Under the pieces are notes generated by a model. It had not been told where the DNA came from. It saw nothing but the letters and a program-made list of their open reading frames with translations, and did not search any database. Below are positions 1 through 64,000 of a DNA stretch of 64,000 nucleotides, one piece after another (the first letter of the stretch is position 1; each line of letters begins with the position of its first letter). Position numbers and translations under genes: made by a program. This DNA is from Leucobacter tardus (GTDB lineage: Bacteria; Actinomycetota; Actinomycetes; Actinomycetales; Microbacteriaceae): the NCBI RefSeq assembly GCF_017583045.1, contig NZ_JAGFBF010000001.1, positions 434,001-498,000 on the forward strand, read 5' to 3'.

Positions 1-9
1 CTGCCGCGT

Positions 10-441
10 ATGGACCAACGATTGCATGTGCTCACGCTCGCCACGGCCGACCTGAATGCCGCACGCGAGTTCTACTGCAGCGGGCTCGGATGGACTCCGC
101 TGCACGACGAACCCGGTGAGATCCTGTTCTTCCAGGTCGCGCCGGGACTCGTGCTCGGCCTCTTCGATACGGCGAAGTTCGACCACGACCTCCTGCGAGG
201 CCGATCGACCAGCGGTGTCAGCGGGGTCACGCTCTCCCACAATGTGCCTGAGCGCGATGACGTGGCCACGACTCTGGCCGCGCTCGAAGCTGCTGGAGGC
301 ACGATCCTGAAGCCCGCGCAGGAGAGTGCATTCGGCGGCATCTTCCACGGGCACATCGCGGACCCCAACGGCGTGGTGTGGGAGATCGCGCACAACCCCG
401 GCTGGAGTATCGGTGCCGATGGGGCGGTGAGCTTCGGATAG
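10..441 (+). CDS. VOC family (glyoxalase/dioxygenase-fold) protein
   Basis: A 143-residue protein that is one complete vicinal-oxygen-chelate module. It opens with a strand-helix typical of the fold ([17 protein letters not shown]) and ends with [12 protein letters not shown], where the glutamate is the usual metal-ligand position. Family members bind a divalent metal and act on small molecules (glyoxalase, dioxygenase, fosfomycin/bleomycin resistance). The substrate cannot be read from sequence. It is probably cytosolic, since no signal peptide is seen. It stands alone, with 200 bases before the next gene, so context does not help. The start is the first ATG in frame; the upstream region is outside the window. 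Confidence 0.85.
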
Positions 442-642
442 TTCACTGACTCGAGTACCGGAAACGGCGCGCTGCGGGAGGCGGGCGAGCCGAGTGTCAC
501 TCGTGACCGACACCTCTCGGCACTCCCTCCGGCTTGGGCGAGCATCACGAGCGACCGCGTAGTGACTCATCGGCTTGGTGGCACTTGTCCGGGGGCCCCG
601 TTACGATTGCGCCCAGAAGACATGATGGAGATCGGGGGAACC

Positions 643-894
643 ATGAAGATCACAGCGAAGTTCACTTCTTTCGCACTCGCTCTGGGACTCGCTGGGGGTG
701 CAGGGGTGGTACTGGCACCCGCCGCACACGCCGATGCGACCAATTACACCATCACTCGCAGCACGCTGGCGGCGTGCCAGGCCGAGTACCGCACTGCAGT
801 CAAGCAACTCGCGGGCCAGATCGGCGCCCAGTACCCCTGCGAGTGGAACACGTACCAACGCGCATATATTGGCATGATCGTCTACAACTACTGA
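643..894 (+). CDS. small secreted protein with two cysteines
   Basis: An 83-residue protein starting at the ATG behind a strong GGGGGA ribosome site; an ATG 81 bases upstream in the same frame has none. Residues 1-30 are a classical signal peptide (MKITAKF, hydrophobic core, APAAHA cleavage before DATNY). The mature part is about 53 residues, is rich in Tyr/Gln/Ala, and has exactly two cysteines (45 and 66) that could form a disulfide. I do not recognise the family. A TACGAT -10-like hexamer lies about 40 bases upstream without a convincing -35. It appears monocistronic and exported. Confidence 0.7.
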   Translation: MKITAKFTSFALALGLAGGAGVVLAPAAHADATNYTITRSTLAACQAEYRTAVKQLAGQIGAQYPCEWNTYQRAYIGMIVYNY

Positions 895-1184
895 TCACCC
901 CATCGTTCGTTGGCATCCTTCGGCCTGATAGATGCTGAGCTCAGGCCTCTCCAACCGGGAGGGGTGAATGTCTACCATTGTTGGGTAGGCGCGGCATCGC
1001 GAGTGCCCATGATCGTCGCTCTGCGTCGCCACATCACCCGAACATTGACCGGCAGGTTGACCAGGGCGAAGAGCGCCGAGACCGTTTTCTGTGGATCGGG
1101 CACGGGGGCCGGACGAGCGCAGGAGAGGGGTTCGCGCGGGTTGTGAGCTCCGGGGAATCCGTCGCCCTCGTTCTCGGCCTCACC

Positions 1185-2654
1185 CTACCGGCGCAGCATG
1201 AGCCGACCGAAGCCGATGAGCGTGCGTGCGTCGCGGCGGATCGCGGGGACGAGCAGCAAGAGACCCAGTGCCGCGCTCGCCGCCGCGAGTCCTGCGCCGA
1301 GCGCGACCCAAGCACCCGCGACAGGCATGGCCGCCGTCGACGCCGCCCACGCGGTGAGCGCGGCGACCGCGGAGACGGTGAGCATGCGCAGGGCGCCGGT
1401 GTAGAGGGCTCGCACCGGCAGCGTCGTGATGCGCGACAGCCACCAGATCGAGAGCGGCCAGGCGATCGCGGGGGCGACCGCGAACCCGATGCCGATGCCG
1501 ACCACGCCGAAGAACGACCCGACGATGATGCAGACCGCGCGGATGCCGGTGGACACGAGGGAGTACTGCAGCAGTTGGCGGCTCAGGCCGCGGGAGACGT
1601 ACACCCAGTAGCCGACGAAGGAGAGCGTCGTCAGGGCGCCGGCGATCGCGAAGCAGCGCAGCAGCGGAGTCGCGCCCTCCCACTGCGGGCCGAGCATGAG
1701 CGCGACGACGGGTTCCGCCATGCCGCAGACGAGCAGCAGCGGCAGTCCGAGCGCGTACCCCAAGGCGAGCTGTCCGGCGGTGACGAAGCTGTCGAACCGC
1801 TCGCGATGCTCCTGCGCCCGCGAGAAGACGGGGAGCGCGACGTTGGTGAGCGGGGAGCGGATCTGGTTGAGCGGCGTCATGACGATCTGGAACGCCCGAT
1901 TGTAGAGGCCGAGCGACGTGGTGCCGAACTTCGCGGCGACGACGATCGTGTCGATCTGCGCGGCGCCGTAGGTGATGAGGCCGGTGACGACGAGGTGCCA
2001 GCCGAACGCGACAAGACCGCGCACTTCGTGCACGCGCGCGTACCGGCGCGGACGCCAGCGCCCGAACGCGACCAGCATGACGAGCAGCACGGTCGCTGCC
2101 GCGAGCTGCTGGATCACGAGCGACCAGTACCCGGCGCCGAGGAGCGCCGCGACCACGGCACCGCTGAGCGCTAGCGTCGCCGAGACGATGTCGGCGATCG
2201 CGAGTGCCCGGAACCGCAGGGCTCGCATGAGCTGCGCCCGGTACTGCGTCGCGATCCCGTTCACGACGAAGACGAGGGCCAGCACCTGCAGGATCCCGAG
2301 CAGTTCGCCCTGCCCGGTCAGCAATGAGACCGGCCAGGCCGCTACGAACGCGATCGCGGCGAGTCCGGTGCCGAGTGCGGAGTTGATCCAGAACAGGTTG
2401 TCGCGTTGACCGTCCGTCAGCGTCGGCGCCTGGACGGACGCCGAGGTGAGTCCGAAGTCGCGGAAGATCTCGCCGACGCCGACGACGACCAGGGCGATCG
2501 CGAGTAGACCGTAGTCGTGCGGGGAAAGGAGGCGCGCGAGAATCACCACGGAGAGGAGCTGCAGCAGGATCCGGGCCAGCTGGGCGCCCATGGTGAACAT
2601 CGCGCCGCGAGCGGCGGAGTGCGCGAGCGTGTCGGTCGTGGCCACGGCGCTCAC
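1185..2654 (-). CDS. polysaccharide flippase, MOP/Wzx-like
   Basis: A 489-residue polytopic membrane protein that looks like a lipid-linked oligosaccharide flippase of the MOP superfamily (Wzx/MviN type). It begins with the family hallmark of an amphipathic start followed by RILLQLLSVVILARLLSPHDYGLLA. About 12-14 hydrophobic segments follow, with the typical FGWHLVVTGLITYGAAQIDTIVVA segment in the middle. The GTG start overlaps the stop of the pyruvyl transferase by four bases (GTGA), so translation is coupled. As the last gene of the leftward exopolysaccharide operon it would move repeat units across the membrane for the polymerase/ligase encoded upstream. Confidence 0.85.
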   Translation of the reverse strand: MSAVATTDTLAHSAARGAMFTMGAQLARILLQLLSVVILARLLSPHDYGLLAIALVVVGVGEIFRDFGLTSASVQAPTLTDGQRDNLFWINSALGTGLAAIAFVAAWPVSLLTGQGELLGILQVLALVFVVNGIATQYRAQLMRALRFRALAIADIVSATLALSGAVVAALLGAGYWSLVIQQLAAATVLLVMLVAFGRWRPRRYARVHEVRGLVAFGWHLVVTGLITYGAAQIDTIVVAAKFGTTSLGLYNRAFQIVMTPLNQIRSPLTNVALPVFSRAQEHRERFDSFVTAGQLALGYALGLPLLLVCGMAEPVVALMLGPQWEGATPLLRCFAIAGALTTLSFVGYWVYVSRGLSRQLLQYSLVSTGIRAVCIIVGSFFGVVGIGIGFAVAPAIAWPLSIWWLSRITTLPVRALYTGALRMLTVSAVAALTAWAASTAAMPVAGAWVALGAGLAAASAALGLLLLVPAIRRDARTLIGFGRLMLRR

Positions 2655-3730
2655 CCCGCGAGCAGCGCAGCGACGGCCGGGCGCAATCGGTCGATCCGGG
2701 ATCGGCCCTCGGCCCGCACCTCGTGCGCGCGTTCGGCCAACCCGGGCGACCGCGTCGCGGCGAGCACGGCACGACTGGTGGTCATGGCGTCGTCGACGTC
2801 GACGACGTACTCCCAGCCGAGCTCGGCCAGCAGCGGCCTGAACTTGCGGGAGTACGCCATCGCGATCGCCGGGGTGCCGGTGGAGAGCGCGTTCAGGCAG
2901 GCGTGCATGCGCGCCCCGATGACGATGCGCGCACCGGCGAGCGCGCTGCGCGCCTCGTCGAGATCGGTGGGGACGAGCAGGTCGAGTTCGCCGGCGTACT
3001 CGACCTGCAGTTCGTGCGCGGCGGCGATGTCGCTGTCGTGCGCGCGCGAGGCGAGCACGTGCGGCATGAGCGTGACGGAGCGGCCGTCGGCGCGGAGACC
3101 GGCGATGATGAGGCGCACGGCCCGGCGATACTCCTGGTGGTCCACGTGCGGGTTCTGCTGCCACAGCAGCCCCGAGACGTTGAGGACGACATCATGCGGC
3201 GCCCTGGTGGGCGGGGCGTCGATGGCGAAGACGAGGTCCGTCGTGGTGGCGTCGACGCGGCGCCCGAGCCCTGCCGCGGCCTCCGCGCTGCGCGGATCCC
3301 GGGCGAAGACGAGGCTGGACCGCTTCAGGGAGCGCGACGCGAGCGCGCGTGCGGTGCATCGGCCGAAGGGCCCGATGGTCTGGGGGGCCATGATGCATCG
3401 CGCACCGGCCTGCGCCGCGAATTCGTGGATGAGCGACATGGTGAGGTGCCGATCCATGCCGTAGATGTCGGCGAAGCTGTCGCCCGACCGGGTGTCCCAG
3501 AACACGTCGAAGGATGAGAGCCACTCCATCATCGGCGACCCGGGTCGCAGGCGCTGCCGCAGCAGCGACCGAGGCGACCAGGGGACCGCCGCCGGCCGTG
3601 ATCCGTAATTGAGCACCTCGAACTCGGCACTCGGGTGCACCGACGAGATGAGGTCGATGGATCCGCGCCCGAGCACGCGGACACCGAGGTTGGGGGAGAC
3701 ATCGTCCGCCCAGGCGATGAGGATGCGCAT
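2651..3730 (-). CDS. polysaccharide pyruvyl transferase family protein
   Basis: A 359-residue cytosolic protein of the polysaccharide pyruvyl transferase family (CsaB/WcaK/ExoV type). These add pyruvate ketals from phosphoenolpyruvate to sugars of surface polymers. It starts MRILIAWADDVSPNLGVRVLG, contains FWDTRSGDSFADIYG and MAPQTIGPFG in the N-terminal half, and IVIGARMHACLNALSTGTPAIAMAYS near residue 280, which is the conserved RxHxxxxA-type motif. The start just precedes a longer open stretch that has no ribosome site. It lies 13 bases downstream of the BY-kinase and overlaps the flippase by four bases. The exact acceptor sugar is unknown. Confidence 0.85.
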   Translation of the reverse strand: MRILIAWADDVSPNLGVRVLGRGSIDLISSVHPSAEFEVLNYGSRPAAVPWSPRSLLRQRLRPGSPMMEWLSSFDVFWDTRSGDSFADIYGMDRHLTMSLIHEFAAQAGARCIMAPQTIGPFGRCTARALASRSLKRSSLVFARDPRSAEAAAGLGRRVDATTTDLVFAIDAPPTRAPHDVVLNVSGLLWQQNPHVDHQEYRRAVRLIIAGLRADGRSVTLMPHVLASRAHDSDIAAAHELQVEYAGELDLLVPTDLDEARSALAGARIVIGARMHACLNALSTGTPAIAMAYSRKFRPLLAELGWEYVVDVDDAMTTSRAVLAATRSPGLAERAHEVRAEGRSRIDRLRPAVAALLAG

Positions 3731-3743
3731 GATGCGTCGCGCC

Positions 3744-5168
3744 TCAGACCCGCACGCGGGCGGCTCGGCGCGACGGCTTGGCCAGGTGCGCCGGGGTCGG
3801 CCGGCTCGCCTCGACATAGTATCCGTCGGCGTTGCGCCGCTGACGCGCCTTGTTCAGCACGGCACCGGCGATCCGGCCGCCTGCGGTCTCGAAGCTCGTC
3901 ACGGCGTGCACCAGCTGCGATTGCCGGGTGCGCCCGGCGTCGACGACGAGCACCGCCCCGTCGACGAGCGGCGAGGTGAGGTTCGCGTCGGCGACGCTCA
4001 GGATCGGCGGCGAATCGATGATGACGTAGTCGTACTGCGGCGTGACCGCATCGATGAGCTGGCGCATCGCCTCGGAGGCCAGCATCTCGGACGGGTTCGG
4101 CGGCACCGTGCCGGCGGGAAGCAGGTCGAGCGTGGTGCTCTTCCGCTCGATCCTCGCCTGTTCGAACGAAGCGTCCCCGAGCAGCACGGAGGTGAGCCCC
4201 ACGGCGCCTTCCACGCCGAAGAGATCGGCGATCCGCGGCTTGCGAAAGTCGGCGTCGATGAGCAGCACGCGGCTGCGGGCCTCGGCGAGGGTCAGCGCGA
4301 AGTTCGCACTGAACGTCGACTTGCCCTCGCGCTCGGCCGTCGACGTCACCATGATGCGCTGCAGCCGCTCGGAGACCCCCGCGTAGGTGAGCGCCGACCG
4401 CACGCGACGGAACTCCTCGGACGCGCGACCGAGCGGCTCCTGCGCGACGAGCAGGCCGACGCCGCGCTTGCCGCCCGGCACGCGCGAGATGGAACCGAGC
4501 ACCGGCAGCGGCACGGCGGCCTTCAGTGCCGCGGCGTTCGGCATGCGGGTGTCGAGCACCCCGTAGACGAGGGCGGCGGCGATACCGGCGAGGAACCCGA
4601 CGGCGGTCGCGAGGAGCGTGTCGCGCGGCTTGTTCGGCGAGACCTGGAAGCGCGGGCTCTCGGCCGCGTCGACGATCGATGCGGTGATCGATGGGGCGCC
4701 CTCCGCACTGCGAGGCGAGACCTCCTGCACGGCGTCGGCGAGCTGCTCGGCGATCGCGTTCGCGACCGCGGCAGCTCCGTCGGGCGAGCCGGCGGAGGCG
4801 GTGACGCTCAGGATCACGGTGTTCGTGGGGCTCACGACCTCGACCTGACGGGCGAGCTCCTGCGCATCGGTGTCGAGACCGAGATCTTGGATCACCGGAT
4901 CGAGCACGCGCGACGACGTGGCGAGCTGGGCGTACGACTGCATCTGATTCTGCGCGTACGTGGTGCCCTGGTTGAGGTCGGTGCCGGTGCTGCCCTGATT
5001 GATGGAGACGAAGAGCGTCGCGGTCGACTGGAAGACCGGCAGCGCGAGCAGCGAGAAGGTCATCCCGGCGATCCCCCCGATCGCCGTGATGACGACGACG
5101 ATGTACCAGCGCTTCTTCAGCGACGTCCAGATCGTCCCCAGTGTCCATGCGGATGTGTTCTCGATCAC
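3744..5168 (-). CDS. Wzz-type chain-length determinant fused to BY-kinase
   Basis: A 474-residue polysaccharide co-polymerase with a bacterial tyrosine kinase domain. Transmembrane helices at about 21-43 and 183-203 bracket an extracytoplasmic Wzz domain. The cytosolic kinase has a Walker A ending EGKST (about 281-285), Walker A' LLIDADFRKPR (about 303-313) and Walker B YVIIDSPP (about 381). A short tail carries tyrosines at 450-451 (GYYVEAS), fewer than the Tyr cluster of Wzc. It would control chain length and export of the polymer through phosphorylation cycling. The GTG start has a GGGAGG site and overlaps the polymerase stop by four bases. Confidence 0.9.
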   Translation of the reverse strand: MIENTSAWTLGTIWTSLKKRWYIVVVITAIGGIAGMTFSLLALPVFQSTATLFVSINQGSTGTDLNQGTTYAQNQMQSYAQLATSSRVLDPVIQDLGLDTDAQELARQVEVVSPTNTVILSVTASAGSPDGAAAVANAIAEQLADAVQEVSPRSAEGAPSITASIVDAAESPRFQVSPNKPRDTLLATAVGFLAGIAAALVYGVLDTRMPNAAALKAAVPLPVLGSISRVPGGKRGVGLLVAQEPLGRASEEFRRVRSALTYAGVSERLQRIMVTSTAEREGKSTFSANFALTLAEARSRVLLIDADFRKPRIADLFGVEGAVGLTSVLLGDASFEQARIERKSTTLDLLPAGTVPPNPSEMLASEAMRQLIDAVTPQYDYVIIDSPPILSVADANLTSPLVDGAVLVVDAGRTRQSQLVHAVTSFETAGGRIAGAVLNKARQRRNADGYYVEASRPTPAHLAKPSRRAARVRV

Positions 5169-6466
5169 CGTGATCCTCCCCTGATCGGCATCGGTCGAGC
5201 AGCCGACGACACGAGTCGTTCGGCGAAGTCGTGGGGCTGCGCACCCAGGGCGGGCAGCGGCCGGCGTCGCGCGGCGACGTTCAGCGACACGGCGAGACCC
5301 GCCGCGAACCAGAAGAACGTCGAGTACTGCGTGATGAACGCCACGGCGAACAGGCCGGGCAGCTGCGCGGCGACCGCGATGCTGGCGGCGTTCGCCCGCC
5401 CGCGCTTCAGGATCGGCAGCGTCGCGCACAGCAGCGCCGCGATGAGCAGCAGGGTCGGCGCCCAGCCGACCCGCATCGCCGTGACCAGGAGCGCGTTGTC
5501 GATCGAGCGCGCGAAGGACCCGAGGTAGTCGCCGTGCACCGTGAGGCCGGTGATGTCGGGGGCTGCGCCGATCGGCTGCAGCACCTGCAGAATCGAGAGC
5601 AGATCGAGTCGATAATCGGCGCTGCCGCCCGCTTCGGTGCCGGCTTCCAGGAAGACGCGGCTGACGAACGGCACGATCACGGTGGCGGCGATGAGCCCCG
5701 CCGCGATCGTGACCGCTCGCGCGCCGCGGGAGAGACCGGGAAGCACGAGCACCGAGAGGGCCACCGTGATCACGAAGGTGACGAGCCCGATCCGGCTGAG
5801 CGTCATCGCGATCGCTGCAGCGATGAGGATGAGCAGCGCGAGCTTGATCTGCAGGCGCCACTTCGTGCCGAGCACGAACGCCGCGGCGATCGACAGCGAT
5901 GCTCCAAGCGCGATCGAGTGCCCGAAGGCGCCCTCCGCACGGATGAGGCCGCCGCGCGGCTGGAGGGGCGCCCAGACGCTCGCGAGACTGTCCGAGCCGA
6001 ACGTGATGAGCACGAAGAGGTTGGTCCCCGTGAAGGCCTCGACGAGCGCCAGGGCCGCGGCGGCGCCCGCGATGAGCGCGATCGCGCGGAACAGGAACTC
6101 CTGGCTCACCCGGGTGAGGATCAGGCGGCCCCACAGGTACGGGATGAGCCACTCGGTGACCGCGCTCACCGCGCCCGCGAGCGAGGTCATGCCGAGCGCG
6201 AACTGGACGACCACGAGCATGAAGAACGCCGCCATGAGTCCGTCGGCCGGCGAGAGCTCGATCGATCCCGAGCACGTCACGATCGCGAGCACCGTCATGA
6301 GCGTGATCGCCGACCAGAACGGTCCGACGCTCACCCCCACCCAGATCGGCACGAAGCACAGCACGAGGATCCACGCCACGACCGTGATCCGCGGCGCCGC
6401 CCGCAGCACGAGCACGGCCGTCACCGCAGCGGCGAGACCGCCGAGTGCGATGGCGACCGTGCTCAT
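5165..6466 (-). CDS. O-antigen ligase/polymerase-like membrane protein
   Basis: A 433-residue protein with about 10-12 hydrophobic helices and one large extracytoplasmic loop (roughly residues 290-350: EAGTEAGGSADYRLDLLSIL onward). This is the topology of Wzy polymerases and WaaL-type ligases. The segment MTLSRIGLVTFVITVALSVL matches the conserved S-R-(G/I) helix of that superfamily. It probably joins repeat units or attaches chains on the outer face of the membrane. It lies 11 bases after the large PKD protein and overlaps the BY-kinase start by four bases, so it belongs to the leftward operon. Polymerase and ligase cannot be told apart from sequence alone. Confidence 0.8.
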   Translation of the reverse strand: MSTVAIALGGLAAAVTAVLVLRAAPRITVVAWILVLCFVPIWVGVSVGPFWSAITLMTVLAIVTCSGSIELSPADGLMAAFFMLVVVQFALGMTSLAGAVSAVTEWLIPYLWGRLILTRVSQEFLFRAIALIAGAAAALALVEAFTGTNLFVLITFGSDSLASVWAPLQPRGGLIRAEGAFGHSIALGASLSIAAAFVLGTKWRLQIKLALLILIAAAIAMTLSRIGLVTFVITVALSVLVLPGLSRGARAVTIAAGLIAATVIVPFVSRVFLEAGTEAGGSADYRLDLLSILQVLQPIGAAPDITGLTVHGDYLGSFARSIDNALLVTAMRVGWAPTLLLIAALLCATLPILKRGRANAASIAVAAQLPGLFAVAFITQYSTFFWFAAGLAVSLNVAARRRPLPALGAQPHDFAERLVSSAARPMPIRGGSR

Positions 6467-6477
6467 GTGCTCCACCC

Positions 6478-9400
6478 TCAGCCGATCTTCGAGACGACGA
6501 AGTTGTCGAACGCGATGCCGGTGGGTGCGGTGGAGGAACTCGTGCGGCTGGCGCGCAGCCCGAGAGCTCCCGCGGCCTGCAGCCCGGGATCGGCGTCCTG
6601 CGCCGTGAGCTGCCAGGCGCTCGGCTCGGTCGCCCCGCTCTTCCAGAGCTTCGCCTTGAGCTGGGTCGCATCGGTTCCCGTGACCTCCACCTTGAGGGTG
6701 AAGGTGTCCCCGGCGCTGTACGTGAGACCCGACAGCGTCGACGTCTGCAGCACCGTGGTCCCGCGCTGCGCGACCAGCCACACCGTTCCGTTCGGTCGCA
6801 GCCAGGCGTGCACCAGGTACGAGCCCGACCCGGTGTCGCGGGCCACCACTCCGGCGTACACGGCGCCGGTGTCGGAGCCGGCGCTCGAGGAGAGGTCGAC
6901 CTGCGCCGTGTACTCGCGCAGCGGGCTCTGGGTGAGCATGCCGGTGCGGGTGCTGCCGGCACCGAGGTTCAGGCGCGCGGCTCCGCCCGAGACCGATGCC
7001 GCCGCCGTGCCCCCCGTGATGGTCCACGGTCCACCGACCTCTGCGGTGCCCCACGAGGCCGTCGCGGTCCGCTCGAAGGCGTCCTTCAGCAGCGGTCCCG
7101 CGGCCGGGGGCGGGGTGACCGTGACGGTGACCTTCTTCGCGGTCGAGTGCGTGGCGCCCTGGTTGTCGGTGACGGTGAGGGTGACGTCGTATTCGCCGGC
7201 TGCGGCGTAGGCGTGGGTCGCGGTCTTCCCGGATCCGGCCGGGGTGTTGTCTCCCCAGTCCCAGCGGTAGGAGGCGATGCTGCCGTCGGTGTCGGCGGAG
7301 GTGCTGCCGTCGACCGCGACCGTGAGCTCGGACACCGACGCAGTGAACGCGGCGACGGGCGGAACGTTGGCGGGTGGCGGTGTGACGGTGACCTTCTTCG
7401 CGGTCGAGTGCGTGGCGCCCTGGTTGTCGGTGACGGTGAGGGTGACGTCGTATTCGCCGGCTGCGGCGTAGGCGTGGGTCGCGGTCTTCCCGGATCCGGC
7501 CGGGGTGTTGTCGCCCCAGTCCCAGCGGTAGGAGGCGATGCTGCCGTCGGTGTCGGTGGAGGTGCTGCCGTCGACCGCGACCGTGAGGCCGGAGGTCGAT
7601 GAGGTGAACCCCGCGACGGGCGGCGCGTTCGGCGGCGGCGCGTTCAGGTCGCGCACGGTCACGCGGTCGAACGACACGGGTCCGACGGCGGTCGCCGATC
7701 CGGCGAGGTTGTAGCGCACCGATGCGTATCCCGCCTGCTGCAGCGCGTCCGTCGCGTCCGTCGTGCTCAACTGCCAGCTCTGCGGTTCGGCACCGCCGCG
7801 CGGCCAGATCTTGGCGCGGAGGGTCGTCGGGTTCGACCCGGTCACCTCGGCCTTGAGACTGAACTCGTCGCCCTGCTTCCAGCTGAGCCCCGACACCGCC
7901 TGGGTGCCGATGACGGTCGTGCCCTGCTGGGCGACCAGCCACACGGTCCCGTTGGTGCGGTGCCACGCGCTCACCGAGTACCCGGCGCTTCCGTTCTGTC
8001 TGAGCGTCGCGCCGACGTAGCCGGACCCCGTCGTCGGACCGTACCCCATCCGGTAGTCGAGCGCCGTCTCGGTGTCTTTCGCCGAGAGGCTCTGCAGCGC
8101 CATCTGCCGCGTGCTGCCCGGGGAGAGACTGAGCACGCCGTGCGTGCCGTTGGTCGAGGCGACGTTCGCCGACCCGAGCATGGTCGTCCAGAGCCCTCCG
8201 GACGGGGCCGTTCCCCACCCGCTCGAGACCACGCGGTCGAAGTCGTCCTGCGCGGCGTAGCGCGTCGACTCGACCGTCACCTCGCGACGGGTCTGCGCGC
8301 TGGCGCCCAGACTGTCGGTCGCGGTGAGGGTGATCTCGTAGGTGCCCGACTTCGCGTACTCGTGCGAGGCGCGTGCGCCGGTCGTGGCGGGTGTGCCGTC
8401 GCCCCAGTTCCACGCGTAGGCGAGCGTTGCGCCGTCCGAGGCGGTCGAGCCGGTCGCGTCGGTCGACACGGTGAGGCCCGCCGCTGCAGCGGTGAACGCG
8501 GGTACCGGGTCGGCGTGCGTCACGGTCACCTGGTGGGTCTCGCTGGTCTTGGCCCCGCGGTCGTCGGTGACGGTCAGCGTGACCGGGTAGGTGCCCGCTG
8601 CGGTGTAGGCGTGGGTGGCGAGCGCGCCCGATCCCGCCGGGCTGTCATCACCCCAGTTCCAGGAGTAGGAGGCGATCGAGCCGTCGGGATCGCTCGACGC
8701 CGACCCGTCCACGGTGGCGGTGAGCCCTCGGGCCGTCGTCGAGAACGCGGCGGTCGGGGGCGTGTTCGGCGCCTGCACCGTCACGGTCCGCTGCGCTGAC
8801 CCGACGAGTCCGCGATCGTCGCGCACCGTGAGCGTCGCCGTGAACGTTCCGGCCTTCGCGTAGGCGTGGGTGGTGGTCGGCGCCGATCCCGAGACGGTCG
8901 GCGTTCCGTCGCCGAAGTCCCAGGCGTACTCGGTGAGCCTGCCGTCCTCGGCGACGGTCGAGGCCGACCCGTCGAAGCTGACGGAGAGATCCTCGGCCGC
9001 TGCAGTGAAGCTCGCGGTGGGCGCCTGTCGGCCCGAGCCGATGGCGTAGTGGGTCGACACCTGTGCCGAAGTCAGGGCCGTCGGATACACCGCGACCTCG
9101 TCGATCGACCCGGAGAGCCAGTCCGATTGCGGCCGGTCGGGCCAGCTGCCGAGGTTGTCCCCGCCGATCCGCCAGTATCCCGAGAAGCCTTCGCCGCTCG
9201 TGACGCTCGGGTCTGCGGCGACGAGCTGCCCGTCGACGTAGAGCTTCATGCCGTCCTTACTCAGGGAGGACGCGGCCTGATGCCACTTGCCGTCGTTGTA
9301 GGACGACGCCGAGGTCACGATCTTCGTGGAGCCCGGATAGACGCCGAAGTTCAAACGGCCGTCGTTGCGCATGTAGATGTGCCGGTCGTACGAGGACGAG

Positions 9401-11430
9401 GATCCGCTCTGCGCGTTGCCGTAGCCGATGAGTTTGCCGCCGCGCGTCGAGGTGGTCTTGAACCAGAGCTCGGTCGTGAACTCCGTCGGCGTCGCCGGAC
9501 GCGACGATGATGAGACGCGGCCGTTCGACGTGCCGTCGAAGTTCGAGAACCCGGTGGTCGATCCCTTGACGGCGCCCGGCTGCTCGGCCTGCACGCTCGA
9601 TCCGAAGGTGGGCGGGTTCGTGCCTGCCCAGTCGGCCGCGCTGTCGCCGAGCGGATAGTAGAGGTCGGCGCCGTCGTCGATGACCGCGCTCGTGTAGGCC
9701 GTGGCGGCGTCCGAGCTCGCCGTGGCGGTCACGGGTTCACTGGTGACGGTGTTGCCGTCCCCGTCCTTCACCGTGATCCGGTAGGTGTAGGACTGGCCCG
9801 CCTGCACCGATGGGTCGGTGAGCCGGATCGACGGCACGTTCCACCACCCGTTCGACTTCGTGACGGTGTCGATCACGCCGCTGCGGCCGCTGCGCGTCAG
9901 TTCGTAGGTGAGGTCGCGGTCGTCGCGATCCCAGGTGCCCGCGATCGAGAGTCGGATGCGGCCGGGGATCACCGTCGACGCGGTCGGGGCGCCCCAATTG
10001 CCGGTGGTGCGCACGCGCGGCCCGTCCTTCGCGCCGGTGGAGGGTTTCGTGGAGAAGCGCACGATGCCCTCGTACCGGCCCTGATTGACACCCGGGAACT
10101 CGCCGGCGACCGAGATGACATCGCCTGCGCCCGTGATCGAGAGGCCAGCCTGCCCCATGCCGGTGCGCGAGGAGTCTCCCGTGTAGAAGTCGGGGTACCA
10201 CGCGTACGCCGACGGGGCGGCTTCGCCCTGCCAGTCCTTGTAGGTGGAGCCTGCCGCCGGCTGGCGACCGAGCGTGCCGCCCACCTCGGCGGTCATGGCG
10301 TGGATGTACTTGTGGTCGCGCGGATTCTGCTCGGGCCACAGGTTCATCGTGCTGCAGGCGTGCGTGTGCGTCGTCGAGTAGACGACCGTGCCGGTCGAGT
10401 AGACCCCGTAGTGATCGCCCAGGCAGTCGGCGATCCACTTCGTGCCGCCTGAGGACGAGTTGAGCGCCACGATGCCTTCCAGGTTGCCGGTCGCCGCGTC
10501 GGCGTAGACCCACCCGGTGCCGTAGACGGCCTTGCTGTCGGCGTTCAACCCGTAGATGCCCGCCTTGCCTCGGGTGTTGCCCGAGCCCCAGCCGTTCTTG
10601 ACCTTCTCGGTGCCGGCCCAGGTCTCGTTGATCTGACCGGTGGCGCGCTCGAACGAGACGAGGCCGCGCCACTTGCCGTTGCCGTCGACGTCGGAGAACC
10701 GGCCGCCGTACACGACGTGCGTGCCGTCGGGGTCGAGCACCATCGCGTCGACCTGCTGATCCGTCTGCGAGTCCCAGTCGGCCCGGAGCGCGCCGTTCGA
10801 CGCCGCGAACGCCGCGACGTTCTTGCGCGCGGTGCCGTTGGCCTGCGTGAAGAGACCGCCGACGTAGACGGCGTCGGCGTCGGCCGCGAGCGCGTACACG
10901 CCGGTGCCGCCGATGGAGGCCGAGAAGCCGGGCAGCAGTGCGCCCGTCCGGGCGTCGAGCGCGGCGAAGTTGTACCGGGGCTGATCGTTCACTTTGCTGA
11001 ACGAACCGCCGATGTAGATGCGGCTCCCGTCGGGGGAGGCGGCGACCGCTTTTACGACGCCCTCGACCTGGGGGGCGAACGGCAGCAGACCGCCGGTGTT
11101 GATGTCGAACGCCAGCACGTTCGAACGCGGTGTGAGCGAGGTGCCCGGTGCCGCGAGTGCGGCGCGCGCGTTGTCGAACTTGCCCACCGCGTAGACGGTG
11201 GTGCCCGAGGTGGCCTGGGCCCACACGTACCCGCCGTCGATCTGCACCGTCGGCAGCGGATCGCTCGTGGCGACGTTCTCGTCCCGCTGCAGCAGCGGGG
11301 GAGGCGACGGCTGCGGGTCGGCCGCCGATGCTGGCGCACCGCCGATGCCGAGGACCATCGCCCCGGCCACCAGGGCGGTGGTCGTGACCGTCGCGAGAAC
11401 GGCCCGCAGACCGCGTCCACCAAATGACAT
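6478..11430 (-). CDS. large secreted beta-propeller/LamG/PKD surface protein
   Basis: A 1650-residue exported protein. Signal peptide 1-36 ends in ASA before ADPQP. Residues about 45-480 form a propeller-like repeat region (GGSF, GGLF and GGRFSD repeats). An Ig/FnIII-like domain follows at about 490-570 and a LamG/concanavalin-like lectin domain at about 590-800. Then come three PKD domains, a jelly-roll-like domain starting DDFDRVVSSGWG, two more PKD domains, and a second copy of that jelly-roll domain at the C terminus. There is no LPXTG motif or C-terminal anchor. The start was chosen because GGAGG sits eight bases before it. Its place inside the polysaccharide operon suggests it binds or organises the polymer at the cell surface. 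The last two PKD repeats are nearly identical at DNA level. Confidence 0.88.
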   Translation of the reverse strand: MSFGGRGLRAVLATVTTTALVAGAMVLGIGGAPASAADPQPSPPPLLQRDENVATSDPLPTVQIDGGYVWAQATSGTTVYAVGKFDNARAALAAPGTSLTPRSNVLAFDINTGGLLPFAPQVEGVVKAVAASPDGSRIYIGGSFSKVNDQPRYNFAALDARTGALLPGFSASIGGTGVYALAADADAVYVGGLFTQANGTARKNVAAFAASNGALRADWDSQTDQQVDAMVLDPDGTHVVYGGRFSDVDGNGKWRGLVSFERATGQINETWAGTEKVKNGWGSGNTRGKAGIYGLNADSKAVYGTGWVYADAATGNLEGIVALNSSSGGTKWIADCLGDHYGVYSTGTVVYSTTHTHACSTMNLWPEQNPRDHKYIHAMTAEVGGTLGRQPAAGSTYKDWQGEAAPSAYAWYPDFYTGDSSRTGMGQAGLSITGAGDVISVAGEFPGVNQGRYEGIVRFSTKPSTGAKDGPRVRTTGNWGAPTASTVIPGRIRLSIAGTWDRDDRDLTYELTRSGRSGVIDTVTKSNGWWNVPSIRLTDPSVQAGQSYTYRITVKDGDGNTVTSEPVTATASSDAATAYTSAVIDDGADLYYPLGDSAADWAGTNPPTFGSSVQAEQPGAVKGSTTGFSNFDGTSNGRVSSSSRPATPTEFTTELWFKTTSTRGGKLIGYGNAQSGSSSSYDRHIYMRNDGRLNFGVYPGSTKIVTSASSYNDGKWHQAASSLSKDGMKLYVDGQLVAADPSVTSGEGFSGYWRIGGDNLGSWPDRPQSDWLSGSIDEVAVYPTALTSAQVSTHYAIGSGRQAPTASFTAAAEDLSVSFDGSASTVAEDGRLTEYAWDFGDGTPTVSGSAPTTTHAYAKAGTFTATLTVRDDRGLVGSAQRTVTVQAPNTPPTAAFSTTARGLTATVDGSASSDPDGSIASYSWNWGDDSPAGSGALATHAYTAAGTYPVTLTVTDDRGAKTSETHQVTVTHADPVPAFTAAAAGLTVSTDATGSTASDGATLAYAWNWGDGTPATTGARASHEYAKSGTYEITLTATDSLGASAQTRREVTVESTRYAAQDDFDRVVSSGWGTAPSGGLWTTMLGSANVASTNGTHGVLSLSPGSTRQMALQSLSAKDTETALDYRMGYGPTTGSGYVGATLRQNGSAGYSVSAWHRTNGTVWLVAQQGTTVIGTQAVSGLSWKQGDEFSLKAEVTGSNPTTLRAKIWPRGGAEPQSWQLSTTDATDALQQAGYASVRYNLAGSATAVGPVSFDRVTVRDLNAPPPNAPPVAGFTSSTSGLTVAVDGSTSTDTDGSIASYRWDWGDNTPAGSGKTATHAYAAAGEYDVTLTVTDNQGATHSTAKKVTVTPPPANVPPVAAFTASVSELTVAVDGSTSADTDGSIASYRWDWGDNTPAGSGKTATHAYAAAGEYDVTLTVTDNQGATHSTAKKVTVTVTPPPAAGPLLKDAFERTATASWGTAEVGGPWTITGGTAAASVSGGAARLNLGAGSTRTGMLTQSPLREYTAQVDLSSSAGSDTGAVYAGVVARDTGSGSYLVHAWLRPNGTVWLVAQRGTTVLQTSTLSGLTYSAGDTFTLKVEVTGTDATQLKAKLWKSGATEPSAWQLTAQDADPGLQAAGALGLRASRTSSSTAPTGIAFDNFVVSKIG
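7121..7326. repeat. PKD-coding direct repeat, copy 1
   Basis: A 206-base unit inside the large surface-protein gene. It matches the unit 261 bases away at all but two positions (7252 t against g, and the c of gtcggcgg against t in gtcggtgg). It encodes one PKD domain. The third codon positions are conserved too, so the copies arose by recent duplication or gene conversion rather than by protein-level selection. Confidence 0.9.
7382..7587. repeat. PKD-coding direct repeat, copy 2
   Basis: Second copy of the 206-base unit, in the same orientation and in frame, 87 codons from the first. The other three PKD domains of this protein share the protein motif but are clearly diverged in DNA. Confidence 0.9.
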
Positions 11431-11445
11431 GGCGTCCTCCATTGT

Positions 11446-12015
11446 TCAGGGCGTGCGTCCGGTGAACTGCGCGACGGGCTCGCCCGCGGCGGAGTTCACA
11501 CTGACCGTGATGTCGCGGTCGTGGGCAGGTTCGAGGAGGAAGAGGTAGGTCCCCGTCGCGCTGTCGCCGGGCTCCACGTCTCCGGTCAACGGCGCGGCAT
11601 CGCCAGTGTTCGTGCCGATGCCGTGCTCGCCGCCGTCGGCCTCGAGAGAGACCACGGCGGAGTCGACGTTCAGCGCCTCGGATGACGCATTCGCGACCGT
11701 GACCGTGATCACGGCGGCCGTGCCGGCCATGTCGCCCGGCGTCTCGGCGGTGACCGTCGTCGTGGTGATCTCATCGATCGTCACGGACACGTCGGTGTCG
11801 AGGTCGATCTGCTCGTCGCTCGACCCCTCGACGACCGGCAGCTCCGGTGCGGCGGTCGGCCCGAGCTCACCGGCCGAGGGTTCCGGCTGGTTCGCGACGG
11901 TGGTCGTGTCGGGTGCGTCGGCCTGCGCCGAACATCCCGCCGACCCGATGACTGCGGCGAACGCGATGGCTGCTGACAGCCACACACGTGTCCCCTGACC
12001 CCTACTGCTCGACAT
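11446..12015 (-). CDS. secreted lipoprotein, unknown function
   Basis: A 189-residue predicted lipoprotein. A basic N terminus and hydrophobic stretch end in the lipobox GSAGC, followed by an acidic, Thr/Pro-rich linker. The C-terminal part (about residues 80-185) is beta-rich with ITVTVANASSEALNVDSAVVS and DVEPGDSATGTYLFLLEP. This resembles the Ig-like fold of DUF4352-type extracellular domains, but I cannot assign a named family. It is translated 15 bases ahead of the PKD surface protein and has its own likely promoter. A role in anchoring or assembling the surface protein or polymer is an inference from position. Confidence 0.72.
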   Translation of the reverse strand: MSSSRGQGTRVWLSAAIAFAAVIGSAGCSAQADAPDTTTVANQPEPSAGELGPTAAPELPVVEGSSDEQIDLDTDVSVTIDEITTTTVTAETPGDMAGTAAVITVTVANASSEALNVDSAVVSLEADGGEHGIGTNTGDAAPLTGDVEPGDSATGTYLFLLEPAHDRDITVSVNSAAGEPVAQFTGRTP

Positions 12016-12084
12016 GACGCCGTCTACCTTCGTCGGCGGTCGACGCGGTCGAGATCCCCGTCTCGCTGCGATGACCGATATCGC

Positions 12085-12114
12085 ATGGTAGGAGCGAGAT
12101 TTCGGGTCGGGCAA
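12085..12114 (-). promoter_or_regulatory. likely promoter for lipoprotein/PKD operon
   Basis: On the minus strand TTGCCC and TACCAT are separated by 18 bases, placed about 70 bases before the lipoprotein start in a 134-base gap. It may give separate expression to the lower half of the leftward operon. Confidence 0.45.
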
Positions 12115-12149
12115 CGACTTTCAGTAATTGTCCCTGACCCCGATAACGG

Positions 12150-13085
12150 TCAGCGGCGGGGTGCTGCGGAGCGCGCCCTCCACAGCCGGATCCCGTCGAG
12201 ACTGCCGGTGAGCGCCGGCCACAGCGAGCGACGCGGGTGGACGAATTGACGGCGGCCGCCCTGCAAGAGCACGCGGTACGAGATGCGGGGCGTCGCGCGG
12301 ACCCAGCGCCACCCGGCGGTTCGGGGCAGGAACTTCGCCGCGTAGAGCAGCCGATTCCGGGTGTTGTAGTAGTAGTAGATCGGCGATTTGGCGCGTTCTT
12401 CGCCCGCGGAGCGGTGCGTGGTGCCCTCGTCGTGCACCGCCGTGAGTGCGGGGTCCACGCGCACCGATCCGCCCGCGAGCACGACGCGGTGCGACAGGTC
12501 GACGTCTTCCCAGTACAGGAAGTAGTCCTCATCGAATCCGCCGAGACGCTGCCAGAGATCGGCACTCAGCATGCAGCACGCGCCGCTCACCCAGGTGTGA
12601 ATCCGTGCGGGATCGGCGTCCGCAGGTCGCCGGCTCGTCGCGCGCATTTCACCGTGTGCGAGGTGCAGGTCGACCTCTGCCGCGTACAGGCTGCCGTCGG
12701 GTCGCAGCACTGTCGGAGCGAGCTGGAGCCAGGGGTCGGCACGCACCTGCTGCTGCATCCGGCGGATCGTCGGCAGCGTGATCCAGGCATCGGGGTTCAG
12801 CAGGAGCAGTTCGGTGGCTCCGCGGCTGAGGGCGAGCTCGGCGCCGCGGTTGTTGCCGCCGCCGAACCCCTCGTTCGTCGGGAGCGGGAGCAGCGTCCAG
12901 CCGTACCCCGCGCACGCCTCGGCGATCGCTTCGCGCTCGGCATCGGTGCTGAAGTTGTCGATGACGACGACCTGGCCGGGGAACTCCTCGCCGAGCGACC
13001 GCACGAGGTTCTCCTCGACGACGTCGTGGGATCCGTAGTTCACCACGAGCACGGCGAGGCTCGCCAGCTCGTCGTCCCCCGTCAT
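12150..13085 (-). CDS. glycosyltransferase family 2 (rhamnosyltransferase-like)
   Basis: A 311-residue cytosolic GT-A enzyme. It starts with LAVLVVNYGSHDVVEENL, has the nucleotide-binding acidic motif LLLNPDAWI near residue 90, and the acceptor/catalytic motif YFLYWEDVDLSHR near residue 195. This combination is typical of GT2 rhamnosyl- and related transferases acting on undecaprenyl-linked intermediates. The start was placed at the ATG that overlaps the upstream stop (ATGA); a longer open frame upstream is an antiparallel artefact. It is the second gene of the leftward polysaccharide operon. The donor sugar is not determinable. Confidence 0.87.
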   Translation of the reverse strand: MTGDDELASLAVLVVNYGSHDVVEENLVRSLGEEFPGQVVVIDNFSTDAEREAIAEACAGYGWTLLPLPTNEGFGGGNNRGAELALSRGATELLLLNPDAWITLPTIRRMQQQVRADPWLQLAPTVLRPDGSLYAAEVDLHLAHGEMRATSRRPADADPARIHTWVSGACCMLSADLWQRLGGFDEDYFLYWEDVDLSHRVVLAGGSVRVDPALTAVHDEGTTHRSAGEERAKSPIYYYYNTRNRLLYAAKFLPRTAGWRWVRATPRISYRVLLQGGRRQFVHPRRSLWPALTGSLDGIRLWRARSAAPRR

Positions 13086-14545
13086 CGCCGCCGCCGGAAG
13101 CGGGGCGACAGCCGGGAGCCGTCGATCGTCTCGATGCCGCCGCCGGTGTTCAGGGTGTGGACGCGCGATCCGCTCCACCCATCGCCGGGCCGGTAGTGCG
13201 CGATGACGCGCTGGTCGAATCCGTCGTCATCGAGCCGCGTGATCTCGGCGACCGCCATCGCGGCGCCGTAGCCGTCGCGGCAGTCCTGCACGGGGCGCAG
13301 CAGCCGGGTGCCGTCGGACACGACGCGGCCCGCCGGCCGGGCGCTCGCGATGTCGACGAGCACGGGGTTCTGAGCGTGCGGCGTCCAGGGGCCCCAGAGC
13401 TCCGGCGCCGACCAGAGGCAGAGTCCATCCGAGAACGATCCGCCGGTGCCGACGGTCGCGGTCAACCACCAGCGATCCTCGTGGAGGAACGGTGTGGCAT
13501 CGCTCGCGACGACGTCGTCGAGCAGCACGCTGTGCCGCTCCCAGGTCCAGGGGAACTCCAGGGCCCGGTACAGCTCGACGGTGCGCGCGTTCGAGGTCTC
13601 CGGGATCATCCAGACCTCGCCGGCGTGGGCGAGCACGCACGGGTACGAGAGGTGCACCTCGTGCGTGAGCACCGGCACCGGGGCGCCGACGGGTCCGTCC
13701 GGTCCGATCGGCACCGCGGAGATGACCGCCTGCTGCACGCGATGGTCGAAGTCTTCGACGAAGAGCACCGTCTGCCCGTCGTGCGCGAACGGGAACGGGT
13801 CGGCGTAGAAGTGGACCCCGTCGTCGGGCAGATCGTGCCAACCCGCCCGCGGTAGTGCGGTGGTCGTCACGGTTCCGAGACCGGCGTGACGACGCCAGCC
13901 GACCCGCCAGTGCGGGGTGCGGAACACCCGGCGGTAGACGAGGCGCATCGCCCAGCCGAGGAGGCGGCGGGCGCCGATCTCGGTGAACGAGCGCGTGCGA
14001 GCGGGGGCTGTACGGTCGCGGACGGGCGCCGCGAACGGTGTGCCGGCGAGCGCGCCGGCGATCAGCGTGACGGTGCCGGCACCGATATCGGGAAGCGCGG
14101 TCGCCAGCAGACCGGGCGTCTCACTGCCCGGGCGACCCTCCGCGCGCACCTCGCCCGCGCCGTCCACCACCGTGACGACCGGCAGCCGGCCCGATCGGAG
14201 CGCGTCGACCGCGGCCTCTTCGCCGGGATTTCCGTCATAGAGCACTCGCCAGTGGTGCGTGGCGGGCGACGGGGTGAGGTCGAGCGTGACATCGGCCGCG
14301 GTGCGCTCGACACCGGACGCGGCGACCGTCGCGGTGAGGCGACCGCGCGCCATGCCGCCCCGGGGAAGCCGGTGCAGCAGACGCTCCAGCGTCAGGAGTC
14401 GAGCCAGCCGGCGGGAAGCGCGGGAAGGCGCGGCGGTTTGGAGACGCACGTCGACGGAGCACTCGGGCAGTGCGCGGAGCCGGCGCACGAGGTCCTCATG
14501 CCAACGGCGTTGCAGACCCGCGCTCAGCAGCAACTCGATTCGCAT
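13082..14545 (-). CDS. GINT1 N-terminal-like propeller protein
   Basis: A 487-residue protein whose C-terminal two thirds (about 200-480) resemble the N-terminal domain of plant glucosamine inositolphosphorylceramide transferase (GINT1_N), a five-bladed propeller of glycosyl-hydrolase-43-like shape. Signature stretches are HFYADPFPFAHDGQTVLFVE, EVHLSYPCVLAHAGEVWMIPE and DATPFLHEDRWWLTATVG. The first 150 residues look like the remnant of a formyltransferase-like Rossmann domain. In bacteria such proteins occur in polysaccharide clusters, but their reaction is not established to my knowledge. It is the first gene of the leftward operon, with AAGGAG before the ATG, and overlaps the GT2 start by four bases. 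Confidence 0.7.
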   Translation of the reverse strand: MRIELLLSAGLQRRWHEDLVRRLRALPECSVDVRLQTAAPSRASRRLARLLTLERLLHRLPRGGMARGRLTATVAASGVERTAADVTLDLTPSPATHHWRVLYDGNPGEEAAVDALRSGRLPVVTVVDGAGEVRAEGRPGSETPGLLATALPDIGAGTVTLIAGALAGTPFAAPVRDRTAPARTRSFTEIGARRLLGWAMRLVYRRVFRTPHWRVGWRRHAGLGTVTTTALPRAGWHDLPDDGVHFYADPFPFAHDGQTVLFVEDFDHRVQQAVISAVPIGPDGPVGAPVPVLTHEVHLSYPCVLAHAGEVWMIPETSNARTVELYRALEFPWTWERHSVLLDDVVASDATPFLHEDRWWLTATVGTGGSFSDGLCLWSAPELWGPWTPHAQNPVLVDIASARPAGRVVSDGTRLLRPVQDCRDGYGAAMAVAEITRLDDDGFDQRVIAHYRPGDGWSGSRVHTLNTGGGIETIDGSRLSPRFRRRR

Positions 14546-14553
14546 TCGTCTCC

Positions 14554-14583
14554 TTCAACGCCATGCCCTGCCCCGACTATACT
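14554..14583 (+). promoter_or_regulatory. likely promoter for rightward polysaccharide operon
   Basis: TTCAAC and TATACT are separated by 18 bases, about 50 bases before the CDP-alcohol transferase start. The near-symmetric core ACTATACT could also serve as a TATAGT -10 for the leftward operon, so the two divergent operons may share this control region. Confidence 0.45.
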
Positions 14584-14634
14584 CAATCCAGCTCGGTGCG
14601 AAATCGGGCGGTCGAAGACGACGGCGGGGGATCG

Positions 14635-15375
14635 GTGCGCACGGACGATGGAGTGGTGAGCGGCTACCGCGCCGCGCTCGATCGGCTGCGCGCCGCGCAG
14701 AAGCCGTCGGCCGGAACCCCGCTCTACTCGCGTCTCGTGAACCGTCCCCTGGGTCGCCGTTTCGCCGCGTTCGCCTCCGTCAGGGGGTGGACCCCGAACG
14801 GGGTGACGTTCCGGAGCGCCGCGTGCACCTTCACGGCGATCCTGCTCGTCGCCCTGCTGCCGCCGACATGGTGGCTGGGGGTCATCGTGAGTGCCCTCCT
14901 GGTGCTCGGCTATGCGCTGGATTCGGCGGATGGCCAGCTGGCGCGGCTCCGCGGCGGAGGAAGCCTGCAGGGGGAGTGGCTCGATCACACCGTCGACGCC
15001 GCGAAAGTGCTCACGATCCACGTCGCGATCCTCATCAGCGCGCACCGATTCTTCGAGCTCCCGGTCGCCTGGCTGCTCGTGCCCATCGCGTACCTCGTCG
15101 TCGACAGCCTGCTGTTCTTCGGCATGATGGAGCGCGACCTGCTCGTGCGCGCCGTGCCCGGCGGCACCGGGGCGCCGCCCGCGTCGACGGGGATCCTGCG
15201 GGCGATCCTGATCCTGCCGTCCGATTACGGACTGTTCTGCCTGGTGTTCCTGCTGCTCGGGCTTCCGCTCGTGTTCTTCGCGGTCTACACCGTGATGCTC
15301 GTCTGCAACGCGGCTTTCCTGGTACTCGCGCTCGCGAAGTGGTACCGGCAACTCGGCGGGATCGCGCGTGGATGA
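14635..15375 (+). CDS. CDP-alcohol phosphatidyltransferase family protein
   Basis: A 246-residue membrane enzyme with the complete family signature D-x2-DG-x2-AR-x8-G-x3-D-x3-D (DSADGQLARLRGGG followed by GEWLDHTVDAAK, residues about 98-126). It has roughly six membrane helices. The family transfers a phosphoalcohol from a CDP-linked donor. In surface-polymer loci it can make phospholipid-like or phosphodiester-linked head groups. The GTG start lies close behind GGGGG; other GTG codons 18 and 21 bases downstream are possible. It overlaps the next gene by eight bases. A variant role in making an inositol- or glycerol-phosphate carrier for the polymer is conjecture. Confidence 0.82.
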   Translation: MRTDDGVVSGYRAALDRLRAAQKPSAGTPLYSRLVNRPLGRRFAAFASVRGWTPNGVTFRSAACTFTAILLVALLPPTWWLGVIVSALLVLGYALDSADGQLARLRGGGSLQGEWLDHTVDAAKVLTIHVAILISAHRFFELPVAWLLVPIAYLVVDSLLFFGMMERDLLVRAVPGGTGAPPASTGILRAILILPSDYGLFCLVFLLLGLPLVFFAVYTVMLVCNAAFLVLALAKWYRQLGGIARG

Positions 15376-16315
15376 CCGCGGGGGTCTGCCGTCCGTCGTC
15401 GTCGCGATCCCGACCTTTCGGCGGCCGGATCGCCTCGCCGACCTCCTCGAGGGACTGCCGCCGCGACTCGCGGAGGCCGCGATGCTCGGCGCGTGCCGGG
15501 TGCTCGTCATCGACAACGACCCCGACGGGTCGGCTGAGGCGGTCGCACGGGCGGCCCCCGATGCGCTCGACCTGACGTATGTGCGGGAGGACGTGCCCGG
15601 CATCGCCGCGGCGCGCAGCCGGGCGCTCGCCGAGTCCGCGCCAGACGACCTGCTGGCATTCATCGACGATGACGAGGTGCCCGAACCGCACTGGCTCTCC
15701 GCCCTGCTCGAGACGCGCGAGCGCGAGGGCGCCGCGGCCGTGATGGGCCGGGTCGTCACGCGGTTTCCCGACGACGTCGACCCGTGGGTGCGGGCCGGCG
15801 GATACTTTCACCGCCCCTCGCGTGCGACGGGAACCCGGCTGTCCATCGCCGCCACCGGCAACCTGCTGCTCGACCTGCGGGTGGTGCGACGACTCGGCAT
15901 CGACTTCGACGACCGACTCGGGCTCGCGGGCGGTGAGGACAGCGTGTTCACGCGCGAGCTGGTGCGGCGGGGCGGCACGATCGTGTGGTGCGAGGAGTCC
16001 GTGGCGATCGACCACATCGATCCGGATCGGCTGACCCGGCGCGCGCTGCTGCGTCGCGCGTTCGCCCACGGCAACGTCGAGGCGCGCATCCGGCTGGCCG
16101 AAGCCGCCGAGTCGACGCGGCCGGCGCGCTGGGGCGTCACGCTGCGGGTGCTCGTTCGAGGAACTGCTCGCGTCGTGCTCGGCGCTGCGCGTGCCGGCGT
16201 CGGGCGCCTGACGCGCACCCTCGCGCATGACGCCCGCGGGCGACGGACCGCGCACCGCGGCGCCGGCATGCTCGCCGCCGCACGGGGGACCATGTTCGAG
16301 GAGTACCAGCGGTGA
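15368..16315 (+). CDS. glycosyltransferase family 2
   Basis: A 315-residue GT-A fold transferase. VVVAIPTFRRPDRLADLL lies at the N terminus, and the DDD metal-binding motif in LLAFIDDDEVPEPHW at about residue 98. A GNLLLDLRVVRRLGIDFDDRLGLAGGEDSVFTREL segment (about 160-195) includes the acidic acceptor-site motif (GGEDS). It starts at a GTG inside the end of the preceding gene and ends in a GTGA overlap with the following one, so the three genes form a tight operon. It lacks membrane helices. Donor and acceptor are unknown; the locus suggests a step in repeat-unit assembly. Confidence 0.87.
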   Translation: MDDRGGLPSVVVAIPTFRRPDRLADLLEGLPPRLAEAAMLGACRVLVIDNDPDGSAEAVARAAPDALDLTYVREDVPGIAAARSRALAESAPDDLLAFIDDDEVPEPHWLSALLETREREGAAAVMGRVVTRFPDDVDPWVRAGGYFHRPSRATGTRLSIAATGNLLLDLRVVRRLGIDFDDRLGLAGGEDSVFTRELVRRGGTIVWCEESVAIDHIDPDRLTRRALLRRAFAHGNVEARIRLAEAAESTRPARWGVTLRVLVRGTARVVLGAARAGVGRLTRTLAHDARGRRTAHRGAGMLAAARGTMFEEYQR

Positions 16316-17358
16316 GCGCCGAGAAGCGGAGACCCATGTCAGAGCCCACCCCCGCGCTGCGGGTCATGCAGTCGCTCGGCGTGCCGAGACCCACCACGAA
16401 CCCCTACAACAAGATGCTCGACGAGGCGCTCGGCGCGACCGCAGGCATCGAGCATCTGCGGTTCTCGTGGCCGGCCGCCCTGCTCGGCCGGTACGACGCG
16501 TTCCACTGGCACTGGCCCGAGGTGAAGCTGCACGGGAGCACGTGGTGGAAGTCGGCGGTCCTCACCCTGCTCACCTTCCTGCTCTTCCTGCGACACACCT
16601 TCTCGCGCCGCATCGCCGTGGTCCGCACGGTGCACAACATCGCCCTGCCCGACGACACCCCGGTGCGTCTCTGGATCCTGCGCCGCATCGACGCGCACAC
16701 CGACTACCGGATCGTGCTGAACACCACGACCCCGCTGCCCGAGGGCACGCCCCACAGCCTGATCCTGCACGGCCACTACCGCGACTGGTACGCGCCCTAC
16801 CCCCACGCGGACCGAGTGCGGGGTCGGCTCTGCACCTTCGGCGGCATCCGTCGGTACAAGGGCATGGAGACGTTCATCGATGCCTACGCCGCAGCGGTCG
16901 CGCACGAGCCGATGCTCACCCTGCGCGGGGGAGGCCGGCCGACGACGCCCGAACTCGGGCAGGAGCTGACGGCTCGAGCCGCTCACCTGCCCGGCGTCAC
17001 CCTGCACCTCGATTTTCTGAGCGACGCCGAACTCGTCGAGATCGTGACCTCGTCCGAGATCACCGTGCTCGCCTACCGATTCATGCACAATTCGGGCAGC
17101 GTGCTCGCCGCCCTGTCGCTCGACCGCCCCGTCCTCGTGCCGCGCAACGAAGCGAACGATGCGCTCGCCGCCGAGGTCGGCGAGGCGTGGGTGATCCGGT
17201 ACGACGGCGAGCTCGACGGTGCGCAGCTGCTCGCGGCGCGCACGGCCGCGGCGGATCTGACCGGGCGACCCGACCTCTCGCGTCGCGAGTGGGCGGACGC
17301 CGGGTCCGCGCACGCCGCCGCCTTCCGCGAGGCGGTGCGCGTGAAACGCTCAGGGTGA
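16312..17358 (+). CDS. GT-B glycosyltransferase (GumI-like)
   Basis: A 348-residue GT-B-type transferase. The N-terminal half has the HWHWPEVKLHGSTWW and VVRTVHNIALPDD stretches seen in beta-mannosyltransferases such as GumI. The C-terminal half has TFGGIRRYKGMETFIDAY and TVLAYRFMHNSGSVLAALS, the nucleotide-sugar-binding half. I recall this resemblance to GumI-type GDP-mannose transferases but cannot verify it. The GTG start overlaps the previous stop by four bases; an ATG 24 bases downstream behind CGGAGA is an alternative. It is the last gene of the rightward operon. Confidence 0.75.
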   Translation: MSAEKRRPMSEPTPALRVMQSLGVPRPTTNPYNKMLDEALGATAGIEHLRFSWPAALLGRYDAFHWHWPEVKLHGSTWWKSAVLTLLTFLLFLRHTFSRRIAVVRTVHNIALPDDTPVRLWILRRIDAHTDYRIVLNTTTPLPEGTPHSLILHGHYRDWYAPYPHADRVRGRLCTFGGIRRYKGMETFIDAYAAAVAHEPMLTLRGGGRPTTPELGQELTARAAHLPGVTLHLDFLSDAELVEIVTSSEITVLAYRFMHNSGSVLAALSLDRPVLVPRNEANDALAAEVGEAWVIRYDGELDGAQLLAARTAAADLTGRPDLSRREWADAGSAHAAAFREAVRVKRSG

Positions 17359-17362
17359 ACCG

Positions 17363-17376
17363 GGGGCGACCGCCCC
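17363..17376 (+). terminator. possible weak terminator
   Basis: A GGGGC-GACC-GCCCC hairpin lies directly after the rightward polysaccharide operon. The stem is only five pairs and no T-run follows, so this is tentative. Confidence 0.28.
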
Positions 17377-17451
17377 GCGAACGTGATCGAGGCGGGAAAC
17401 CCCTGATGAGGTGATCCGCTGGGCCGGCATCGGCGGGACCGCACAATCGAT

Positions 17452-17480
17452 TTGCCGAATGCGGGTCGCAGGCGGATACT
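17452..17480 (+). promoter_or_regulatory. likely promoter for pseudo-ATPase/YhgE operon
   Basis: TTGCCG and GATACT lie exactly 17 bases apart in the 228-base gap. This would give a leader of about 100 bases before the ATG of the ABC-like gene. The rest of the gap shows no other recognisable element. Confidence 0.5.
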
Positions 17481-17586
17481 GGTGTGCGCCTCGTCGGCGA
17501 TCTCACGGATGCACCCGTGCCCCGACGCGGAACGGACATGCGGATCGCGCGAAGCGGCGTCGGCGTTCCGCGGAGGGGGAGAGCCG

Positions 17587-18270
17587 ATGCGTGTGCGCGC
17601 AACCGCGGTGAGCAAGGGGCCGAAGGACCGTGCGCTGCCGCCGACCGACATCGTGTGGCGATCGGGGACGGCCGTCTTCATCGAGGTGGAGACGGCACAG
17701 CGACCGACCGTGCTCGGCCTCATCGTGTCCGGTCGCATGAAGCCGGACGCGGGTGAGGTCACGCTCGACGGCGTCGAGAACCGGCGCGGACTGCGCCGGG
17801 GAATCGCCCTCGTCGACGCCCCGGACGTCAGCGAGCCGCACGGCGATGTGCGACTCGGCGAGGTCGTCGCCGAAGAGCTCATGTTCGCCGGCCGGCCGAA
17901 CGGGCCGTTCGCGGTGCGCCGCGAACTCGATCGCCTCGATGCGACGGCTCAGGGTCGCACGCCGATGGCCGACCTCGCGCCGGGACTGCGGATCCGCGCC
18001 CTGAGCGAGCTCGCGTTGCAGCGGCCGGGGGTCGAGGGCATTGTGCTCGTCTCACCCGACCGGCACGGCGGCGACCCGGAGGAGTGGTGGTCGATCGCCT
18101 GCGGGCTGGCGGACCAGGGGCCGGCAGTGCTCGTCATCGCGGGACGCGCGGCGCGCGCCGCGATCGCCGCGCAACCCGCGGGGTGGGGCACCGGAGAGGT
18201 GATGCCGCTGGTCGGCGAGCACGCACTGCCCGACGAGACGCTCGGGCAGATCGAGGAGGACGGCCGATGA
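17587..18270 (+). CDS. degenerate ABC ATPase-like protein paired with YhgE/Pip
   Basis: A 227-residue protein that follows the outline of an ABC nucleotide-binding domain but has lost its catalytic motifs. The stretch that should hold the P-loop reads VEVETAQRPTVLGLIVSGRMKPDAGEVT in outline; the GxxGxGK(S/T) residues are absent, although the following PDAGEVTLDG is intact. No LSGGQ is present (the region reads RIRALSELALQRP), and the Walker B region reads GIVLVSPD. It therefore probably does not hydrolyse ATP. GGGGAGA precedes the ATG, and its stop overlaps the YhgE/Pip start (ATGA). A structural or regulatory role for the membrane partner is inferred. Confidence 0.7.
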   Translation: MRVRATAVSKGPKDRALPPTDIVWRSGTAVFIEVETAQRPTVLGLIVSGRMKPDAGEVTLDGVENRRGLRRGIALVDAPDVSEPHGDVRLGEVVAEELMFAGRPNGPFAVRRELDRLDATAQGRTPMADLAPGLRIRALSELALQRPGVEGIVLVSPDRHGGDPEEWWSIACGLADQGPAVLVIAGRAARAAIAAQPAGWGTGEVMPLVGEHALPDETLGQIEEDGR

Positions 18271-20162
18271 AGATTCCGCAGCTCATCCGCGCCGAGTTCG
18301 CGCGACTCTGGGCGACCCCGATGGCGCGCATCGCGTTCGTCGCGCTCATGTGCGTGCCGCTGCTCTACGGCGGTCTCTACCTCTGGGCGAATCAGGATCC
18401 GTACGCGCGTCTCGACCAGGTGCCGGTGGCGCTCGTCGTCGCCGACGAGGGCGTGCAGCACGGGGACGAGGTGCGCTCGATCGGCGACGATGTCGCCGAG
18501 AACCTCATCGAGGACGGGAGCTTCGACTGGCATCGCGTCAGCGAGGCGAATGCCGAGCAGGGAGTCGAGGGCGGCGCGTACGACTTCTCCGTCACGATCC
18601 CGAAAGACTTCACGGCGTCGCTTGAGTCGTCGCAGACCGACGACCCGCGGCAGGCGGAGGTGATTCTCACCACCAACGACGCGAACAGCTATCTCGCCTC
18701 GACGATCGGCGAGCAGGCGGTGAAGCAGATCCGTGAGCAGGTGGTGCGCTCGGTCAACCAGGAGGCCGCGAAGACGATGCTCGACGGCATCGCCGAGATC
18801 CGGGTCTCCCTGGTGGACGCGCGCGACGGGGCCGCGCAGCTCGCCGACGGGGCGGCCACCGCGAAGGACGGCGCCGACCAGCTCGCCGCGGGCACGGCGC
18901 AGGCGCACGACGGTGCCGGTGAGCTCGCGAGCGGCCTCGGCACGCTGCGCGACGGCACCCGCGATCTGCCGGCGCAGACCGAGCAGCTGGCGAACGGCGC
19001 CACGCAGGTCGCGCAGGGCAACGCAGAGGTGGCGCAGCTCGGGCGCGAGGTGGCCGGGGCGAGTCAGCAGGCGACCGACCGGCTGGCCGCCGATCGCGAT
19101 GCGGTGCTGAACGATCTGCGCGACGCCGGGGTCGACGCCGACGTGATCGATCAGGTCGGCGACCGGCTCACCCGGGCCGGCGCGGTCGTGGGCGACGCGA
19201 ACACCCGGGTGCAGGGCGCCAGCCAGCAGTTGAACACGCTCGCCGCGGGATCGCAGCAGGTGGCCGACGGGTCTCGGACGCTCGCGAACGCCACGCCGCA
19301 GCTCGCCGCGGGGATCGCGAGTGCCGCCGACGGAGCGACCCAGCTCGATGCGGGGCTCGGTGAACTCGAAACCGGGGCGAACCAGCTCGACGCGGGACTC
19401 GGCGATCTGCAGACCGGCATCGGTCAGCTGCGCGATGGCCTCTCTGACGGAGTCGATCAGCTGCCGGACAGCAGCGCCGAACTGCGCAAGGAGCAGGCGG
19501 CGAACATCGCGAACCCCGTCGACGTGCAGACGTCGAAGGTGACGTCGGCCGGCACCTACGGCGCGGGGCTCGCCCCGTTCTTCGTGAGTCTCGCGGCGTG
19601 GATCGGCATCTACGCGCTCTTCCTCATCTTGAAACCGGTCTCGCGCCGAGCGATGACGGCGCTGCACGCGCCGGTGCGCGTCGCGATCGCCGGATGGGCG
19701 ACGCCGGCGATGCTCGGTGCCGTGCAGATGGCGGCGCTGTTCGGCATCGTGGCGGGATCCCTCGGGTTCCAGGTGGTGCACCCGTGGCCGGCGTACGGAC
19801 TCATGGCGCTGGCATCGGTCACCTTCGCCGCGATCATCCTCGCGTTGAACGTCTGGTTCGGCAGCGTGGGCCAGTTCCTCGGTCTGGTGCTGATGGTCGT
19901 GCAGCTGGTGACTGCGGGAGGCACGTTCCCGTGGCAGACGCTGCCCGCACCGCTCGCCGCGCTCCACCACTATCTGCCGATGTCGTTCGCCGTGAACGGA
20001 CTGCGTCAGCTGATGTACGGCGGAGACGTCGGTGCAGCGGGCCAGGACGCGCTGAAACTCGTGCTCGTGCTCGTCGCGGCGATCCTCGTCTCCATCATCG
20101 GGGTGTCGCGCACCATGCGTTCGCGCACGCTGAAGGACCTGCAGCCGAGTCTCATCGGGTAG
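18267..20162 (+). CDS. YhgE/Pip domain membrane protein
   Basis: A 631-residue protein of the YhgE/Pip family (related to phage-infection protein Pip and to ABC-2 permeases, possibly involved in export). One helix near residues 20-42 is followed by a long extracytoplasmic part. Its middle (about 180-410) is a run of heptad-like repeats built on LADGAxxxxxGAxQLxxG, i.e. an extended coiled rod. The last 190 residues contain about six membrane helices ending SRTMRSRTLKDLQP. It is translationally coupled to the degenerate ABC-like gene, which is its probable cytosolic partner. The substrate is unknown; related proteins participate in export of small WXG100-like or surface factors. Confidence 0.85.
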   Translation: MKIPQLIRAEFARLWATPMARIAFVALMCVPLLYGGLYLWANQDPYARLDQVPVALVVADEGVQHGDEVRSIGDDVAENLIEDGSFDWHRVSEANAEQGVEGGAYDFSVTIPKDFTASLESSQTDDPRQAEVILTTNDANSYLASTIGEQAVKQIREQVVRSVNQEAAKTMLDGIAEIRVSLVDARDGAAQLADGAATAKDGADQLAAGTAQAHDGAGELASGLGTLRDGTRDLPAQTEQLANGATQVAQGNAEVAQLGREVAGASQQATDRLAADRDAVLNDLRDAGVDADVIDQVGDRLTRAGAVVGDANTRVQGASQQLNTLAAGSQQVADGSRTLANATPQLAAGIASAADGATQLDAGLGELETGANQLDAGLGDLQTGIGQLRDGLSDGVDQLPDSSAELRKEQAANIANPVDVQTSKVTSAGTYGAGLAPFFVSLAAWIGIYALFLILKPVSRRAMTALHAPVRVAIAGWATPAMLGAVQMAALFGIVAGSLGFQVVHPWPAYGLMALASVTFAAIILALNVWFGSVGQFLGLVLMVVQLVTAGGTFPWQTLPAPLAALHHYLPMSFAVNGLRQLMYGGDVGAAGQDALKLVLVLVAAILVSIIGVSRTMRSRTLKDLQPSLIG

Positions 20163-20229
20163 CGCGGCTCGTCGCCCGTCGCGTTCCTCGTTCGTTCGCA
20201 GGATGTGCATGCCTCCGGCAGCGGGCACA

Positions 20230-21096
20230 ATGAGCACGATGCATGCTTCGCAGCACGCGCGCGTCGGCCGACTGCTGCTCGCCGCGTGCGTCTCCATCGC
20301 CGCGGTCTCGCTGGTGACCGTGCTCATCGCGCTTCCCGCAGGGGCACCGATGTCCGCGGACCCTGGCGCACCGACCGTGCCGTGGTGGGTGGTACTGCTG
20401 CCCGCAGCGGTCGGTATCGTACTCGCGCTGCTGCTTCCCCCGTCGCCTCGGCGTCAAACTGCACTCGTGGTGTCCACTCCAAGATTTCATGCATCGACGT
20501 GGCTGCTCCTCGCCCTCGCGGGGGCCTTTCCACTGATCGTCAGCGTCCTGGGCATCGCGGGAGGCGAGGACTACGTGGTGGCCAAACTCCTGCTGCTCAT
20601 CGTGGTGCCGGCGATCGTCGTGGGCGTGCTCCGAGGCGTTCGCATCGTCCGTGTTCCGGGTGCGTGGCGCTGGTGGGCCCCCGCTCTCGTCATCACGGTG
20701 TGGGTCCTGCTCTCTCAGATCGCCCCGTGGAATCCGGAGCACGATCTGAGCGGCATCGACCCGCTCGTGCTCGCGATCTCGGCGGCCGCCACCGCCATCA
20801 CCGCTGGGCTCGGTGAGGAGCTGTTCTACCGGCGTTGGCTGCAGACCCGGCTCGAGGCCGGTCTCGGACCCTGGCCCGGAATCGCTGTAGCATCGTTGGC
20901 GTTCGCGCTCATGCATCTCGGCTCGCACGGTTCGGGAGCGATCGCAGTCGACATCGCGCGCGTCGTGGTGAGCCAGGGATCCTTCGGCCTGCTCATGGGT
21001 GTCCTCTGGTGGCGGTACCGGAACTTCGCCGCGATCGTGACGGCGCACCTCATCGTCAACGGGTGGCCGGTTCTCGTGCACGTCGTGCACGGATAA
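20230..21096 (+). CDS. CPBP family intramembrane metalloprotease
   Basis: A 288-residue polytopic membrane protein with the three conserved Abi/CAAX-protease motifs. These are the EE pair and Arg in GEELFYRRWLQTR (bases about 20812-20850), the helix FALMH, and HLIVN in TAHLIVNGW. Seven or so hydrophobic helices surround them. In prokaryotes these intramembrane proteases often process or protect against peptides, or cleave anti-sigma factors; the substrate here is unknown. The ribosome site is weak, and an ATG 27 bases upstream is an alternative start. It stands alone and converges on the SDR gene. Confidence 0.82.
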   Translation: MSTMHASQHARVGRLLLAACVSIAAVSLVTVLIALPAGAPMSADPGAPTVPWWVVLLPAAVGIVLALLLPPSPRRQTALVVSTPRFHASTWLLLALAGAFPLIVSVLGIAGGEDYVVAKLLLLIVVPAIVVGVLRGVRIVRVPGAWRWWAPALVITVWVLLSQIAPWNPEHDLSGIDPLVLAISAAATAITAGLGEELFYRRWLQTRLEAGLGPWPGIAVASLAFALMHLGSHGSGAIAVDIARVVVSQGSFGLLMGVLWWRYRNFAAIVTAHLIVNGWPVLVHVVHG

Positions 21097-21122
21097 CGGC
21101 TCCGCAGGCGGGGAGGCGGCAC

Positions 21123-21911
21123 TCAGCGGGTTCCGTGCTCCTCGACGATCGAGTTGCCGCCGTCGACGACGATGATCTGCCCGGTGAGGTACGACGCGGT
21201 CGGCGAGGCGAGGTACGCGATGAGGCTCGCGACTTCGTCGGGTGTCCCCGGGCGCCCGACGGGGGAGTGGGCGCCCATCTGCAGTTCGTGTGCGGTCGAC
21301 GATCCGGTGGCGATCCAGCCGGGGGCGACCGCGTTCACGGTGACGCCGCGGTCCGCCAGATCGATGGCGACGGAGCGCGTGAACCCGAGGGCCGCGGCCT
21401 TCGCAGCGTGATAGGCCACGTCCCCGCGGTAGGCGGTCACCGGACCGGACAGCGAGGCGACGTTGACGATACGACCGGACCCGCTGTCGAGGAGCGCCGG
21501 GGTTGCGGCGCGCGTCATGTGGAACATGGTGTCGATGTTTCTGCGCAGCGAGCCGTCCCACTGACTTGCGGAGATGTGCTCGATGCCAGCGGGGGTGTCG
21601 GGATCGTCGATCGAGGTCATGCCCGCATTGTTCACGAGCACATCGATCCGGCCGAACGCTGCGACCGCGCGCGCTACGACTGCCTCGGCTTCCGCCGCAC
21701 GCGTGAGGTCACCGGTGACGGCGAGCGCCTCGACGCCCCGCGCGTGGAGTTCTGCCGCGCGGTCGTGAATGCGATCCGTCGTCGAGGCGATCACGACCCG
21801 GTGCCCGGCATCGCCCAGCGCGCGGGCGGCTGCGAACCCGATGCCGTCGGCGCCGCCGGCGCCCGTGATCAGTGCGACGCGTGAGGGGGCAGACGTCGTC
21901 GTCGATTCCAT
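21123..21911 (-). CDS. short-chain dehydrogenase/reductase
   Basis: A 262-residue classical SDR oxidoreductase. Cofactor motif TGAGGADGIGFAAA lies at about 16-29, NNAG in VNNAGMTS at about 92, the catalytic Ser in VNVASLSGP, and Tyr/Lys in YHAAKAAALGF near residue 162. The acidic or basic residue after strand 2 (ASTTDR) hints at NADP use but does not settle it. The substrate is unknown. It lies in the same direction as, and 75 bases downstream of, the alpha/beta hydrolase, so the two may be co-transcribed and both fall under the divergent WYL regulator. Confidence 0.87.
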   Translation of the reverse strand: MESTTTSAPSRVALITGAGGADGIGFAAARALGDAGHRVVIASTTDRIHDRAAELHARGVEALAVTGDLTRAAEAEAVVARAVAAFGRIDVLVNNAGMTSIDDPDTPAGIEHISASQWDGSLRRNIDTMFHMTRAATPALLDSGSGRIVNVASLSGPVTAYRGDVAYHAAKAAALGFTRSVAIDLADRGVTVNAVAPGWIATGSSTAHELQMGAHSPVGRPGTPDEVASLIAYLASPTASYLTGQIIVVDGGNSIVEEHGTR

Positions 21912-21986
21912 GTGGGCTCGTCTTTCGTCGGTGAAACGGCGTACACGAGCGACACTAGTGCTTCGGCGCGGAACACGGTGTACTCC

Positions 21987-22727
21987 TCACACTGATCCGC
22001 ACACCGCAGACGCGATGACGGCCGCGAGGTCGCGGGGCCGACTCCACATCGGCCAGTGGCCGGTCGGCAGGTCGATGGTCTCGACGTGTTCGAGCAGCGC
22101 GACCTCGGCGAACATCGGATGACCCCCGTTCGCCCACTCGCGCACCTGTGCGCTCGTGATCGAGCAGCAGACGAGCGTGGTCGGCACCGCACGTCGGGCG
22201 GCGTTCGTCAGCACGATCGGTTCGCGGATGACCGGCCCGGGTTCGGGCACCGCACGCGTGCGAAACCGTTCGAGGTGGCTCGGGCTCAGTCCGTCGAGAC
22301 TCGCCTGCTGAGCGAGTGCATCGAACGGCGGCAGGGGCAGGTCGGCGGCGGCGTCCGGAAAGTCCGGGGCGAACGCGGTTCCCGTCGCGAGGGGCCCCGA
22401 GTCCACCCAGACCACGCGACGCACCCGAGCAGGGTGCTGGTCGAGTACGAGGCTGACGGGCGCATTCGCTCCGCTGTGCGCGACGAGCACGGCTGGATCC
22501 TCGTGGGACGCACCGAGTCCGGTCATGGCCTCGAGGATCGCCGCCGCCTGATCCGCGACCGTTCGCGTCGCTCGGGCGTCATCGTCGGCATCCAGTCCCG
22601 GGAGAGTGATGGCGCTCACGCGAGTGGCGTCGACCTCGAGGTGGGGGAGCAGGTCATCCCAGGCCCAGGCGCCGAGCCAGTGACCGGGGATGAGCAGGAG
22701 AGGAGGAGTAGGGGTGAGGTTCGTCAT
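21987..22727 (-). CDS. alpha/beta-fold hydrolase
   Basis: A 246-residue cytosolic hydrolase. The oxyanion region is PLLLIPGHWLGAWAWDDLLPHL, the nucleophile elbow is VAHSGANAP (Ser at about 102), and the catalytic His lies in LPTGHWPMWSRP close to the C terminus. The family includes esterases, lactonases and C-C hydrolases, and the substrate cannot be named. It is transcribed divergently from a WYL-domain regulator across a 73-base gap that holds a perfect palindrome, so it is the obvious regulatory target. Confidence 0.85.
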   Translation of the reverse strand: MTNLTPTPPLLLIPGHWLGAWAWDDLLPHLEVDATRVSAITLPGLDADDDARATRTVADQAAAILEAMTGLGASHEDPAVLVAHSGANAPVSLVLDQHPARVRRVVWVDSGPLATGTAFAPDFPDAAADLPLPPFDALAQQASLDGLSPSHLERFRTRAVPEPGPVIREPIVLTNAARRAVPTTLVCCSITSAQVREWANGGHPMFAEVALLEHVETIDLPTGHWPMWSRPRDLAAVIASAVCGSV

Positions 22728-22763
22728 AGGTCTACTCTCACTCCCGCGACGGACAGGAGTGTG

Positions 22764-22788
22764 TCACTATTCATGTCATGAATAGTGA
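22764..22788. promoter_or_regulatory. perfect 12-1-12 palindrome, candidate WYL-regulator operator
   Basis: Left arm TCACTATTCATG, a single T, then right arm CATGAATAGTGA, with no mismatch. It is AT-rich in otherwise GC-rich DNA. It sits between the divergent hydrolase and WYL regulator genes and ends 12 bases before the regulator's GTG, an ideal place for autoregulation plus control of the hydrolase. Confidence 0.75.
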
Positions 22789-22800
22789 TCGTGAGCGACG

Positions 22801-23499
22801 GTGAAACGCGCGGAGCGGCTCCACGCGATCTCGGAGATGCTGCGTCGCAGCGGGTCGCGTGGTGTGACGGCGGAGCGGCTGTCTCGAGAGTTCGCGGTCT
22901 CGGTCCGCACGATCAAGCGCGACATCGCGGCGCTCGAACGGGGAGGCGGGGCCGTGTGGTCGCGTCCGGGCCCCGGCGGCGGGTACGGTCTCGCCCCTGG
23001 CGCATCGCTGCCTCCCGTGAATCTCTCGCCCGCACAGGCCGTCGCGCTCATGACCGCGGTGGCCGCCGCGCGAGACGCTCCGTACGCCGACCTCGCGACG
23101 GCCGGCGTCCGCAAGATCGTCGCGGTACTCGATCCGCGCACGCGCGAGCGCGCCGAATCGCTCGCCGACCGGGTATGGGTGAACACGCCAGCGCAGCCCA
23201 CGCGTGCGATCAGGTCGGCGCTGGAAGAAGCGATGGCCGAACAGCGCGTCGTTCGCCTGCGCTACACCGCGGGGAGCGGGGTGACGACCACTCGCGACGT
23301 GGAACCGGTGCTCTTCGCCTGCACGAACGGTCGGTGGTACCTGGTGGGGTGGTGTCGGCTGCGCGACGCCATGCGGTGGTTCGCCGTGGCACGCGTCACC
23401 CGAGCGAGTGTGACGCGCGCGCCGTGCACCGGTCACACCGTCGCCGAGGTCGGTGCACCACCGGCCGATGCGGCGCCGGTGCACGGACGCGCGGAGTGA
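22801..23499 (+). CDS. HTH/WYL-domain transcriptional regulator
   Basis: A 232-residue regulator. The winged helix-turn-helix (residues 1-60; LHAISEMLRRSGSRGVTAERLSREFAVSVRTIKRDI, typical DeoR/YafY HTH_11) is followed by a linker and a WYL ligand-sensing domain. The WYL tract reads RWYLVGWCRLRDAMRWFAV near residue 180. WYL proteins respond to nucleotides, DNA or small ligands; here the ligand is unknown. The GTG is the first possible start, because an in-frame stop lies nine bases upstream. No good ribosome site is visible. It probably represses its own gene and the divergent hydrolase through the adjacent palindrome. Confidence 0.85.
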   Translation: MKRAERLHAISEMLRRSGSRGVTAERLSREFAVSVRTIKRDIAALERGGGAVWSRPGPGGGYGLAPGASLPPVNLSPAQAVALMTAVAAARDAPYADLATAGVRKIVAVLDPRTRERAESLADRVWVNTPAQPTRAIRSALEEAMAEQRVVRLRYTAGSGVTTTRDVEPVLFACTNGRWYLVGWCRLRDAMRWFAVARVTRASVTRAPCTGHTVAEVGAPPADAAPVHGRAE

Positions 23500-23509
23500 G
23501 CGTGTGCCG

Positions 23510-24754
23510 CTACGCGCGGCCCTGCGTGATGAGCTTCCAGTAGATGCGCGGCAGGAGGTGGCGGTCGATCAGCCAGGTCAGGCGCCGCTCGCGCATGAGG
23601 CCGCCGGGCAGCGGGAACGTCGGGGTGAGACGGCGCTGATCGTCGAACTCGGCGAACACCACCGTCGAGCGCGACACGGTGAAGGGGCAGACCCCGTAGC
23701 CGGTGGTGCGGGCAGTGGGTGACCCGCCCCGCTGCACGGCGCGAATGTTGTCGGCGACGACGCGAGACTGCTCACGGATGGCCCCGCCCGACTTCGAATT
23801 CCGGGTCGCGGCGGCGTCGCCGAGCGACCAGACGTTCGGGAAGCGCGGGTGCCGCAACGTGTGCGCATCCACCTCGACGAAGCCGTCGAGACCGTCGGCG
23901 GTGAGTCCGGTCTGCGCGATCCAGTCCGGCCCGCTCTGCGGGGGCTCGACGATGAGGGCGTCGTAGGAGAGCCGTTGCGAGCGCTCGCCGTCGCGCGACG
24001 AGATGTCGACGACGCGCTCGCTCGACCGGACCTCGGTGATCTCGCTCTCCGTGATGAGTTCGATGCCGTACTCGCGGATCTTGCGATCGAGTTCCGCGTC
24101 GATCTGCGAGATGCCGAACACGGTTGCATCGGGCACGACGAGCACCACGCGGATCGCATCGAGCACCCCGCGAGCCCGCCAGTAGTCGCACGCCTGATAC
24201 ATGGGTTTCTGGATCGCCCCGACGCAGGATCCCGGTCCCGCCGGCTGGCTGAACACCACGGTGCCCCGGGTCGTGTCGCGCAGCAGCGGAGACGCCTTCA
24301 CCGCGAGTTCGAGTGTGTAGTTGGAGGCCACGTCCGGGGTCTCGATCGCTGCGGCGAGGCCGGGCACCGCATCCCAGTCGTACTGGATTCCCGGGCAGAC
24401 GACGAGGTGCTCATAGGCGATCGTGGACCCCGATGCGAGGTCGACCGTGCTGTGCTCGGGGTCGACGGCGACCACGGAGTCGCGCACCCACCGCGCCCCG
24501 CGCGGCGTCAGACTGCGCTGGCTGCGCCGGGTCTCGCTCGCCCTGGCCGTGCCGCCCGCCACGTACGAGAACAGCGGCTTGTAGTGATGCTCGTCGCGCG
24601 GTTCGACGATGGCGACGTCGGTCGCGCCGTCCGCGAGCAAACGTCCCGCGACCGAGAGACCGGCATTGCCGCCGCCGATGACGAGGACGCTCACCTCGTC
24701 ACGGGGCTCCGTCGTGCGCTGCGTGGTGCTCTCTGCCGACTGCGTGGTGCTCAT
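23510..24754 (-). CDS. sulfide:quinone oxidoreductase-like flavoprotein
   Basis: A 414-residue FAD-dependent pyridine-nucleotide-disulfide-fold enzyme. The FAD motif is VLVIGGGNAGLSVAGRLL at about 23-40, followed by HHYKPLFSYVAGG. Two cysteines fit the redox pair of type II sulfide:quinone reductases: one in GSCVGAIQKPMYQA and one in YGVCPFTV. The second FAD segment is NVWSLGDAAA, and the C-terminal tail is aromatic and amphipathic. It could oxidise sulfide and pass electrons to menaquinone at the membrane. GTGAGG precedes the ATG, nine bases after the nitroreductase stop, so the two genes are co-transcribed. The ORF converges on the WYL regulator with a ten-base gap. Confidence 0.83.
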   Translation of the reverse strand: MSTTQSAESTTQRTTEPRDEVSVLVIGGGNAGLSVAGRLLADGATDVAIVEPRDEHHYKPLFSYVAGGTARASETRRSQRSLTPRGARWVRDSVVAVDPEHSTVDLASGSTIAYEHLVVCPGIQYDWDAVPGLAAAIETPDVASNYTLELAVKASPLLRDTTRGTVVFSQPAGPGSCVGAIQKPMYQACDYWRARGVLDAIRVVLVVPDATVFGISQIDAELDRKIREYGIELITESEITEVRSSERVVDISSRDGERSQRLSYDALIVEPPQSGPDWIAQTGLTADGLDGFVEVDAHTLRHPRFPNVWSLGDAAATRNSKSGGAIREQSRVVADNIRAVQRGGSPTARTTGYGVCPFTVSRSTVVFAEFDDQRRLTPTFPLPGGLMRERRLTWLIDRHLLPRIYWKLITQGRA

Positions 24755-24763
24755 CGCCTCACT

Positions 24764-25480
24764 CTAGGGCGAGGTGCTGACCGTCGGCACCGAAATCGGG
24801 TGGCACACCGGCAGCAGACCGAGCACCGTGTGCCCGTCGGGGGTCCAGGCGCGGCTGAGATTCTGCATCTCTCGGGAACGGAGTCCCCCGATGAACACGG
24901 TGCCGAGACTCCGTTCGCTCGCCCAGAGGTGAATGTTCTGCGTCAGGAGTCCCGCTTCGAGCCAGCAGAACTGCTCGCCTCTGTCCGGGGCCTGCGCGAC
25001 GAACGCCTCCCTCGCCGCACCGAGATCGGCGGTGAGCATGAGGATCAGCGGGCACGCGTCGATCCAGGCACCGTCGATCGTCGCGGCGGCGAGAGACGAG
25101 CGGTGATCGCCGCGTTCCCGGAGGTGCAGCGCGGTTCGGGGCGGATCGTACTCGTAGACCCCCGCCGCAACCCCGCGGACCTCCGCTGCGATCACCGTGA
25201 CCCGGACGTCGTACCGTGCGTGCGCCGAGCCGTACGGGCGGGTGCCGTCGGGGCGCTCGCCGACGGTCTGCACGAGCAGGTCGGCGAGCGCTCCGCCCGG
25301 GAGGCTGCCACCGGGCGTCGACTTGGTCGATCGCCGCCCGCGCAGGACATCCGCCAGCGTGCCGGTCGATCCCGATGCGAGGGGGATCACCTGGCCGTCG
25401 GGCGCAGCGAGGCTCGACGGCGATCCTGATCCCGAACCGGCAGGTGCGTCACTGGTGGCCATGAGGACCCATGGTCCCAT
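24764..25480 (-). CDS. nitroreductase family protein (SagB-type)
   Basis: A 238-residue FMN-dependent nitroreductase-fold protein. FLRGRRSTK-type start VLRGRRSTKSTPGGSLP (the RRS phosphate-binding motif), the central RYDVRVTVIAAEV, and GLLTQNIHLWASERSLGTVFIGG near residue 180 match the SagB/nitroreductase family. It ends LGLLPVCHPI, the usual C-terminal strand. Some members oxidise azolines in peptides, but no precursor peptide or cyclodehydratase lies nearby, so a simple flavin reductase role is more likely. The start has GGTGGA upstream; an ATG 18 bases later is an alternative. It is co-transcribed with the SQR-like gene. Confidence 0.8.
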   Translation of the reverse strand: MGPWVLMATSDAPAGSGSGSPSSLAAPDGQVIPLASGSTGTLADVLRGRRSTKSTPGGSLPGGALADLLVQTVGERPDGTRPYGSAHARYDVRVTVIAAEVRGVAAGVYEYDPPRTALHLRERGDHRSSLAAATIDGAWIDACPLILMLTADLGAAREAFVAQAPDRGEQFCWLEAGLLTQNIHLWASERSLGTVFIGGLRSREMQNLSRAWTPDGHTVLGLLPVCHPISVPTVSTSP

Positions 25481-25533
25481 ACTCGTCCACCGCGTGCGGG
25501 TCCGGCCGGAACCGACCGAACCCGCACACGAGG

Positions 25534-26946
25534 TCACCGCGGTTCGAGCGGATACTCCTGCGCCAGCTGATCGATCTGCTCGGTGCTCGGCTCGTTCTCG
25601 GAGAAGTCCATCTTCGGTACCGGACGCTTGAACCCGCCCGTGACGATCGCGATGATGACGACGCCGACGGCGACCCAGATGCCGCCGACGAGCCAGGTGA
25701 GCGCCTGCAGCGACGTCCACAACCAGATCGTGAGCCCGAACCCGATCAGCGGCAGCAGGCCGTACCGGATCCACGCCCCGGCGCTGCGCGCCCGCCCGCC
25801 GCCCTTCGGGAAGAGGTAGGTGCGGATGACCGACAGATTCACCATCGCGAACGCGGCGAGCGCTCCGAAGCTGATCATGAAGGCCACGGTGTCGAGCGAG
25901 AGGAACAGCCCGCCGAGCGCGAAGAAGGAGACGACGATGGCGGCGACGACCGGGGTGCCGAAGCGCTGGTGCAGTCGGGAGAGCGGCTTCGGAAGCATGC
26001 CGTCTCGGCCCATCGCGTACAGGATGCGCGAGACGGACACCTGACCGGTCATGCCCGATCCGAACGCGCCGACGACGTAGATCGCCACGAAGAACGAGGG
26101 CAGCCAGGTGGTGCCGAAGCTCTCCATGACGGTCGTGCCGGCCGCCTCGATCTGGGGCTCGGTGAGCGTGGCCCAGTCGGGCGAGAACGCGAGCCCGCCT
26201 GCCCACGAGACGATGATGAAGAAGAACCCGCCGAGGAGCGTGGCGAGCACGATGGCGCGGGGGATGTCGCGGCGCGGGTTCTTCGCCTCCTCCGACAGGG
26301 TCGAGACCGCGTCGAACCCGAGGAAGGACAGGGCGAGGATCGCCGCACCCGCGGCGATCGCGCCGATGCCGCCGCTGCCGAGGGCGAACGGTTCAGCGAT
26401 TCCGACGGCCTGATCGCCGCCGAGATACTGCTTGAACGAGAGCGTCATGAAGACGACGACGAGCACGATGGAGAGCGCGATGATGATGAAGTTGGCCCGG
26501 TTCACGAGCTTGATGCCGAGCACGTTGAAGACGAGCACGAGCAGCAGCGCGGCGAGGGTGAACACCCACACCGGAACCGCCGGGAACTGCGTGTTCATGT
26601 AGATGCCGATCAGCATGAAGTTGATCATCGGGATGAACAGGTAGTCGAGCAGCATCACCCAGCCGGTGAGGAAGCCCACGCCGCCGCCGAACGACTGCTG
26701 CGTGTAGGTGTAGGCCGATCCGGCGACCGGGTAGCGCTTCACCATGGCGCCGTAGCTCAGCGCGGTGAACAGCATCGTGATGACGGCGACGACGTACGCC
26801 GCCGGGAGGTGACCGTCCGTCACCTGGTTCACGATGCCGTAGGTGGTGAAGACGGTGATGACCGTCATGTAGGTGATGCCGAAGAGCGTGAGCCCGGTGA
26901 GGCCCAGCGCACGTTGCAGTCGCGGGGGTGCGGCGGTATTCGTCAT
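25534..26946 (-). CDS. APC family amino acid permease
   Basis: A 470-residue transporter with about 12 membrane helices. It opens with LGLTGLTLFGITYMTVITVFTTYG and continues with VKRYPVAGSAYTYTQQSFGGGVGFLTGW, the APC-superfamily helix 1-3 signature (SAYTY). FLGFDAVSTLSEEAKNPRRDIPRAI is the helix 6-7 region. It is most like ethanolamine/polyamine/amino-acid permeases (PuuP/EutH-like APC). It lies in the same direction as, and 188 bases downstream of, the kinase-aminotransferase fusion, so it probably imports that enzyme's substrate. Specificity is inferred from context only. Confidence 0.85.
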   Translation of the reverse strand: MTNTAAPPRLQRALGLTGLTLFGITYMTVITVFTTYGIVNQVTDGHLPAAYVVAVITMLFTALSYGAMVKRYPVAGSAYTYTQQSFGGGVGFLTGWVMLLDYLFIPMINFMLIGIYMNTQFPAVPVWVFTLAALLLVLVFNVLGIKLVNRANFIIIALSIVLVVVFMTLSFKQYLGGDQAVGIAEPFALGSGGIGAIAAGAAILALSFLGFDAVSTLSEEAKNPRRDIPRAIVLATLLGGFFFIIVSWAGGLAFSPDWATLTEPQIEAAGTTVMESFGTTWLPSFFVAIYVVGAFGSGMTGQVSVSRILYAMGRDGMLPKPLSRLHQRFGTPVVAAIVVSFFALGGLFLSLDTVAFMISFGALAAFAMVNLSVIRTYLFPKGGGRARSAGAWIRYGLLPLIGFGLTIWLWTSLQALTWLVGGIWVAVGVVIIAIVTGGFKRPVPKMDFSENEPSTEQIDQLAQEYPLEPR

Positions 26947-27105
26947 GTCGAAACTCCGATGTTCGTCGATGAGTGCTGGGCGCTGGGTGCGGGACGAGCG
27001 TCGAGCTCGCCCCGACCTCGTCGTCGGTGATCAGCGTGGGGGTGGGAAGGAAATCAGCGGGTGGTGCGGGGGCTGCGCGCAACCCCGATAGGTGATCATA
27101 GCGCC

Positions 27106-27124
27106 GCGAAACCGTGAGTTTCGC
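27106..27124. promoter_or_regulatory. 7-5-7 inverted repeat between fusion enzyme and permease
   Basis: GCGAAAC-CGTGA-GTTTCGC lies just after the stop of the kinase-aminotransferase fusion and upstream of the permease. On the minus strand a TATGAT -10-like hexamer follows at 27100-27095. It could be an operator or a weak terminator; no T-run is seen. The remaining gap to the permease shows nothing else I can name. Confidence 0.4.
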
Positions 27125-27134
27125 CGAGAATGTC

Positions 27135-30059
27135 TCAACTCGTCATCGTGGATCCTCGCTTCTCGTCGAGCTCGCGCAGCGTGCGGTCGAGGGCGTCGAC
27201 GAAGACGTCGGCTTCCGCGATCGTGAGGGTCATCGGCGGCTTCACCTTCAGCACGTTCTGCCGCTCGGACGTGGCCTGCATGATGATGCCGTGGTCGAGC
27301 AGTCGCTCGCAGATCCACGCCGTCTCCTCCACCGCCGGTGTGCGCTCGTCGTGGTCGCGAATCAACTCGACGCCGAGGTAGAGGCCGCGGCCGTGGACGG
27401 GGCCGATCAGCGCGTGCCGCGTCGCGAGGCGCGACAGGGCTTCGGAGAGGTGGGCGCCGACGACGCGCGCGTTCTCCTGCAGCTGCTCCTCGCGAATGAC
27501 GTCGAGCACGACGGAACCGGCCACCGCGCTGGCGGGAGCCCCGCCCGCCGAGGAGAAGAACATGCCTTCGCGACGCATCGCGTCGACGATCCACCGCTTC
27601 GTGATCACCGCGCCGACGGGGTACGCGTTTCCGGCGGCCTTGGCGACGGCGATGATGTCGGGCACGACGCCCTGCATGGTCGCGCCGAAGAACGCCTCGC
27701 CGAGGCGGCCGTACCCGACCTGCACCTCGTCGGCGATCACGAGCCCGCCGGCGGCTCGGACGGCATCGTACGCGCCGGCCAGGTACCCCTCCGGCGGGAT
27801 CACACCGCCCGCGTTGCCGAGCACCGTCTCGCAGATGAACGCGGCAGGGCCGCGATCCGCATCCGAGAGCTGCGCGGCGACCTCGGCCACCTGCGCGGCG
27901 TAGCGCACGCCGGCGTCGGCGCCGCGGAACGGACCGCGGTAGGCGTTCGGGGCGTCGACGAGGTGCACCCAGTCCGGGCGTGACGCGAGCGCTGCCGGAT
28001 TGTCGAAGGCGGACGTGCTCACGGCATCGGAGGCCATCGTCCAGCCGTGATACGCCTCGCGTGTGGCGATGACCGCGGTGCGGCCCGTGGCGACCTGGGC
28101 GAGACGGATCGCGAGATCGACCGCTTCGGATCCGCTGTTCACCGGAATAACGGTGTCGAGCGAAGGATCCGGAGCGTGTGCGAGGAGCTTGTCGGAGAAG
28201 TCGGCGAACGCCTCGTACAGGAAGCGGGAGTTCGTGTTCAGCAGGTTGAGCTGCCGGCCGACGGCGTCCGCCAGCCGCGGGTGCGCGTGCCCGATCGCCG
28301 TGACGTTGTTGACCAGGTCGAGGTAGGCGCGGCCCTCGGTGTCGATGAGCAGGGTGTTCCACCCGCGTTCGATCTGCGGCGGGTGGGCGTAGTAGCGCTC
28401 GGCGGCTCCACCCATGGCGTGGTCCCGACGCTGCCGCTCGTGGCGCAACTCCCGGATGGGGTCGGCGACCGGCTCGGTGCCGATGATCGCCGAGGGATCG
28501 GCGGCGCCGGCCGTCTCGTATTCGTCGCCCGGGGCGCCGAACAGCGGCGCCGCCTCGGCGCCGAGGACGCGCCGGGATACGCGCAGTCGGCCGAGGCCGG
28601 GTGCGGTCGGGGCAACCCGACCGATGACCGTCCCCGAGACGACGTGCGTCTGAGTGCTTGCGATCGGGGTATCCACGCCCTCGAGTCGGAGCGTGATGCC
28701 GGCGTCGGAGAGCTCGACGAAACCGAAGCCCTGCACGAGGTCGCCGGCGAACGGGGCGTGCACGGCGACGCCCGGACGGGACCACAACTCGACGCAGCGC
28801 GACTTCGTCGCGGCGGGTGCGTCGAGTTCGCAGGAGACGCGGGAGAGGCGGCTCTCGCCGAAGCGGGCGACCGCCACCGGTGCGCCCGCGAGCGCCTCGC
28901 GCGCGAGTTCGATCTCGACTCCCGGCGCCGTCCACCGGCCGCGGTCGAGACGTTCGCTCCGCACGCCGAGATCGAGCGTGACGCTGCGCGCGATGTCCGC
29001 GAGCAGGGGCGCGTAGGCGGCGTCGCGGGTGTGCGGTCGGCCGGCGGCGAGGCGCAGCTGCGCGACGACCTCGGCGTGGTCGACCGCGGCGGCCTGCGCG
29101 AAGACCTCCCACTCGTGCTCGATGCGCTCGCGGGCGTACGCGTTGTCGGGATCGATGCTCAACTGGCTCCACCCGCTCACGGCGAGAACTGCCCCGCGCA
29201 GCACGACGAGCGGCCAGATCGCTTCGATCTCGTCGTCGGTGAGCGTCACCTCCGAGGCGAAGCCGCGCACCGCACGGTTCACGAGGGTGAGATCTCCGGT
29301 GCGGCCGATGACGTCGGCGGCGAGCACCGCGAGTTCGGCGACGCGCCAGGAGCGGGCGGTGTCGCCGAGGTCGACGATCCAGTGCGTGCCGGCGGCGTCG
29401 CGCATGATGTTGTCGCTCGTGAGGTCGCCGTGAATGATCTGTCTCGGGAGGTCGCTGAGCGCGTCCAGGTGCGCTGCCGCCGCCGCGGTCGCGTCCGAGC
29501 ACTGCTGCCTGCGGTCCTCGGGAAGATCCTCGACGAGCCATTCCACGACCTCGGAAGCGTGGGTGAGCTCCCACTGGATCTCGCGGTCCGCGTGGGGGTG
29601 CGTGAAGTCCTCCAGTGCGCGGACGGTCCGGCCGACGAGTGCGCCGAGCTCCTCCGCGAGAGCTCCGTCCATCGCCGCGACGTCCGCGAGCGTGTCGCCC
29701 GCTACCAGTGCGAACGCGCAGGCGCGCGCGGGGTCGGAGCCGTCGACATCGATGGGGACACTGCGCGCGCCGTCAGCGGTGCGCAGGATCTCCGGGGTGG
29801 CGAGTCCGCGCTCCCTGAGACGGTCGGACACCGCCGCCTGCAGCGCGATCGTGTCCTCCGACACCGACGGATGGTTCACCTTGAACAGGGCGCTGGTGCC
29901 GGTCGCGTTCTCGATGAGGAAGTTGCGGTCCTGCTGGCTGCCGAGCTCCCGCAGGCGGCCCGACACGCCGAACGCGCGCTGCGCGAGCTGCTGCACCTCG
30001 GCCTCGTCAACTTCGGGCCGGGCGAGCAGCCAGTTCGTCTTCGTTGCAGCGTCCAACAT
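27135..30059 (-). CDS. fusion: APH-like kinase, M23-like domain, class III aminotransferase
   Basis: A 974-residue three-part enzyme. Residues about 1-330 are an aminoglycoside/choline-kinase-like phosphotransferase (catalytic loop IIHGDLTSDNIM, Asp 212, then WIVDLGD). The middle (about 420-540) resembles the beta-rich M23/lipoyl-like domain (HAPFAGDLVQGFGFVEL). Residues about 560-970 are a class III PLP aminotransferase (FICETVLGNAGG, VIADEVQVGYGR, PLP lysine 807 in AVAKAAGNAYP). Proteins with this layout are annotated as aminotransferase or ethanolamine-phosphate lyase-like. A phosphorylation step followed by PLP chemistry on an amino alcohol is plausible. The start is preceded by AGAGGA; the ATG 18 bases upstream has no such site. 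It is divergent from an Lrp regulator. Confidence 0.83.
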   Translation of the reverse strand: MLDAATKTNWLLARPEVDEAEVQQLAQRAFGVSGRLRELGSQQDRNFLIENATGTSALFKVNHPSVSEDTIALQAAVSDRLRERGLATPEILRTADGARSVPIDVDGSDPARACAFALVAGDTLADVAAMDGALAEELGALVGRTVRALEDFTHPHADREIQWELTHASEVVEWLVEDLPEDRRQQCSDATAAAAAHLDALSDLPRQIIHGDLTSDNIMRDAAGTHWIVDLGDTARSWRVAELAVLAADVIGRTGDLTLVNRAVRGFASEVTLTDDEIEAIWPLVVLRGAVLAVSGWSQLSIDPDNAYARERIEHEWEVFAQAAAVDHAEVVAQLRLAAGRPHTRDAAYAPLLADIARSVTLDLGVRSERLDRGRWTAPGVEIELAREALAGAPVAVARFGESRLSRVSCELDAPAATKSRCVELWSRPGVAVHAPFAGDLVQGFGFVELSDAGITLRLEGVDTPIASTQTHVVSGTVIGRVAPTAPGLGRLRVSRRVLGAEAAPLFGAPGDEYETAGAADPSAIIGTEPVADPIRELRHERQRRDHAMGGAAERYYAHPPQIERGWNTLLIDTEGRAYLDLVNNVTAIGHAHPRLADAVGRQLNLLNTNSRFLYEAFADFSDKLLAHAPDPSLDTVIPVNSGSEAVDLAIRLAQVATGRTAVIATREAYHGWTMASDAVSTSAFDNPAALASRPDWVHLVDAPNAYRGPFRGADAGVRYAAQVAEVAAQLSDADRGPAAFICETVLGNAGGVIPPEGYLAGAYDAVRAAGGLVIADEVQVGYGRLGEAFFGATMQGVVPDIIAVAKAAGNAYPVGAVITKRWIVDAMRREGMFFSSAGGAPASAVAGSVVLDVIREEQLQENARVVGAHLSEALSRLATRHALIGPVHGRGLYLGVELIRDHDERTPAVEETAWICERLLDHGIIMQATSERQNVLKVKPPMTLTIAEADVFVDALDRTLRELDEKRGSTMTS

Positions 30060-30079
30060 GAACCACAGTCCTCTCATGA

Positions 30080-30094
30080 GTCACATTTCGTGAC
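30080..30094. promoter_or_regulatory. 5-5-5 inverted repeat, possible Lrp site
   Basis: GTCAC-ATTTC-GTGAC lies between the -10 and the start codon of the fusion enzyme, in the region divergent from the Lrp/AsnC gene. It is short, so a chance occurrence cannot be excluded. Confidence 0.35.
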
Positions 30095-30101
30095 GGTTCG
30101 G

Positions 30102-30110
30102 AGTATACCA
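30102..30110 (-). promoter_or_regulatory. extended -10 element for the fusion enzyme
   Basis: Minus-strand TGGTATACT fits the extended -10 form TGn-TATACT. No convincing -35 is found at 16-18 bases, as is common for extended -10 promoters. The start of transcription would lie about 35 bases before the ATG. Confidence 0.42.
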
Positions 30111-30180
30111 GTGCTGATTCGACACTCATAGGACAATATCGAGGCAGAAAATCCGACGCGCGGTCGATAGGATTGCCGGC

Positions 30181-30645
30181 ATGACTCCAGAGGCGCCGGA
30201 AGACTTCGACGACATCGATCGCGCGCTCATCACGGCGCTGCAGGACGACGGGCGGCTGGGGTACGCCGAGCTCGGTCAGCTGGTCGGGCTCACCGCCGGG
30301 GGCGCGCGCAAACGGGTGAAGCGCCTCGAAGAGGGCGGCATCATTCAGATCGTGGGGGTCACCGATCCGCTCCGCCTCGGCTACCAGAGCATGGCGATGG
30401 TGGGCGTCGTCGCCACCGGCGACCTCGAGGAGCTCGCGGCGACGATCAGCGAGATCGAGAACGTCATCTACGTGGTGCTCACCGGCGGCAGGTACGACCT
30501 GCTGGTCGAGGTCATCGCGGCCGACCACGATGCGCTGTTCGACATCGTCAATCGTCAGCTGCGCAGCATTCCCGGGGTTCACCGCGCAGAGACCTTCACG
30601 TATTACGGCATCAAGACCCACCGATTCGGGTGGGGTACGAACTAG
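30181..30645 (+). CDS. Lrp/AsnC family transcriptional regulator
   Basis: A 154-residue feast/famine regulator. N-terminal helix-turn-helix residues 10-60 contain DIDRALITALQDDGRLGYAELGQLVGLTAGGARKRVKRLEE. The C-terminal RAM/ACT-like ligand domain (about 65-150) contains VVLTGGRYDLLVEVIA and the common ending VHRAETFTYYGIKTH. AGGA precedes the ATG. It is divergent from the kinase-aminotransferase fusion and 29 bases ahead of the amidohydrolase, so it probably senses an amino acid or amine and controls both directions. Confidence 0.9.
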   Translation: MTPEAPEDFDDIDRALITALQDDGRLGYAELGQLVGLTAGGARKRVKRLEEGGIIQIVGVTDPLRLGYQSMAMVGVVATGDLEELAATISEIENVIYVVLTGGRYDLLVEVIAADHDALFDIVNRQLRSIPGVHRAETFTYYGIKTHRFGWGTN

Positions 30646-30674
30646 CCCGCACTCGCGCGGCACGAAGGAGAGCC

Positions 30675-32264
30675 ATGCAGATCGCGTTCATCAACGGGAG
30701 CATCGATGTCGGCGAACCCGACGCGCCGGCCAACCGGGTCTACGTCGTCGACGGCCGGGTCGCCGCCTGGCCCGAGACCCTCCCCGAGGCGGCCGAGGTC
30801 GTCGATCTCGTCGGCGGGCATCTGCGCGCCGGTTTCGCGGACGGGCACACGCATCCGTTCCTCGCGGGCCGCGAACTGCTGGGGCCGCAGCTGCGGCACC
30901 TCACGACCGTGACGGGCATCGCCGAAGCGGTAGGGGCGTGGGCGGACGAGCACCCGGACGCCGAGTGGATCGTCGGCGGCAGTTACGACGCCACGATGGT
31001 GGACACCGGACTGTTCGACGCGACCTGGCTGGACTCCATCGATCGACCCGTGGTGCTGCGGGCCTGGGACTACCACACGGTGTGGTGCAACTCCCGCGCC
31101 CTCGAAATGGCGGGAATCACGAGCGAGACTCCGGACCCGCCGCTCGGCCGGATCGTGCATCGCGCGGACGGGACGCCGATGGGCACGCTCGTCGAGTCCG
31201 CCGCGTTGCTCGTGCTCGATCGGGTCCCCGAGGTCTCGCTCGACCGTCAGGTCGAGATCCTGGGCCGCGCGACTCGGACGCTCGCGAGCTACGGGATCAC
31301 CTGGACGCAGGAGGCCTGGGCCGAGGATCACGAGCTCGATGCCTGGATCGCCGCCGCGCAGCGCGGCGCTCTCCATCTCGACGTCGACATCGCCGTCCGT
31401 GCCGATCCGCTGCGGTGGGTCGCGCAGCTCGACGAGATCGTCGCCGTGCGCGAACGCGTCGCCGATGCGCCAGGCATCTCCTGCGACACGGTGAAGTTCT
31501 TCATCGACGGGATCATCGAGAATCACACCGCTGCGATGCTCGACGACTACACCGATGTGTGCTCGCGCGGTCTGCCGAACTGGAGCGCCGACCAGCTCGG
31601 CGACGCCCTGCTCGACGTGCACCGCATCGACCGCGACATCCACATGCACGCCATCGGCGATGCGGGGGTCCGAGCCGCGCTCGACGCGGTCACCCGATTG
31701 CGCGCCGAGGACCCGGAGCGGCGGCGCCGCGTCACGGTCGCGCACGCGCAGGTGATCCACCCGGATGACCTGGAGCGCTTCGCGGATCTCGGCGTCGCGG
31801 TGTGCTTCCAGCCGCTCTGGGCCCGCCCCGACGACGTGATGGTGTCGCTGACCTTCCCGAGGGTCGGCCCGGATCGTGAACGGCAGTACCAGATCGGATC
31901 GGTGATGCGCACCGGCGCATCGGTCACCTTCGGCAGCGACTGGCCGGTGTCGAGCCCGAACGTGCTCGAGGGGATCTCGGTTGCGGTGACGCGTCAGAAT
32001 CCCGATGGCACACCGCAGGGCGGGTGGTATCCGGAGGAGCGGATCACGGTCGACGCGGCGCTGGCGACGGCGAGCGCCGCCGTGCACGTGCAGAGTCGGC
32101 GCGGTGCTGATCGCGGCGAGCTGCGCGTCGGCAACCTGGCCGACCTCGTGTGGCTGGACCGCGATCCGCGCGCGGTGCACGCTCGGGATCTCGCGGAGAC
32201 GCGGGTGCTCGGGACCTGGTGCCGCGGGCGTGAGACCTACCGGCGCGCCGAGACCTCGGGCTGA
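30675..32264 (+). CDS. YtcJ-type amidohydrolase
   Basis: A 529-residue metal-dependent amidohydrolase (composite domain, YtcJ/NfdA type). Metal motif GHTHPF lies at about 58, and FFIDGIIENHTA near 275 carries the region of the bridging lysine (DTVKFFIDG). HMHAIGDAG lies near 320, VAHAQVIHP near 350, and FGSDWPVSSPN near 415. It hydrolyses an amide or N-formyl-type bond; the true substrate is unknown. GAAGGAG stands five bases before the ATG. It lies in one operon with the Lrp regulator and is followed by an oppositely oriented ArsR gene that overlaps its last 28 bases. It may release the amine handled by the divergent fusion enzyme. Confidence 0.85.
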   Translation: MQIAFINGSIDVGEPDAPANRVYVVDGRVAAWPETLPEAAEVVDLVGGHLRAGFADGHTHPFLAGRELLGPQLRHLTTVTGIAEAVGAWADEHPDAEWIVGGSYDATMVDTGLFDATWLDSIDRPVVLRAWDYHTVWCNSRALEMAGITSETPDPPLGRIVHRADGTPMGTLVESAALLVLDRVPEVSLDRQVEILGRATRTLASYGITWTQEAWAEDHELDAWIAAAQRGALHLDVDIAVRADPLRWVAQLDEIVAVRERVADAPGISCDTVKFFIDGIIENHTAAMLDDYTDVCSRGLPNWSADQLGDALLDVHRIDRDIHMHAIGDAGVRAALDAVTRLRAEDPERRRRVTVAHAQVIHPDDLERFADLGVAVCFQPLWARPDDVMVSLTFPRVGPDRERQYQIGSVMRTGASVTFGSDWPVSSPNVLEGISVAVTRQNPDGTPQGGWYPEERITVDAALATASAAVHVQSRRGADRGELRVGNLADLVWLDRDPRAVHARDLAETRVLGTWCRGRETYRRAETSG

Positions 32265-32656
32265 GCGACCGGATTCTCGGCCGAGACTCCGCGGTTCACC
32301 GCGGTGTGATGCGGCGGATCGGCGAAGAGGGCGTGCTCGGTGTGCTGCAGCAGGTTCTCGACGAGTTCGGCGACGTGCTCGCCGCCGAGGCGGTAGTGGA
32401 TCGATGTGCCCTCGCGTCGGGTCAGCACGAGCGTGCCGCCCTTGAGCTTGGCGAGGTGCTGCGATACGGCGGGAACGGGTCGCTCGAGGTGCTCGGCGAT
32501 CTCGCCGACCGAGAGTTCGCCACCGCTCGCGAGGAGCGCGAGGATCCCGAGACGCGTGCGGTCGGCAAGCAGCTGCAGCACGCCTGCGGCGTGCTCGAGT
32601 TCTGCAGGGCTCGGCTGACGCGGAGCCGGCGGGTGCTCGGCGTCCGGTCTACCCAT
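32237..32656 (-). CDS. ArsR family transcriptional regulator
   Basis: A 139-residue winged-helix regulator. Core residues about 18-105 read LQLLADRTRLGILALLASGGELSVGEIAEHLERPVPAVSQHLAKLK, then VLTRREGTSIHYRLG. There is no obvious CxC metal site, but the His-rich tail (FADPPHHTAVNRG) and helix 5 (HVAELVENLLQHTEHALF) fit the alpha5-type metal site of NmtR/KmtR-like members that sense Ni, Co or Zn. It overlaps the MFS gene by eight bases and probably represses it through the palindrome upstream of that gene. Its end overlaps the amidohydrolase end in antisense by 28 bases. Confidence 0.87.
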   Translation of the reverse strand: MGRPDAEHPPAPRQPSPAELEHAAGVLQLLADRTRLGILALLASGGELSVGEIAEHLERPVPAVSQHLAKLKGGTLVLTRREGTSIHYRLGGEHVAELVENLLQHTEHALFADPPHHTAVNRGVSAENPVAQPEVSARR

Positions 32657-33896
32657 GATGCACCTCCGTGCGTTCGATGTCTGGCGTCTGGCCGCGCGCG
32701 CAGCGGGGCCAGGATCGGAGCGCCCCGACCAGCGCGACGGCGGCGATGATCGCGAGAACCAGCGAGATGGGCCCGATGCCCCAGATGGTACCGCCCCACC
32801 CTGCGAGTGGGTAGGTGATGAGCCACCAGCCGTGCGCGAGCGAGAACTGAGCGGCGAACACGTCGGGCAGGTCGCGGTCGGAAGTGTGGTCCCGGATGAC
32901 CCGTCCCATCGGGGCGAGGGTCGCCGAGTATCCGAGTCCGAGCACGAACCACAGCGCGCCGACCGCCGGGATCACCCAGGTGGCCGGGGTGAGTGCGATG
33001 ACGGGCCACAGCGCCGGGGCGATCACGATCATGAGGGTCAAGCCGGTGACCATGTAGCGGCGGACGCCGACGCGGGAAATCAGGGTCGGCATGAGGACAG
33101 CTGAGGTCATGCAGCCGAGCCCGAACGCGGCGAGCACCGTCGCGGATTGCGGCTCGCTGCCCGCGAGTTCGCCGCGCACCAGCGGCACGGTGAGCACCTG
33201 GATGATGGCGCCGACGGCGGCGAGTGCGAGGTGGAGCAGGAGGATGCCGCGCAGGATCGGCATCCGGAACATCATGCGACTGCCGCGGGTGAGCTGCTGC
33301 GCGAACGGTGGCCGATCCGCGACCGGGGGGCGGGGCAGTGCGACCGAGAGGATGAGCGTCGCCGATGCGGCGAAGCCGATGGCGGTGCCGAAGAACAGCG
33401 CCGACGACGGCATGGCGAGCAGGAGCATGCCGGCGAGAGCGGGTGAGGCGAGCGTTTCGAGGTCGTACGCCAGGCGCGAGAGTGCGAGCGCGCCGGTATA
33501 GGCGTCGCGGTCGGTGACGACGGTCGGGATCGCCGCCTGGAAGGTGGGTGTGAACAGGGCAGAGGCGGCTTGGAGTACGAAGATCAGCGCGTATGCCTGG
33601 GCCAGGCCGTCGATGAACGGCAGTGCCGCGGCCACGCCGCAGCGCAGCACATCGGTGCCGATGAGGAGACGGCGGGCGCCGACTCGAGCGGCGATGGCCG
33701 GGGCGAGGGGGCCGATCACGAGGTAGGTGCACATCTTGATCGCCATGATTGTGCCGAGCACGGCCGAGGCGTTGCCACCGGCGAGATCGAATGCCAGGAA
33801 GCCGATCGCGATGGTCGCGAGTCCCGTTCCGACGAGCGCGACGAGGTGCGCCGCGAACAGTCGGCGGAAGGTGGGGTACCGCAGCGCGAGGAACAT
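32649..33896 (-). CDS. MFS transporter paired with ArsR regulator
   Basis: A 415-residue major-facilitator protein with 12 predicted helices. It starts MFLALRYPTFRRLFAAHLVALVG, has ALFTPTFQAAIPTVVTDRDAY (motif-like helix 4) and ends in a long final helix before RCARGQTPDIERTEVHHG. It resembles the efflux transporters found with ArsR regulators that handle nickel/cobalt or organic toxicants. The ATG has no ribosome site and lies six bases after the -10 of its promoter, so it is probably translated from a leaderless transcript. It overlaps the ArsR gene. Confidence 0.83.
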   Translation of the reverse strand: MFLALRYPTFRRLFAAHLVALVGTGLATIAIGFLAFDLAGGNASAVLGTIMAIKMCTYLVIGPLAPAIAARVGARRLLIGTDVLRCGVAAALPFIDGLAQAYALIFVLQAASALFTPTFQAAIPTVVTDRDAYTGALALSRLAYDLETLASPALAGMLLLAMPSSALFFGTAIGFAASATLILSVALPRPPVADRPPFAQQLTRGSRMMFRMPILRGILLLHLALAAVGAIIQVLTVPLVRGELAGSEPQSATVLAAFGLGCMTSAVLMPTLISRVGVRRYMVTGLTLMIVIAPALWPVIALTPATWVIPAVGALWFVLGLGYSATLAPMGRVIRDHTSDRDLPDVFAAQFSLAHGWWLITYPLAGWGGTIWGIGPISLVLAIIAAVALVGALRSWPRCARGQTPDIERTEVHHG

Positions 33897-33902
33897 GCAT
33901 TC

Positions 33903-33931
33903 AGTATTTGCGTGTTTGCGCAAATAAGCAA
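33903..33931 (-). promoter_or_regulatory. promoter of MFS/ArsR operon (leaderless)
   Basis: Minus-strand TTGCTT and AATACT are separated by 17 bases. The start codon begins six bases past the -10, which would make the mRNA leaderless; consistent with this, no ribosome site exists. Confidence 0.55.
33905..33926. promoter_or_regulatory. 8-6-8 palindrome, candidate ArsR operator
   Basis: TATTTGCG-TGTTTG-CGCAAATA, perfect arms, lying between and over the -10 and -35 boxes of the MFS promoter. AT-rich palindromes with TTTGCG...CGCAAA are typical of ArsR/SmtB binding sites. It may also affect the divergent GntR gene. Confidence 0.6.
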
Positions 33932-33962
33932 TAGGGTGCCGCAGAGTGGTACGCTGCAGGCG

Positions 33963-34694
33963 ATGGGTGCAGAGACTCCGGGGGATTCGGGGCACCCGCA
34001 GGCGCGTGGCCGAGCGGGGGCCGCCGCCACCGTGCCCGATCTGGCGCTCACCCGGGTCAGTGCGGCCGAACAGGTGGCCGAGCTGCTCACCACGCAGATC
34101 CTCGAGGGGGTGCTGGGTGCCGGGGTGCGACTGCGCGAGAGCGCGCTCGCCGCGCAGCTCGGCATCTCGCGGAACTCGGTGCGCGAGGGCATCCGCCTCC
34201 TCGAGCAGAGCCGGCTGGTGCGCTACGAGATGCACCGCGGAGCCGTCGTCGCCACACCATCGGTCGATGAGCTCGACGACCTCTACGTGACCCGGAAGCG
34301 GCTCGAAGGCGCGGCCGCCGCCGTCGCTCCCGACGCGGAACAGCTCGCCGCGCTGCACGACGCTTTCGACGCGTTCATCGCCGTCGCCGAGCGGGGGCAG
34401 GCGCGCGAGATCGTCGCCGCCGACCTGGCCTTCCACGCGAAGATGGTGTCCCTGCTCGGCAGTCGTCGGATCGACGTGTTCTACGCCGGCGTCGCGACCG
34501 AGATGAGCTACTACCTCATGCTGCTGTCGTACGTGGATCACGAGCACGAGCACCCGTGGGAGCTGCTGGTGCCGCACCACCGGGCCCTGCTCGACGCGCT
34601 CGCGAGCGGGAGGCCCGAAGTCGCGCGGACCGCGATCGAGCGGCACCTCGACGAGAATCACGCGCGCATCCGGCAGATCCTGCTCGACTCCTAG
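33963..34694 (+). CDS. GntR family regulator, FCD domain
   Basis: A 243-residue regulator of the FadR/VanR type. N-terminal winged helix (about 30-95) reads LTTQILEGVLGAGVRLRESALAAQLGISRNSVREGIRLLEQSRLV. The FCD ligand domain (about 100-235) has a metal-type His/Asp set in DLAFHAKMVSLLGSRRIDVFYAG and ending AIERHLDENHARIRQIL. It lies directly upstream of the permease, with the gabD/aminotransferase genes beyond, which it probably controls in response to a carboxylate or amine. It is divergent from the MFS gene. Confidence 0.88.
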   Translation: MGAETPGDSGHPQARGRAGAAATVPDLALTRVSAAEQVAELLTTQILEGVLGAGVRLRESALAAQLGISRNSVREGIRLLEQSRLVRYEMHRGAVVATPSVDELDDLYVTRKRLEGAAAAVAPDAEQLAALHDAFDAFIAVAERGQAREIVAADLAFHAKMVSLLGSRRIDVFYAGVATEMSYYLMLLSYVDHEHEHPWELLVPHHRALLDALASGRPEVARTAIERHLDENHARIRQILLDS

Positions 34695-34712
34695 TCGCTC
34701 GCCGAGAGGGTG

Positions 34713-34740
34713 TTGCGCGCGGCGCCATGCGATGCATAAT
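34713..34740 (+). promoter_or_regulatory. possible promoter for the amino acid permease
   Basis: TTGCGC and CATAAT are separated by 16 bases, in the 126-base gap after the GntR gene. The -10 is in a short AT-rich island (GCATAATAG). Confidence 0.4.
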
Positions 34741-34820
34741 AGATGTGGCGGCACCAGTGGGGTCGGTGCCGCTGCCGCACGCGCCCCGCCTGCGGCACAC
34801 GCTCGTGACCAAGGATGCAG

Positions 34821-36236
34821 ATGTCCAGTGACTCCCCGCGCGATCTCGCCCACGCGCTCCGCCCCAGGCACCTCTCGATGATCGCGCTCGGCGGGGTCAT
34901 CGGAGCCGGCCTGCTCGTCGCCTCGAGCGGGGCGATCGTCTCGGCCGGCCCCGCGGTCGTCCTCACGTACGCCGGCGGCGGCCTGCTCGTCGTGCTCGTC
35001 ATGCGCATGCTCGGCGAGATGGCCTCGGTGTCGCCCGAGACCGGATCCTTCTCGGCGTACGCGAGCCGCTTCATCGGCCCGTGGGCGGGAACGGCGGTGG
35101 GGTGGCTCTACTGGTGGTTCTGGAGCGTCACCGTCGGCATCGAAGCGACCGCCGCCGCCGTGATCCTCGCGGACTGGGTCCCCGCACTGCCGCAGTGGGT
35201 CTGCGCGCTCGCGCTCACCGTGATCTTCCTCGGCGTCAACCTCATCTCGGTCGGCTCGTTCGGGGAGTTCGAATTCTGGTTCTCATCCATCAAGGTCGGC
35301 ACGATCGTCGCGTTCCTCATCGTCGGGATCCTGCTGATCGCCCAGGTGATCCCGAACGGCACGGCCTCCGCCGCGAACCTCGCCGGTTCGGACTCGGGCG
35401 GATTCATGCCGTACGGGATCGGTGGCGTGCTCGCCGCGTTCCTGCCCGTCATGTTCTCCATGTTCGGCGCCGAGGTCGCGACGATCGCCGCGGGGGAGTC
35501 GATGCACCCGCGCGCAGCGGTGCGCAAGGCCGTGAACTCGGTGGTCGCGCGCATTCTGCTGTTCTACATCGGGTCCATGCTCGTCATCGTCACCGTACTG
35601 CCGTGGAACCGCATCGAGGCGGGGGTCAGCCCGTTCGTGACGGTGCTCGACGCGGCCGGATTCGGCTGGGCCGGAACGGTCATGAACGTCATCGTGTTCA
35701 CGGCGCTGTTCTCCACGCTGAACGCGGCGCTCTACAGCTCGTCCCGCATGGTGTTCTCGCTCGCCGAGCGTGGTGCCGCCCCGCGTCGCCTGGCGCGCGT
35801 CTCACGGCGCGCCACACCGTCGTCGGCGATCCTGTTCTCCGCGATCATCGGACTCGTCTGCGTCGCGCTCAACTACGCCGCCCCCGATGCCGTCTTCTCG
35901 TTCCTGGTGAACTCCACGGGCGCGCTCGTCATCGTCATCTGGGCGGCAATCGCCGTCTCGCAACTGCGCAGCCGACGGGTGCTCGCCCGCCAGGGGATCG
36001 ACGCAGTGGCGCAAGAGGGCGTCAGTCGCACATGGGGGTTCCCGGTCGTGAACTGGATGGTAATCGCGGCGCTCGCCGGGCTGCTGATCTCCATGTTCTT
36101 CGCCGGGGGCCAACGCCTCATCGAAGTGACGGCGAGCGCGGTGGTGATCGCGCTCGCCGTCACGGTGGGGGTCGCTGTGCAGCGCCGCGGACTCCGGTCG
36201 GATCAGGAGCCTGCGGAGCGCCGGGCCAGGTTGTAG
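34821..36236 (+). CDS. amino acid permease (GABA/AAT family)
   Basis: A 471-residue APC-superfamily permease with about 12 helices. The start reads LRPRHLSMIALGGVIGAGLLVASSG, the strongly conserved first helix (GGVIGAGL) of GABA/aromatic/lysine permeases. MASVSPETGSFSAYASRFIGPWAGTAVGW follows as helix 3, and GAEVATIAAGESMHPRAAVRKAV is the helix 6-7 loop. AAGGA precedes the chosen ATG; an ATG six bases upstream is the alternative. The facing genes encode succinate-semialdehyde dehydrogenase and a class III aminotransferase, so GABA or a similar omega-amino acid is the likely cargo. Its 3' end overlaps gabD in antisense by 34 bases. Confidence 0.87.
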   Translation: MSSDSPRDLAHALRPRHLSMIALGGVIGAGLLVASSGAIVSAGPAVVLTYAGGGLLVVLVMRMLGEMASVSPETGSFSAYASRFIGPWAGTAVGWLYWWFWSVTVGIEATAAAVILADWVPALPQWVCALALTVIFLGVNLISVGSFGEFEFWFSSIKVGTIVAFLIVGILLIAQVIPNGTASAANLAGSDSGGFMPYGIGGVLAAFLPVMFSMFGAEVATIAAGESMHPRAAVRKAVNSVVARILLFYIGSMLVIVTVLPWNRIEAGVSPFVTVLDAAGFGWAGTVMNVIVFTALFSTLNAALYSSSRMVFSLAERGAAPRRLARVSRRATPSSAILFSAIIGLVCVALNYAAPDAVFSFLVNSTGALVIVIWAAIAVSQLRSRRVLARQGIDAVAQEGVSRTWGFPVVNWMVIAALAGLLISMFFAGGQRLIEVTASAVVIALAVTVGVAVQRRGLRSDQEPAERRARL

Positions 36237-37687
36237 AACCGGATCTCCTGGTACTCCTCGAGTCCCTCGGAGCTGCCTTCACGACCGAGACCCGAGGCCT
36301 TCGTGCCGCCGAACGGTGCCGCGACGTTCGACACGATGCCCTGGTTGATGCCGACCATGCCGGTGTCCAGTCGGTCCGCGACGTCGAACGCGCGGTCGAT
36401 GTTCTCGCTGAACACGTAGCTCGCAAGACCGAAGGGGGTGGCGTTCGCGCGGGAGATGCCATCGGCCTCGTCGCGGAAGCGGGCGATCGACGCGACCGGT
36501 CCGAAGATCTCCGTCTGCGCGATCTCGGCGCTCTCGGGGACGCGGTCGAGCACCGTCGCCTCGAAGAAGTGACCGTCGCCCTCGGGTGCGGATCCGCCCA
36601 GACGCAGATCGGCTCCCCGCGACACGGCGTCCTCGACGAATCGACTGAAGTTCGCGACCGCGCGGTCGTCGATCACCGGACCGAGCGTCACGCCCTCCGC
36701 GAGGCCGTTGCCGAGCACGGTCTCGCGCATGCGCTCCGTGAATCCCTCGACGAAGGCGTCGGCGATGCCGTCCTGCACGAGAATGCGGTTGGCCGCCACG
36801 CAGGACTGGCCGCCGTTGCGCAGCTTGGCGATCACGGCGCCCTCGACGGCGCGATCGAGATCGGCGTCGTCGAAAACGAGGAGGGGCGCGTTGCCGCCGA
36901 GTTCCATGGAGCTCTTGATGACGTGCTTCGCCGCCTGCCCGAGCAGCACGCTGCCGACGCCCGTCGATCCGGTGAACGACACCTTGCGCACGCGCGGGTC
37001 GGCCATCAGTGCCTCGCTGAACGCTCCGGCGCGGGTGGTGGTCACGACCTGCACGAGCTCCTCAGGGACGCCGGCCGCGACGAAGATCTCGGCGACCACG
37101 AGCGTGGTGATCGGGGTGAGCGCCGCAGGCTTCACGACCGCCCCGCAACCCACCGCGATCGCGGGCGCGATCTTCCGGGTCGCCATCGCCATCGGGAAGT
37201 TCCACGGCGTGATGAGCAGTGCGGTGCCGATCGGACCGCGCGTGGTGAGAATCGTCGACCCGCCGACGGGGTTCTCGCGGTACCCGCCCGCGGGGCGCAG
37301 CGCCTCCTCGGCGTACCAGCGCACGTAATCGGCGGCGTACTGCACCTCGCCCAGGGCTTCCGCGAGCGGCTTGCCCATCTCGCGCGTGATGACGGCGGCG
37401 AGCCGGTCCCGCTGCTCGATGAGCATCCCGTACGCGCGGTGCAAGACGTCGGACCGGTGGCGGGCGGTGGTCCGCGCCCAGGCCGCGCCCGCACGGTCCG
37501 CGCGGTCGAGTGCGACGAGCGCGTCATCGGCCGAGTGGTCGGGCGGGGTGGCGATGACGCGTTCGGTGGCCGGATCCCGCACCTCGAACGTGTCCGTCGT
37601 GCCGAGGTCGAGGCGGTCGAGTACGACGCTCGCGAGGGCCGCCTCGCTGCGCTCCAGGAGCTGCTGATCGATCGAGGGGGGCATCAT
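36203..37687 (-). CDS. gabD: NAD(P)-dependent succinate-semialdehyde dehydrogenase
   Basis: A 494-residue aldehyde dehydrogenase of the GabD/Sad class. Cofactor region PWNFPMAMATRKIAPAIAVGCGAVVKPA lies at about 155, FTGSTGVGSVL at about 235, the catalytic Glu in MELGGNAP at about 262 and the catalytic Cys in GGQSCVAANRI at about 296. Length and motifs agree with SSADH, which oxidises succinate semialdehyde to succinate. The start overlaps the upstream aminotransferase stop (ATGA), so together they form the classic two-step omega-amino-acid degradation pair. Related semialdehydes are possible substrates. Confidence 0.87.
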   Translation of the reverse strand: MMPPSIDQQLLERSEAALASVVLDRLDLGTTDTFEVRDPATERVIATPPDHSADDALVALDRADRAGAAWARTTARHRSDVLHRAYGMLIEQRDRLAAVITREMGKPLAEALGEVQYAADYVRWYAEEALRPAGGYRENPVGGSTILTTRGPIGTALLITPWNFPMAMATRKIAPAIAVGCGAVVKPAALTPITTLVVAEIFVAAGVPEELVQVVTTTRAGAFSEALMADPRVRKVSFTGSTGVGSVLLGQAAKHVIKSSMELGGNAPLLVFDDADLDRAVEGAVIAKLRNGGQSCVAANRILVQDGIADAFVEGFTERMRETVLGNGLAEGVTLGPVIDDRAVANFSRFVEDAVSRGADLRLGGSAPEGDGHFFEATVLDRVPESAEIAQTEIFGPVASIARFRDEADGISRANATPFGLASYVFSENIDRAFDVADRLDTGMVGINQGIVSNVAAPFGGTKASGLGREGSSEGLEEYQEIRFYNLARRSAGS

Positions 37688-38970
37688 CGCGCCACCGCCA
37701 GTTCCGGTGCGGTCGCACCGCTCGTCGCGTCGAGTCCGGCCCGCACCGCGGCGACGATGCCGCGGACCTCGGCATCGGTGGTGGTGAACGGCGGACTGAT
37801 CTGGACCACGTTGCCGCGCAGCGGCCGCGCGATCCATCCCTCGTCGACCATGGCGTCGGTGATGCGTTCGGCGGAGTGCGCGGGGCCGAGCTCGATGCCG
37901 CCGAGGAAGCCGGCCACGCGGGTCGCGGCGACGCGGGGGTCCGCGGCGATGCCGGCCAGCTCGTCGGCCAGTACGGTCTCGAGGCTGCGAACGCGGTCGA
38001 GCAGGCCCTCGCGCTCGATGATCTCGAGATTCTTGAGCGCGAGCGCTGCCGACGTGGCGTGCCCCGAGTAGGTGGTGCCGTGGCGGTAGATCGGGGCGTC
38101 ATCGGTGTAGAAGGGCTCCCAGACCTCGGGGGCCACGATGATGCCGCCGACGGCCGAGTAGCCCGACGAGATGCCCTTCGCCATCGTGATGATGTCGGGG
38201 CGGATCCCGTATCGCTCCGAGGCGAACCAGGTGCCGGTGCGCCCGAATCCGGTGATGACCTCATCCGCGATGAAGAGGATGTCGTGCTCGTCGGCGATCC
38301 GCTGCAGTCCCTCGAGGTATCCGGGGGCCGGGGGGATCACGCCCCCGGTGCCCTGGATCGGCTCGGCGATGATCGCGGCGATGCGGTCGGGTCCGATCTC
38401 GGCGACCCGCTGACGCACGCGCTCGATATCGGCGGTGTCGATGCGGGCGGTCTCGGGCACGAGGGCGTCCGTGCCGTAGCCTTCACGGTTGAAATCGAGT
38501 CCCGCGACGCTCGTGCCGAACGCGTGCAGGCCGTGGTACGAGAGGTCGCGGCTCAGCACGACGGTCTTGTCGTGGCGTCCGCGCAGCTGCCAGTAGCGCC
38601 GGGCGAGCTTCAGGGCGACGTCGATGGAGTCGGATCCTCCGCTGTTCAGGATCACCTTCGCATCGTCGACGGGAGACAGGTCGCGCACGCGTTCCGCGAG
38701 TTCCACGGCGCGATCGTTCAGGTACCTGCCGAACACGTGGTACGTCTCGAGGGTGCGCATCTGCTCGGCGGCCACTTCGGCCATCTCGGCGCGGCCGTGC
38801 CCGATGTTGGCGTGCCAGAGCCCGGCGGTGCCGTCGAAGAGGCGCTGCCCGTCCGAGGTGAAGACGTAGTTCCCTTCGCCGCGGGTGATCGTCAGCTGGC
38901 GGCCGAGAACAGAGGGCATGTGGGCCTGCGCGCTCCAGAGCGCGGGGCCGGTGCGATCGGGTGCGGTCAC
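37684..38970 (-). CDS. class III PLP-dependent aminotransferase
   Basis: A 428-residue omega-aminotransferase. DGTAGLWHANIGHGRAEM, ILNSGGSDSIDVALKLAR (cofactor phosphate region), FIADEVITGFGRTGTWFASE (Asp-Glu-Val motif) and the PLP lysine in IITMAKGISSGYSAVGG near residue 275. It would convert an omega-amino acid or diamine to the semialdehyde oxidised by the co-translated dehydrogenase. The GTG start has AAGGAG 11 bases upstream; the longer open frame before it lacks family similarity. It is divergent from the isopropylmalate-type dehydrogenase. Confidence 0.86.
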   Translation of the reverse strand: MTAPDRTGPALWSAQAHMPSVLGRQLTITRGEGNYVFTSDGQRLFDGTAGLWHANIGHGRAEMAEVAAEQMRTLETYHVFGRYLNDRAVELAERVRDLSPVDDAKVILNSGGSDSIDVALKLARRYWQLRGRHDKTVVLSRDLSYHGLHAFGTSVAGLDFNREGYGTDALVPETARIDTADIERVRQRVAEIGPDRIAAIIAEPIQGTGGVIPPAPGYLEGLQRIADEHDILFIADEVITGFGRTGTWFASERYGIRPDIITMAKGISSGYSAVGGIIVAPEVWEPFYTDDAPIYRHGTTYSGHATSAALALKNLEIIEREGLLDRVRSLETVLADELAGIAADPRVAATRVAGFLGGIELGPAHSAERITDAMVDEGWIARPLRGNVVQISPPFTTTDAEVRGIVAAVRAGLDATSGATAPELAVAR

Positions 38971-39026
38971 GGTGATCAGGTCTCCTTCGGTGGGCGGGTT
39001 CCCGACGTGTCGGGGCAGCGTGTCCG

Positions 39027-39055
39027 ATTGTAGGGCAATGCTACGATCTTTGGAA
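39027..39055 (-). promoter_or_regulatory. possible promoter for aminotransferase/gabD
   Basis: Minus-strand TTCCAA and TACAAT are separated by 17 bases, about 60 bases before the GTG start, in the 154-base divergent gap. Confidence 0.37.
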
Positions 39056-39124
39056 GGGCCGGCGTGCCGCGAGCGTGCTCGCGACGACCCGGTCATCACC
39101 GAACACTGCGATGAAGGAGGACGG

Positions 39125-40177
39125 ATGCGCACGCATGCCGTATCAGTGCTGGCCGGCGACGGAATCGGGCCGGAGGTGATGCCCGAAGCGCTCGCGGTGC
39201 TCGACGACGCCGTCGCGCCGCACGGCATCCGATTCGAGTGGCACGAGCAGCCGTGGGGGAGCGAGTACTACCGCCGGCACGGACGCATGATGCCGACGGA
39301 TGCGATCGAGACGATGGCGGCGACGGACGCCGTGTTCCTCGGTGCGGTGGGCCATCCGTCGGTCTCGGACGTGGAGACGCTCTGGGGCATGCTCATCCCG
39401 ATCCGGCGCGAGTTCGATCAGTACGTGAACCTGCGCCCGGTGCGCTCGTTCGCCGGGATCTCGTCATCGCTCGCCGGCGACCCCGAGATCGACCTCGTGA
39501 TCGTGCGCGAGAACGTGGAGGGGGAGTACTCCGAGGTCGGCGGCCGCGCGTATCGGGGGACGCCGCATGAAGCCGCGTACCAGCAGGCGCTCTTCACCCG
39601 GTTCGGGGTCCAGCGGATCGCGCGCTACGCCGTCGATCGCGCGCGCGAGCGCAGCGGACGGCTCGTCTCCGCGACGAAGTCGAACGGCATCATCCACACC
39701 ATGCCCTTCTGGGACGAGATCGTCGCCGAGGTCGTCGCTCGCGACGGCGCGGAGCTCGAGCTCGAGTCGGTGCTCATCGATGCGCTCGCCGCGCGCATGG
39801 TCCGTGCGCCCCGCAGCCTCGACGTCATCGTCGCCTCGAACCTGTTCGGGGACATCCTCTCGGACCTCGCCGCGGGAGCGGTCGGATCCATCGGAATCGC
39901 ACCGAGCGCGAACCTCAACCCGGAACGCGCGTTCCCCTCCATGTTCGAGCCGGTGCACGGATCGGCGCCGGATATCGCCGGTCGGGGGATCGCCAATCCG
40001 ATCGGTCAGATCTGGGCCGGGGCGATGATGCTGGACCACCTGGGGTACCCGCAGATCGCGGCGCAGGTGGAGGCCGCCTTCACCGCGGTGATCGGCGCGG
40101 GAGTGGTGACGCCCGACCTCGGCGGGTCGGCGAGCACCGCGGAGGTGGGTGCGGCGGTGCGCGCAGCACTGGCGTAA
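39125..40177 (+). CDS. tartrate/isopropylmalate-type dehydrogenase
   Basis: A 350-residue member of the isocitrate/isopropylmalate dehydrogenase superfamily. It starts VSVLAGDGIGPEVMPEAL and carries VNLRPVRSF, the substrate-binding tract IVRENVEGEYSEVGGR (a YSEVGG pattern seen in tartrate dehydrogenases rather than LeuB), SNLFGDILSDLAAG and the nucleotide motif PVHGSAPDIAGRGIANP. It probably performs NAD-linked oxidative decarboxylation of a hydroxy-acid such as tartrate or malate (TtuC/DmlA-like). A very strong GAAGGAGG stands before the ATG. It is not next to leucine biosynthesis genes, which argues against LeuB. Confidence 0.83.
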   Translation: MRTHAVSVLAGDGIGPEVMPEALAVLDDAVAPHGIRFEWHEQPWGSEYYRRHGRMMPTDAIETMAATDAVFLGAVGHPSVSDVETLWGMLIPIRREFDQYVNLRPVRSFAGISSSLAGDPEIDLVIVRENVEGEYSEVGGRAYRGTPHEAAYQQALFTRFGVQRIARYAVDRARERSGRLVSATKSNGIIHTMPFWDEIVAEVVARDGAELELESVLIDALAARMVRAPRSLDVIVASNLFGDILSDLAAGAVGSIGIAPSANLNPERAFPSMFEPVHGSAPDIAGRGIANPIGQIWAGAMMLDHLGYPQIAAQVEAAFTAVIGAGVVTPDLGGSASTAEVGAAVRAALA

Positions 40178-40238
40178 CCCGCGTCGGCGCGCTGACCCGC
40201 ATGTTACGGGCCGGAGTCGCGGCCGTTTCGTGATTGTT

Positions 40239-40254
40239 GGATTGTTGACAATCC
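40239..40254. promoter_or_regulatory. GGATTGT-TG-ACAATCC operator over the importer promoter
   Basis: Perfect seven-base arms with a two-base centre, overlapping the consensus -35 box of the importer operon. The motif resembles sites of FCD-type GntR repressors (ATTGTnnACAAT), and related copies lie before the GntR gene at 56825-57535 and before the cation efflux gene. The block to transcription would be direct. Confidence 0.65.
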
Positions 40255-40274
40255 TCCCAGAACCTGTCTATTCT
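40245..40274 (+). promoter_or_regulatory. promoter of the ABC importer operon
   Basis: Consensus TTGACA and TATTCT are separated by 18 bases, predicting a start near 40281 and a leader of about 45 bases to the first gene. It is the strongest sigma70-like promoter in the window. Confidence 0.62.
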
Positions 40275-40327
40275 CGCTTCAACACGAGCAACGCAGCCGT
40301 GGGTTCACGAATCTTCCGGGAGGACGC

Positions 40328-41980
40328 ATGCACAGCCTCGAGGTGACGGATCTGAAGATCTCGATCGGAGGCCGCACGATCGTGAACGGGATCTCGTTCG
40401 CGGTGGGCCAGGGTCAGCGGGTCTGCCTGCTCGGCCAGTCCGGTTCGGGCAAGTCTCTCACCGCAGCCGCCGTTCTCGGGCGACTCCCCGCGAACGCGGT
40501 GACCGAGGGCAGCATCAAGATCAACGGCGTCGAGGTGCTGGGGCGCCCCTCCTCGAAGCGTCCGGACGAGGCCCGGGTCGCCATGGTCTTTCAGGACTCC
40601 GCGGTCGCCTTGAACCCGCTTGTGCGCATTCGTGAGCAGCTCGTCGAACCGCTGCGTCGGCACCGCGGGCTGTCTCGGCAAGACGCGCTCGCCGCGGCAG
40701 TGGAACTCGCCGACTCGGTTGGACTGCCCGACCCCGAACACCTCATCGGACGGTTCTCGGCCGAACTCTCCGGCGGACAGCGGCAGCGCGTCTGCATCGC
40801 ACTTGCACTCGCCTGCAACACTCGACTCATGGTGGCGGACGAACCGACCACCGCGCTCGATGTCGTCACCCAGGCCAAGGTGCTGAACGTCTTGAAGCGC
40901 TACACAGCCGGCCAGAACACGCCCGCGCTCCTCTTCATCACACACGACTTCGCCGTGGCGTCGGAACTGTGCAGCGACTCCGTCGTGCTCAAGGACGGCG
41001 AGATCGTCGAGCAGGGGCAGATCCACTCGATCTTCGCCAACCCCGGGAAGCCGTACACGCGCGAGCTCATCCGAGCCGCGCGGGCCGCGACGATCGAACC
41101 GTACATCGAACGGTTCCGCGCCGAGTGCGCGGCGGGGACGCCGTGCGCGCCGGACCCGCGGAAGTCGTTCTACGACATCGGCCAGGTCAGTCGGGAGTAC
41201 CGGATGCCGAGGAAGCGCCTGTTCGCGCCCCGCGAATGGAAACCGGCGCTGCACCCGACCAGCCTCACCATCGGTGAGGGAGAGCGCGTCGGTATCGTCG
41301 GGGTCAGCGGTTCAGGCAAAACCACGCTCTTGCGGCTCATGCTCGCCCTGGAGGAAACGGACACCGGTGCCGTCACCTGTCAGGGAAAGGCCGTGCACCC
41401 CGCCGATGTACGACACCTCAGGTGGTACCGCAGGCGGGTGCAGTACGTCCCGCAGGATCCGGCGAGCACGCTCGATCCGCTCATGACCGTTCAGGCGCTT
41501 GTGCGAGAACCCCTCGTGCGCCTGAACGTCACGGGAGATCACGACGCCATGGTGCACGAGGCGCTCGACTCGGTCGGCCTCGACCACAAGTTCCTGCGGC
41601 GTCGGGCGAGCGAACTCTCCGGCGGTCAGGCGCAGCGCCTTGCCATCGCCCGCGCGATCGCCACCCGCCCCGATTTTCTGCTCGCCGACGAACCGGTGAG
41701 CGGACTCGACCTGCCGATGCGGGAGTCGATCGTGCGGCTCATGCGCAGCGTCTCGGAAGAGCGCGGCACCGGCATCGCGGTCGTCTCGCACGACCTGGCG
41801 ATGGTGGCGAGCCTCTGCGAGCGCACCATCGTGATGCACGCGGGTGAAGTGGTCGAAGATCGCCCGACCGCCGAACTGCTCTCGGACCCGCGGCATCCGC
41901 GCACGCAGGAGCTTCGAGATGCGATCCCGACCCTGCACGTGCTCCCCGCCGATCTCGCACCGGAAAGGAAGACGGCATGA
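40328..41980 (+). CDS. fused dual ATPase of a peptide-type ABC importer
   Basis: A 550-residue protein made of two complete ABC ATPase domains in tandem. Domain 1 has Walker A GQSGSGKS at 36-43, signature LSGGQRQR and Walker B LMVADEPTTALD. It ends with a cysteine-containing tail (AAGTPCAPDPRKSF) like the C-terminal extension of OppD/DppD. Domain 2 has Walker A GVSGSGKTT, signature LSGGQAQR and FLLADEPVSGLD. Two ATPases that are separate proteins in Opp/Dpp are joined here. GGGAGG precedes the ATG. It is the first gene of the operon and overlaps the permease start (ATGA). Confidence 0.9.
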   Translation: MHSLEVTDLKISIGGRTIVNGISFAVGQGQRVCLLGQSGSGKSLTAAAVLGRLPANAVTEGSIKINGVEVLGRPSSKRPDEARVAMVFQDSAVALNPLVRIREQLVEPLRRHRGLSRQDALAAAVELADSVGLPDPEHLIGRFSAELSGGQRQRVCIALALACNTRLMVADEPTTALDVVTQAKVLNVLKRYTAGQNTPALLFITHDFAVASELCSDSVVLKDGEIVEQGQIHSIFANPGKPYTRELIRAARAATIEPYIERFRAECAAGTPCAPDPRKSFYDIGQVSREYRMPRKRLFAPREWKPALHPTSLTIGEGERVGIVGVSGSGKTTLLRLMLALEETDTGAVTCQGKAVHPADVRHLRWYRRRVQYVPQDPASTLDPLMTVQALVREPLVRLNVTGDHDAMVHEALDSVGLDHKFLRRRASELSGGQAQRLAIARAIATRPDFLLADEPVSGLDLPMRESIVRLMRSVSEERGTGIAVVSHDLAMVASLCERTIVMHAGEVVEDRPTAELLSDPRHPRTQELRDAIPTLHVLPADLAPERKTA

Positions 41981-43872
41981 CGCTCTCCACACAGGCCGTT
42001 CCGGCCCTGAGGCGCGCGCAGCGCCGCACCTCGCTCTCGAGCACGTCGCGAGCCGCCCTCATCTCGACGGTCTCGCGCATCGTCACGATCCTCGGCGTCG
42101 TCTTCCTGCTCGGCATCCTCCCGATCCTGTCGGGTCGCGACATCGCGATGTCGGTGTTCCGCTCGCGCTACGCCGAGGGCGAGGCCACGCCAGAAGCGCT
42201 CGAGTCCATTCGCCAGGAGCTTGGACTCGACGGTGGCGCGCTCGGCGCGTTCCTCACCTGGCTCGGCAACGCCGTGCAAGGTGACTTCGGCGTCTCGTGG
42301 GCGACCCGCAAGCCGGTGCTGCCCGACATGCTCTCGGCGCTCGGCGCCTCGCTGACGCTCATGGTCGCCGCCCTCGTGGTCGCCCTGATCCTGGGCGCGC
42401 TGCTCACCATTCCGACGTTCCGCCGCGGCTTGAACGGTCGGTCCGATCGCACCGGAGGCGGTGTCGCGGCGGCGTTCACGGCGCTCCCAGAGTTCCTGCT
42501 CGCCTCGGTACTGCTGGTCATCTTCGCGGTCTGGCTCGGTTGGTTCCCACCGTTCGGATGGAGGGGCGTCAACTACCTGGTCCTCCCGGCGCTGTCGATG
42601 GGGCTGCCTGCGGGTGGCTTCCTCGGGCGCCTCATGTCGGACGCACTGGCGAGCACGTTCAGCGAGCGCTGGGTGGCGACGTGGCAGGTGGCCGGGTACT
42701 CCAAGACCCGGATCATCTTCGCGGCGATCCGTCGAACGCTGCCGGGTGTGACGGCGCCGATGTCACTCATTCTCGTCGGCATCACTGCGGGCGCCGTCGT
42801 CGTCGAGCAGGTCTACGCGATCCCCGGCATCGGACGCGCGACGCTCGGCGCGGCGCAGGCGCAGGACCTCCCGAGCCTGCAGGCCGGGGTGATCCTCCTG
42901 ATGCTGCTCGCGGTCGTGCTCGGAATCGGTGCCACCCTCGTCCGACGTGTGCTTCTCGGTCCGGCGCTGCGATCGAACTCCCTCCCGGCTGCCGTGCCGA
43001 AGACTCCCAGCTCCAGATGGGCGCTGCTGCTGCCCGCCACCATGCTGCTCCTCCTGGTGGTCATGCTGCTCGCTGGTCTCCCCCGCGATCCGCTCTCCCT
43101 CGACTACACCCGCTTGCAGCCGCCCAGCTGGGAGGTGCCGCTCGGTACCGATGCGAACGGGCGTGACGTGCTGGCCCGCATTTCTCACGGCGCCATGTCG
43201 ACCATCGGAGTCGGCGCGATCGTCGCGGCGCTCTGTCTCGCGATCGGTCTCTTCATCGGCATGTTCCCGAACCTCGGCGCCGGACCGATCGAGGTCACGA
43301 ACGCCGCGCCCCCGATCATCGCCGGCCTCATCGTCGCCGCCGTGCTCGGCCCGTCGTCGTTCGGCGCCGCGCTCGCCGTTACGGTCGTGAGCTGGGCGCC
43401 CCTCGCCGCGCACACCGCGGCCCTCGTCTCCGAGGTGAAGGCGCAACCGCACGTGAAGATCGCCCCGGTGCTCGGCGTCGCCAATGTCCGCCTGATGCTC
43501 CGCTACGTGCTGCCGAGCGTCGTCGGACCGGTCTTCCGCCACGCCTGCCTGCGCCTGCCTGGCATCTGCCTCGCGCTCGCCGCGCTCGGCTTCCTGGGGC
43601 TCGGCCCGCAGCCGCCGCAGCCGGACTGGGGCCTCGTGCTCGCCGAGGGTCTGCCCTATGTGGAGCGCGCCCCGCTCGTGGTGCTCGTGCCGGCCGGAGC
43701 GCTCGTCATCCTCTCGATCTTCGCCGTGTCGCTCTCGAGCCTGAGCTTCGACTTCCGGGGCAACCGCACCCGACTCGGGCGCCGACGCAATCGTCTCGCC
43801 GGCACCGGCGACCCGACCACCACCACCCTGCAGACCGTCGGAGCGCCCAGCGCCGGCGCCGCAGGGCGCTGA
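41977..43872 (+). CDS. fused dual permease of a peptide-type ABC importer
   Basis: A 631-residue membrane protein joining two DppB/DppC-like permeases. The N-terminal half (1-325) contains QELGLDGGALGAFLTWLGNAVQGDFGVSW and an EAA loop WVATWQVAGYSKTRIIFAAIRRTLPG. The C-terminal half (about 340-600) contains the DppC signature LGTDANGRDVLARI and a second EAA-like loop ending VLPSVVG. About 11-12 helices are expected. With the fused ATPase it forms a complete transporter core from only two polypeptides; the binding lipoprotein is two genes further on. The cargo is probably a small peptide-like or amine compound. Confidence 0.9.
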   Translation: MTLSTQAVPALRRAQRRTSLSSTSRAALISTVSRIVTILGVVFLLGILPILSGRDIAMSVFRSRYAEGEATPEALESIRQELGLDGGALGAFLTWLGNAVQGDFGVSWATRKPVLPDMLSALGASLTLMVAALVVALILGALLTIPTFRRGLNGRSDRTGGGVAAAFTALPEFLLASVLLVIFAVWLGWFPPFGWRGVNYLVLPALSMGLPAGGFLGRLMSDALASTFSERWVATWQVAGYSKTRIIFAAIRRTLPGVTAPMSLILVGITAGAVVVEQVYAIPGIGRATLGAAQAQDLPSLQAGVILLMLLAVVLGIGATLVRRVLLGPALRSNSLPAAVPKTPSSRWALLLPATMLLLLVVMLLAGLPRDPLSLDYTRLQPPSWEVPLGTDANGRDVLARISHGAMSTIGVGAIVAALCLAIGLFIGMFPNLGAGPIEVTNAAPPIIAGLIVAAVLGPSSFGAALAVTVVSWAPLAAHTAALVSEVKAQPHVKIAPVLGVANVRLMLRYVLPSVVGPVFRHACLRLPGICLALAALGFLGLGPQPPQPDWGLVLAEGLPYVERAPLVVLVPAGALVILSIFAVSLSSLSFDFRGNRTRLGRRRNRLAGTGDPTTTTLQTVGAPSAGAAGR

Positions 43873-43924
43873 CCAACCCCCCCCGCCCCTCATCCACCCC
43901 ATCCCGCTCTCCGAAAGGAACCCC

Positions 43925-44599
43925 GTGGCCCTCGAACTGCCCCGCCCGAAGTACATCTCCTTCGACATCATCGGTACCCTCATCTACTTCGAGATGCGCA
44001 AGACCGTCGAGCCGATCGTCGCCGACCGCCTCGACGGCGACGCGCTCGAAGCGTTCTTCGACATGTTCAGCTTCATCCGGTACGACGAGATTCTGGAGTA
44101 CCGCCCGTACGACGAGGTGCTCGAGCGCTCGTACCGCCGCGTCTGCGCGCGCTTCGGACTCGAGGTCGCCGACGCCGACGTCGCCGCGATCCAGCGCGAC
44201 GTCATGGACTGGGGAGCCCACCCCGACGTCGCCGAGCCGCTCGCGAAGATGGCCGAGCACTTCCCGCTCGTCGCGCTGTCGAACGCGGACAACCGGCACC
44301 TCGACGCGTTCATCCCCCGTCTCGGCGCACCGTTCCACGCAGTGTTCACGGCGGAGCAGACGGGCGCGTACAAACCGCGCATCCAGGCCTTCGACTACAT
44401 GCTCGACCAGCTCGACGCGAGTCCCGAAGACTTCCTCCACATCTCCTCGCACCAGCACTACGACCACATCCCGATGGACAAGCTCGGCTTCACGAACAAG
44501 GTCTTTTTCGACCGCGGGTACGACCCCGATCTGCCCGCCTACGGCGCCGTGCGAGTGACCTCGCTCGACGAGGTCAACCGCGCGCTCGGCATCGCCTGA
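43925..44599 (+). CDS. HAD family hydrolase, haloacid dehalogenase type
   Basis: A 224-residue HAD-superfamily protein. Motif 1 is SFDIIGTLIYF, with the nucleophilic Asp but no second Asp, as in type II haloacid dehalogenases rather than phosphatases. Motif 2 is VALSNAD, the motif 3 lysine is in TGAYKPRIQAF, and motif 4 is in HISSHQHYDHIPMDKLGF. A dehalogenase fold is clear, but dehalogenation is not proven and the gene may act on a pathway intermediate. It starts with GTG behind GAAAGG. It lies between transporter genes, so it is part of the substrate-specific pathway. Confidence 0.83.
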   Translation: MALELPRPKYISFDIIGTLIYFEMRKTVEPIVADRLDGDALEAFFDMFSFIRYDEILEYRPYDEVLERSYRRVCARFGLEVADADVAAIQRDVMDWGAHPDVAEPLAKMAEHFPLVALSNADNRHLDAFIPRLGAPFHAVFTAEQTGAYKPRIQAFDYMLDQLDASPEDFLHISSHQHYDHIPMDKLGFTNKVFFDRGYDPDLPAYGAVRVTSLDEVNRALGIA

Positions 44600-44636
44600 G
44601 CCTTCGCCCTCCTCTCACCCACTCGAAAGGCACTCC

Positions 44637-46148
44637 ATGAACAGCAAATTCGGTCGCAGAGTCGCGACCGCCTGTGCGTTGACCGCCGGAGGCGCGCTCG
44701 CGCTCACCGGCTGCTTCAGCGGAGGCAGCGGAGGCGGCGGGAGCACCGACGACGCCCGCATCTCCGTCGCGATGTTGCAGCCTCCGAACGCCGGCATGAG
44801 CCCGTTCAGCGACGACATCGGCAAACTGACGCGCTTGAGCATCGCTGAGACGCTCGTGAACCTCAACACCGACCTCGAGATCGAGCCGATGCTCGCGACC
44901 GAGTGGGAGCAGACGGATGACACCACGTGGGTGTTCACCCTCCGCGACGACGTCACGTTCCAGGACGGCACGCCCTTCACCGCCGAGACCGTCAAGAACT
45001 CGCTCGACAAGGCCGTCGAGGCCGCGCCTCCGCCGCGCGCGCTGAACGGCGTCGAGATCTCGACCGAGGTGACTGGCGAGTACGAGGTGACCATCACGAC
45101 CGACGCCCCCGACGCGCTCATCCCCAACCGCCTCGCCAGTGGCCAGCTCTCGATGTTCGCCGAGTCGGCGTACGGCGACGATGGCACGGTGAATCCGGAG
45201 GGCACCGGCACAGGCCCGTTCGTGCTGACAGAATTGAACGGCACGACGACGGCGACGCTCGATCGCTTCGAGGACTACTGGGACGATCCCGCCATCCTGG
45301 CCGGCATCGACGTCTCGTTCGTGCCCGACGGCGCGGCGCGCGCTGCGGCGATCCGTTCGGGTGAAGCCGATGTCGCCGAGACGATCCCGGTCTCGCAGGT
45401 CAGCCTGCTCGATGAGGGTCAGGCGCACGAGGTCGAGATGCCGCGCACGACGATGCTCGCGCTGAACAATTCGGACGGCCCGTTCGCCGATCCCGCGGTT
45501 CGTGCCGCGGCGCGGCAGGCGATCGACGCGTCGGGCATCATCGACTCGGTCTACGAGGGGCAAGCCGACTTCTCGGGCGGGCTCCTCGGGCCGGCGATCC
45601 CGTGGGCGGCGGATCTGCGCGGTGACGTCTCGAGCGACGTCGCACCCGCGAAGGTCGACGGCGTGCCGATCACCATCGCCACGTACTCGGACCGCGCTGA
45701 GAACCCCGAGATCCTCGTGCAGCTCGAGAGCCAGTTGGAGGCCGCGGGCTTCGAGGTGACGCAAGACGTGCGCGAGTACATCAGCCTCGAGACCGAGATG
45801 CTCGACGGGGCGTTCGACGCGGTCGTCTACTCCCGCGGCACGCTGCTCGACACCGGCGACCCGCTCTCCTTCCTCGCCGCCGACTTCAGCTGCGACGGCG
45901 GATACAACATGACGCAGCTCTGCGACGAGAACGTCGACGCCATCATCGAGCGCGGCTCGCAGGCCGAGGCGGGCCCGGAGCGCCAGCAGGCGACCATCGA
46001 CGCCGAGACGGCGATCCTGCAGCAGAACGCGGTGATCCCGATCGTGAACGAGCGGGTGGTGCAGGCCGAGACCGGCACCTTCGTCGACATCGTGCGCGAT
46101 CCGCTCGAACGCCGCCTGATCTCCACCGAGACGAAACCCGCGGAGTGA
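44637..46148 (+). CDS. ABC transporter substrate-binding lipoprotein (SBP_bac_5)
   Basis: A 503-residue periplasmic-type binding protein anchored as a lipoprotein: signal 1-25 with lipobox ALTGC, Cys 26, then a Gly/Ser linker. The mature part follows the peptide-binding family 5: LNTDLEIEPMLATEWEQTDDTTWVF, RDDVTFQDGTPFTAETVKNSL, GTGPFVLTE. It captures the substrate for the fused importer two genes upstream. Ligand specificity is undetermined; family 5 also binds opines, nickel complexes and sugars. A strong hairpin directly follows the gene. Confidence 0.92.
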   Translation: MNSKFGRRVATACALTAGGALALTGCFSGGSGGGGSTDDARISVAMLQPPNAGMSPFSDDIGKLTRLSIAETLVNLNTDLEIEPMLATEWEQTDDTTWVFTLRDDVTFQDGTPFTAETVKNSLDKAVEAAPPPRALNGVEISTEVTGEYEVTITTDAPDALIPNRLASGQLSMFAESAYGDDGTVNPEGTGTGPFVLTELNGTTTATLDRFEDYWDDPAILAGIDVSFVPDGAARAAAIRSGEADVAETIPVSQVSLLDEGQAHEVEMPRTTMLALNNSDGPFADPAVRAAARQAIDASGIIDSVYEGQADFSGGLLGPAIPWAADLRGDVSSDVAPAKVDGVPITIATYSDRAENPEILVQLESQLEAAGFEVTQDVREYISLETEMLDGAFDAVVYSRGTLLDTGDPLSFLAADFSCDGGYNMTQLCDENVDAIIERGSQAEAGPERQQATIDAETAILQQNAVIPIVNERVVQAETGTFVDIVRDPLERRLISTETKPAE

Positions 46149-46152
46149 CCGC

Positions 46153-46186
46153 CCGTCGGCGCCGGCACGCACGCCGGCGCCGACGG
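46153..46186 (+). terminator. 14-bp perfect hairpin after the binding-protein gene
   Basis: CCGTCGGCGCCGGC, a six-base loop ACGCAC, then the exact reverse complement. It begins five bases after the stop. There is no T-run, so it may act as a partial terminator or an mRNA-stabilising barrier that keeps the binding-protein message more abundant than the downstream enzymes. Confidence 0.62.
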
Positions 46187-46236
46187 CTCCCCGCCACTGC
46201 TGTCCCCACCCCTGAACGAAACCGGAGCACCCGACC

Positions 46237-47520
46237 GTGAAGATGCACTCCTACTGGCTCGACACCGCGACGCCGAGCGGAGACTACACCCAGACCGAGA
46301 TCCCGAAGGAGGTCGACGTCGCGGTGGTCGGCGGCGGCTACACCGGGCTCTCGGCGGCGTATCACGCGGCGAAGGCCGGCAAGTCGGTCGCGCTCCTCGA
46401 GGCGCACGAGGTCATGTGGGGCGCCTCCGGACGGAACGGCGGCATGGCGACCACCGGCCTCGCCGTCGGGTTCCGCGACGCGATCAAGCGCTACGGCGAA
46501 CAGCGCGCCATCGGGTACTTCCGCGAGTACAACGCGGCCATCGATCTCATCGAGAACCTCGTTGCGGAGCACGACCTCGACGTCGATTACGCGCGCACGG
46601 GCAAGATGACACTGGCGTACAAGGAGTCGCACTGGGCCGGGCTGCAGCAGTCGGCCGAAGCGCTCAAGCGGCTCGTCGACCAGCCGGTGCAGCTCGTCGA
46701 TCGCGCGAACATCCGCAGCGAGATCGGCTCGGACGTCTATTACGGCGCGATGGTCGACCCCCTCGGCGCCGGCATGCACGTCGGCAAGTTCGGCCACGAG
46801 CTCGCGAGGCTCGCACTCGAGGCCGGGGCGACGATCCATGAGCGCGCCGAGGTCACCGATCTGCGCCGCATCGGCACCGGCACCATGCACGACCTGACCA
46901 CGCCGCGCGGCACCGTACGGGCTGGGAAGGTCATCGTCGGCACCAGCGGTTACACCGGCAAGCCGTTCGGCTGGATGCAGCGACGGGTGATCCCGGTCGG
47001 CAGTTTCATCGTGGTGACGGAGCCGTTGCCGCAGGTGCTCGTCGATGAGCTGCTGCCGAACCGGCGCATGGCGTCCGACAGCAAGAACTTCATCTACTAC
47101 TTCCGGATCACCCCCGACAACCGCCTGCTCTTCGGCGGGCGCGCGCGATTCGCCCTGTCGGATCCGTCGCAGGACCGCGAGAGCGGCGAGATCCTGAAGC
47201 GGGCCATGCATTACGTCTTCCCGCAGACGCGCGACGCGCGCATCGACTACATGTGGGGCGGTCTCGTCGACATCTCGATGGACCAAATGGTGCACGCCGG
47301 GCAGCACGACGGGCTCTTCTACTCGCTGAACTATTCCGGACACGGTGTGCAGATGGCGAACTACATGGGCAAGGTCATGGCCGAGGTCGTCGACGGGAAG
47401 CCGGAGGCGAACATCTGGCGCGACCTCAAGAACCCGTGGATTCCCGGGTACTTCGGGAACCCCTGGCTCCACCTGCGGGTGGGCGGGGCCTACTTCGGGC
47501 TCCAGGACAAGCTGAGCTGA
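46237..47520 (+). CDS. FAD-dependent amine oxidoreductase (DAO/PuuB-like)
   Basis: A 427-residue flavoprotein of the D-amino-acid-oxidase superfamily, closest in style to gamma-glutamylputrescine oxidase PuuB/OrdL. It carries the N-terminal SYWLDTATP tag common to that group, the FAD motif VAVVGGGYTGLSAAYHAAKAG near residue 28, and WGASGRNGGMATTG, the flavin-adjacent RNGG motif. The C-terminal FAD segment is LNYSGHGVQMANYMGK. It would oxidise a C-N bond of the imported compound to an imine and aldehyde. The start is GTG; an ATG two codons on is an alternative. The aldehyde dehydrogenase follows 46 bases later. Confidence 0.87.
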   Translation: MKMHSYWLDTATPSGDYTQTEIPKEVDVAVVGGGYTGLSAAYHAAKAGKSVALLEAHEVMWGASGRNGGMATTGLAVGFRDAIKRYGEQRAIGYFREYNAAIDLIENLVAEHDLDVDYARTGKMTLAYKESHWAGLQQSAEALKRLVDQPVQLVDRANIRSEIGSDVYYGAMVDPLGAGMHVGKFGHELARLALEAGATIHERAEVTDLRRIGTGTMHDLTTPRGTVRAGKVIVGTSGYTGKPFGWMQRRVIPVGSFIVVTEPLPQVLVDELLPNRRMASDSKNFIYYFRITPDNRLLFGGRARFALSDPSQDRESGEILKRAMHYVFPQTRDARIDYMWGGLVDISMDQMVHAGQHDGLFYSLNYSGHGVQMANYMGKVMAEVVDGKPEANIWRDLKNPWIPGYFGNPWLHLRVGGAYFGLQDKLS

Positions 47521-47566
47521 CCCGGCCGGGTCACCTTCGACGACGAGAATCAGAGAGGCGCGAACC

Positions 47567-49057
47567 ATGAGTGCGTGCACGTGTGCCACAGCGGCTCCGC
47601 AGACGCGGGCCGACGATCCCGGACTGAGCGCGCGGGGCCTTCCCGGCGGCGGCTTCGTCGCGGGCGCCTGGATCACCGACGGGCTGTCGCTCGCCGTGAC
47701 CGACCCCGAGAACGACACCGAGATCGCTCGGGTGTACGTCGGCGACGAGGTCGACATCGAGACCGCGGTCGCGGGCGCCGTGCACAGCCTGGAGACCGAC
47801 ACCTGGGAGCTCTGGGAGCGACGAGAGACCCTCGAGCGAGCCGCTCGGCTCGTGCGCGAGGAGGCCGACCGGATCGCCGCCATCATCTCGGCCGAGAGCA
47901 GCAAGACGATCACCGAGGCCACCCGGGAGACGGCGCGCGCTGCCGAGACGCTGCGCCTCTCCGCCGACGCTGCGCACGTGCTCGAGGGCGAGACGCTGCC
48001 CTTCGCGGACACGCCGCGCGGCGTGGGCCGCTTCGGGTGGAACCGGCGCACGCCGCTCGGTGTCATCGCGGCGATCACGCCGTTCAACGACCCGCTGAAC
48101 CTCGTGGCGCACAAGGTGGGCCCCGCGCTGCTGGCGGGCAACGCCGTCGTCCTGAAACCGGCGCAGACGACCCCGCTGTCCGCGCTCGCGCTGCAGGACA
48201 TCCTGCTGCGGGCCGGCATGCCCCCCGGGCGCGTGTCGGTGCTGGTGTGCACGCGGTCCGCGGGCACGGCGCTCGTGGCGGATCCACGGGTCGCCGCGGT
48301 CTCCTTCACCGGTGGTCCCGCGACGGGTGACGCACTGGCGCGCGCGGCCGGCGCGCGCACACTGCTCATGGAACTCGGCGGCAACAACGCCGTCGTTGTC
48401 TGCGCCGACGCCGACGTGCCCGCGGCCGCCGCCGGCATCGTCGACGGCGCGTTCGGTGTCGCCGGGCAGAACTGCCTGTCGGTGCAACGGGTCTACGTGC
48501 ACGAGAGCCGGTACGCCGAGCTCGAACGCCTCGTCGTCGACGGGACCGAGCGTCTCATCGTCGGCACCAAGCACGACAGTGCGACCGATGTCGGTCCGCT
48601 GATCGGCGAGCGGGAGGCGCGACGCGTCGAGTCGTGGGTCGACGAGGCGGTCGCCGCGGGAGCCACTCGGCTCACCGGCGGCGTGCGCACGGGTGCGTTC
48701 GTCACGCCAACGGTGCTGACCGACGTCCCGGACGACGCGCGCGTGCTGACCGACGAGGTGTTCGGTCCGGTCGTCTCGCTCGTGCCGTTCAGCGATCTCG
48801 ACGAGGCGCTGGCGCTGGCAAACGACACGGACTTCGGCCTGCAGGCCGGGGTGTTCACCGAATCCGTGAGCACCGCGATGTACGCAGCGGAACGCCTCAG
48901 GGTCGGCAGTGTGCTCATCAACGACACGAGCGACTTCCGGATCGACGCCATGCCGTTCGGCGGGTCGAAGCGGTCGGGGGTCGGGCGTGAGGGCGTGGCG
49001 AGCGCCGTGCTCGCCATGAGCGAGCCGAAGAACATCATCGTGAATCGATTGGGGTAG
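47567..49057 (+). CDS. aldehyde dehydrogenase family protein
   Basis: A 496-residue NAD(P)-dependent aldehyde dehydrogenase. TPFNDPLNLVAHKVGPALLAGNAVVLKPA binds the cofactor. SFTGGPATGDAL, the general base Glu in MELGGNNAVV (about 272) and the nucleophilic Cys in AGQNCLSVQRVYV (about 306) are present. The class resembles lactaldehyde/phosphonoacetaldehyde-type dehydrogenases. It probably oxidises the aldehyde released by the preceding amine oxidase. The Cys-rich start (MSACTCATAA) is unusual. It ends six bases before the next gene, so it is co-translated in the operon. Confidence 0.88.
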   Translation: MSACTCATAAPQTRADDPGLSARGLPGGGFVAGAWITDGLSLAVTDPENDTEIARVYVGDEVDIETAVAGAVHSLETDTWELWERRETLERAARLVREEADRIAAIISAESSKTITEATRETARAAETLRLSADAAHVLEGETLPFADTPRGVGRFGWNRRTPLGVIAAITPFNDPLNLVAHKVGPALLAGNAVVLKPAQTTPLSALALQDILLRAGMPPGRVSVLVCTRSAGTALVADPRVAAVSFTGGPATGDALARAAGARTLLMELGGNNAVVVCADADVPAAAAGIVDGAFGVAGQNCLSVQRVYVHESRYAELERLVVDGTERLIVGTKHDSATDVGPLIGEREARRVESWVDEAVAAGATRLTGGVRTGAFVTPTVLTDVPDDARVLTDEVFGPVVSLVPFSDLDEALALANDTDFGLQAGVFTESVSTAMYAAERLRVGSVLINDTSDFRIDAMPFGGSKRSGVGREGVASAVLAMSEPKNIIVNRLG

Positions 49058-49062
49058 CGCGC

Positions 49063-50172
49063 ATGTCCGCGGATCGTTTCAGTACCGTGCTCGGCGCGAT
49101 CGCGCCCGGCATCAGCACACCGGCACCGGTGGTGCTCATCGACGTGGTGCGCGACAACATCGCCCGCATGCAGGCGTTCGCGGACGCGCACGGCAAGCAG
49201 CTGCGTCCGCACGTGAAGACGCACAAGAGCGTACGGCTCGGACGCCTGCAACTCGATGCCGGTGCGGTCGGTCTCACCGCGGGGAACCTCAGCGAGGCGG
49301 AGATCTTCGCCGCAGACGGCTGCCCCGACATCTTTCTCGCGTACCCGATCTGGGCGGTCGGCTCGAAGGCCGAACGCCTCCGGGCGCTGACCGAGCGCAC
49401 GACGCTCAGCGTCGGCGTCGAGAGCACCGCCGCCGTCGACGCCCTCGTCGACGCGATGGGCGATGCGGCCGCACGTCTCGGGGTGGTCGTCGAGGTCGAC
49501 TGCGGAGCAGGACGCTCGGGGGTGGCACCGCCAGATGCCGGCGCGCTCGCCGCCCACGCGGCAGCGCGCGGACTCCGCCCGCTCGGCATCTTCACCTATC
49601 CCGGGCACGGCGGCACCGTCGGCGCGCGCGAAGGCGCGGCCGCGGACCAGACGCGGGCACTCCGCACAGCCGTGGCATCGTTCGTCGCGGAGGGGATCCC
49701 CGTCTCCGTCGTGAGCGCCGGATCCACCCCCACCGCCGAGTTCTGCACCGACCCGGTCATCACCGAGATCCGGCCGGGGGAGTACGTCTTCAATGATCAC
49801 GACAACGTGCGTCTCGGCGACTGCCTCCCCGAGCAGATCGGACTCTTCGTCGCCACGACGGTCGTGAGCGACCAGGGGCATGCGCACGTCATCGTGGACG
49901 CCGGCACCAAGGCGCTCGCGCGCGAGGGCACCCCCGACCGCGGATTCGGCAACGTGCCGAGCTTCGACGGCGTGCTCGCCAAACTCAACGAATACCACGG
50001 CTTCCTGGCGCTGCCGCCAGGGGGAAGGCGCCCGGAGGTGGGCGAACCGGTGCCGATCGTGCCGAACCACGTCTGCCCCGTCGTCAACAGCTTCGAGGAA
50101 CTCATCATCGTCGACCGCGCGGGCGCGATCGTCGACCGCTGGCCGGTCGACGCCCAGGGTCAGCTCAATTGA
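49063..50172 (+). CDS. DSD1-type PLP enzyme (D-threonine aldolase-like)
   Basis: A 369-residue alanine-racemase-fold enzyme. The PLP lysine lies in LRPHVKTHKS near residue 50, GVVVEVDCGAGRSGV near 145, and TYPGHGGTVGAREGAA near 185. The C-terminal domain ends with PNHVCPVVNSFEEL, where His and Cys form the zinc site of the D-serine dehydratase/D-threonine aldolase (DSD1) family. Such enzymes cleave beta-hydroxy-D-amino acids to glycine plus an aldehyde, or dehydrate D-serine to pyruvate via 2-aminoacrylate. The RidA-like gene next door, which deals with enamine by-products, fits the dehydratase reading. Confidence 0.86.
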   Translation: MSADRFSTVLGAIAPGISTPAPVVLIDVVRDNIARMQAFADAHGKQLRPHVKTHKSVRLGRLQLDAGAVGLTAGNLSEAEIFAADGCPDIFLAYPIWAVGSKAERLRALTERTTLSVGVESTAAVDALVDAMGDAAARLGVVVEVDCGAGRSGVAPPDAGALAAHAAARGLRPLGIFTYPGHGGTVGAREGAAADQTRALRTAVASFVAEGIPVSVVSAGSTPTAEFCTDPVITEIRPGEYVFNDHDNVRLGDCLPEQIGLFVATTVVSDQGHAHVIVDAGTKALAREGTPDRGFGNVPSFDGVLAKLNEYHGFLALPPGGRRPEVGEPVPIVPNHVCPVVNSFEELIIVDRAGAIVDRWPVDAQGQLN

Positions 50173-50227
50173 ACGCGCCGCGCTGGAGCGCAGCAGGCCC
50201 CGGCAGCGCACGGAGAGGAATCGACAC

Positions 50228-50704
50228 ATGACCGCACCGACCACCGAGACCCCGGAACACGCACTCGAGCGCCTCGGGCTCGCGCTCCCACCGGTCGACG
50301 ACGACCCGCACTACACGAACGCCCGCGCCGCCGCGGACGGGCAGATCTTCATCTCGGGTCAGTTGCCGTACCGCGACGGGGTCCTCCCGATGAGCGGACG
50401 CGTCGGCGCGGAGGTGAGCGTCGACGACGCTCGCGACTTGATGCTCCAGGCGACGCTGAACGGTCTCGCGATCGCCGCCCAGGCCACCGGTGGCCTCGAT
50501 CGCGTGCGGATGATCCAGATGCTCGCGTTCGTGAACGGTGTCGATGGGTTCGCACAGCAATCACGCGTTGCCGACGCGGGCAGCAATCTGCTGACGGACG
50601 TCCTCGGCGATGATGGCCGACACGCCCGAACCGCGATCGGTGTCGCGAGCCTGCCCCGCAACAGCGCTGTCGAGGTGCAGTTCATCTGCGAGGCGAAGCG
50701 GTGA
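50228..50704 (+). CDS. RidA/YjgF family protein
   Basis: A 158-residue Rid-family protein: HYTNARAAADGQIFISGQLPYRDG, LMLQATLNGLAIAAQATGGLDRVRMIQMLAFV, and an Arg in SLPRNSAVEVQFICEA at the C terminus, the usual active-site Arg position. RidA enzymes hydrolyse reactive enamines or imines made by PLP enzymes and amine oxidases, both of which are encoded just upstream. The start is preceded by GAGAGGA, and the end overlaps the SDR start (GTGA). Confidence 0.87.
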   Translation: MTAPTTETPEHALERLGLALPPVDDDPHYTNARAAADGQIFISGQLPYRDGVLPMSGRVGAEVSVDDARDLMLQATLNGLAIAAQATGGLDRVRMIQMLAFVNGVDGFAQQSRVADAGSNLLTDVLGDDGRHARTAIGVASLPRNSAVEVQFICEAKR

Positions 50705-51438
50705 CCTGGTCCGGTGCCCGGGTGGTCATCACCGGCGCGTCGAGCGGGATCGGGGCGGCGGTCGCCGACCGCTTCCGCCGGGCCGGCGCGCGGCTGCTGC
50801 TGACGGGGCGCCGCGCTGAGGCGCCGGACGGAGCGGGCGACCGGGACGTGTATCTCGCCGGCGATCTGGCGGACGCGCACTTCGTCGACGCGCTCATCGC
50901 CCGCGCCGTGCAGGAGTTCGGCGAGATCGACGCGCTCGTGCTCTGCCACGGACTGCAGGGCGATGGGGCGCTCGGAGACATGCCGGTATCGCGTGCGGCC
51001 GCACTGCTCGAGGCCAACGTGCTCACCGTCTTCGCGGTGGTGCAGCGCGCGATCCCGCATCTGCGCGACGCAACGGGGTCGATCGTCTGCGTGAGCTCGC
51101 GGTTCGGCCTCGTCGGCGTGCCCGGGCAGGTGATGTACTCGGCGGCCAAGGGCGGTCTCGTCATGTTCGCGCAGGGTGCCGCGGTCGAGCTCGCGCCCCG
51201 GGGGATCCGCGTGAACGTCGTGGCGCCCGGACTCACCCTCACCCCGCGGATCGCGGAGGGGTTCGGTCGGCGCCCGGATCCCGAGCAGTACGCGGCGACG
51301 CGCGCCGCCTCCGTTCCCCTCGGTCGCCTCGCCGAACCCCATGAGATCGCCGAACCGATCTTCTTCCTCGCGTCGCCGGCGGCGTCGTACATCACGGGAG
51401 CCGTGTTGCCGATCGACGGGGGATACACGGCGGCGTGA
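50701..51438 (+). CDS. short-chain dehydrogenase/reductase, paralogue A
   Basis: A 245-residue SDR. Cofactor motif TGASSGIG is at about 10-17, catalytic Tyr/Lys in VMYSAAKGG near 145, and it ends GAVLPIDGGYTAA. The usual NNAG motif is replaced by LVLCHGLQ in both this protein and its paralogue at 54876-55643, with which it shares most residues (roughly 70 percent by eye). It is the last gene of the catabolic operon, coupled to RidA by a four-base overlap, and may reduce or oxidise a hydroxy-acid intermediate. Confidence 0.85.
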   Translation: MTWSGARVVITGASSGIGAAVADRFRRAGARLLLTGRRAEAPDGAGDRDVYLAGDLADAHFVDALIARAVQEFGEIDALVLCHGLQGDGALGDMPVSRAAALLEANVLTVFAVVQRAIPHLRDATGSIVCVSSRFGLVGVPGQVMYSAAKGGLVMFAQGAAVELAPRGIRVNVVAPGLTLTPRIAEGFGRRPDPEQYAATRAASVPLGRLAEPHEIAEPIFFLASPAASYITGAVLPIDGGYTAA

Positions 51439-51511
51439 CGCCGCGCAGCATTCATCAGACGTAAGATGGGCAGCGCTACTCGTCAGCTCACCGCGATGCC
51501 CGGAGGTCACT

Positions 51512-53122
51512 ATCGCACGCCAGCACTCCGGTGTCCCCCTGCGCCGGCGCACGCTCCGTCGCCAGCGTCCGAGAGTCATCGGGGCCTCGCTCTGCCTGAT
51601 CGGACACCAGTCCTGCGAGGCGCTCGTGCCCGTGGCGATCGGCCTGGCCATCGACACCGCGGTCACCCGCAGCAGTCCGTCTCTGCTGCTCTTCTGCCTC
51701 GCCGGATTCATCCTCCTCTTCACGGTGCTCATCATGTGCTACCGGTGGTTCGCGCGATTCGGCGAAGGTGCGGTCATCGATGAGAGTCATGCCCTGCGCA
51801 CCGAGCTCGCCGCCCGGGTGATGGGGCCAGGCGGCCTCCGCCGTCGTCACGGGGAGCTCCTCACGATCGCCTCGTCAGACGCCGACCAGTCGGCGCGCAG
51901 CATCATCTGGCTCTCGGGCCTCTGCGGCGCCGGCGCGGCGCTCGCGGTCAGCTGCGGCGTACTCCTCTCCATCGACCTGCTGCTCGGCGCGGTGCTGATC
52001 GGCACCGCCCTCGTCGTGACGGTCGCCCTCAACCTGCTCTCCCCGCTCATCTCGCATCGCGTCGCCGACCAGCAGCGCACGCTCGCGGAGGCCTCCGCAC
52101 TCGCGACCGACCTCGTGACCGGGCTGCGCGTACTCCACGGCCTCGGGTCGCAGGAGAACGCGACCGAACGCTATCGGGCGGCAAGCCGGTCGGTCGAGAC
52201 GGCCGGCATTCGCGCCGGCACCGCGAAGTCCGTGCAGCTCGGCGCGAGCGTGCTCGCCGGCACGATCGTGCTCGTGGTCTCGGTCGCCTTCGCGGGTCTC
52301 CTCGCGCTCGACGGATCGATCAGCGTCGGCGCGTTCGTGGCCGCGGTCGGTGCCGCCCAGTTCATCTCCGAGCCGCTCACCGCCATCGGGTTCTACCTGC
52401 AGATCGGTGCCGCCGCGAAGACGAGCGCCGCGCGCGTCGACGCCGTGCTCTCCGAGCCGCCTGATGCCGCTGCCGCCGACGCCGTCGGATCGACGAAGAC
52501 CGCCACCGACTCCGACACCGCGTTGCCGTTCCGTCACCCGATCGACGTGCCTGCAGGTGCCTTCATCGGGGTCGTCGCCGACCCGGTCGAGGTCGAGCGG
52601 ATCCCGAGCGCCCTCGTACTGCCTCCGGGCGCCAGAATGCACGTCGAGCCGCACCACGCCGACCTGTTCGCCGGGTCCATCGCCGACAATCTCGCCCTCG
52701 GCGGCGCCGCGGGCGACACGTGGCCCGCCATCGATGCCGCGGGTGCGCGCGAGTTCGTGGACGCCCAGCCCGCAGGCATCGACGAGCACGTGCGCGACCG
52801 GGGGCTCAGCCTGTCGGGCGGGCAGCGCCAGCGACTCGCGCTCGCCCGGGCCCTGCACACCGACCCCGACGTGCTCGTGCTCATCGAGCCGACCACCGCC
52901 GTCGACGCCATGACCGAGGAATCGGTCGCCGCCGGGATCCGCGCGCTCCGCCACGCGACCGACCGTCCCGCCCGGACGACCGTCGTGATCACGAGCAGCC
53001 CGGTGCTGCTCGCGCACACCGACCGGGTGGTGCTCGCCGTCGGGAACGACGCCCCGGTGCACGGCTCCCACCACCACCTGCTCGCGCACCACGACGACTA
53101 CCGCGCACGGATCCTCGGATGA
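51512..53122 (+). CDS. ABC exporter half A, catalytically degenerate
   Basis: About 537 residues: six-helix exporter membrane domain (residues about 25-310), then an NBD lacking key parts. The expected Walker A region reads GAFIGVVADPVEVERIPSA, so the P-loop and some following residues are missing. Signature LSGGQRQR is intact (52811-52825). Walker B is VLVLIEP, the Asp changed to Ile but the Glu kept. The H-loop His is replaced by Ser in VVITSSP. The start is uncertain: in this frame no ATG/GTG/TTG lies between the SDR stop and the first helix. An ATC five bases after GGAGG is used here; the first GTG (51626) would cut helix 1. It overlaps half B (ATGA). Confidence 0.82.
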   Translation: MARQHSGVPLRRRTLRRQRPRVIGASLCLIGHQSCEALVPVAIGLAIDTAVTRSSPSLLLFCLAGFILLFTVLIMCYRWFARFGEGAVIDESHALRTELAARVMGPGGLRRRHGELLTIASSDADQSARSIIWLSGLCGAGAALAVSCGVLLSIDLLLGAVLIGTALVVTVALNLLSPLISHRVADQQRTLAEASALATDLVTGLRVLHGLGSQENATERYRAASRSVETAGIRAGTAKSVQLGASVLAGTIVLVVSVAFAGLLALDGSISVGAFVAAVGAAQFISEPLTAIGFYLQIGAAAKTSAARVDAVLSEPPDAAAADAVGSTKTATDSDTALPFRHPIDVPAGAFIGVVADPVEVERIPSALVLPPGARMHVEPHHADLFAGSIADNLALGGAAGDTWPAIDAAGAREFVDAQPAGIDEHVRDRGLSLSGGQRQRLALARALHTDPDVLVLIEPTTAVDAMTEESVAAGIRALRHATDRPARTTVVITSSPVLLAHTDRVVLAVGNDAPVHGSHHHLLAHHDDYRARILG

Positions 53123-54870
53123 CCGCGACACCGCATCCGGACCGCCTGCCGCTCGCCGGGGTCAGCGGTGTGCGCCGCGCCATCGGCGGCTACGTGCGCC
53201 GACAGCGCGCACTCGCGATCACCACGATCGCGCTCGCCGCGGCGGCGGCCCTCGCCGGCCTCGTCGCGCCCTGGGCCGTCGGACTCATCGTCGACGCCGT
53301 GCTCGGCGAGGGCGACCGCACCCGGGTCCTCGTGCTCGTGGCCTGGGTCGCGGGCGCCGGGGTGCTCAGCGCAGCGCTGCGCATGGTGAGCGCCGCGCTC
53401 GTCGCCCGCATCGGCCAACGGGTCCTCGCCCGCATGCGCGAAGACGTCATCGGCGCGGCGCTGCATCTCCCGTCCGCCCGCATCGAGCGCGCCGGCCGCG
53501 GCGATCTGCTGAGCCGAGTCGGTGACGACGTGGCCGTCGTCGGCGGCGTCGTCGCGGGCCTCCTCGCTCCATGGGTGGGCGCCGCGCTGACCGTCGCACT
53601 CACCATGGTCGGCCTGTTCGCGCTCGACCCCTGGCTCGCCCTCGCCGGACTCACCTCGATCCCGGTGTATGTGCTCGCGCTGCGGTGGTACCTGCCGCGC
53701 GCCGCCCCCCGCTACGCGGCCGAGCGCGCGGCCTTCGGCGATCGCGCCGAGGCGCTCGTCTCATCGCTGGAGGGCATGCCGACGATCCGCGCGTACGGGG
53801 CCGAAGCGTCGCAGCTCGCCACCGTCACCGACGCCTCGAACCGCGCCCGCCGACTGTCGCGCGACGTGCTCTGGTTCGCGAGCGGTTGGGGCAAGTGGAT
53901 GAACCTCGCCGAGCTCGTCGGCCTGGGCGCGATCATCGCGGCGGGATTCCTGCTCGTCTCGACCGACGCGGTCACCGTCGGCGCGGTCACGGCCGCCGCG
54001 CTGTACTTCCACCGCCTCTTCAACCCGCTCGGGCTCATCGTCTTCAGCTTCGACGAGGTGCAGTCGGCGTACGCGAGCCTGCAGCGCATCGTCGGTGTCA
54101 TCGAGTTTCGTCGACCGGCCGAACCGGCTGCGCCCGATGAGCGCCCGCGCGGATCCCTCTCGGCGCACGGGATCACGCACCGCTACGGCGCGCACGAGGC
54201 GCTGCGAGACGTCTCCATCCGGGTCGAGGCCGGTGAGCAGATCGCGCTCGTCGGGTCGAGCGGTGCCGGCAAGTCCACGCTGGCCGTGATCCTGGCGGGC
54301 CTCGCAGATCCGAGTGAGGGAGAGGTGCGACTCGACGGCGACCCCATCGCCCGCGTGGCACACGCGCACCCCAGGCCGGTCGTGCTCGTGTTGCAGGAGG
54401 CGCACATCTTCGCCGGACCGCTCGCCGACGACCTGCGCATGGCCAGGCACGACGCGACCGACGCCGAGATCGCGGCGGCACTGCAGCTCGTCGGAGCGGA
54501 CTGGGTCGCCGGGCTCCCCGAGGGAATGCGCACCGTGGTTGGCGAGCTCGGTCATCGGCTCACCCCCGAGCAGGCCGCGCAGGTCGCGCTCGCCCGGGCG
54601 GCGCTCGCCGATCCCCCCGTCGTGATCCTGGACGAGGCCACGGCGGAGTCCGGCAGTCGCGGCGCACGGCGGCTCGAACGCGCGGCTGAGGCGGTGCTGC
54701 GGGGGCGCACCGCCGTCATCGTCGCCCACCGGCTGCGGCAGGCCCAGTCCGCCGATCGAGTGCTGGTGATGGCAGACGGACGCATCACCGAGTCGGGCAC
54801 GCACGACGAGCTCGTGGCGCTCGACGGTGCGTACGCGAGGCTCTGGGCGGCGTACCGCTCGGGCGGGTAA
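53119..54870 (+). CDS. ABC exporter half B, ATP-binding partner
   Basis: A 583-residue exporter half. Six-helix membrane domain (about 40-310) with LRMVSAALVARIGQRVLARMREDVIGAALHLP, then an NBD. Walker A GSSGAGKST (54253-54279), Q-loop VLQEAHIF, Walker B VVILDEA and H-loop VIVAHRL are intact. The signature is LTPEQ instead of LSGGQ (54559-54573) and the D-loop reads AESGS. It therefore supplies the Walker motifs, while half A supplies LSGGQ, giving one complete ATP site per heterodimer. The cargo is unknown. It overlaps half A and is five bases before the SDR paralogue. Confidence 0.9.
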   Translation: MTATPHPDRLPLAGVSGVRRAIGGYVRRQRALAITTIALAAAAALAGLVAPWAVGLIVDAVLGEGDRTRVLVLVAWVAGAGVLSAALRMVSAALVARIGQRVLARMREDVIGAALHLPSARIERAGRGDLLSRVGDDVAVVGGVVAGLLAPWVGAALTVALTMVGLFALDPWLALAGLTSIPVYVLALRWYLPRAAPRYAAERAAFGDRAEALVSSLEGMPTIRAYGAEASQLATVTDASNRARRLSRDVLWFASGWGKWMNLAELVGLGAIIAAGFLLVSTDAVTVGAVTAAALYFHRLFNPLGLIVFSFDEVQSAYASLQRIVGVIEFRRPAEPAAPDERPRGSLSAHGITHRYGAHEALRDVSIRVEAGEQIALVGSSGAGKSTLAVILAGLADPSEGEVRLDGDPIARVAHAHPRPVVLVLQEAHIFAGPLADDLRMARHDATDAEIAAALQLVGADWVAGLPEGMRTVVGELGHRLTPEQAAQVALARAALADPPVVILDEATAESGSRGARRLERAAEAVLRGRTAVIVAHRLRQAQSADRVLVMADGRITESGTHDELVALDGAYARLWAAYRSGG

Positions 54871-54875
54871 CATCG

Positions 54876-55643
54876 ATGAACATGGCAGGGCGACACTCCG
54901 ACCAGAACTCCTCGCAGGCGCTCCGCGTCGTCATCACGGGCGCATCGAGCGGCATCGGCGAGGCGGTGGCCGAGCGGTTCCGCTGGGACGGGGCGCGACT
55001 GCTGCTCACCGGCCGCCGAGCATCCGCGCCGGCGGGCCTGCGCGATGGCGAGCGATACCTGTCGGGCGATCTCGGAGACGAAGCGTTCGCGACCGCACTC
55101 ATCGACACCGCCGTCGCAGAGTTCGGCGAGATCGACGCGCTGGTCCTCTGCCACGGTCTGCAGGCCGACGGTGCGCTCGAAGACATGTCGGTCGGCACGG
55201 CCGCCGAGGTGCTCGACGCGAACCTGCTGAGCGTCTTCACGGTCGTCAAGCACGCGATCCCGCACCTGCGCGAACCCGGCGGATCCATCGTGTGCGTCAG
55301 TTCGCGACTCGGCATGGTGGGTATTCCGAACGAGGTCATGTACACGGCCGCGAAGGGCGGGCTCATCATGTTCGCCAAGGGGGCGGCCATCGAGCTCGCG
55401 CCGCGCGGCATTCGCGTGAACGTCGCCGCCCCTGGCCTGACGCTCACGCCGACGATCACCGATGGGTTCGCTCGCGCCGAGGAGCCCGAAGCGCTCGCCG
55501 CGCGCAAGGCCGCGACGATCCCGCTCGGTCGACTCGCGACCCCCGAGGAGGTGGCCGAACCGATCTTCTTCCTCGCGTCGCCGGCGTCGTCGTACATCAC
55601 CGGAGCGGTGCTGCCGATCGACGGCGGGTACACGGCCGCGTAG
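54876..55643 (+). CDS. short-chain dehydrogenase/reductase, paralogue B
   Basis: A 255-residue SDR: TGASSGIG near residue 22, Tyr/Lys in VMYTAAKGG, end GAVLPIDGGYTAA. It has the same unusual LVLCHGLQ in place of NNAG as paralogue A, and most of the sequence is shared, including the tract IELAPRGIRVNV. Its start is five bases after the exporter half B stop, so it is co-translated with the exporter. The pair flanks the exporter, which suggests a tandem SDR duplication later separated by the exporter genes, or the reverse. The substrate is unknown. Confidence 0.85.
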   Translation: MNMAGRHSDQNSSQALRVVITGASSGIGEAVAERFRWDGARLLLTGRRASAPAGLRDGERYLSGDLGDEAFATALIDTAVAEFGEIDALVLCHGLQADGALEDMSVGTAAEVLDANLLSVFTVVKHAIPHLREPGGSIVCVSSRLGMVGIPNEVMYTAAKGGLIMFAKGAAIELAPRGIRVNVAAPGLTLTPTITDGFARAEEPEALAARKAATIPLGRLATPEEVAEPIFFLASPASSYITGAVLPIDGGYTAA

Positions 55644-55670
55644 CGCGACGCTCGTCCGTGCCCTCGGGCC

Positions 55671-56198
55671 TCAGGGGGAGAGCGGTTCGCCCGAGTCGTG
55701 CTGATCGACGATGGGGCGCAGCGCGCCGTGCGGATCGAGACGGCCGAGGATCTGCTCCGAGATGTCGTGCAGCGCGTCCACCTGCTCGGGGGTGAGAGCG
55801 TCGAGCACGAGCGCGCGCACCTCGCGCACGTGACCGGGAGCGGTGTCGATCACGTGCTGCAGTCCTGCATCGGTGAGGTGCGCGATGGTCGACCGGGATC
55901 GGCCCGGCGCCGGCGCGCGTCGCAGCAGGCCGCGCTCCTCCAGCCGGTGCACGACGTGCGAGAGACGCGGCAGCGTCGAGTTGGTGAGCCGGGCGAGATC
56001 GGACATGCGCATCGCGTGCGCTGCGGTCTCCGAGAGGAGCGAGAGCACCCGGTAGTCGAAGTGAGTGACCCCCGCATCCCGGCGGAGCTGCGCATCGAGC
56101 GCGCCCGGGAGCAGCTCGAGCACCGACGCGAGGCGCACCCACGCGGAGAGCTCGCGAGGGGTGAGCCACGGAGTCGTCATGACATCATTCTGCCCCAT
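55671..56198 (-). CDS. MarR family transcriptional regulator
   Basis: A 175-residue winged-helix repressor. Core reads LLPGALDAQLRRDAGVTHFDYRVLSLLSE, MRMSDLARLTNSTLPRLSHVVHRLEERGLLRRAPAPGRSRS, then an end helix. The start was placed at the ATG with GGGAAGG upstream; an ATG 18 bases later is the alternative. It is divergent from a DoxX-family gene across a 91-base gap that holds a perfect palindrome, which is the likely operator. MarR proteins typically respond to phenolics, oxidants or quinones. Confidence 0.87.
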   Translation of the reverse strand: MGQNDVMTTPWLTPRELSAWVRLASVLELLPGALDAQLRRDAGVTHFDYRVLSLLSETAAHAMRMSDLARLTNSTLPRLSHVVHRLEERGLLRRAPAPGRSRSTIAHLTDAGLQHVIDTAPGHVREVRALVLDALTPEQVDALHDISEQILGRLDPHGALRPIVDQHDSGEPLSP

Positions 56199-56238
56199 CG
56201 TGCGGACCTTCCCAGGAGCGATCGGTACGGTCGATGTT

Positions 56239-56258
56239 GTCGCTACAACCGTAGCGAC
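56239..56258. promoter_or_regulatory. 8-4-8 palindrome, candidate MarR operator
   Basis: GTCGCTAC-AACC-GTAGCGAC, perfect arms, located between the divergent MarR and DoxX genes. A second shorter palindrome (GTTGT-CGCT-ACAAC, 56236-56249) overlaps it, so two repressor dimers or a graded site are possible. Confidence 0.65.
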
Positions 56259-56289
56259 GCGACCCGCAGAACGCCGACGAAAGGCTCGT

Positions 56290-56736
56290 ATGACGCTGCT
56301 CAACCCCTCCGCCCGCACCCCGATCCTCCGCGACCTCGCGCTGCTCGTCGCACGCGTCGCCCTCGGTGTGATCCTGATCGCACACGGATGGCAGAAGTTC
56401 AGCGAGTGGACGATCGCCGGCACTCAGGAGTCGTTCGCCGGCATGGGCATCCCCCTGCCGCAGGTGAGCGCCGCCTTCGTCGCCGGGGCCGAACTCATCG
56501 GCGGCATCGCGCTGGTGATCGGCTTGCTCACGCCCCTCGCTGCGCTGCTGAACCTCATCGCCCAGGTCGGCGCCATCGTGCTCGTGCACGCCTCGGCCGG
56601 CATCTTCGTCGTCGACGGCGGGTTCGAGCTGGTGCTCGCGATCGCCGCCGGACTGTTCGTGCTGCTGCTCGCCGGCGGCGGACGCTTCAGCGTGGACCGG
56701 CTGTTCAGCCGATCCGTCGCGCTGCCCGCGAAATAA
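56290..56736 (+). CDS. DoxX family membrane protein
   Basis: A 148-residue protein with four hydrophobic helices and the DoxX start LLVARVALGVILIAHGWQKFSEW, followed by FVAGAELIGGIALVIGLLTPLAALL. DoxX proteins are linked to redox or thiol/quinone stress at the membrane, but their reaction is not settled. AAAGG precedes the ATG. It is the obvious target of the divergent MarR repressor. Confidence 0.88.
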   Translation: MTLLNPSARTPILRDLALLVARVALGVILIAHGWQKFSEWTIAGTQESFAGMGIPLPQVSAAFVAGAELIGGIALVIGLLTPLAALLNLIAQVGAIVLVHASAGIFVVDGGFELVLAIAAGLFVLLLAGGGRFSVDRLFSRSVALPAK

Positions 56737-56824
56737 CGGAAGGTTCGGGGGCGCTCCGGCACGGGTGTCCCCGAACCCGCGCCCCGCGGGCCGACGGCTT
56801 CACCCGGCGACCCGTCGTCCGGGT

Positions 56825-57535
56825 CTACTCCTCCGGTCGACCGTGACGGAGCGAGCCGTCGTCGTCGTGAGTGTGCAGCTGGTAGTCGTCGAGCGACAGG
56901 TGGTTGTGCAGCGCGAGGTGCACCGCCTCCATGTCACCCGAGCGCAGCTTCTCGACGATGTCGAGGTGACCGGGAACGACGCGCGACCGGTTGTTCTCGC
57001 TGAAGCCGGACCACTGGGCCATGCAGATGAGCGCTTCGGTCGCGAGCGTCGAGTAGGCGCGCACGAGTCGTCGGTTGCGTCCGTGCTCGACGAGCGTCAT
57101 GTGGAAGCGCAGGTCGAGGCGGCGCAGCAGATCCCACTGCTCGGCGGCGACGGCCTCGCCCATCTCCGTGGTCATCGCGGTGAGCTCGTCGGCGATGCGA
57201 TCGCGTTCGGCGTCATCGAGCTTGGTGACGATCTCGGCGGCGGCGCACTCGATGACCTCGCGGGCCTCGTAGATCTCGGCGATGTCGCGTTCGGTGATCT
57301 CGCGCACGAAGACGCCGCGGTTCGGCAGGCCGATGAGCAGACCTTCCTGCACCAGACGGTGCAGGGCCTCGCGCACGGGTCCGCGCGAGACGCGGAGCTG
57401 GCTCGCGACCTGCGCCTCGTTGATCTGATCGCCCGGCTTGAACGCGCCATCGATGATGCGCTCGCGCAGCTGATCCGAGATGATCACGGCGGTCGGCCGG
57501 TGTTCGAGGGCTGAGAGTGCCTGCACTCCGCTCAT
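56825..57535 (-). CDS. GntR family regulator, FCD domain, putative master of the shared operator
   Basis: A 236-residue FadR/VanR-type regulator. Winged helix (about 15-75): ISDQLRERIIDGAFKPGDQINEAQVASQLRVSRGPVREALHRLVQEGLL. The FCD domain (about 85-220) carries the metal-type residues in DLRFHMTLVEHGRNRRLVRAYSTL and ends in an LALHNHLSL segment. GAGGAGG precedes the ATG. Its promoter carries a GGATTGT-like palindrome, and the same motif lies over the importer promoter at 40239-40254, 16 kb away. I infer that it represses itself and that operon, released by a pathway intermediate. Confidence 0.87.
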   Translation of the reverse strand: MSGVQALSALEHRPTAVIISDQLRERIIDGAFKPGDQINEAQVASQLRVSRGPVREALHRLVQEGLLIGLPNRGVFVREITERDIAEIYEAREVIECAAAEIVTKLDDAERDRIADELTAMTTEMGEAVAAEQWDLLRRLDLRFHMTLVEHGRNRRLVRAYSTLATEALICMAQWSGFSENNRSRVVPGHLDIVEKLRSGDMEAVHLALHNHLSLDDYQLHTHDDDGSLRHGRPEE

Positions 57536-57581
57536 CGCGCCTCCTCAAGTGGTCCGGAGTCCCAGGGTCGAGGCTCTCGTA

Positions 57582-57597
57582 GGATTGTAAGCAATCC
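57582..57597. promoter_or_regulatory. GGATTG-TAAG-CAATCC operator over the GntR promoter
   Basis: Six-base perfect arms, extended to AGGATTG/CAATCCT at 57581-57598. It agrees at 13 of 16 positions with the site over the importer promoter and covers the -10 box of the GntR promoter, fitting autorepression. Confidence 0.6.
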
Positions 57598-57613
57598 TGG
57601 TTGAGATTACCAA
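57584..57613 (-). promoter_or_regulatory. promoter of the GntR gene
   Basis: Minus-strand TTGGTA and TACAAT are separated by 18 bases. The start is expected near 57577, about 40 bases before the ATG. The operator sits over the -10. Confidence 0.5.
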
Positions 57614-57627
57614 TGGGTTGACGAATG

Positions 57628-58659
57628 CTACGGGTGCACCGTGGCCTCGTGCGCCGCATGGTGCGCGGGTTCGAGTTGGATCGTGCAGTGGCTCGTGTCG
57701 AAGTGCTCGCTGAGGCACGCATGCAACTCGTCGAGGATCTCGTCGTACCGATCCCAATCGAGCGTCTCCTCGTCGATGACCACGTGCGCCGACATCGCGT
57801 TGACGCCCGACGTGATGGTCCAGGCGTGCAGGTCGTGGACCACTTCCACGCCGGGTACCGAGAGCATGTGCTCACGGGTCTGATCCAGGTCGACGTCCTT
57901 CGGCGTGCTCTCGAGCAGGATCCGCACCACGTCGCGCAGCAGACTGTAGGCGCGGGGCGCGATGAGGAGCGCGATGGCGAACGCCGCGATCTGATCCACC
58001 CAGTTCCATCCGGTGAAGAGGATGATGAAGCCGGCCACGATCACGGCGACCGAACCGAGCAGATCGCCCAGCACCTCGAGGTACGCGCCGCGAATATTGA
58101 TGCTCTCCTTCTGGCCCGACTGCAGGATGAGCAGCGACACCAGGTTCGCGATCGCGCCGATGATCGCGGCGACGAGCATCGGACCGGTCTCGATCTCGAC
58201 CTCGCTGCCGATGCGCTGGATCGCCGTATAGACGATCACGATGCAGATCACGCTGAGGATGATGCCGTTGATCATCGCCGCGAGCACTTCGACGCGCATG
58301 AGCCCGTACGTGCGCTTGGACGTGGCGGGCAGCGCGGCGATGAAGGTCGCGATGAGGGCGATGAGCACGCCCGTCGCATCCGTCAGCATGTGCCCGGCGT
58401 CAGCGAGCAGCGCGAGCGAGCCCGAGATGAACGCGCCGATCACCTGGACGATGAAGATCGTCGCCGTGATGGTGAGCACGATGACGAGTTTCTTCCGGTG
58501 CTTGCCGCCCGAGGTGGCGTGACCGTCCAGCCCGTGGTCGTGATTGTGGCCGTGACCACCCGCGTCCACGGCCACAGGGCGGGCCGGATGCCCGTCGCTG
58601 AACTCGGCGCCGTGCGAGTGATCGTGACCGTGGTCGTCGTGGTGTCCGTGCGTTCCCAT
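57628..58659 (-). CDS. cation diffusion facilitator (Zn/Co efflux-type)
   Basis: A 343-residue CDF transporter. A His/Asp-rich N terminus (HGHHDDHGHDHSHG and GHGHNHDHG) is followed by six helices and a cytosolic C-terminal domain (SVPGVEVVHDLHAWTI). The helix 2 metal motif is intact (LADAGHMLTDA, HxxxD). In helix 5 the usual HxxxD reads ExxxD (YLEVLGDLLGS), which may shift metal choice. It exports Zn, Co or similar ions using the proton gradient. Its ATG is six bases after the -10 and has no ribosome site, so the mRNA is probably leaderless. Confidence 0.88.
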   Translation of the reverse strand: MGTHGHHDDHGHDHSHGAEFSDGHPARPVAVDAGGHGHNHDHGLDGHATSGGKHRKKLVIVLTITATIFIVQVIGAFISGSLALLADAGHMLTDATGVLIALIATFIAALPATSKRTYGLMRVEVLAAMINGIILSVICIVIVYTAIQRIGSEVEIETGPMLVAAIIGAIANLVSLLILQSGQKESINIRGAYLEVLGDLLGSVAVIVAGFIILFTGWNWVDQIAAFAIALLIAPRAYSLLRDVVRILLESTPKDVDLDQTREHMLSVPGVEVVHDLHAWTITSGVNAMSAHVVIDEETLDWDRYDEILDELHACLSEHFDTSHCTIQLEPAHHAAHEATVHP

Positions 58660-58665
58660 GCCGCC

Positions 58666-58694
58666 AGATTACCAGGATTGTAAATTGTTGACAA
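58666..58694 (-). promoter_or_regulatory. promoter of the cation efflux gene (leaderless)
   Basis: Minus-strand TTGTCA and TAATCT are separated by 17 bases, with an extended TGG before the -10. The start codon begins six bases after the -10, the same spacing as at the MFS promoter. Confidence 0.55.
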
Positions 58695-58697
58695 TCC
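58675..58697. promoter_or_regulatory. GGATTGT-N9-ACAATCC with inner ATTGTTGACAAT
   Basis: The outer arms match the importer operator arms but lie nine bases apart; the inner 58684-58695 palindrome ATTGTTGACAAT matches its core exactly. It overlaps the -35 box of the cation efflux promoter. Confidence 0.5.
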
Positions 58698-58860
58698 TTC
58701 GATCGGGATTCTCGCGCTCCCCGTCCCGAACCCCCTCCCGAGCCCCCGCCCCGAACCCCCGACCCGGCCGTGCTCCCGCTCGCGCTACGGCGTTCGGTCG
58801 TATGCTGGGTGCGCAGTCGCAGGGTGGCGGCCGCGAGATCGAGGTGAAAGGGCGAGGGCG

Positions 58861-59436
58861 ATGGTGCGCGAGCTGGTCTGGACCGGGTTCTTGTCGGCCG
58901 ATGGAGTGATGGACTCCCCGGGAGGGGAGATCGAGGGGCATCCCGCCGGTGGGTGGGTGTTTCGCACGGACTTCCTCCCTGACGCGTTCGCGCTGAAGGG
59001 TGAGGAGCTCGCAGAGACGACGGCGCTCATGTTCGGCCGACGGAGCTATGAGGCGTTCGCGCCGGTGTGGTCGACGTCCGAGGATCACGCGGCCTACCGC
59101 GACCTGCCCAAGTACGTGGTGTCGAGCAGTCTCCACGAGGGTGCCATTCTCGAGGGTTGGGGTGAGACCCGGATCCTGCGCAGTGCCGACGACGTCGCCG
59201 CACTCACAGCGTCCGACGGCGGGGCCATCTTCATTCACGGCAGCGGAGCACTGGCACGCAGTCTGAGCGACGCAGACCTGATCGACCGGTACCACCTGTT
59301 GATCTTTCCCGTGCTGCTCGGCGAGGGCAAGCGCCTCTTCAGCCGGTCGGATCAGCGGGAGCGACGGTTGCGATTGCGCGACTCCGAGGCATACGCCAAC
59401 GGGGTGCTGAAGGTCGTGTACGACGTCGTGCGCTGA
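58861..59436 (+). CDS. dihydrofolate reductase-like (RibD C-terminal) protein
   Basis: A 191-residue dihydrofolate-reductase-fold protein of the RibD C-terminal/YwjB group: start MVRELVWTGFLSADGVMDSPGG, MFGRRSYEAFAPVW near residue 58, IFIHGSGALARSLSDADLIDRYHLLIFPVLLGEGKRLF near 120-155. The GSGALARSL tract binds NADPH. The substrate is unknown; it is not a full FolA. The gap before it (58698-58860) has a C-rich low-complexity tract and GTGAAAGGGCGAG just before the start as a possible ribosome site. It appears monocistronic. Confidence 0.84.
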   Translation: MVRELVWTGFLSADGVMDSPGGEIEGHPAGGWVFRTDFLPDAFALKGEELAETTALMFGRRSYEAFAPVWSTSEDHAAYRDLPKYVVSSSLHEGAILEGWGETRILRSADDVAALTASDGGAIFIHGSGALARSLSDADLIDRYHLLIFPVLLGEGKRLFSRSDQRERRLRLRDSEAYANGVLKVVYDVVR

Positions 59437-59450
59437 TCCGGCAGGATCCG

Positions 59451-59753
59451 CTACTCGCGCAGCGGCGAACCGGTGACGGCGAACCGGTACCCGTCCATCG
59501 GCCCGGAGAGCAGAGGCATCGCCTCGGCGATCGCTGCGCGCACGCTGTCGAGCTGTAGCGATGCCTGATGCGCTTCAGCCGAGACCCACAGTTCCGCGAC
59601 GAAGACGGTGTCGGGTGCATCGTCGTTCACGCCGACTTCGTAGAGCAGGCATCCCGCGGTCTCGAGGTCGCGATTGCGTCTGGTCAGAATCGCCACGACA
59701 GCGTCGCGCGCACCGGGGTGCACGCCGAGGGTCCCGACATTCACGAACGTCAT
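59451..59753 (-). CDS. ABM-domain (antibiotic biosynthesis monooxygenase-like) protein
   Basis: A 100-residue dimeric ferredoxin-like protein: MTFVNVGTLGVHPGARDAVVAIL, then CLLYEVGVNDDAPDTVFVAELWVSAEAHQASLQLDSVRAAIAEAMPLL. This order is typical of ABM/YgiN quinol monooxygenase-like proteins. The start is the ATG where family similarity begins; the open frame further upstream is unrelated. It converges on the DHFR-like gene with a 14-base gap and is divergent from the ASCH gene. Confidence 0.82.
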   Translation of the reverse strand: MTFVNVGTLGVHPGARDAVVAILTRRNRDLETAGCLLYEVGVNDDAPDTVFVAELWVSAEAHQASLQLDSVRAAIAEAMPLLSGPMDGYRFAVTGSPLRE

Positions 59754-59857
59754 GTTCCGAAGATACCCGGCGCACGACCCTCTGCACAGTCCCCTCGACC
59801 GAGCAGTGCGAGGCGTGTCGTTCACGGAGCCGTGCGGTCTTCGGGAAGAGTGGGAGC

Positions 59858-60388
59858 GTGAACGTCGAGAACCGGCCCGCTCGCTCCTCGCAGGCGCTTC
59901 CACTGCATCGTGAAGCGGCCGCGCGCATGTGGGGGGCGTACAGCGAAGCATTCCCCGAGGCCGTCGCCGGAGTGCCCGAGTACACGGTCGAGCACTTCGG
60001 CGATCACGCGAGGCTCGCGGACGAGCTGCTCGAACTCGTCCTCTCGGGCAGAAAACGCGCCACGGCCGAACTCGTCGACGACTTCGTCGCACGAGGTGAT
60101 GCGCTGCCGCGCATCGGGGCGCACTGGATCGCCTGCGACAGCTCGGGGGAGCCGCGCGCGATCATCCGCAGTACGGATCTGCGGGTCGGCCCGTTCGCGC
60201 TCGGCGACGCCGCGTTCGCCGCGGCGGAAGCGGAGGACGACGGATCGCTCGAGAGCTGGCAGCGCGAGCACCGTCGCTACTGGAACCGCCTGAGCGCGGC
60301 CCGTGGCGCCACGTGGTCGGAGTCGCAGGAGATCGTGTTCGAGCGATTCATCGTGGTCTGGCCGCCCGAGCACCGCGATGAGGTCTGA
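59858..60388 (+). CDS. ASCH domain protein
   Basis: A 176-residue ASCH-fold protein (RNA-binding/PUA-like family): EYTVEHFGDHARLADELLELVLSGRKRATAEL, then HWIACDSSGEPRAIIRSTDLRVGPF, ending WSESQEIVFERFIVVWPPEHRDEV. The GTG start has GAAGAG eight bases upstream; a second possible start is the ATG at 59927 (MWGAYSEAF), where family similarity begins. Function is unknown; related proteins may be RNA-processing or amidohydrolase-like. A convergent hairpin follows. Confidence 0.78.
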   Translation: MNVENRPARSSQALPLHREAAARMWGAYSEAFPEAVAGVPEYTVEHFGDHARLADELLELVLSGRKRATAELVDDFVARGDALPRIGAHWIACDSSGEPRAIIRSTDLRVGPFALGDAAFAAAEAEDDGSLESWQREHRRYWNRLSAARGATWSESQEIVFERFIVVWPPEHRDEV

Positions 60389-60417
60389 CGACGCGGGCGC
60401 ATCGGCCTGCACGCCGA

Positions 60418-60450
60418 AGGCCCGAACCCCGCGCGGTGGGATCCGGGCCT
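60418..60450. terminator. bidirectional terminator between ASCH and YHS genes
   Basis: AGGCCCG and CGGGCCT form a seven-base stem around an inner CCC/GGG pairing, placed between convergent genes. The flanking runs are GC-rich and lack a T-run. Confidence 0.55.
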
Positions 60451-60467
60451 CCTGAGAGACGGCCTCG

Positions 60468-60734
60468 CTACAGTGCGGAGACGTACTTCTCGGGATCCGC
60501 GTCGAACAGCGGTCCGCAGGCGGCGCAGCAGAGGTAGTAGCGCTGACCGTCGTGATCGCGGACGAGTCCCTGGGCCTCGGCATCGGCTTTCGCGATATAA
60601 CTGCCGCGCATCACCGGGCATTCGGCAACGGTGTCATCCGTCGCGGTGACGGCGGGGCCGTGGCCGCCGCAGGAGGATGCCTGCGCGGGCGGTGCCTCGG
60701 TCTTCTGGGCGTCGTGGGAGTGCTCACCGCACAT
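60468..60734 (-). CDS. YHS-type metal-binding protein of the copper module
   Basis: An 88-residue cytosolic protein. The N terminus MCGEHSH and a C-terminal YHS/TRASH-like fold (AECPVMRGSYIAKADAEAQG, YYLCCAACGPLFDADPEKYV) offer cysteines and histidines for Cu or a related metal. It is the last gene of the copper operon, 33 bases downstream of the P-type ATPase, so it is probably a chaperone or buffer for the same metal. Homology beyond the YHS pattern is not clear to me. Confidence 0.8.
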   Translation of the reverse strand: MCGEHSHDAQKTEAPPAQASSCGGHGPAVTATDDTVAECPVMRGSYIAKADAEAQGLVRDHDGQRYYLCCAACGPLFDADPEKYVSAL

Positions 60735-60767
60735 GTGGGTTCCTTTCGTTGGGGACGGGAGAGGTGG

Positions 60768-63104
60768 TCAGGCGGCGACTCGGGTGGGCGTGCCGCTGCG
60801 CGCGGGCGCCGCATCGGGTGCGGGTGCGGCGTCGATCGCTCGGCTGCGGAAAGAGCGGAGGCGCAGGCTGTTGCCGACCACGAACACGCTCGAGAACGCC
60901 ATCGCGGCTCCGGCGAGCATCGGGTTCAGCAGGCCGAACGCTGCCAGCGGAATCGCTGCGGTGTTGTACGCGAACGCCCAGAACAGGTTGCCCTTGATCG
61001 TTCCCAGCGTGCGACGCGAGAGACGGATCGCATCAGCGGCGCTGCGCAGGTCGCCGCGCACGAGCGTGAGGTCGGACGCCTCGATCGCCGCGTCGGTTCC
61101 GGTGCCCATCGCGAGTCCGAGGTCGGCCTGCGCGAGGGCTGCGGCGTCGTTCACGCCGTCGCCGACCATGGCGACGCTCTTCCCTTCGCTCTGCAAACGC
61201 ACGATCACGTCGGCCTTGTCGCTCGGCATCACCTCGGCGATGACCCGCTCGATACCGACCTCCGCGGCGATGCGCTGCGCGACCGTCGTGTTGTCGCCGG
61301 TCAGCAGGATCGGCTCCAGGCCGAGCTCGCGGAACTGGCGGATCGCCTCGGCGCTCGTCGGCTTCACCCGATCGGCGATGACGAGCACGCCGCGCAGCCG
61401 GCCGTCCCAGGCGACGAGCACGGCGGTCTTGCCCTGATCCTCAGCGGTGTTCTGCGCGCGCTCCATGTCCGGATCCGGCGCGATCGCCCAGTCGTCGAGC
61501 AGGGTGCGTCGTCCGACGAGTACGGACCGGCCCTCGACGATGCCGGTGACGCCCTTGCCCTCGACGTTGCGGAAATCATCGACCTCCGGCAGCACGATGT
61601 CGAGCTCGTCGACCGCGCCTTTCGCCACGGCCTGCGCGATCGGGTGCTCGGACGCATCCTCGAGCGCTCCGGCGAGTCGCAGCAGTTCGGCGCGATCCTG
61701 ACCGGGCACGCTCACGACGTCGATGAGGGTCATCTTGCCGGTGGTGACGGTGCCGGTCTTGTCGAGCACGATGGTGTCGATCCGGCGCGTCGACTCGAGC
61801 ACCTCGGGCCCCTTGATCAGGATCCCGAGCTGCGCACCGCGTCCGGTGCCGACGAGCAGCGCCGTCGGGGTCGCGAGGCCCAGGGCGCAGGGGCAGGCGA
61901 TGATGAGCACGGACACGGCGGCGGTGAACGCCGACGCGGGCGGGAAGCCTGCACCGAGGAACCCGCCGAGCGAGATGACGGCGATGACGATCGCGATCGG
62001 CACGAAGATGCCGGACACCCGATCGGCGAGACGCTGCACCTCGGCCTTGCCCGACTGGGCGTCCTCGACGAGTTTCGCCATCTGCGCGAGCTGCGTATCA
62101 CCGCCGACGCGGGTGGCCCGCACGACGAGCCGTCCGCTCGCGTTCACCGTCGCGCCCGTGACGGCGTCGCCAGGACCGGCCTCGACCGGCACCGACTCAC
62201 CCGTCAGCATGGAGGCATCGATGGCCGAGTGGCCCGACACGATCACTCCATCGGTCGCGATCTTCTCACCCGGACGAACGACGAACTCGTCGCCGACCGA
62301 GAGCTCGGCGATCGGGATCCGGACCTCGGACCCCGATCGCATCACCGCGACATCCTTCGCGCCGAGCTCGAGCAGTGCGCGCAGCGCAGCACCCGCCTGA
62401 CGCTTGGACCGCTTCTCGAAATAGCGGCCGGCGAGAATGAACATCGTGACGCCGGCGGCGACCTCGAGGTAGATGTTCGCGGCACCGTCCGTCGGGGAGA
62501 TCGAGATCTCGAACGGGTGCGTCATGCCGGTCACCCCGGCCGTGCCGAAGAAGAGTGCGTACACCGACCAGAGGAAGGCCGCGGTCGTGCCGACCGAGAC
62601 GAGGGTGTCCATGGTCGCCGCACCGTGACGCAGGTTCATCGCCGCCGCACGGTGGAACGGCCACGCCGCCCACACGATGACGGGAGCCGCGAGGGCGAGC
62701 GACAACCACTGCCAGTAGTCGAACTGCAGGGGAGGCGCCATCGCCATCGCGATGACGGGCACCGACAGAACGATGGCGCCGATGAGCCGTTGTCTGAGCG
62801 CGATGAGCTCGCGGTCCGGCTCCTGCTCGGCCGCCTCGGTGTCGTCCACGCGTGCGGCCTTCGGCAGTGCAGCGGTGTACCCGGTCTTCTCGACCTCGGC
62901 GATGAGGAGTTGCGCGTCATACCCCGCTGGGGTGTGCACGCGAGCCTTCTCCGTGGCGTAGTTCACGCTCGCTTCGACGCCCTCGAGCTTGTTCAACTTC
63001 TTCTCGATGCGCATGGCGCACGAGGCGCAGGTCATTCCGCCGATCTGCAGCTCGACGTGCGCTCCGGCGGTGTCCGCCGCCTGGTGCGTCTGCGATGTCG
63101 ACAT
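60768..63104 (-). CDS. copA: copper-translocating P-type ATPase
   Basis: A 778-residue P1B-1 ATPase. One N-terminal HMA domain with [17 protein letters not shown] (CxxC, about 22-38), eight helices, the intramembrane CPC motif in [16 protein letters not shown], the phosphorylation site [17 protein letters not shown] loop [10 protein letters not shown], and [20 protein letters not shown]. The helix 7-8 copper residues are present ([10 protein letters not shown] and [16 protein letters not shown]). It exports Cu(I). It lies downstream of the His-rich protein by 32 bases and upstream of the YHS protein. Confidence 0.93.
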
Positions 63105-63136
63105 GGTGTCGTTCCCTTCTGCTGCCGCGAGGTGTA

Positions 63137-64000
63137 TCAGTGGTCGTCGCCGTGGTCTTCGGCGCCCTCTTCACCGGATTCGACGTCGCCGTGGTCCTCG
63201 GCCGTCGGTGCGTCACCCGTCGCGGTGTCGACCACGAACGACGCGGTGCGCACCTCTCCCTCGACCTGGAAGTCGAAGTACAGTAGGTAGCGGCCCGGCG
63301 TGGGCGCTTCGGTGGCGAACTCCACGTCGGGGCCGGAACGGTCGCCGGCCTCGGGTTCGTCACCCTCGGGGTGGACGTGCAAGTACTCGAGGTCGCCGTC
63401 GCGCAGGGCGACGAGGTGGCCGAAGGCGCCGAGGTAGGGCTCCATGGCGGTCACGGGTTCGCCGTCTCGGGTGACGGTCAGGGTGAGTGTTGAGCTGGCG
63501 CCCGCGTACAGGTCGCCCTCGAGGGCGACATCGTACCCGTCGACGCTCGATTCGAGACGCGTATCGTGCACGTCTGCGGGGGCGAAGTCGCCGTTCACGT
63601 TGAGTGTGCGGGTGAGCGTGAGGGCCTCCTCGGCGTCTCCCGGCTGGAAGTCGGCGAAGACGCGGTAGCTGCCGGCCTCGTCCCACTCCCACGGCACCGA
63701 CCAGACCCCGGCCTCGTCGATCTCGGGGTGCACGTGCCTGAACTGCTCGCCATCGGTGCGGACGACGATGAGGTGCAGATCTTTCTCGTGCGATTCGGTG
63801 TACTCGGTGAGCGGCGCACCGTCGGCGTCGAGAATCGTGAAGCTCAGCTCGCCGGCTTCGCCCGTGTTGTGGGGTGCCGCAACGGGGCCGAGAATGAATC
63901 CGTCGGACTCGAGGGTCACGCCCCGAGGCGCCTCGGTCGCTCCGGCCGACTCGGCGTCGGCTCCGTGGCCGGCGTGGCTGCCATTTTCGGCGGCCTGCAT
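63137..64000 (-). CDS. His-rich secreted copper-associated protein, 5' end cut by window
   Basis: At least 287 residues. The reading continues to the window edge and the first codon there happens to be ATG, but the true start, and probably a signal peptide or membrane anchor, is upstream. It contains two repeats each with an HVHPE-type stretch ([12 protein letters not shown] and [11 protein letters not shown]), a [12 protein letters not shown] start and an acidic His-rich tail ([10 protein letters not shown]). It resembles actinobacterial proteins next to CopA that bind metals extracytoplasmically. It is first in the copper operon as far as the window shows. Confidence 0.75.

Follow-up and report, generated by a model that had tools for sequence, protein, structure and literature searches.

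An ATTGT-NN-ACAAT operator and its likely FCD-type GntR binder may join an importer operon to a cation exporter in Leucobacter tardus and its relatives

The usual view of CDF exporter genes is that metal sensors control them. The operator described here is of a type already known from FCD regulators (PMC4494728, PMC12042122). AlkR, a regulator of the FCD/VanR group, has a published footprint of ATTGTCAGACAAT. It is an FCD repressor whose palindrome was footprinted over promoter elements, similar to the case proposed here for GntR57, the GntR/FCD regulator of this locus (PMC12042122). In the FadR subfamily, the operator consensus is TKGT/ACMA, with which the TTGT-NN-ACAA of the present operator agrees, and a two-base GT-AC spacing is listed for GntR, HpxS, HypR, MdcY, PrpR, and UxuR (PMC4494728). 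HypR, a FadR-subfamily member of Streptomyces coelicolor, is a zinc-binding FCD repressor of amino-acid catabolism that is autoregulated. As in the present case, its operon includes a DAO-family gene, and it has unlinked targets as well (PMC6608401). Metal in or near the FCD pocket has also been reported for CitO and DgoR. On the transport side, the EDTA importer of Chelativorans sp. BNC1 is an ABC importer for a metal chelator whose binding protein, EppA, belongs to the NikA/DppA/OppA-like superfamily (PMC7312458).

The window is the 64,000-nucleotide stretch of the L. tardus genome (contig NZ_JAGFBF010000001.1, positions 434,001 to 498,000) that was analysed. The original prediction held that similar palindromes cover promoter elements of an importer operon, of an FCD-type GntR gene 17 kb away, and of an apparently unrelated metal exporter gene. 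The three sites are as follows.

40239..40254, + strand: importer operator GGATTGTTGACAATCC, covering the -35 of the importer operon
57582..57597, - strand: variant operator of GntR57, GGATTGTAAGCAATCC, over the -10 (TACAAT) of the GntR57 gene
58675..58697, - strand: CDF operator, in which ATTGTTGACAAT (58684-58695) lies within the wider inverted repeat GGATTGT-N9-ACAATCC

All three predicted overlaps were recovered. The importer promoter is TTGACA-18-TATTCT on the + strand (TTGACA at 40245-40250, TATTCT ending at 40274), and its -35 falls within the operator. The GntR57 promoter is TTGGTA-18-TACAAT on the - strand (57613 to 57584), with its -10 inside an operator that is one base off the palindrome (ATTGTAAGCAAT). 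At the CDF gene, the palindrome includes TTGTCA, which is followed after 17 bases by a weak TANNNT ending 6 bases before the ATG. This promoter is absent from the output of the consensus promoter scan and is accepted because TANNNT stands at the same position in 5/5 Leucobacter CDF promoters that are linked to GntR57. The 12-base cores are alike, as had been proposed, with the importer and CDF sites being exact copies of ATTGTNNACAAT and the GntR57 site a one-mismatch variant. Exact ATTGTNNACAAT occurs twice in the window, against 0.00017 expected per strand under a second-order Markov model. With up to two mismatches, it occurs 7 times (2.39 expected), and 0 of 100 shuffles reached this number. 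For the 16-mer GGATTGNNNNCAATCC at up to two mismatches, the 3 occurrences in the window were equalled in 13 of 100 shuffles, and this count is not significant. A third ATTGT half-site lies 7 or 8 bases off in several promoters (ATTGTAAATTGTTGACAAT; ATTGTTGGATTGTTGACAAT), and this arrangement might permit cooperative binding.

The genes that follow these promoters are listed here, with profile scores in bits against the respective cut-offs.

40328..41980, + strand: importer ATPase of the Nik/Dpp type, two fused ABC domains (Pfam ABC_tran)
41977..43872, + strand: importer permease, two fused BPD_transp_1 units (domain profile matches)
43925..44599, + strand: HAD-type hydrolase (PF00702; TIGR01428 116.7 against 125.4, just below the cut-off)
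44637..46148, + strand: solute-binding protein, SBP_bac_5, closest in the PDB to nickel-binding proteins
46237..47520, + strand: FAD-dependent DAO-family oxidase
47567..49057, + strand: aldehyde dehydrogenase
49063..50172, + strand: D-threonine aldolase / 3-hydroxyaspartate dehydratase-like enzyme
49880..50704, + strand: RidA/YjgF-like protein (longest open reading frame; the true start is probably later)
50701..51438, + strand: SDR oxidoreductase
56825..57535, - strand: GntR57, GntR/FCD regulator and likely binder (PF00392 66.6 against 27, PF07729 68.4 against 24.3)
57628..58659, - strand: CDF cation exporter (PF01545, PF16916; TIGR01297 276.5 against 82.35)

The ATPase scores above the NikE (354.7 against 332.55) and NikD (353 against 318.7) cut-offs, though each score is for the whole protein and adds up its two fused domains. 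The solute-binding protein falls under the NikA-type cut-offs (NF045468, 210.5 against 600; TIGR02294, 115.7 against 393), and the importer is therefore not classed as a nickel importer. Upstream of the importer promoter are a tartrate-dehydrogenase-type enzyme (470.6 against 470.4), a class-III aminotransferase, and a second aldehyde dehydrogenase. The operon and this upstream enzyme set fit an N-substituted amino acid as the substrate. The importer operon and GntR57, first described as 17 kb apart, are opposite ends of one cluster.

GntR57 has a winged-helix GntR domain and an FCD domain, both over their cut-offs, which places it in the FadR/FCD group of the GntR family, and it falls under the PhnR-like cut-off (TIGR03338, 124.4 against 271.5 bits). 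It is one of 21 FCD proteins in its genome. Of the 54 genomes of the genus, 6 have orthologues of at least 62% identity, and three further ones (G004, G008, G062) have relatives at 38-39%. Outside Leucobacter, orthologues at 55-64% occur at five Agrococcus loci and one Microbacterium oxydans locus. This wider search gave 11 matches, of which two were G065 and G069 again and three, from Herbiconiux (36-46%), were excluded as too distant, so that the comparison covers 12 distinct loci in the three genera. The recognition segment VSRGPVRE is identical in 12/12 orthologues. The residues D141, H145, H190, and H212, which from FCD structures we take to be the FCD metal site, are all present in 11/12 (locus L130 has Asn for Asp), and the Asp/His/His/His of the pocket is found in 14 of 15 aligned family proteins. 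The GntR57-linked promoters carry ATTGT-NN-ACAAT, an operator of the TKGT/ACMA type, and a site with at most one mismatch is found in 6/6 Leucobacter GntR57 promoters.

Pattern scans with mismatches were extended to the whole genome. In 2.95 Mb, ATTGTNNACAAT is found exactly in 5 places, against about 0.008 expected from the composition of the window, and the reversed control pattern in 0. The motif is thus not spread over many unrelated places, and each of the five exact sites precedes a gene for transport, for catabolism, or for a CDF protein. They are listed with the GntR57 site.

C1 474241: exact, importer
C1 491584: one mismatch, GntR57
C1 492684: exact, CDF gene
C1 599571: exact, with a SolA-like amine oxidase 180 bases downstream (N-methyl-L-tryptophan oxidase model, 280.2 bits against 257)
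C1 700675: exact, LigM-type vanillate O-demethylase (893.3 against 580)
C1 704760: exact, Liv-like ABC importer (named by eye; no NCBIfam model matched its binding protein)

Further weak matches were noted at C6:89868 and C1:532033, and one at C5:462438 was dropped because it lies within an open reading frame.

The exact sites follow the presence of GntR57 in the genus. The six genomes with GntR57 have 5, 7, 4, 3, 3, and 5 exact sites (27 in total, mean 4.5). A subset of 26 of the 48 other genomes has 17 in total, found in 10 genomes (mean 0.65). The reversed control was found 0 times in the six genomes and once (G030) among the 26. The Mann-Whitney p-value of 8e-5 for this comparison is too good, as relatives are not independent. 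Of the 27 sites, 24 precede the importer (6), the CDF gene or a CDF-type promoter (6), GntR57 (4), SolA or HAD-SolA genes (2), LigM (3), or Liv (3). One more, in G017, is flanked by a DAO-like oxidase and a divergently oriented MFS-like transporter (named by eye), and the remaining two are both in G011, before a MarR-like gene (by eye) and beside another FCD gene. Among the 26 genomes without GntR57, five sites have the TG/CA centre. Three of these are the ATTGTCAACAAT copies of G035, 135 bases apart and tandem-repeat-like. The other two, in G004 and G008, lie less than 7 kb from a gene resembling GntR57 that is part of a different catabolic cluster.

The importer site is exact in 9/9 loci where the importer start is visible (G000, G011, G017, G033, G065, G069, L127, L128, L129). 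The position of SolA varies. In G017 and G033, it stands at the end of the importer run on the same strand, and in G069 it is within the cluster, where contig breaks interrupt the run. G000 and G011 have it at a distant location with an exact site of its own, which in G011 precedes a HAD gene and SolA. The three sites of the window are real, non-random, and conserved. They represent a shared operator, and judged from these patterns, one FCD-type GntR, GntR57, is most likely its binder.

For the LigM and Liv sites, the odds are about even that they are targets of a neighbouring regulator instead. A second FCD gene lies beside Liv (L002:17577-18227, - strand), and the motif could be common to more than one FCD regulator, with GntR57 acting on the importer, CDF, SolA, and its own gene and the Liv-side protein on LigM and Liv, with or without cross-talk. 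This division is as probable as its opposite. The Liv-side gene is present in all four genomes with exact or one-mismatch LigM and Liv sites (G000, G011, G069, G004), and in the fetched stretch of G029 neither this gene nor a LigM or Liv site was found. In addition, repeats in the Liv-side gene's own promoter contain related half-sites (G069, G004). However, the Liv-side protein is 30% identical to GntR57, has the recognition segment ATRASVRH in place of VSRGPVRE, and is without two of the four metal ligands. Moreover, the sites are exact in 6/6 cases in G000, G011, and G069, the three genomes having both these genes and GntR57, whereas in G004, which has no GntR57 orthologue, both persist with one base mutated (2/2).

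The exporter is a member of the CDF family by its Cation_efflux and ZT_dimer domains and its TIGR01297 score, and is under the ZitB zinc-exporter cut-off (NF002923, 232.2 against 408 bits). It is not the apparently unrelated gene of the original prediction but a conserved member of the cluster, directly upstream of GntR57 at 10/12 loci in three genera. The site is exact in 8 of 9 visible CDF promoters. In A. terreus it has one mismatch, and the promoter of L128 is cut by the contig end. The CDF gene is absent at two loci, G065 and L131, where two sites remain before the regulator. In G065, a CDF-type promoter is kept, and no significant CDF remnant was found beyond it; in L131, one exact and one one-mismatch site are kept.

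CDF matches at E 1e-60 or better are found in 50 of 54 genomes, and 47 of the matches have at least 62% identity. Upstream regions were compared for the best 30 of these 47, five linked to GntR57 and 25 unlinked. An exact site is found before 5/5 linked Leucobacter genes, within an invariant 23-base ATTGTCAACAATTTACAATCCTG, and the roughly 250 bases that precede the match at the unlinked genes contain a site of up to two mismatches in 0/25 cases. The CDF tree comprised 34 proteins (of 37 rows, L078 and L125 were left out as duplicates and L128 as a fragment), and 8 of 9 linked ones group in a single clade (99/95) that has Microbacterium nested among the Leucobacter rows and the unlinked CDF of G072 as sister. 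The ninth, L130, is on a long branch elsewhere, so two changes of the linkage label are required, not one. No second CDF match at 1e-60 was seen in the five Leucobacter genomes whose CDF is linked, and with the tree this is read as pump and regulator having moved together. An altered metal specificity of the linked CDFs was considered and rejected, as linked and unlinked CDFs share the TM5 motif EVLGD in 36/36 rows.

From the sites, their overlap with promoters, their conservation, linkage, and association with GntR57, all of them read from sequence, we infer binding, repression, and an inducer. GntR57 is likely to be a dimeric repressor jointly controlling the importer operon, itself, the CDF pump, and the distant SolA-like oxidase. 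Dimeric GntR57 would bind ATTGTNNACAAT and cover the -35 of the importer operon, of the CDF gene, and of the unlinked SolA-like oxidase gene, or the -10 of its own gene, blocking RNA polymerase. The positions of the sites over -35 or -10 are compatible with repression by occlusion that is relieved by a ligand. The substrate or an intermediate would enter the FCD pocket and relieve the block, and a single inducer would then turn on the importer, its accompanying oxidase and dehydrogenase genes, the gene of the SolA-like oxidase, GntR57, and a dedicated CDF exporter. The proposal of a single repressor is retained as to the shared operator and the probable FCD-type binder; it changes in that the exporter is not unrelated, an unlinked amine-oxidase gene joins, and the LigM and Liv sites may be those of another FCD protein. 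The pattern suggests joint induction of nutrient use and metal export in Leucobacter and two related genera.

Why a pump should be included is more tentative. The imported compound may carry a metal, as an amino-carboxylate or metallophore-like chelate would, and the metal would have to leave after the ligand is degraded. That the pump is present because metal enters with a chelating substrate is possible, with less than an even chance, and the import of only free EDTA by EppA counts against this reason (PMC7312458). The wider scheme is doubtful. Here, a horizontally moving regulon would serve a natural metal chelate: a metal-amino-carboxylate would be imported, FAD amine oxidases and their partners would break down the ligand, the metal would be expelled by a dedicated CDF that differs from those resident in the genus, and a metal-holding FCD repressor would sense the complex, placing catabolism and metal detoxification on one operator.

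Alternatively, the CDF gene could be a passenger without a role in the pathway, its site being the autoregulatory promoter of a CDF-GntR57 operon. At four Agrococcus loci, no site was found directly before GntR57, between it and the CDF gene, and G065 and L131 have two sites before the regulator yet no CDF gene, both as expected of a passenger. However, the CDF site is still exact where GntR57 has an internal site of its own (five Leucobacter loci and M. oxydans), the 23 bases are invariant, and the CDF-GntR57 pair is kept at most loci, which makes this explanation unlikely. It is more improbable still that GntR57 is chiefly a metal sensor, with metal in the D/H/H/H pocket freeing it from DNA and the pump as its main target. 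The pocket residues, conserved in all but one orthologue, would suit such a role, as would the loss of DNA binding by HypR with Zn, Ni, or Cu in vitro, but the HypR target promoters were unchanged by zinc in vivo and its authors see zinc as a cofactor for an organic ligand (PMC6608401). Furthermore, the largest target here is the importer operon with its pathway genes. The least probable idea by far, that the palindrome is no operator and arises only from good -35 elements, was rejected: several sites do overlie promoters, and ATTGTTGACAAT includes TTGACA, but the palindrome is rare in the 26 genomes without GntR57 (17 exact sites) though -35 elements are present there too, it is absent upstream of the 25 unlinked CDFs, and in the GntR57 promoter it covers the -10, not the -35.

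Joint control by GntR57, the preferred reading, can be set beside the systems described above. The expectation that FCD regulators such as VanR bind similar sites is borne out in part. The AlkR footprint is close, but its centre has three bases, not two; its target is alkane oxidation, and the portion of the paper drawn upon mentions no metal exporter (PMC12042122). HypR differs in having a TACAATGTCAC-like operator and no CDF among the targets given (PMC6608401), and among the FadR-subfamily regulons in the parts considered, none with a CDF gene was noticed (PMC4494728). EppA binds free EDTA and not metal-EDTA, and 'GntR' and 'efflux' occur 0 times in the main text of its description (PMC7312458). 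Among the matches listed in the open-access literature, none described a CDF exporter that belongs to a catabolic FCD regulon, or GntR/FCD control of CDF or zinc export. The Zur-zitB system of S. coelicolor is similar in that an actinobacterial CDF exporter is under dedicated transcriptional control, though its activator is the zinc-sensing Zur and not a catabolic FCD regulator (PMC5472717). Should a catabolic FCD regulator prove to be tied to a CDF exporter of its own in three genera, this would be a case of metal export wired to nutrient use, and the GntR57 cluster gives a short list of genes and promoters for finding the substrate.

A cluster akin to that of the window is present in G053, an order-level relative, at locus L060 (G053:C1:1128001-1148000; feature at 17039-18286, + strand), where the DAO is 59% identical. 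Four exact copies of the palindromic operator site lie in this cluster, which is composed of the following genes:
DAO
HAD
aminotransferase
aldehyde dehydrogenase
TtuC-like
binding protein
two FCD GntRs

The L060 cluster adjoins a CDF of a different type from that of the window. An ArsR-like gene, named by eye, precedes this CDF, and no site at two or fewer mismatches is found directly before it.

Within the genus Leucobacter, an identical exact site occurs at L067 (G004, ~7617) and L068 (G008, ~8158). The L068 site has a DUF3830 gene on one side and an arylmalonate-decarboxylase-like gene on the other, and L067 carries similar genes; at these loci the distances from the site to a GntR57-like FCD gene are 2 and 6.5 kb. 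In G035 (L066, G035:C1:1835001-1853000), three copies of the site, at 8539, 8674 and 8809, are identical including their flanks and are spaced by 135 bases; apparently, this triple site is a tandem repeat.

The window's cluster also includes an ABC exporter pair:
51341-54870, ABC exporter gene pair (ABC_membrane, ABC_tran)

Matches to this pair are present in G011, and none is found in the cluster DNA retrieved from G017, G033, G065 and G069. At the G065 GntR57 locus (L117), a CDF-type promoter and operator (16748-16905) precede GntR57, and the CDF gene is missing. Behind this promoter, a GTG-started open frame appears to be continuous into GntR57.

The cation exporter itself is:
57628-58659, - strand, CDF

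This CDF possesses an HxxxD motif in TM2 and an ExxxD motif (EVLGD) in TM5. EVLGD is common to all 36 of the 36 CDF rows, whether or not the gene is linked to GntR57. In zinc CDFs, TM5 usually has a His at the place of this Glu.
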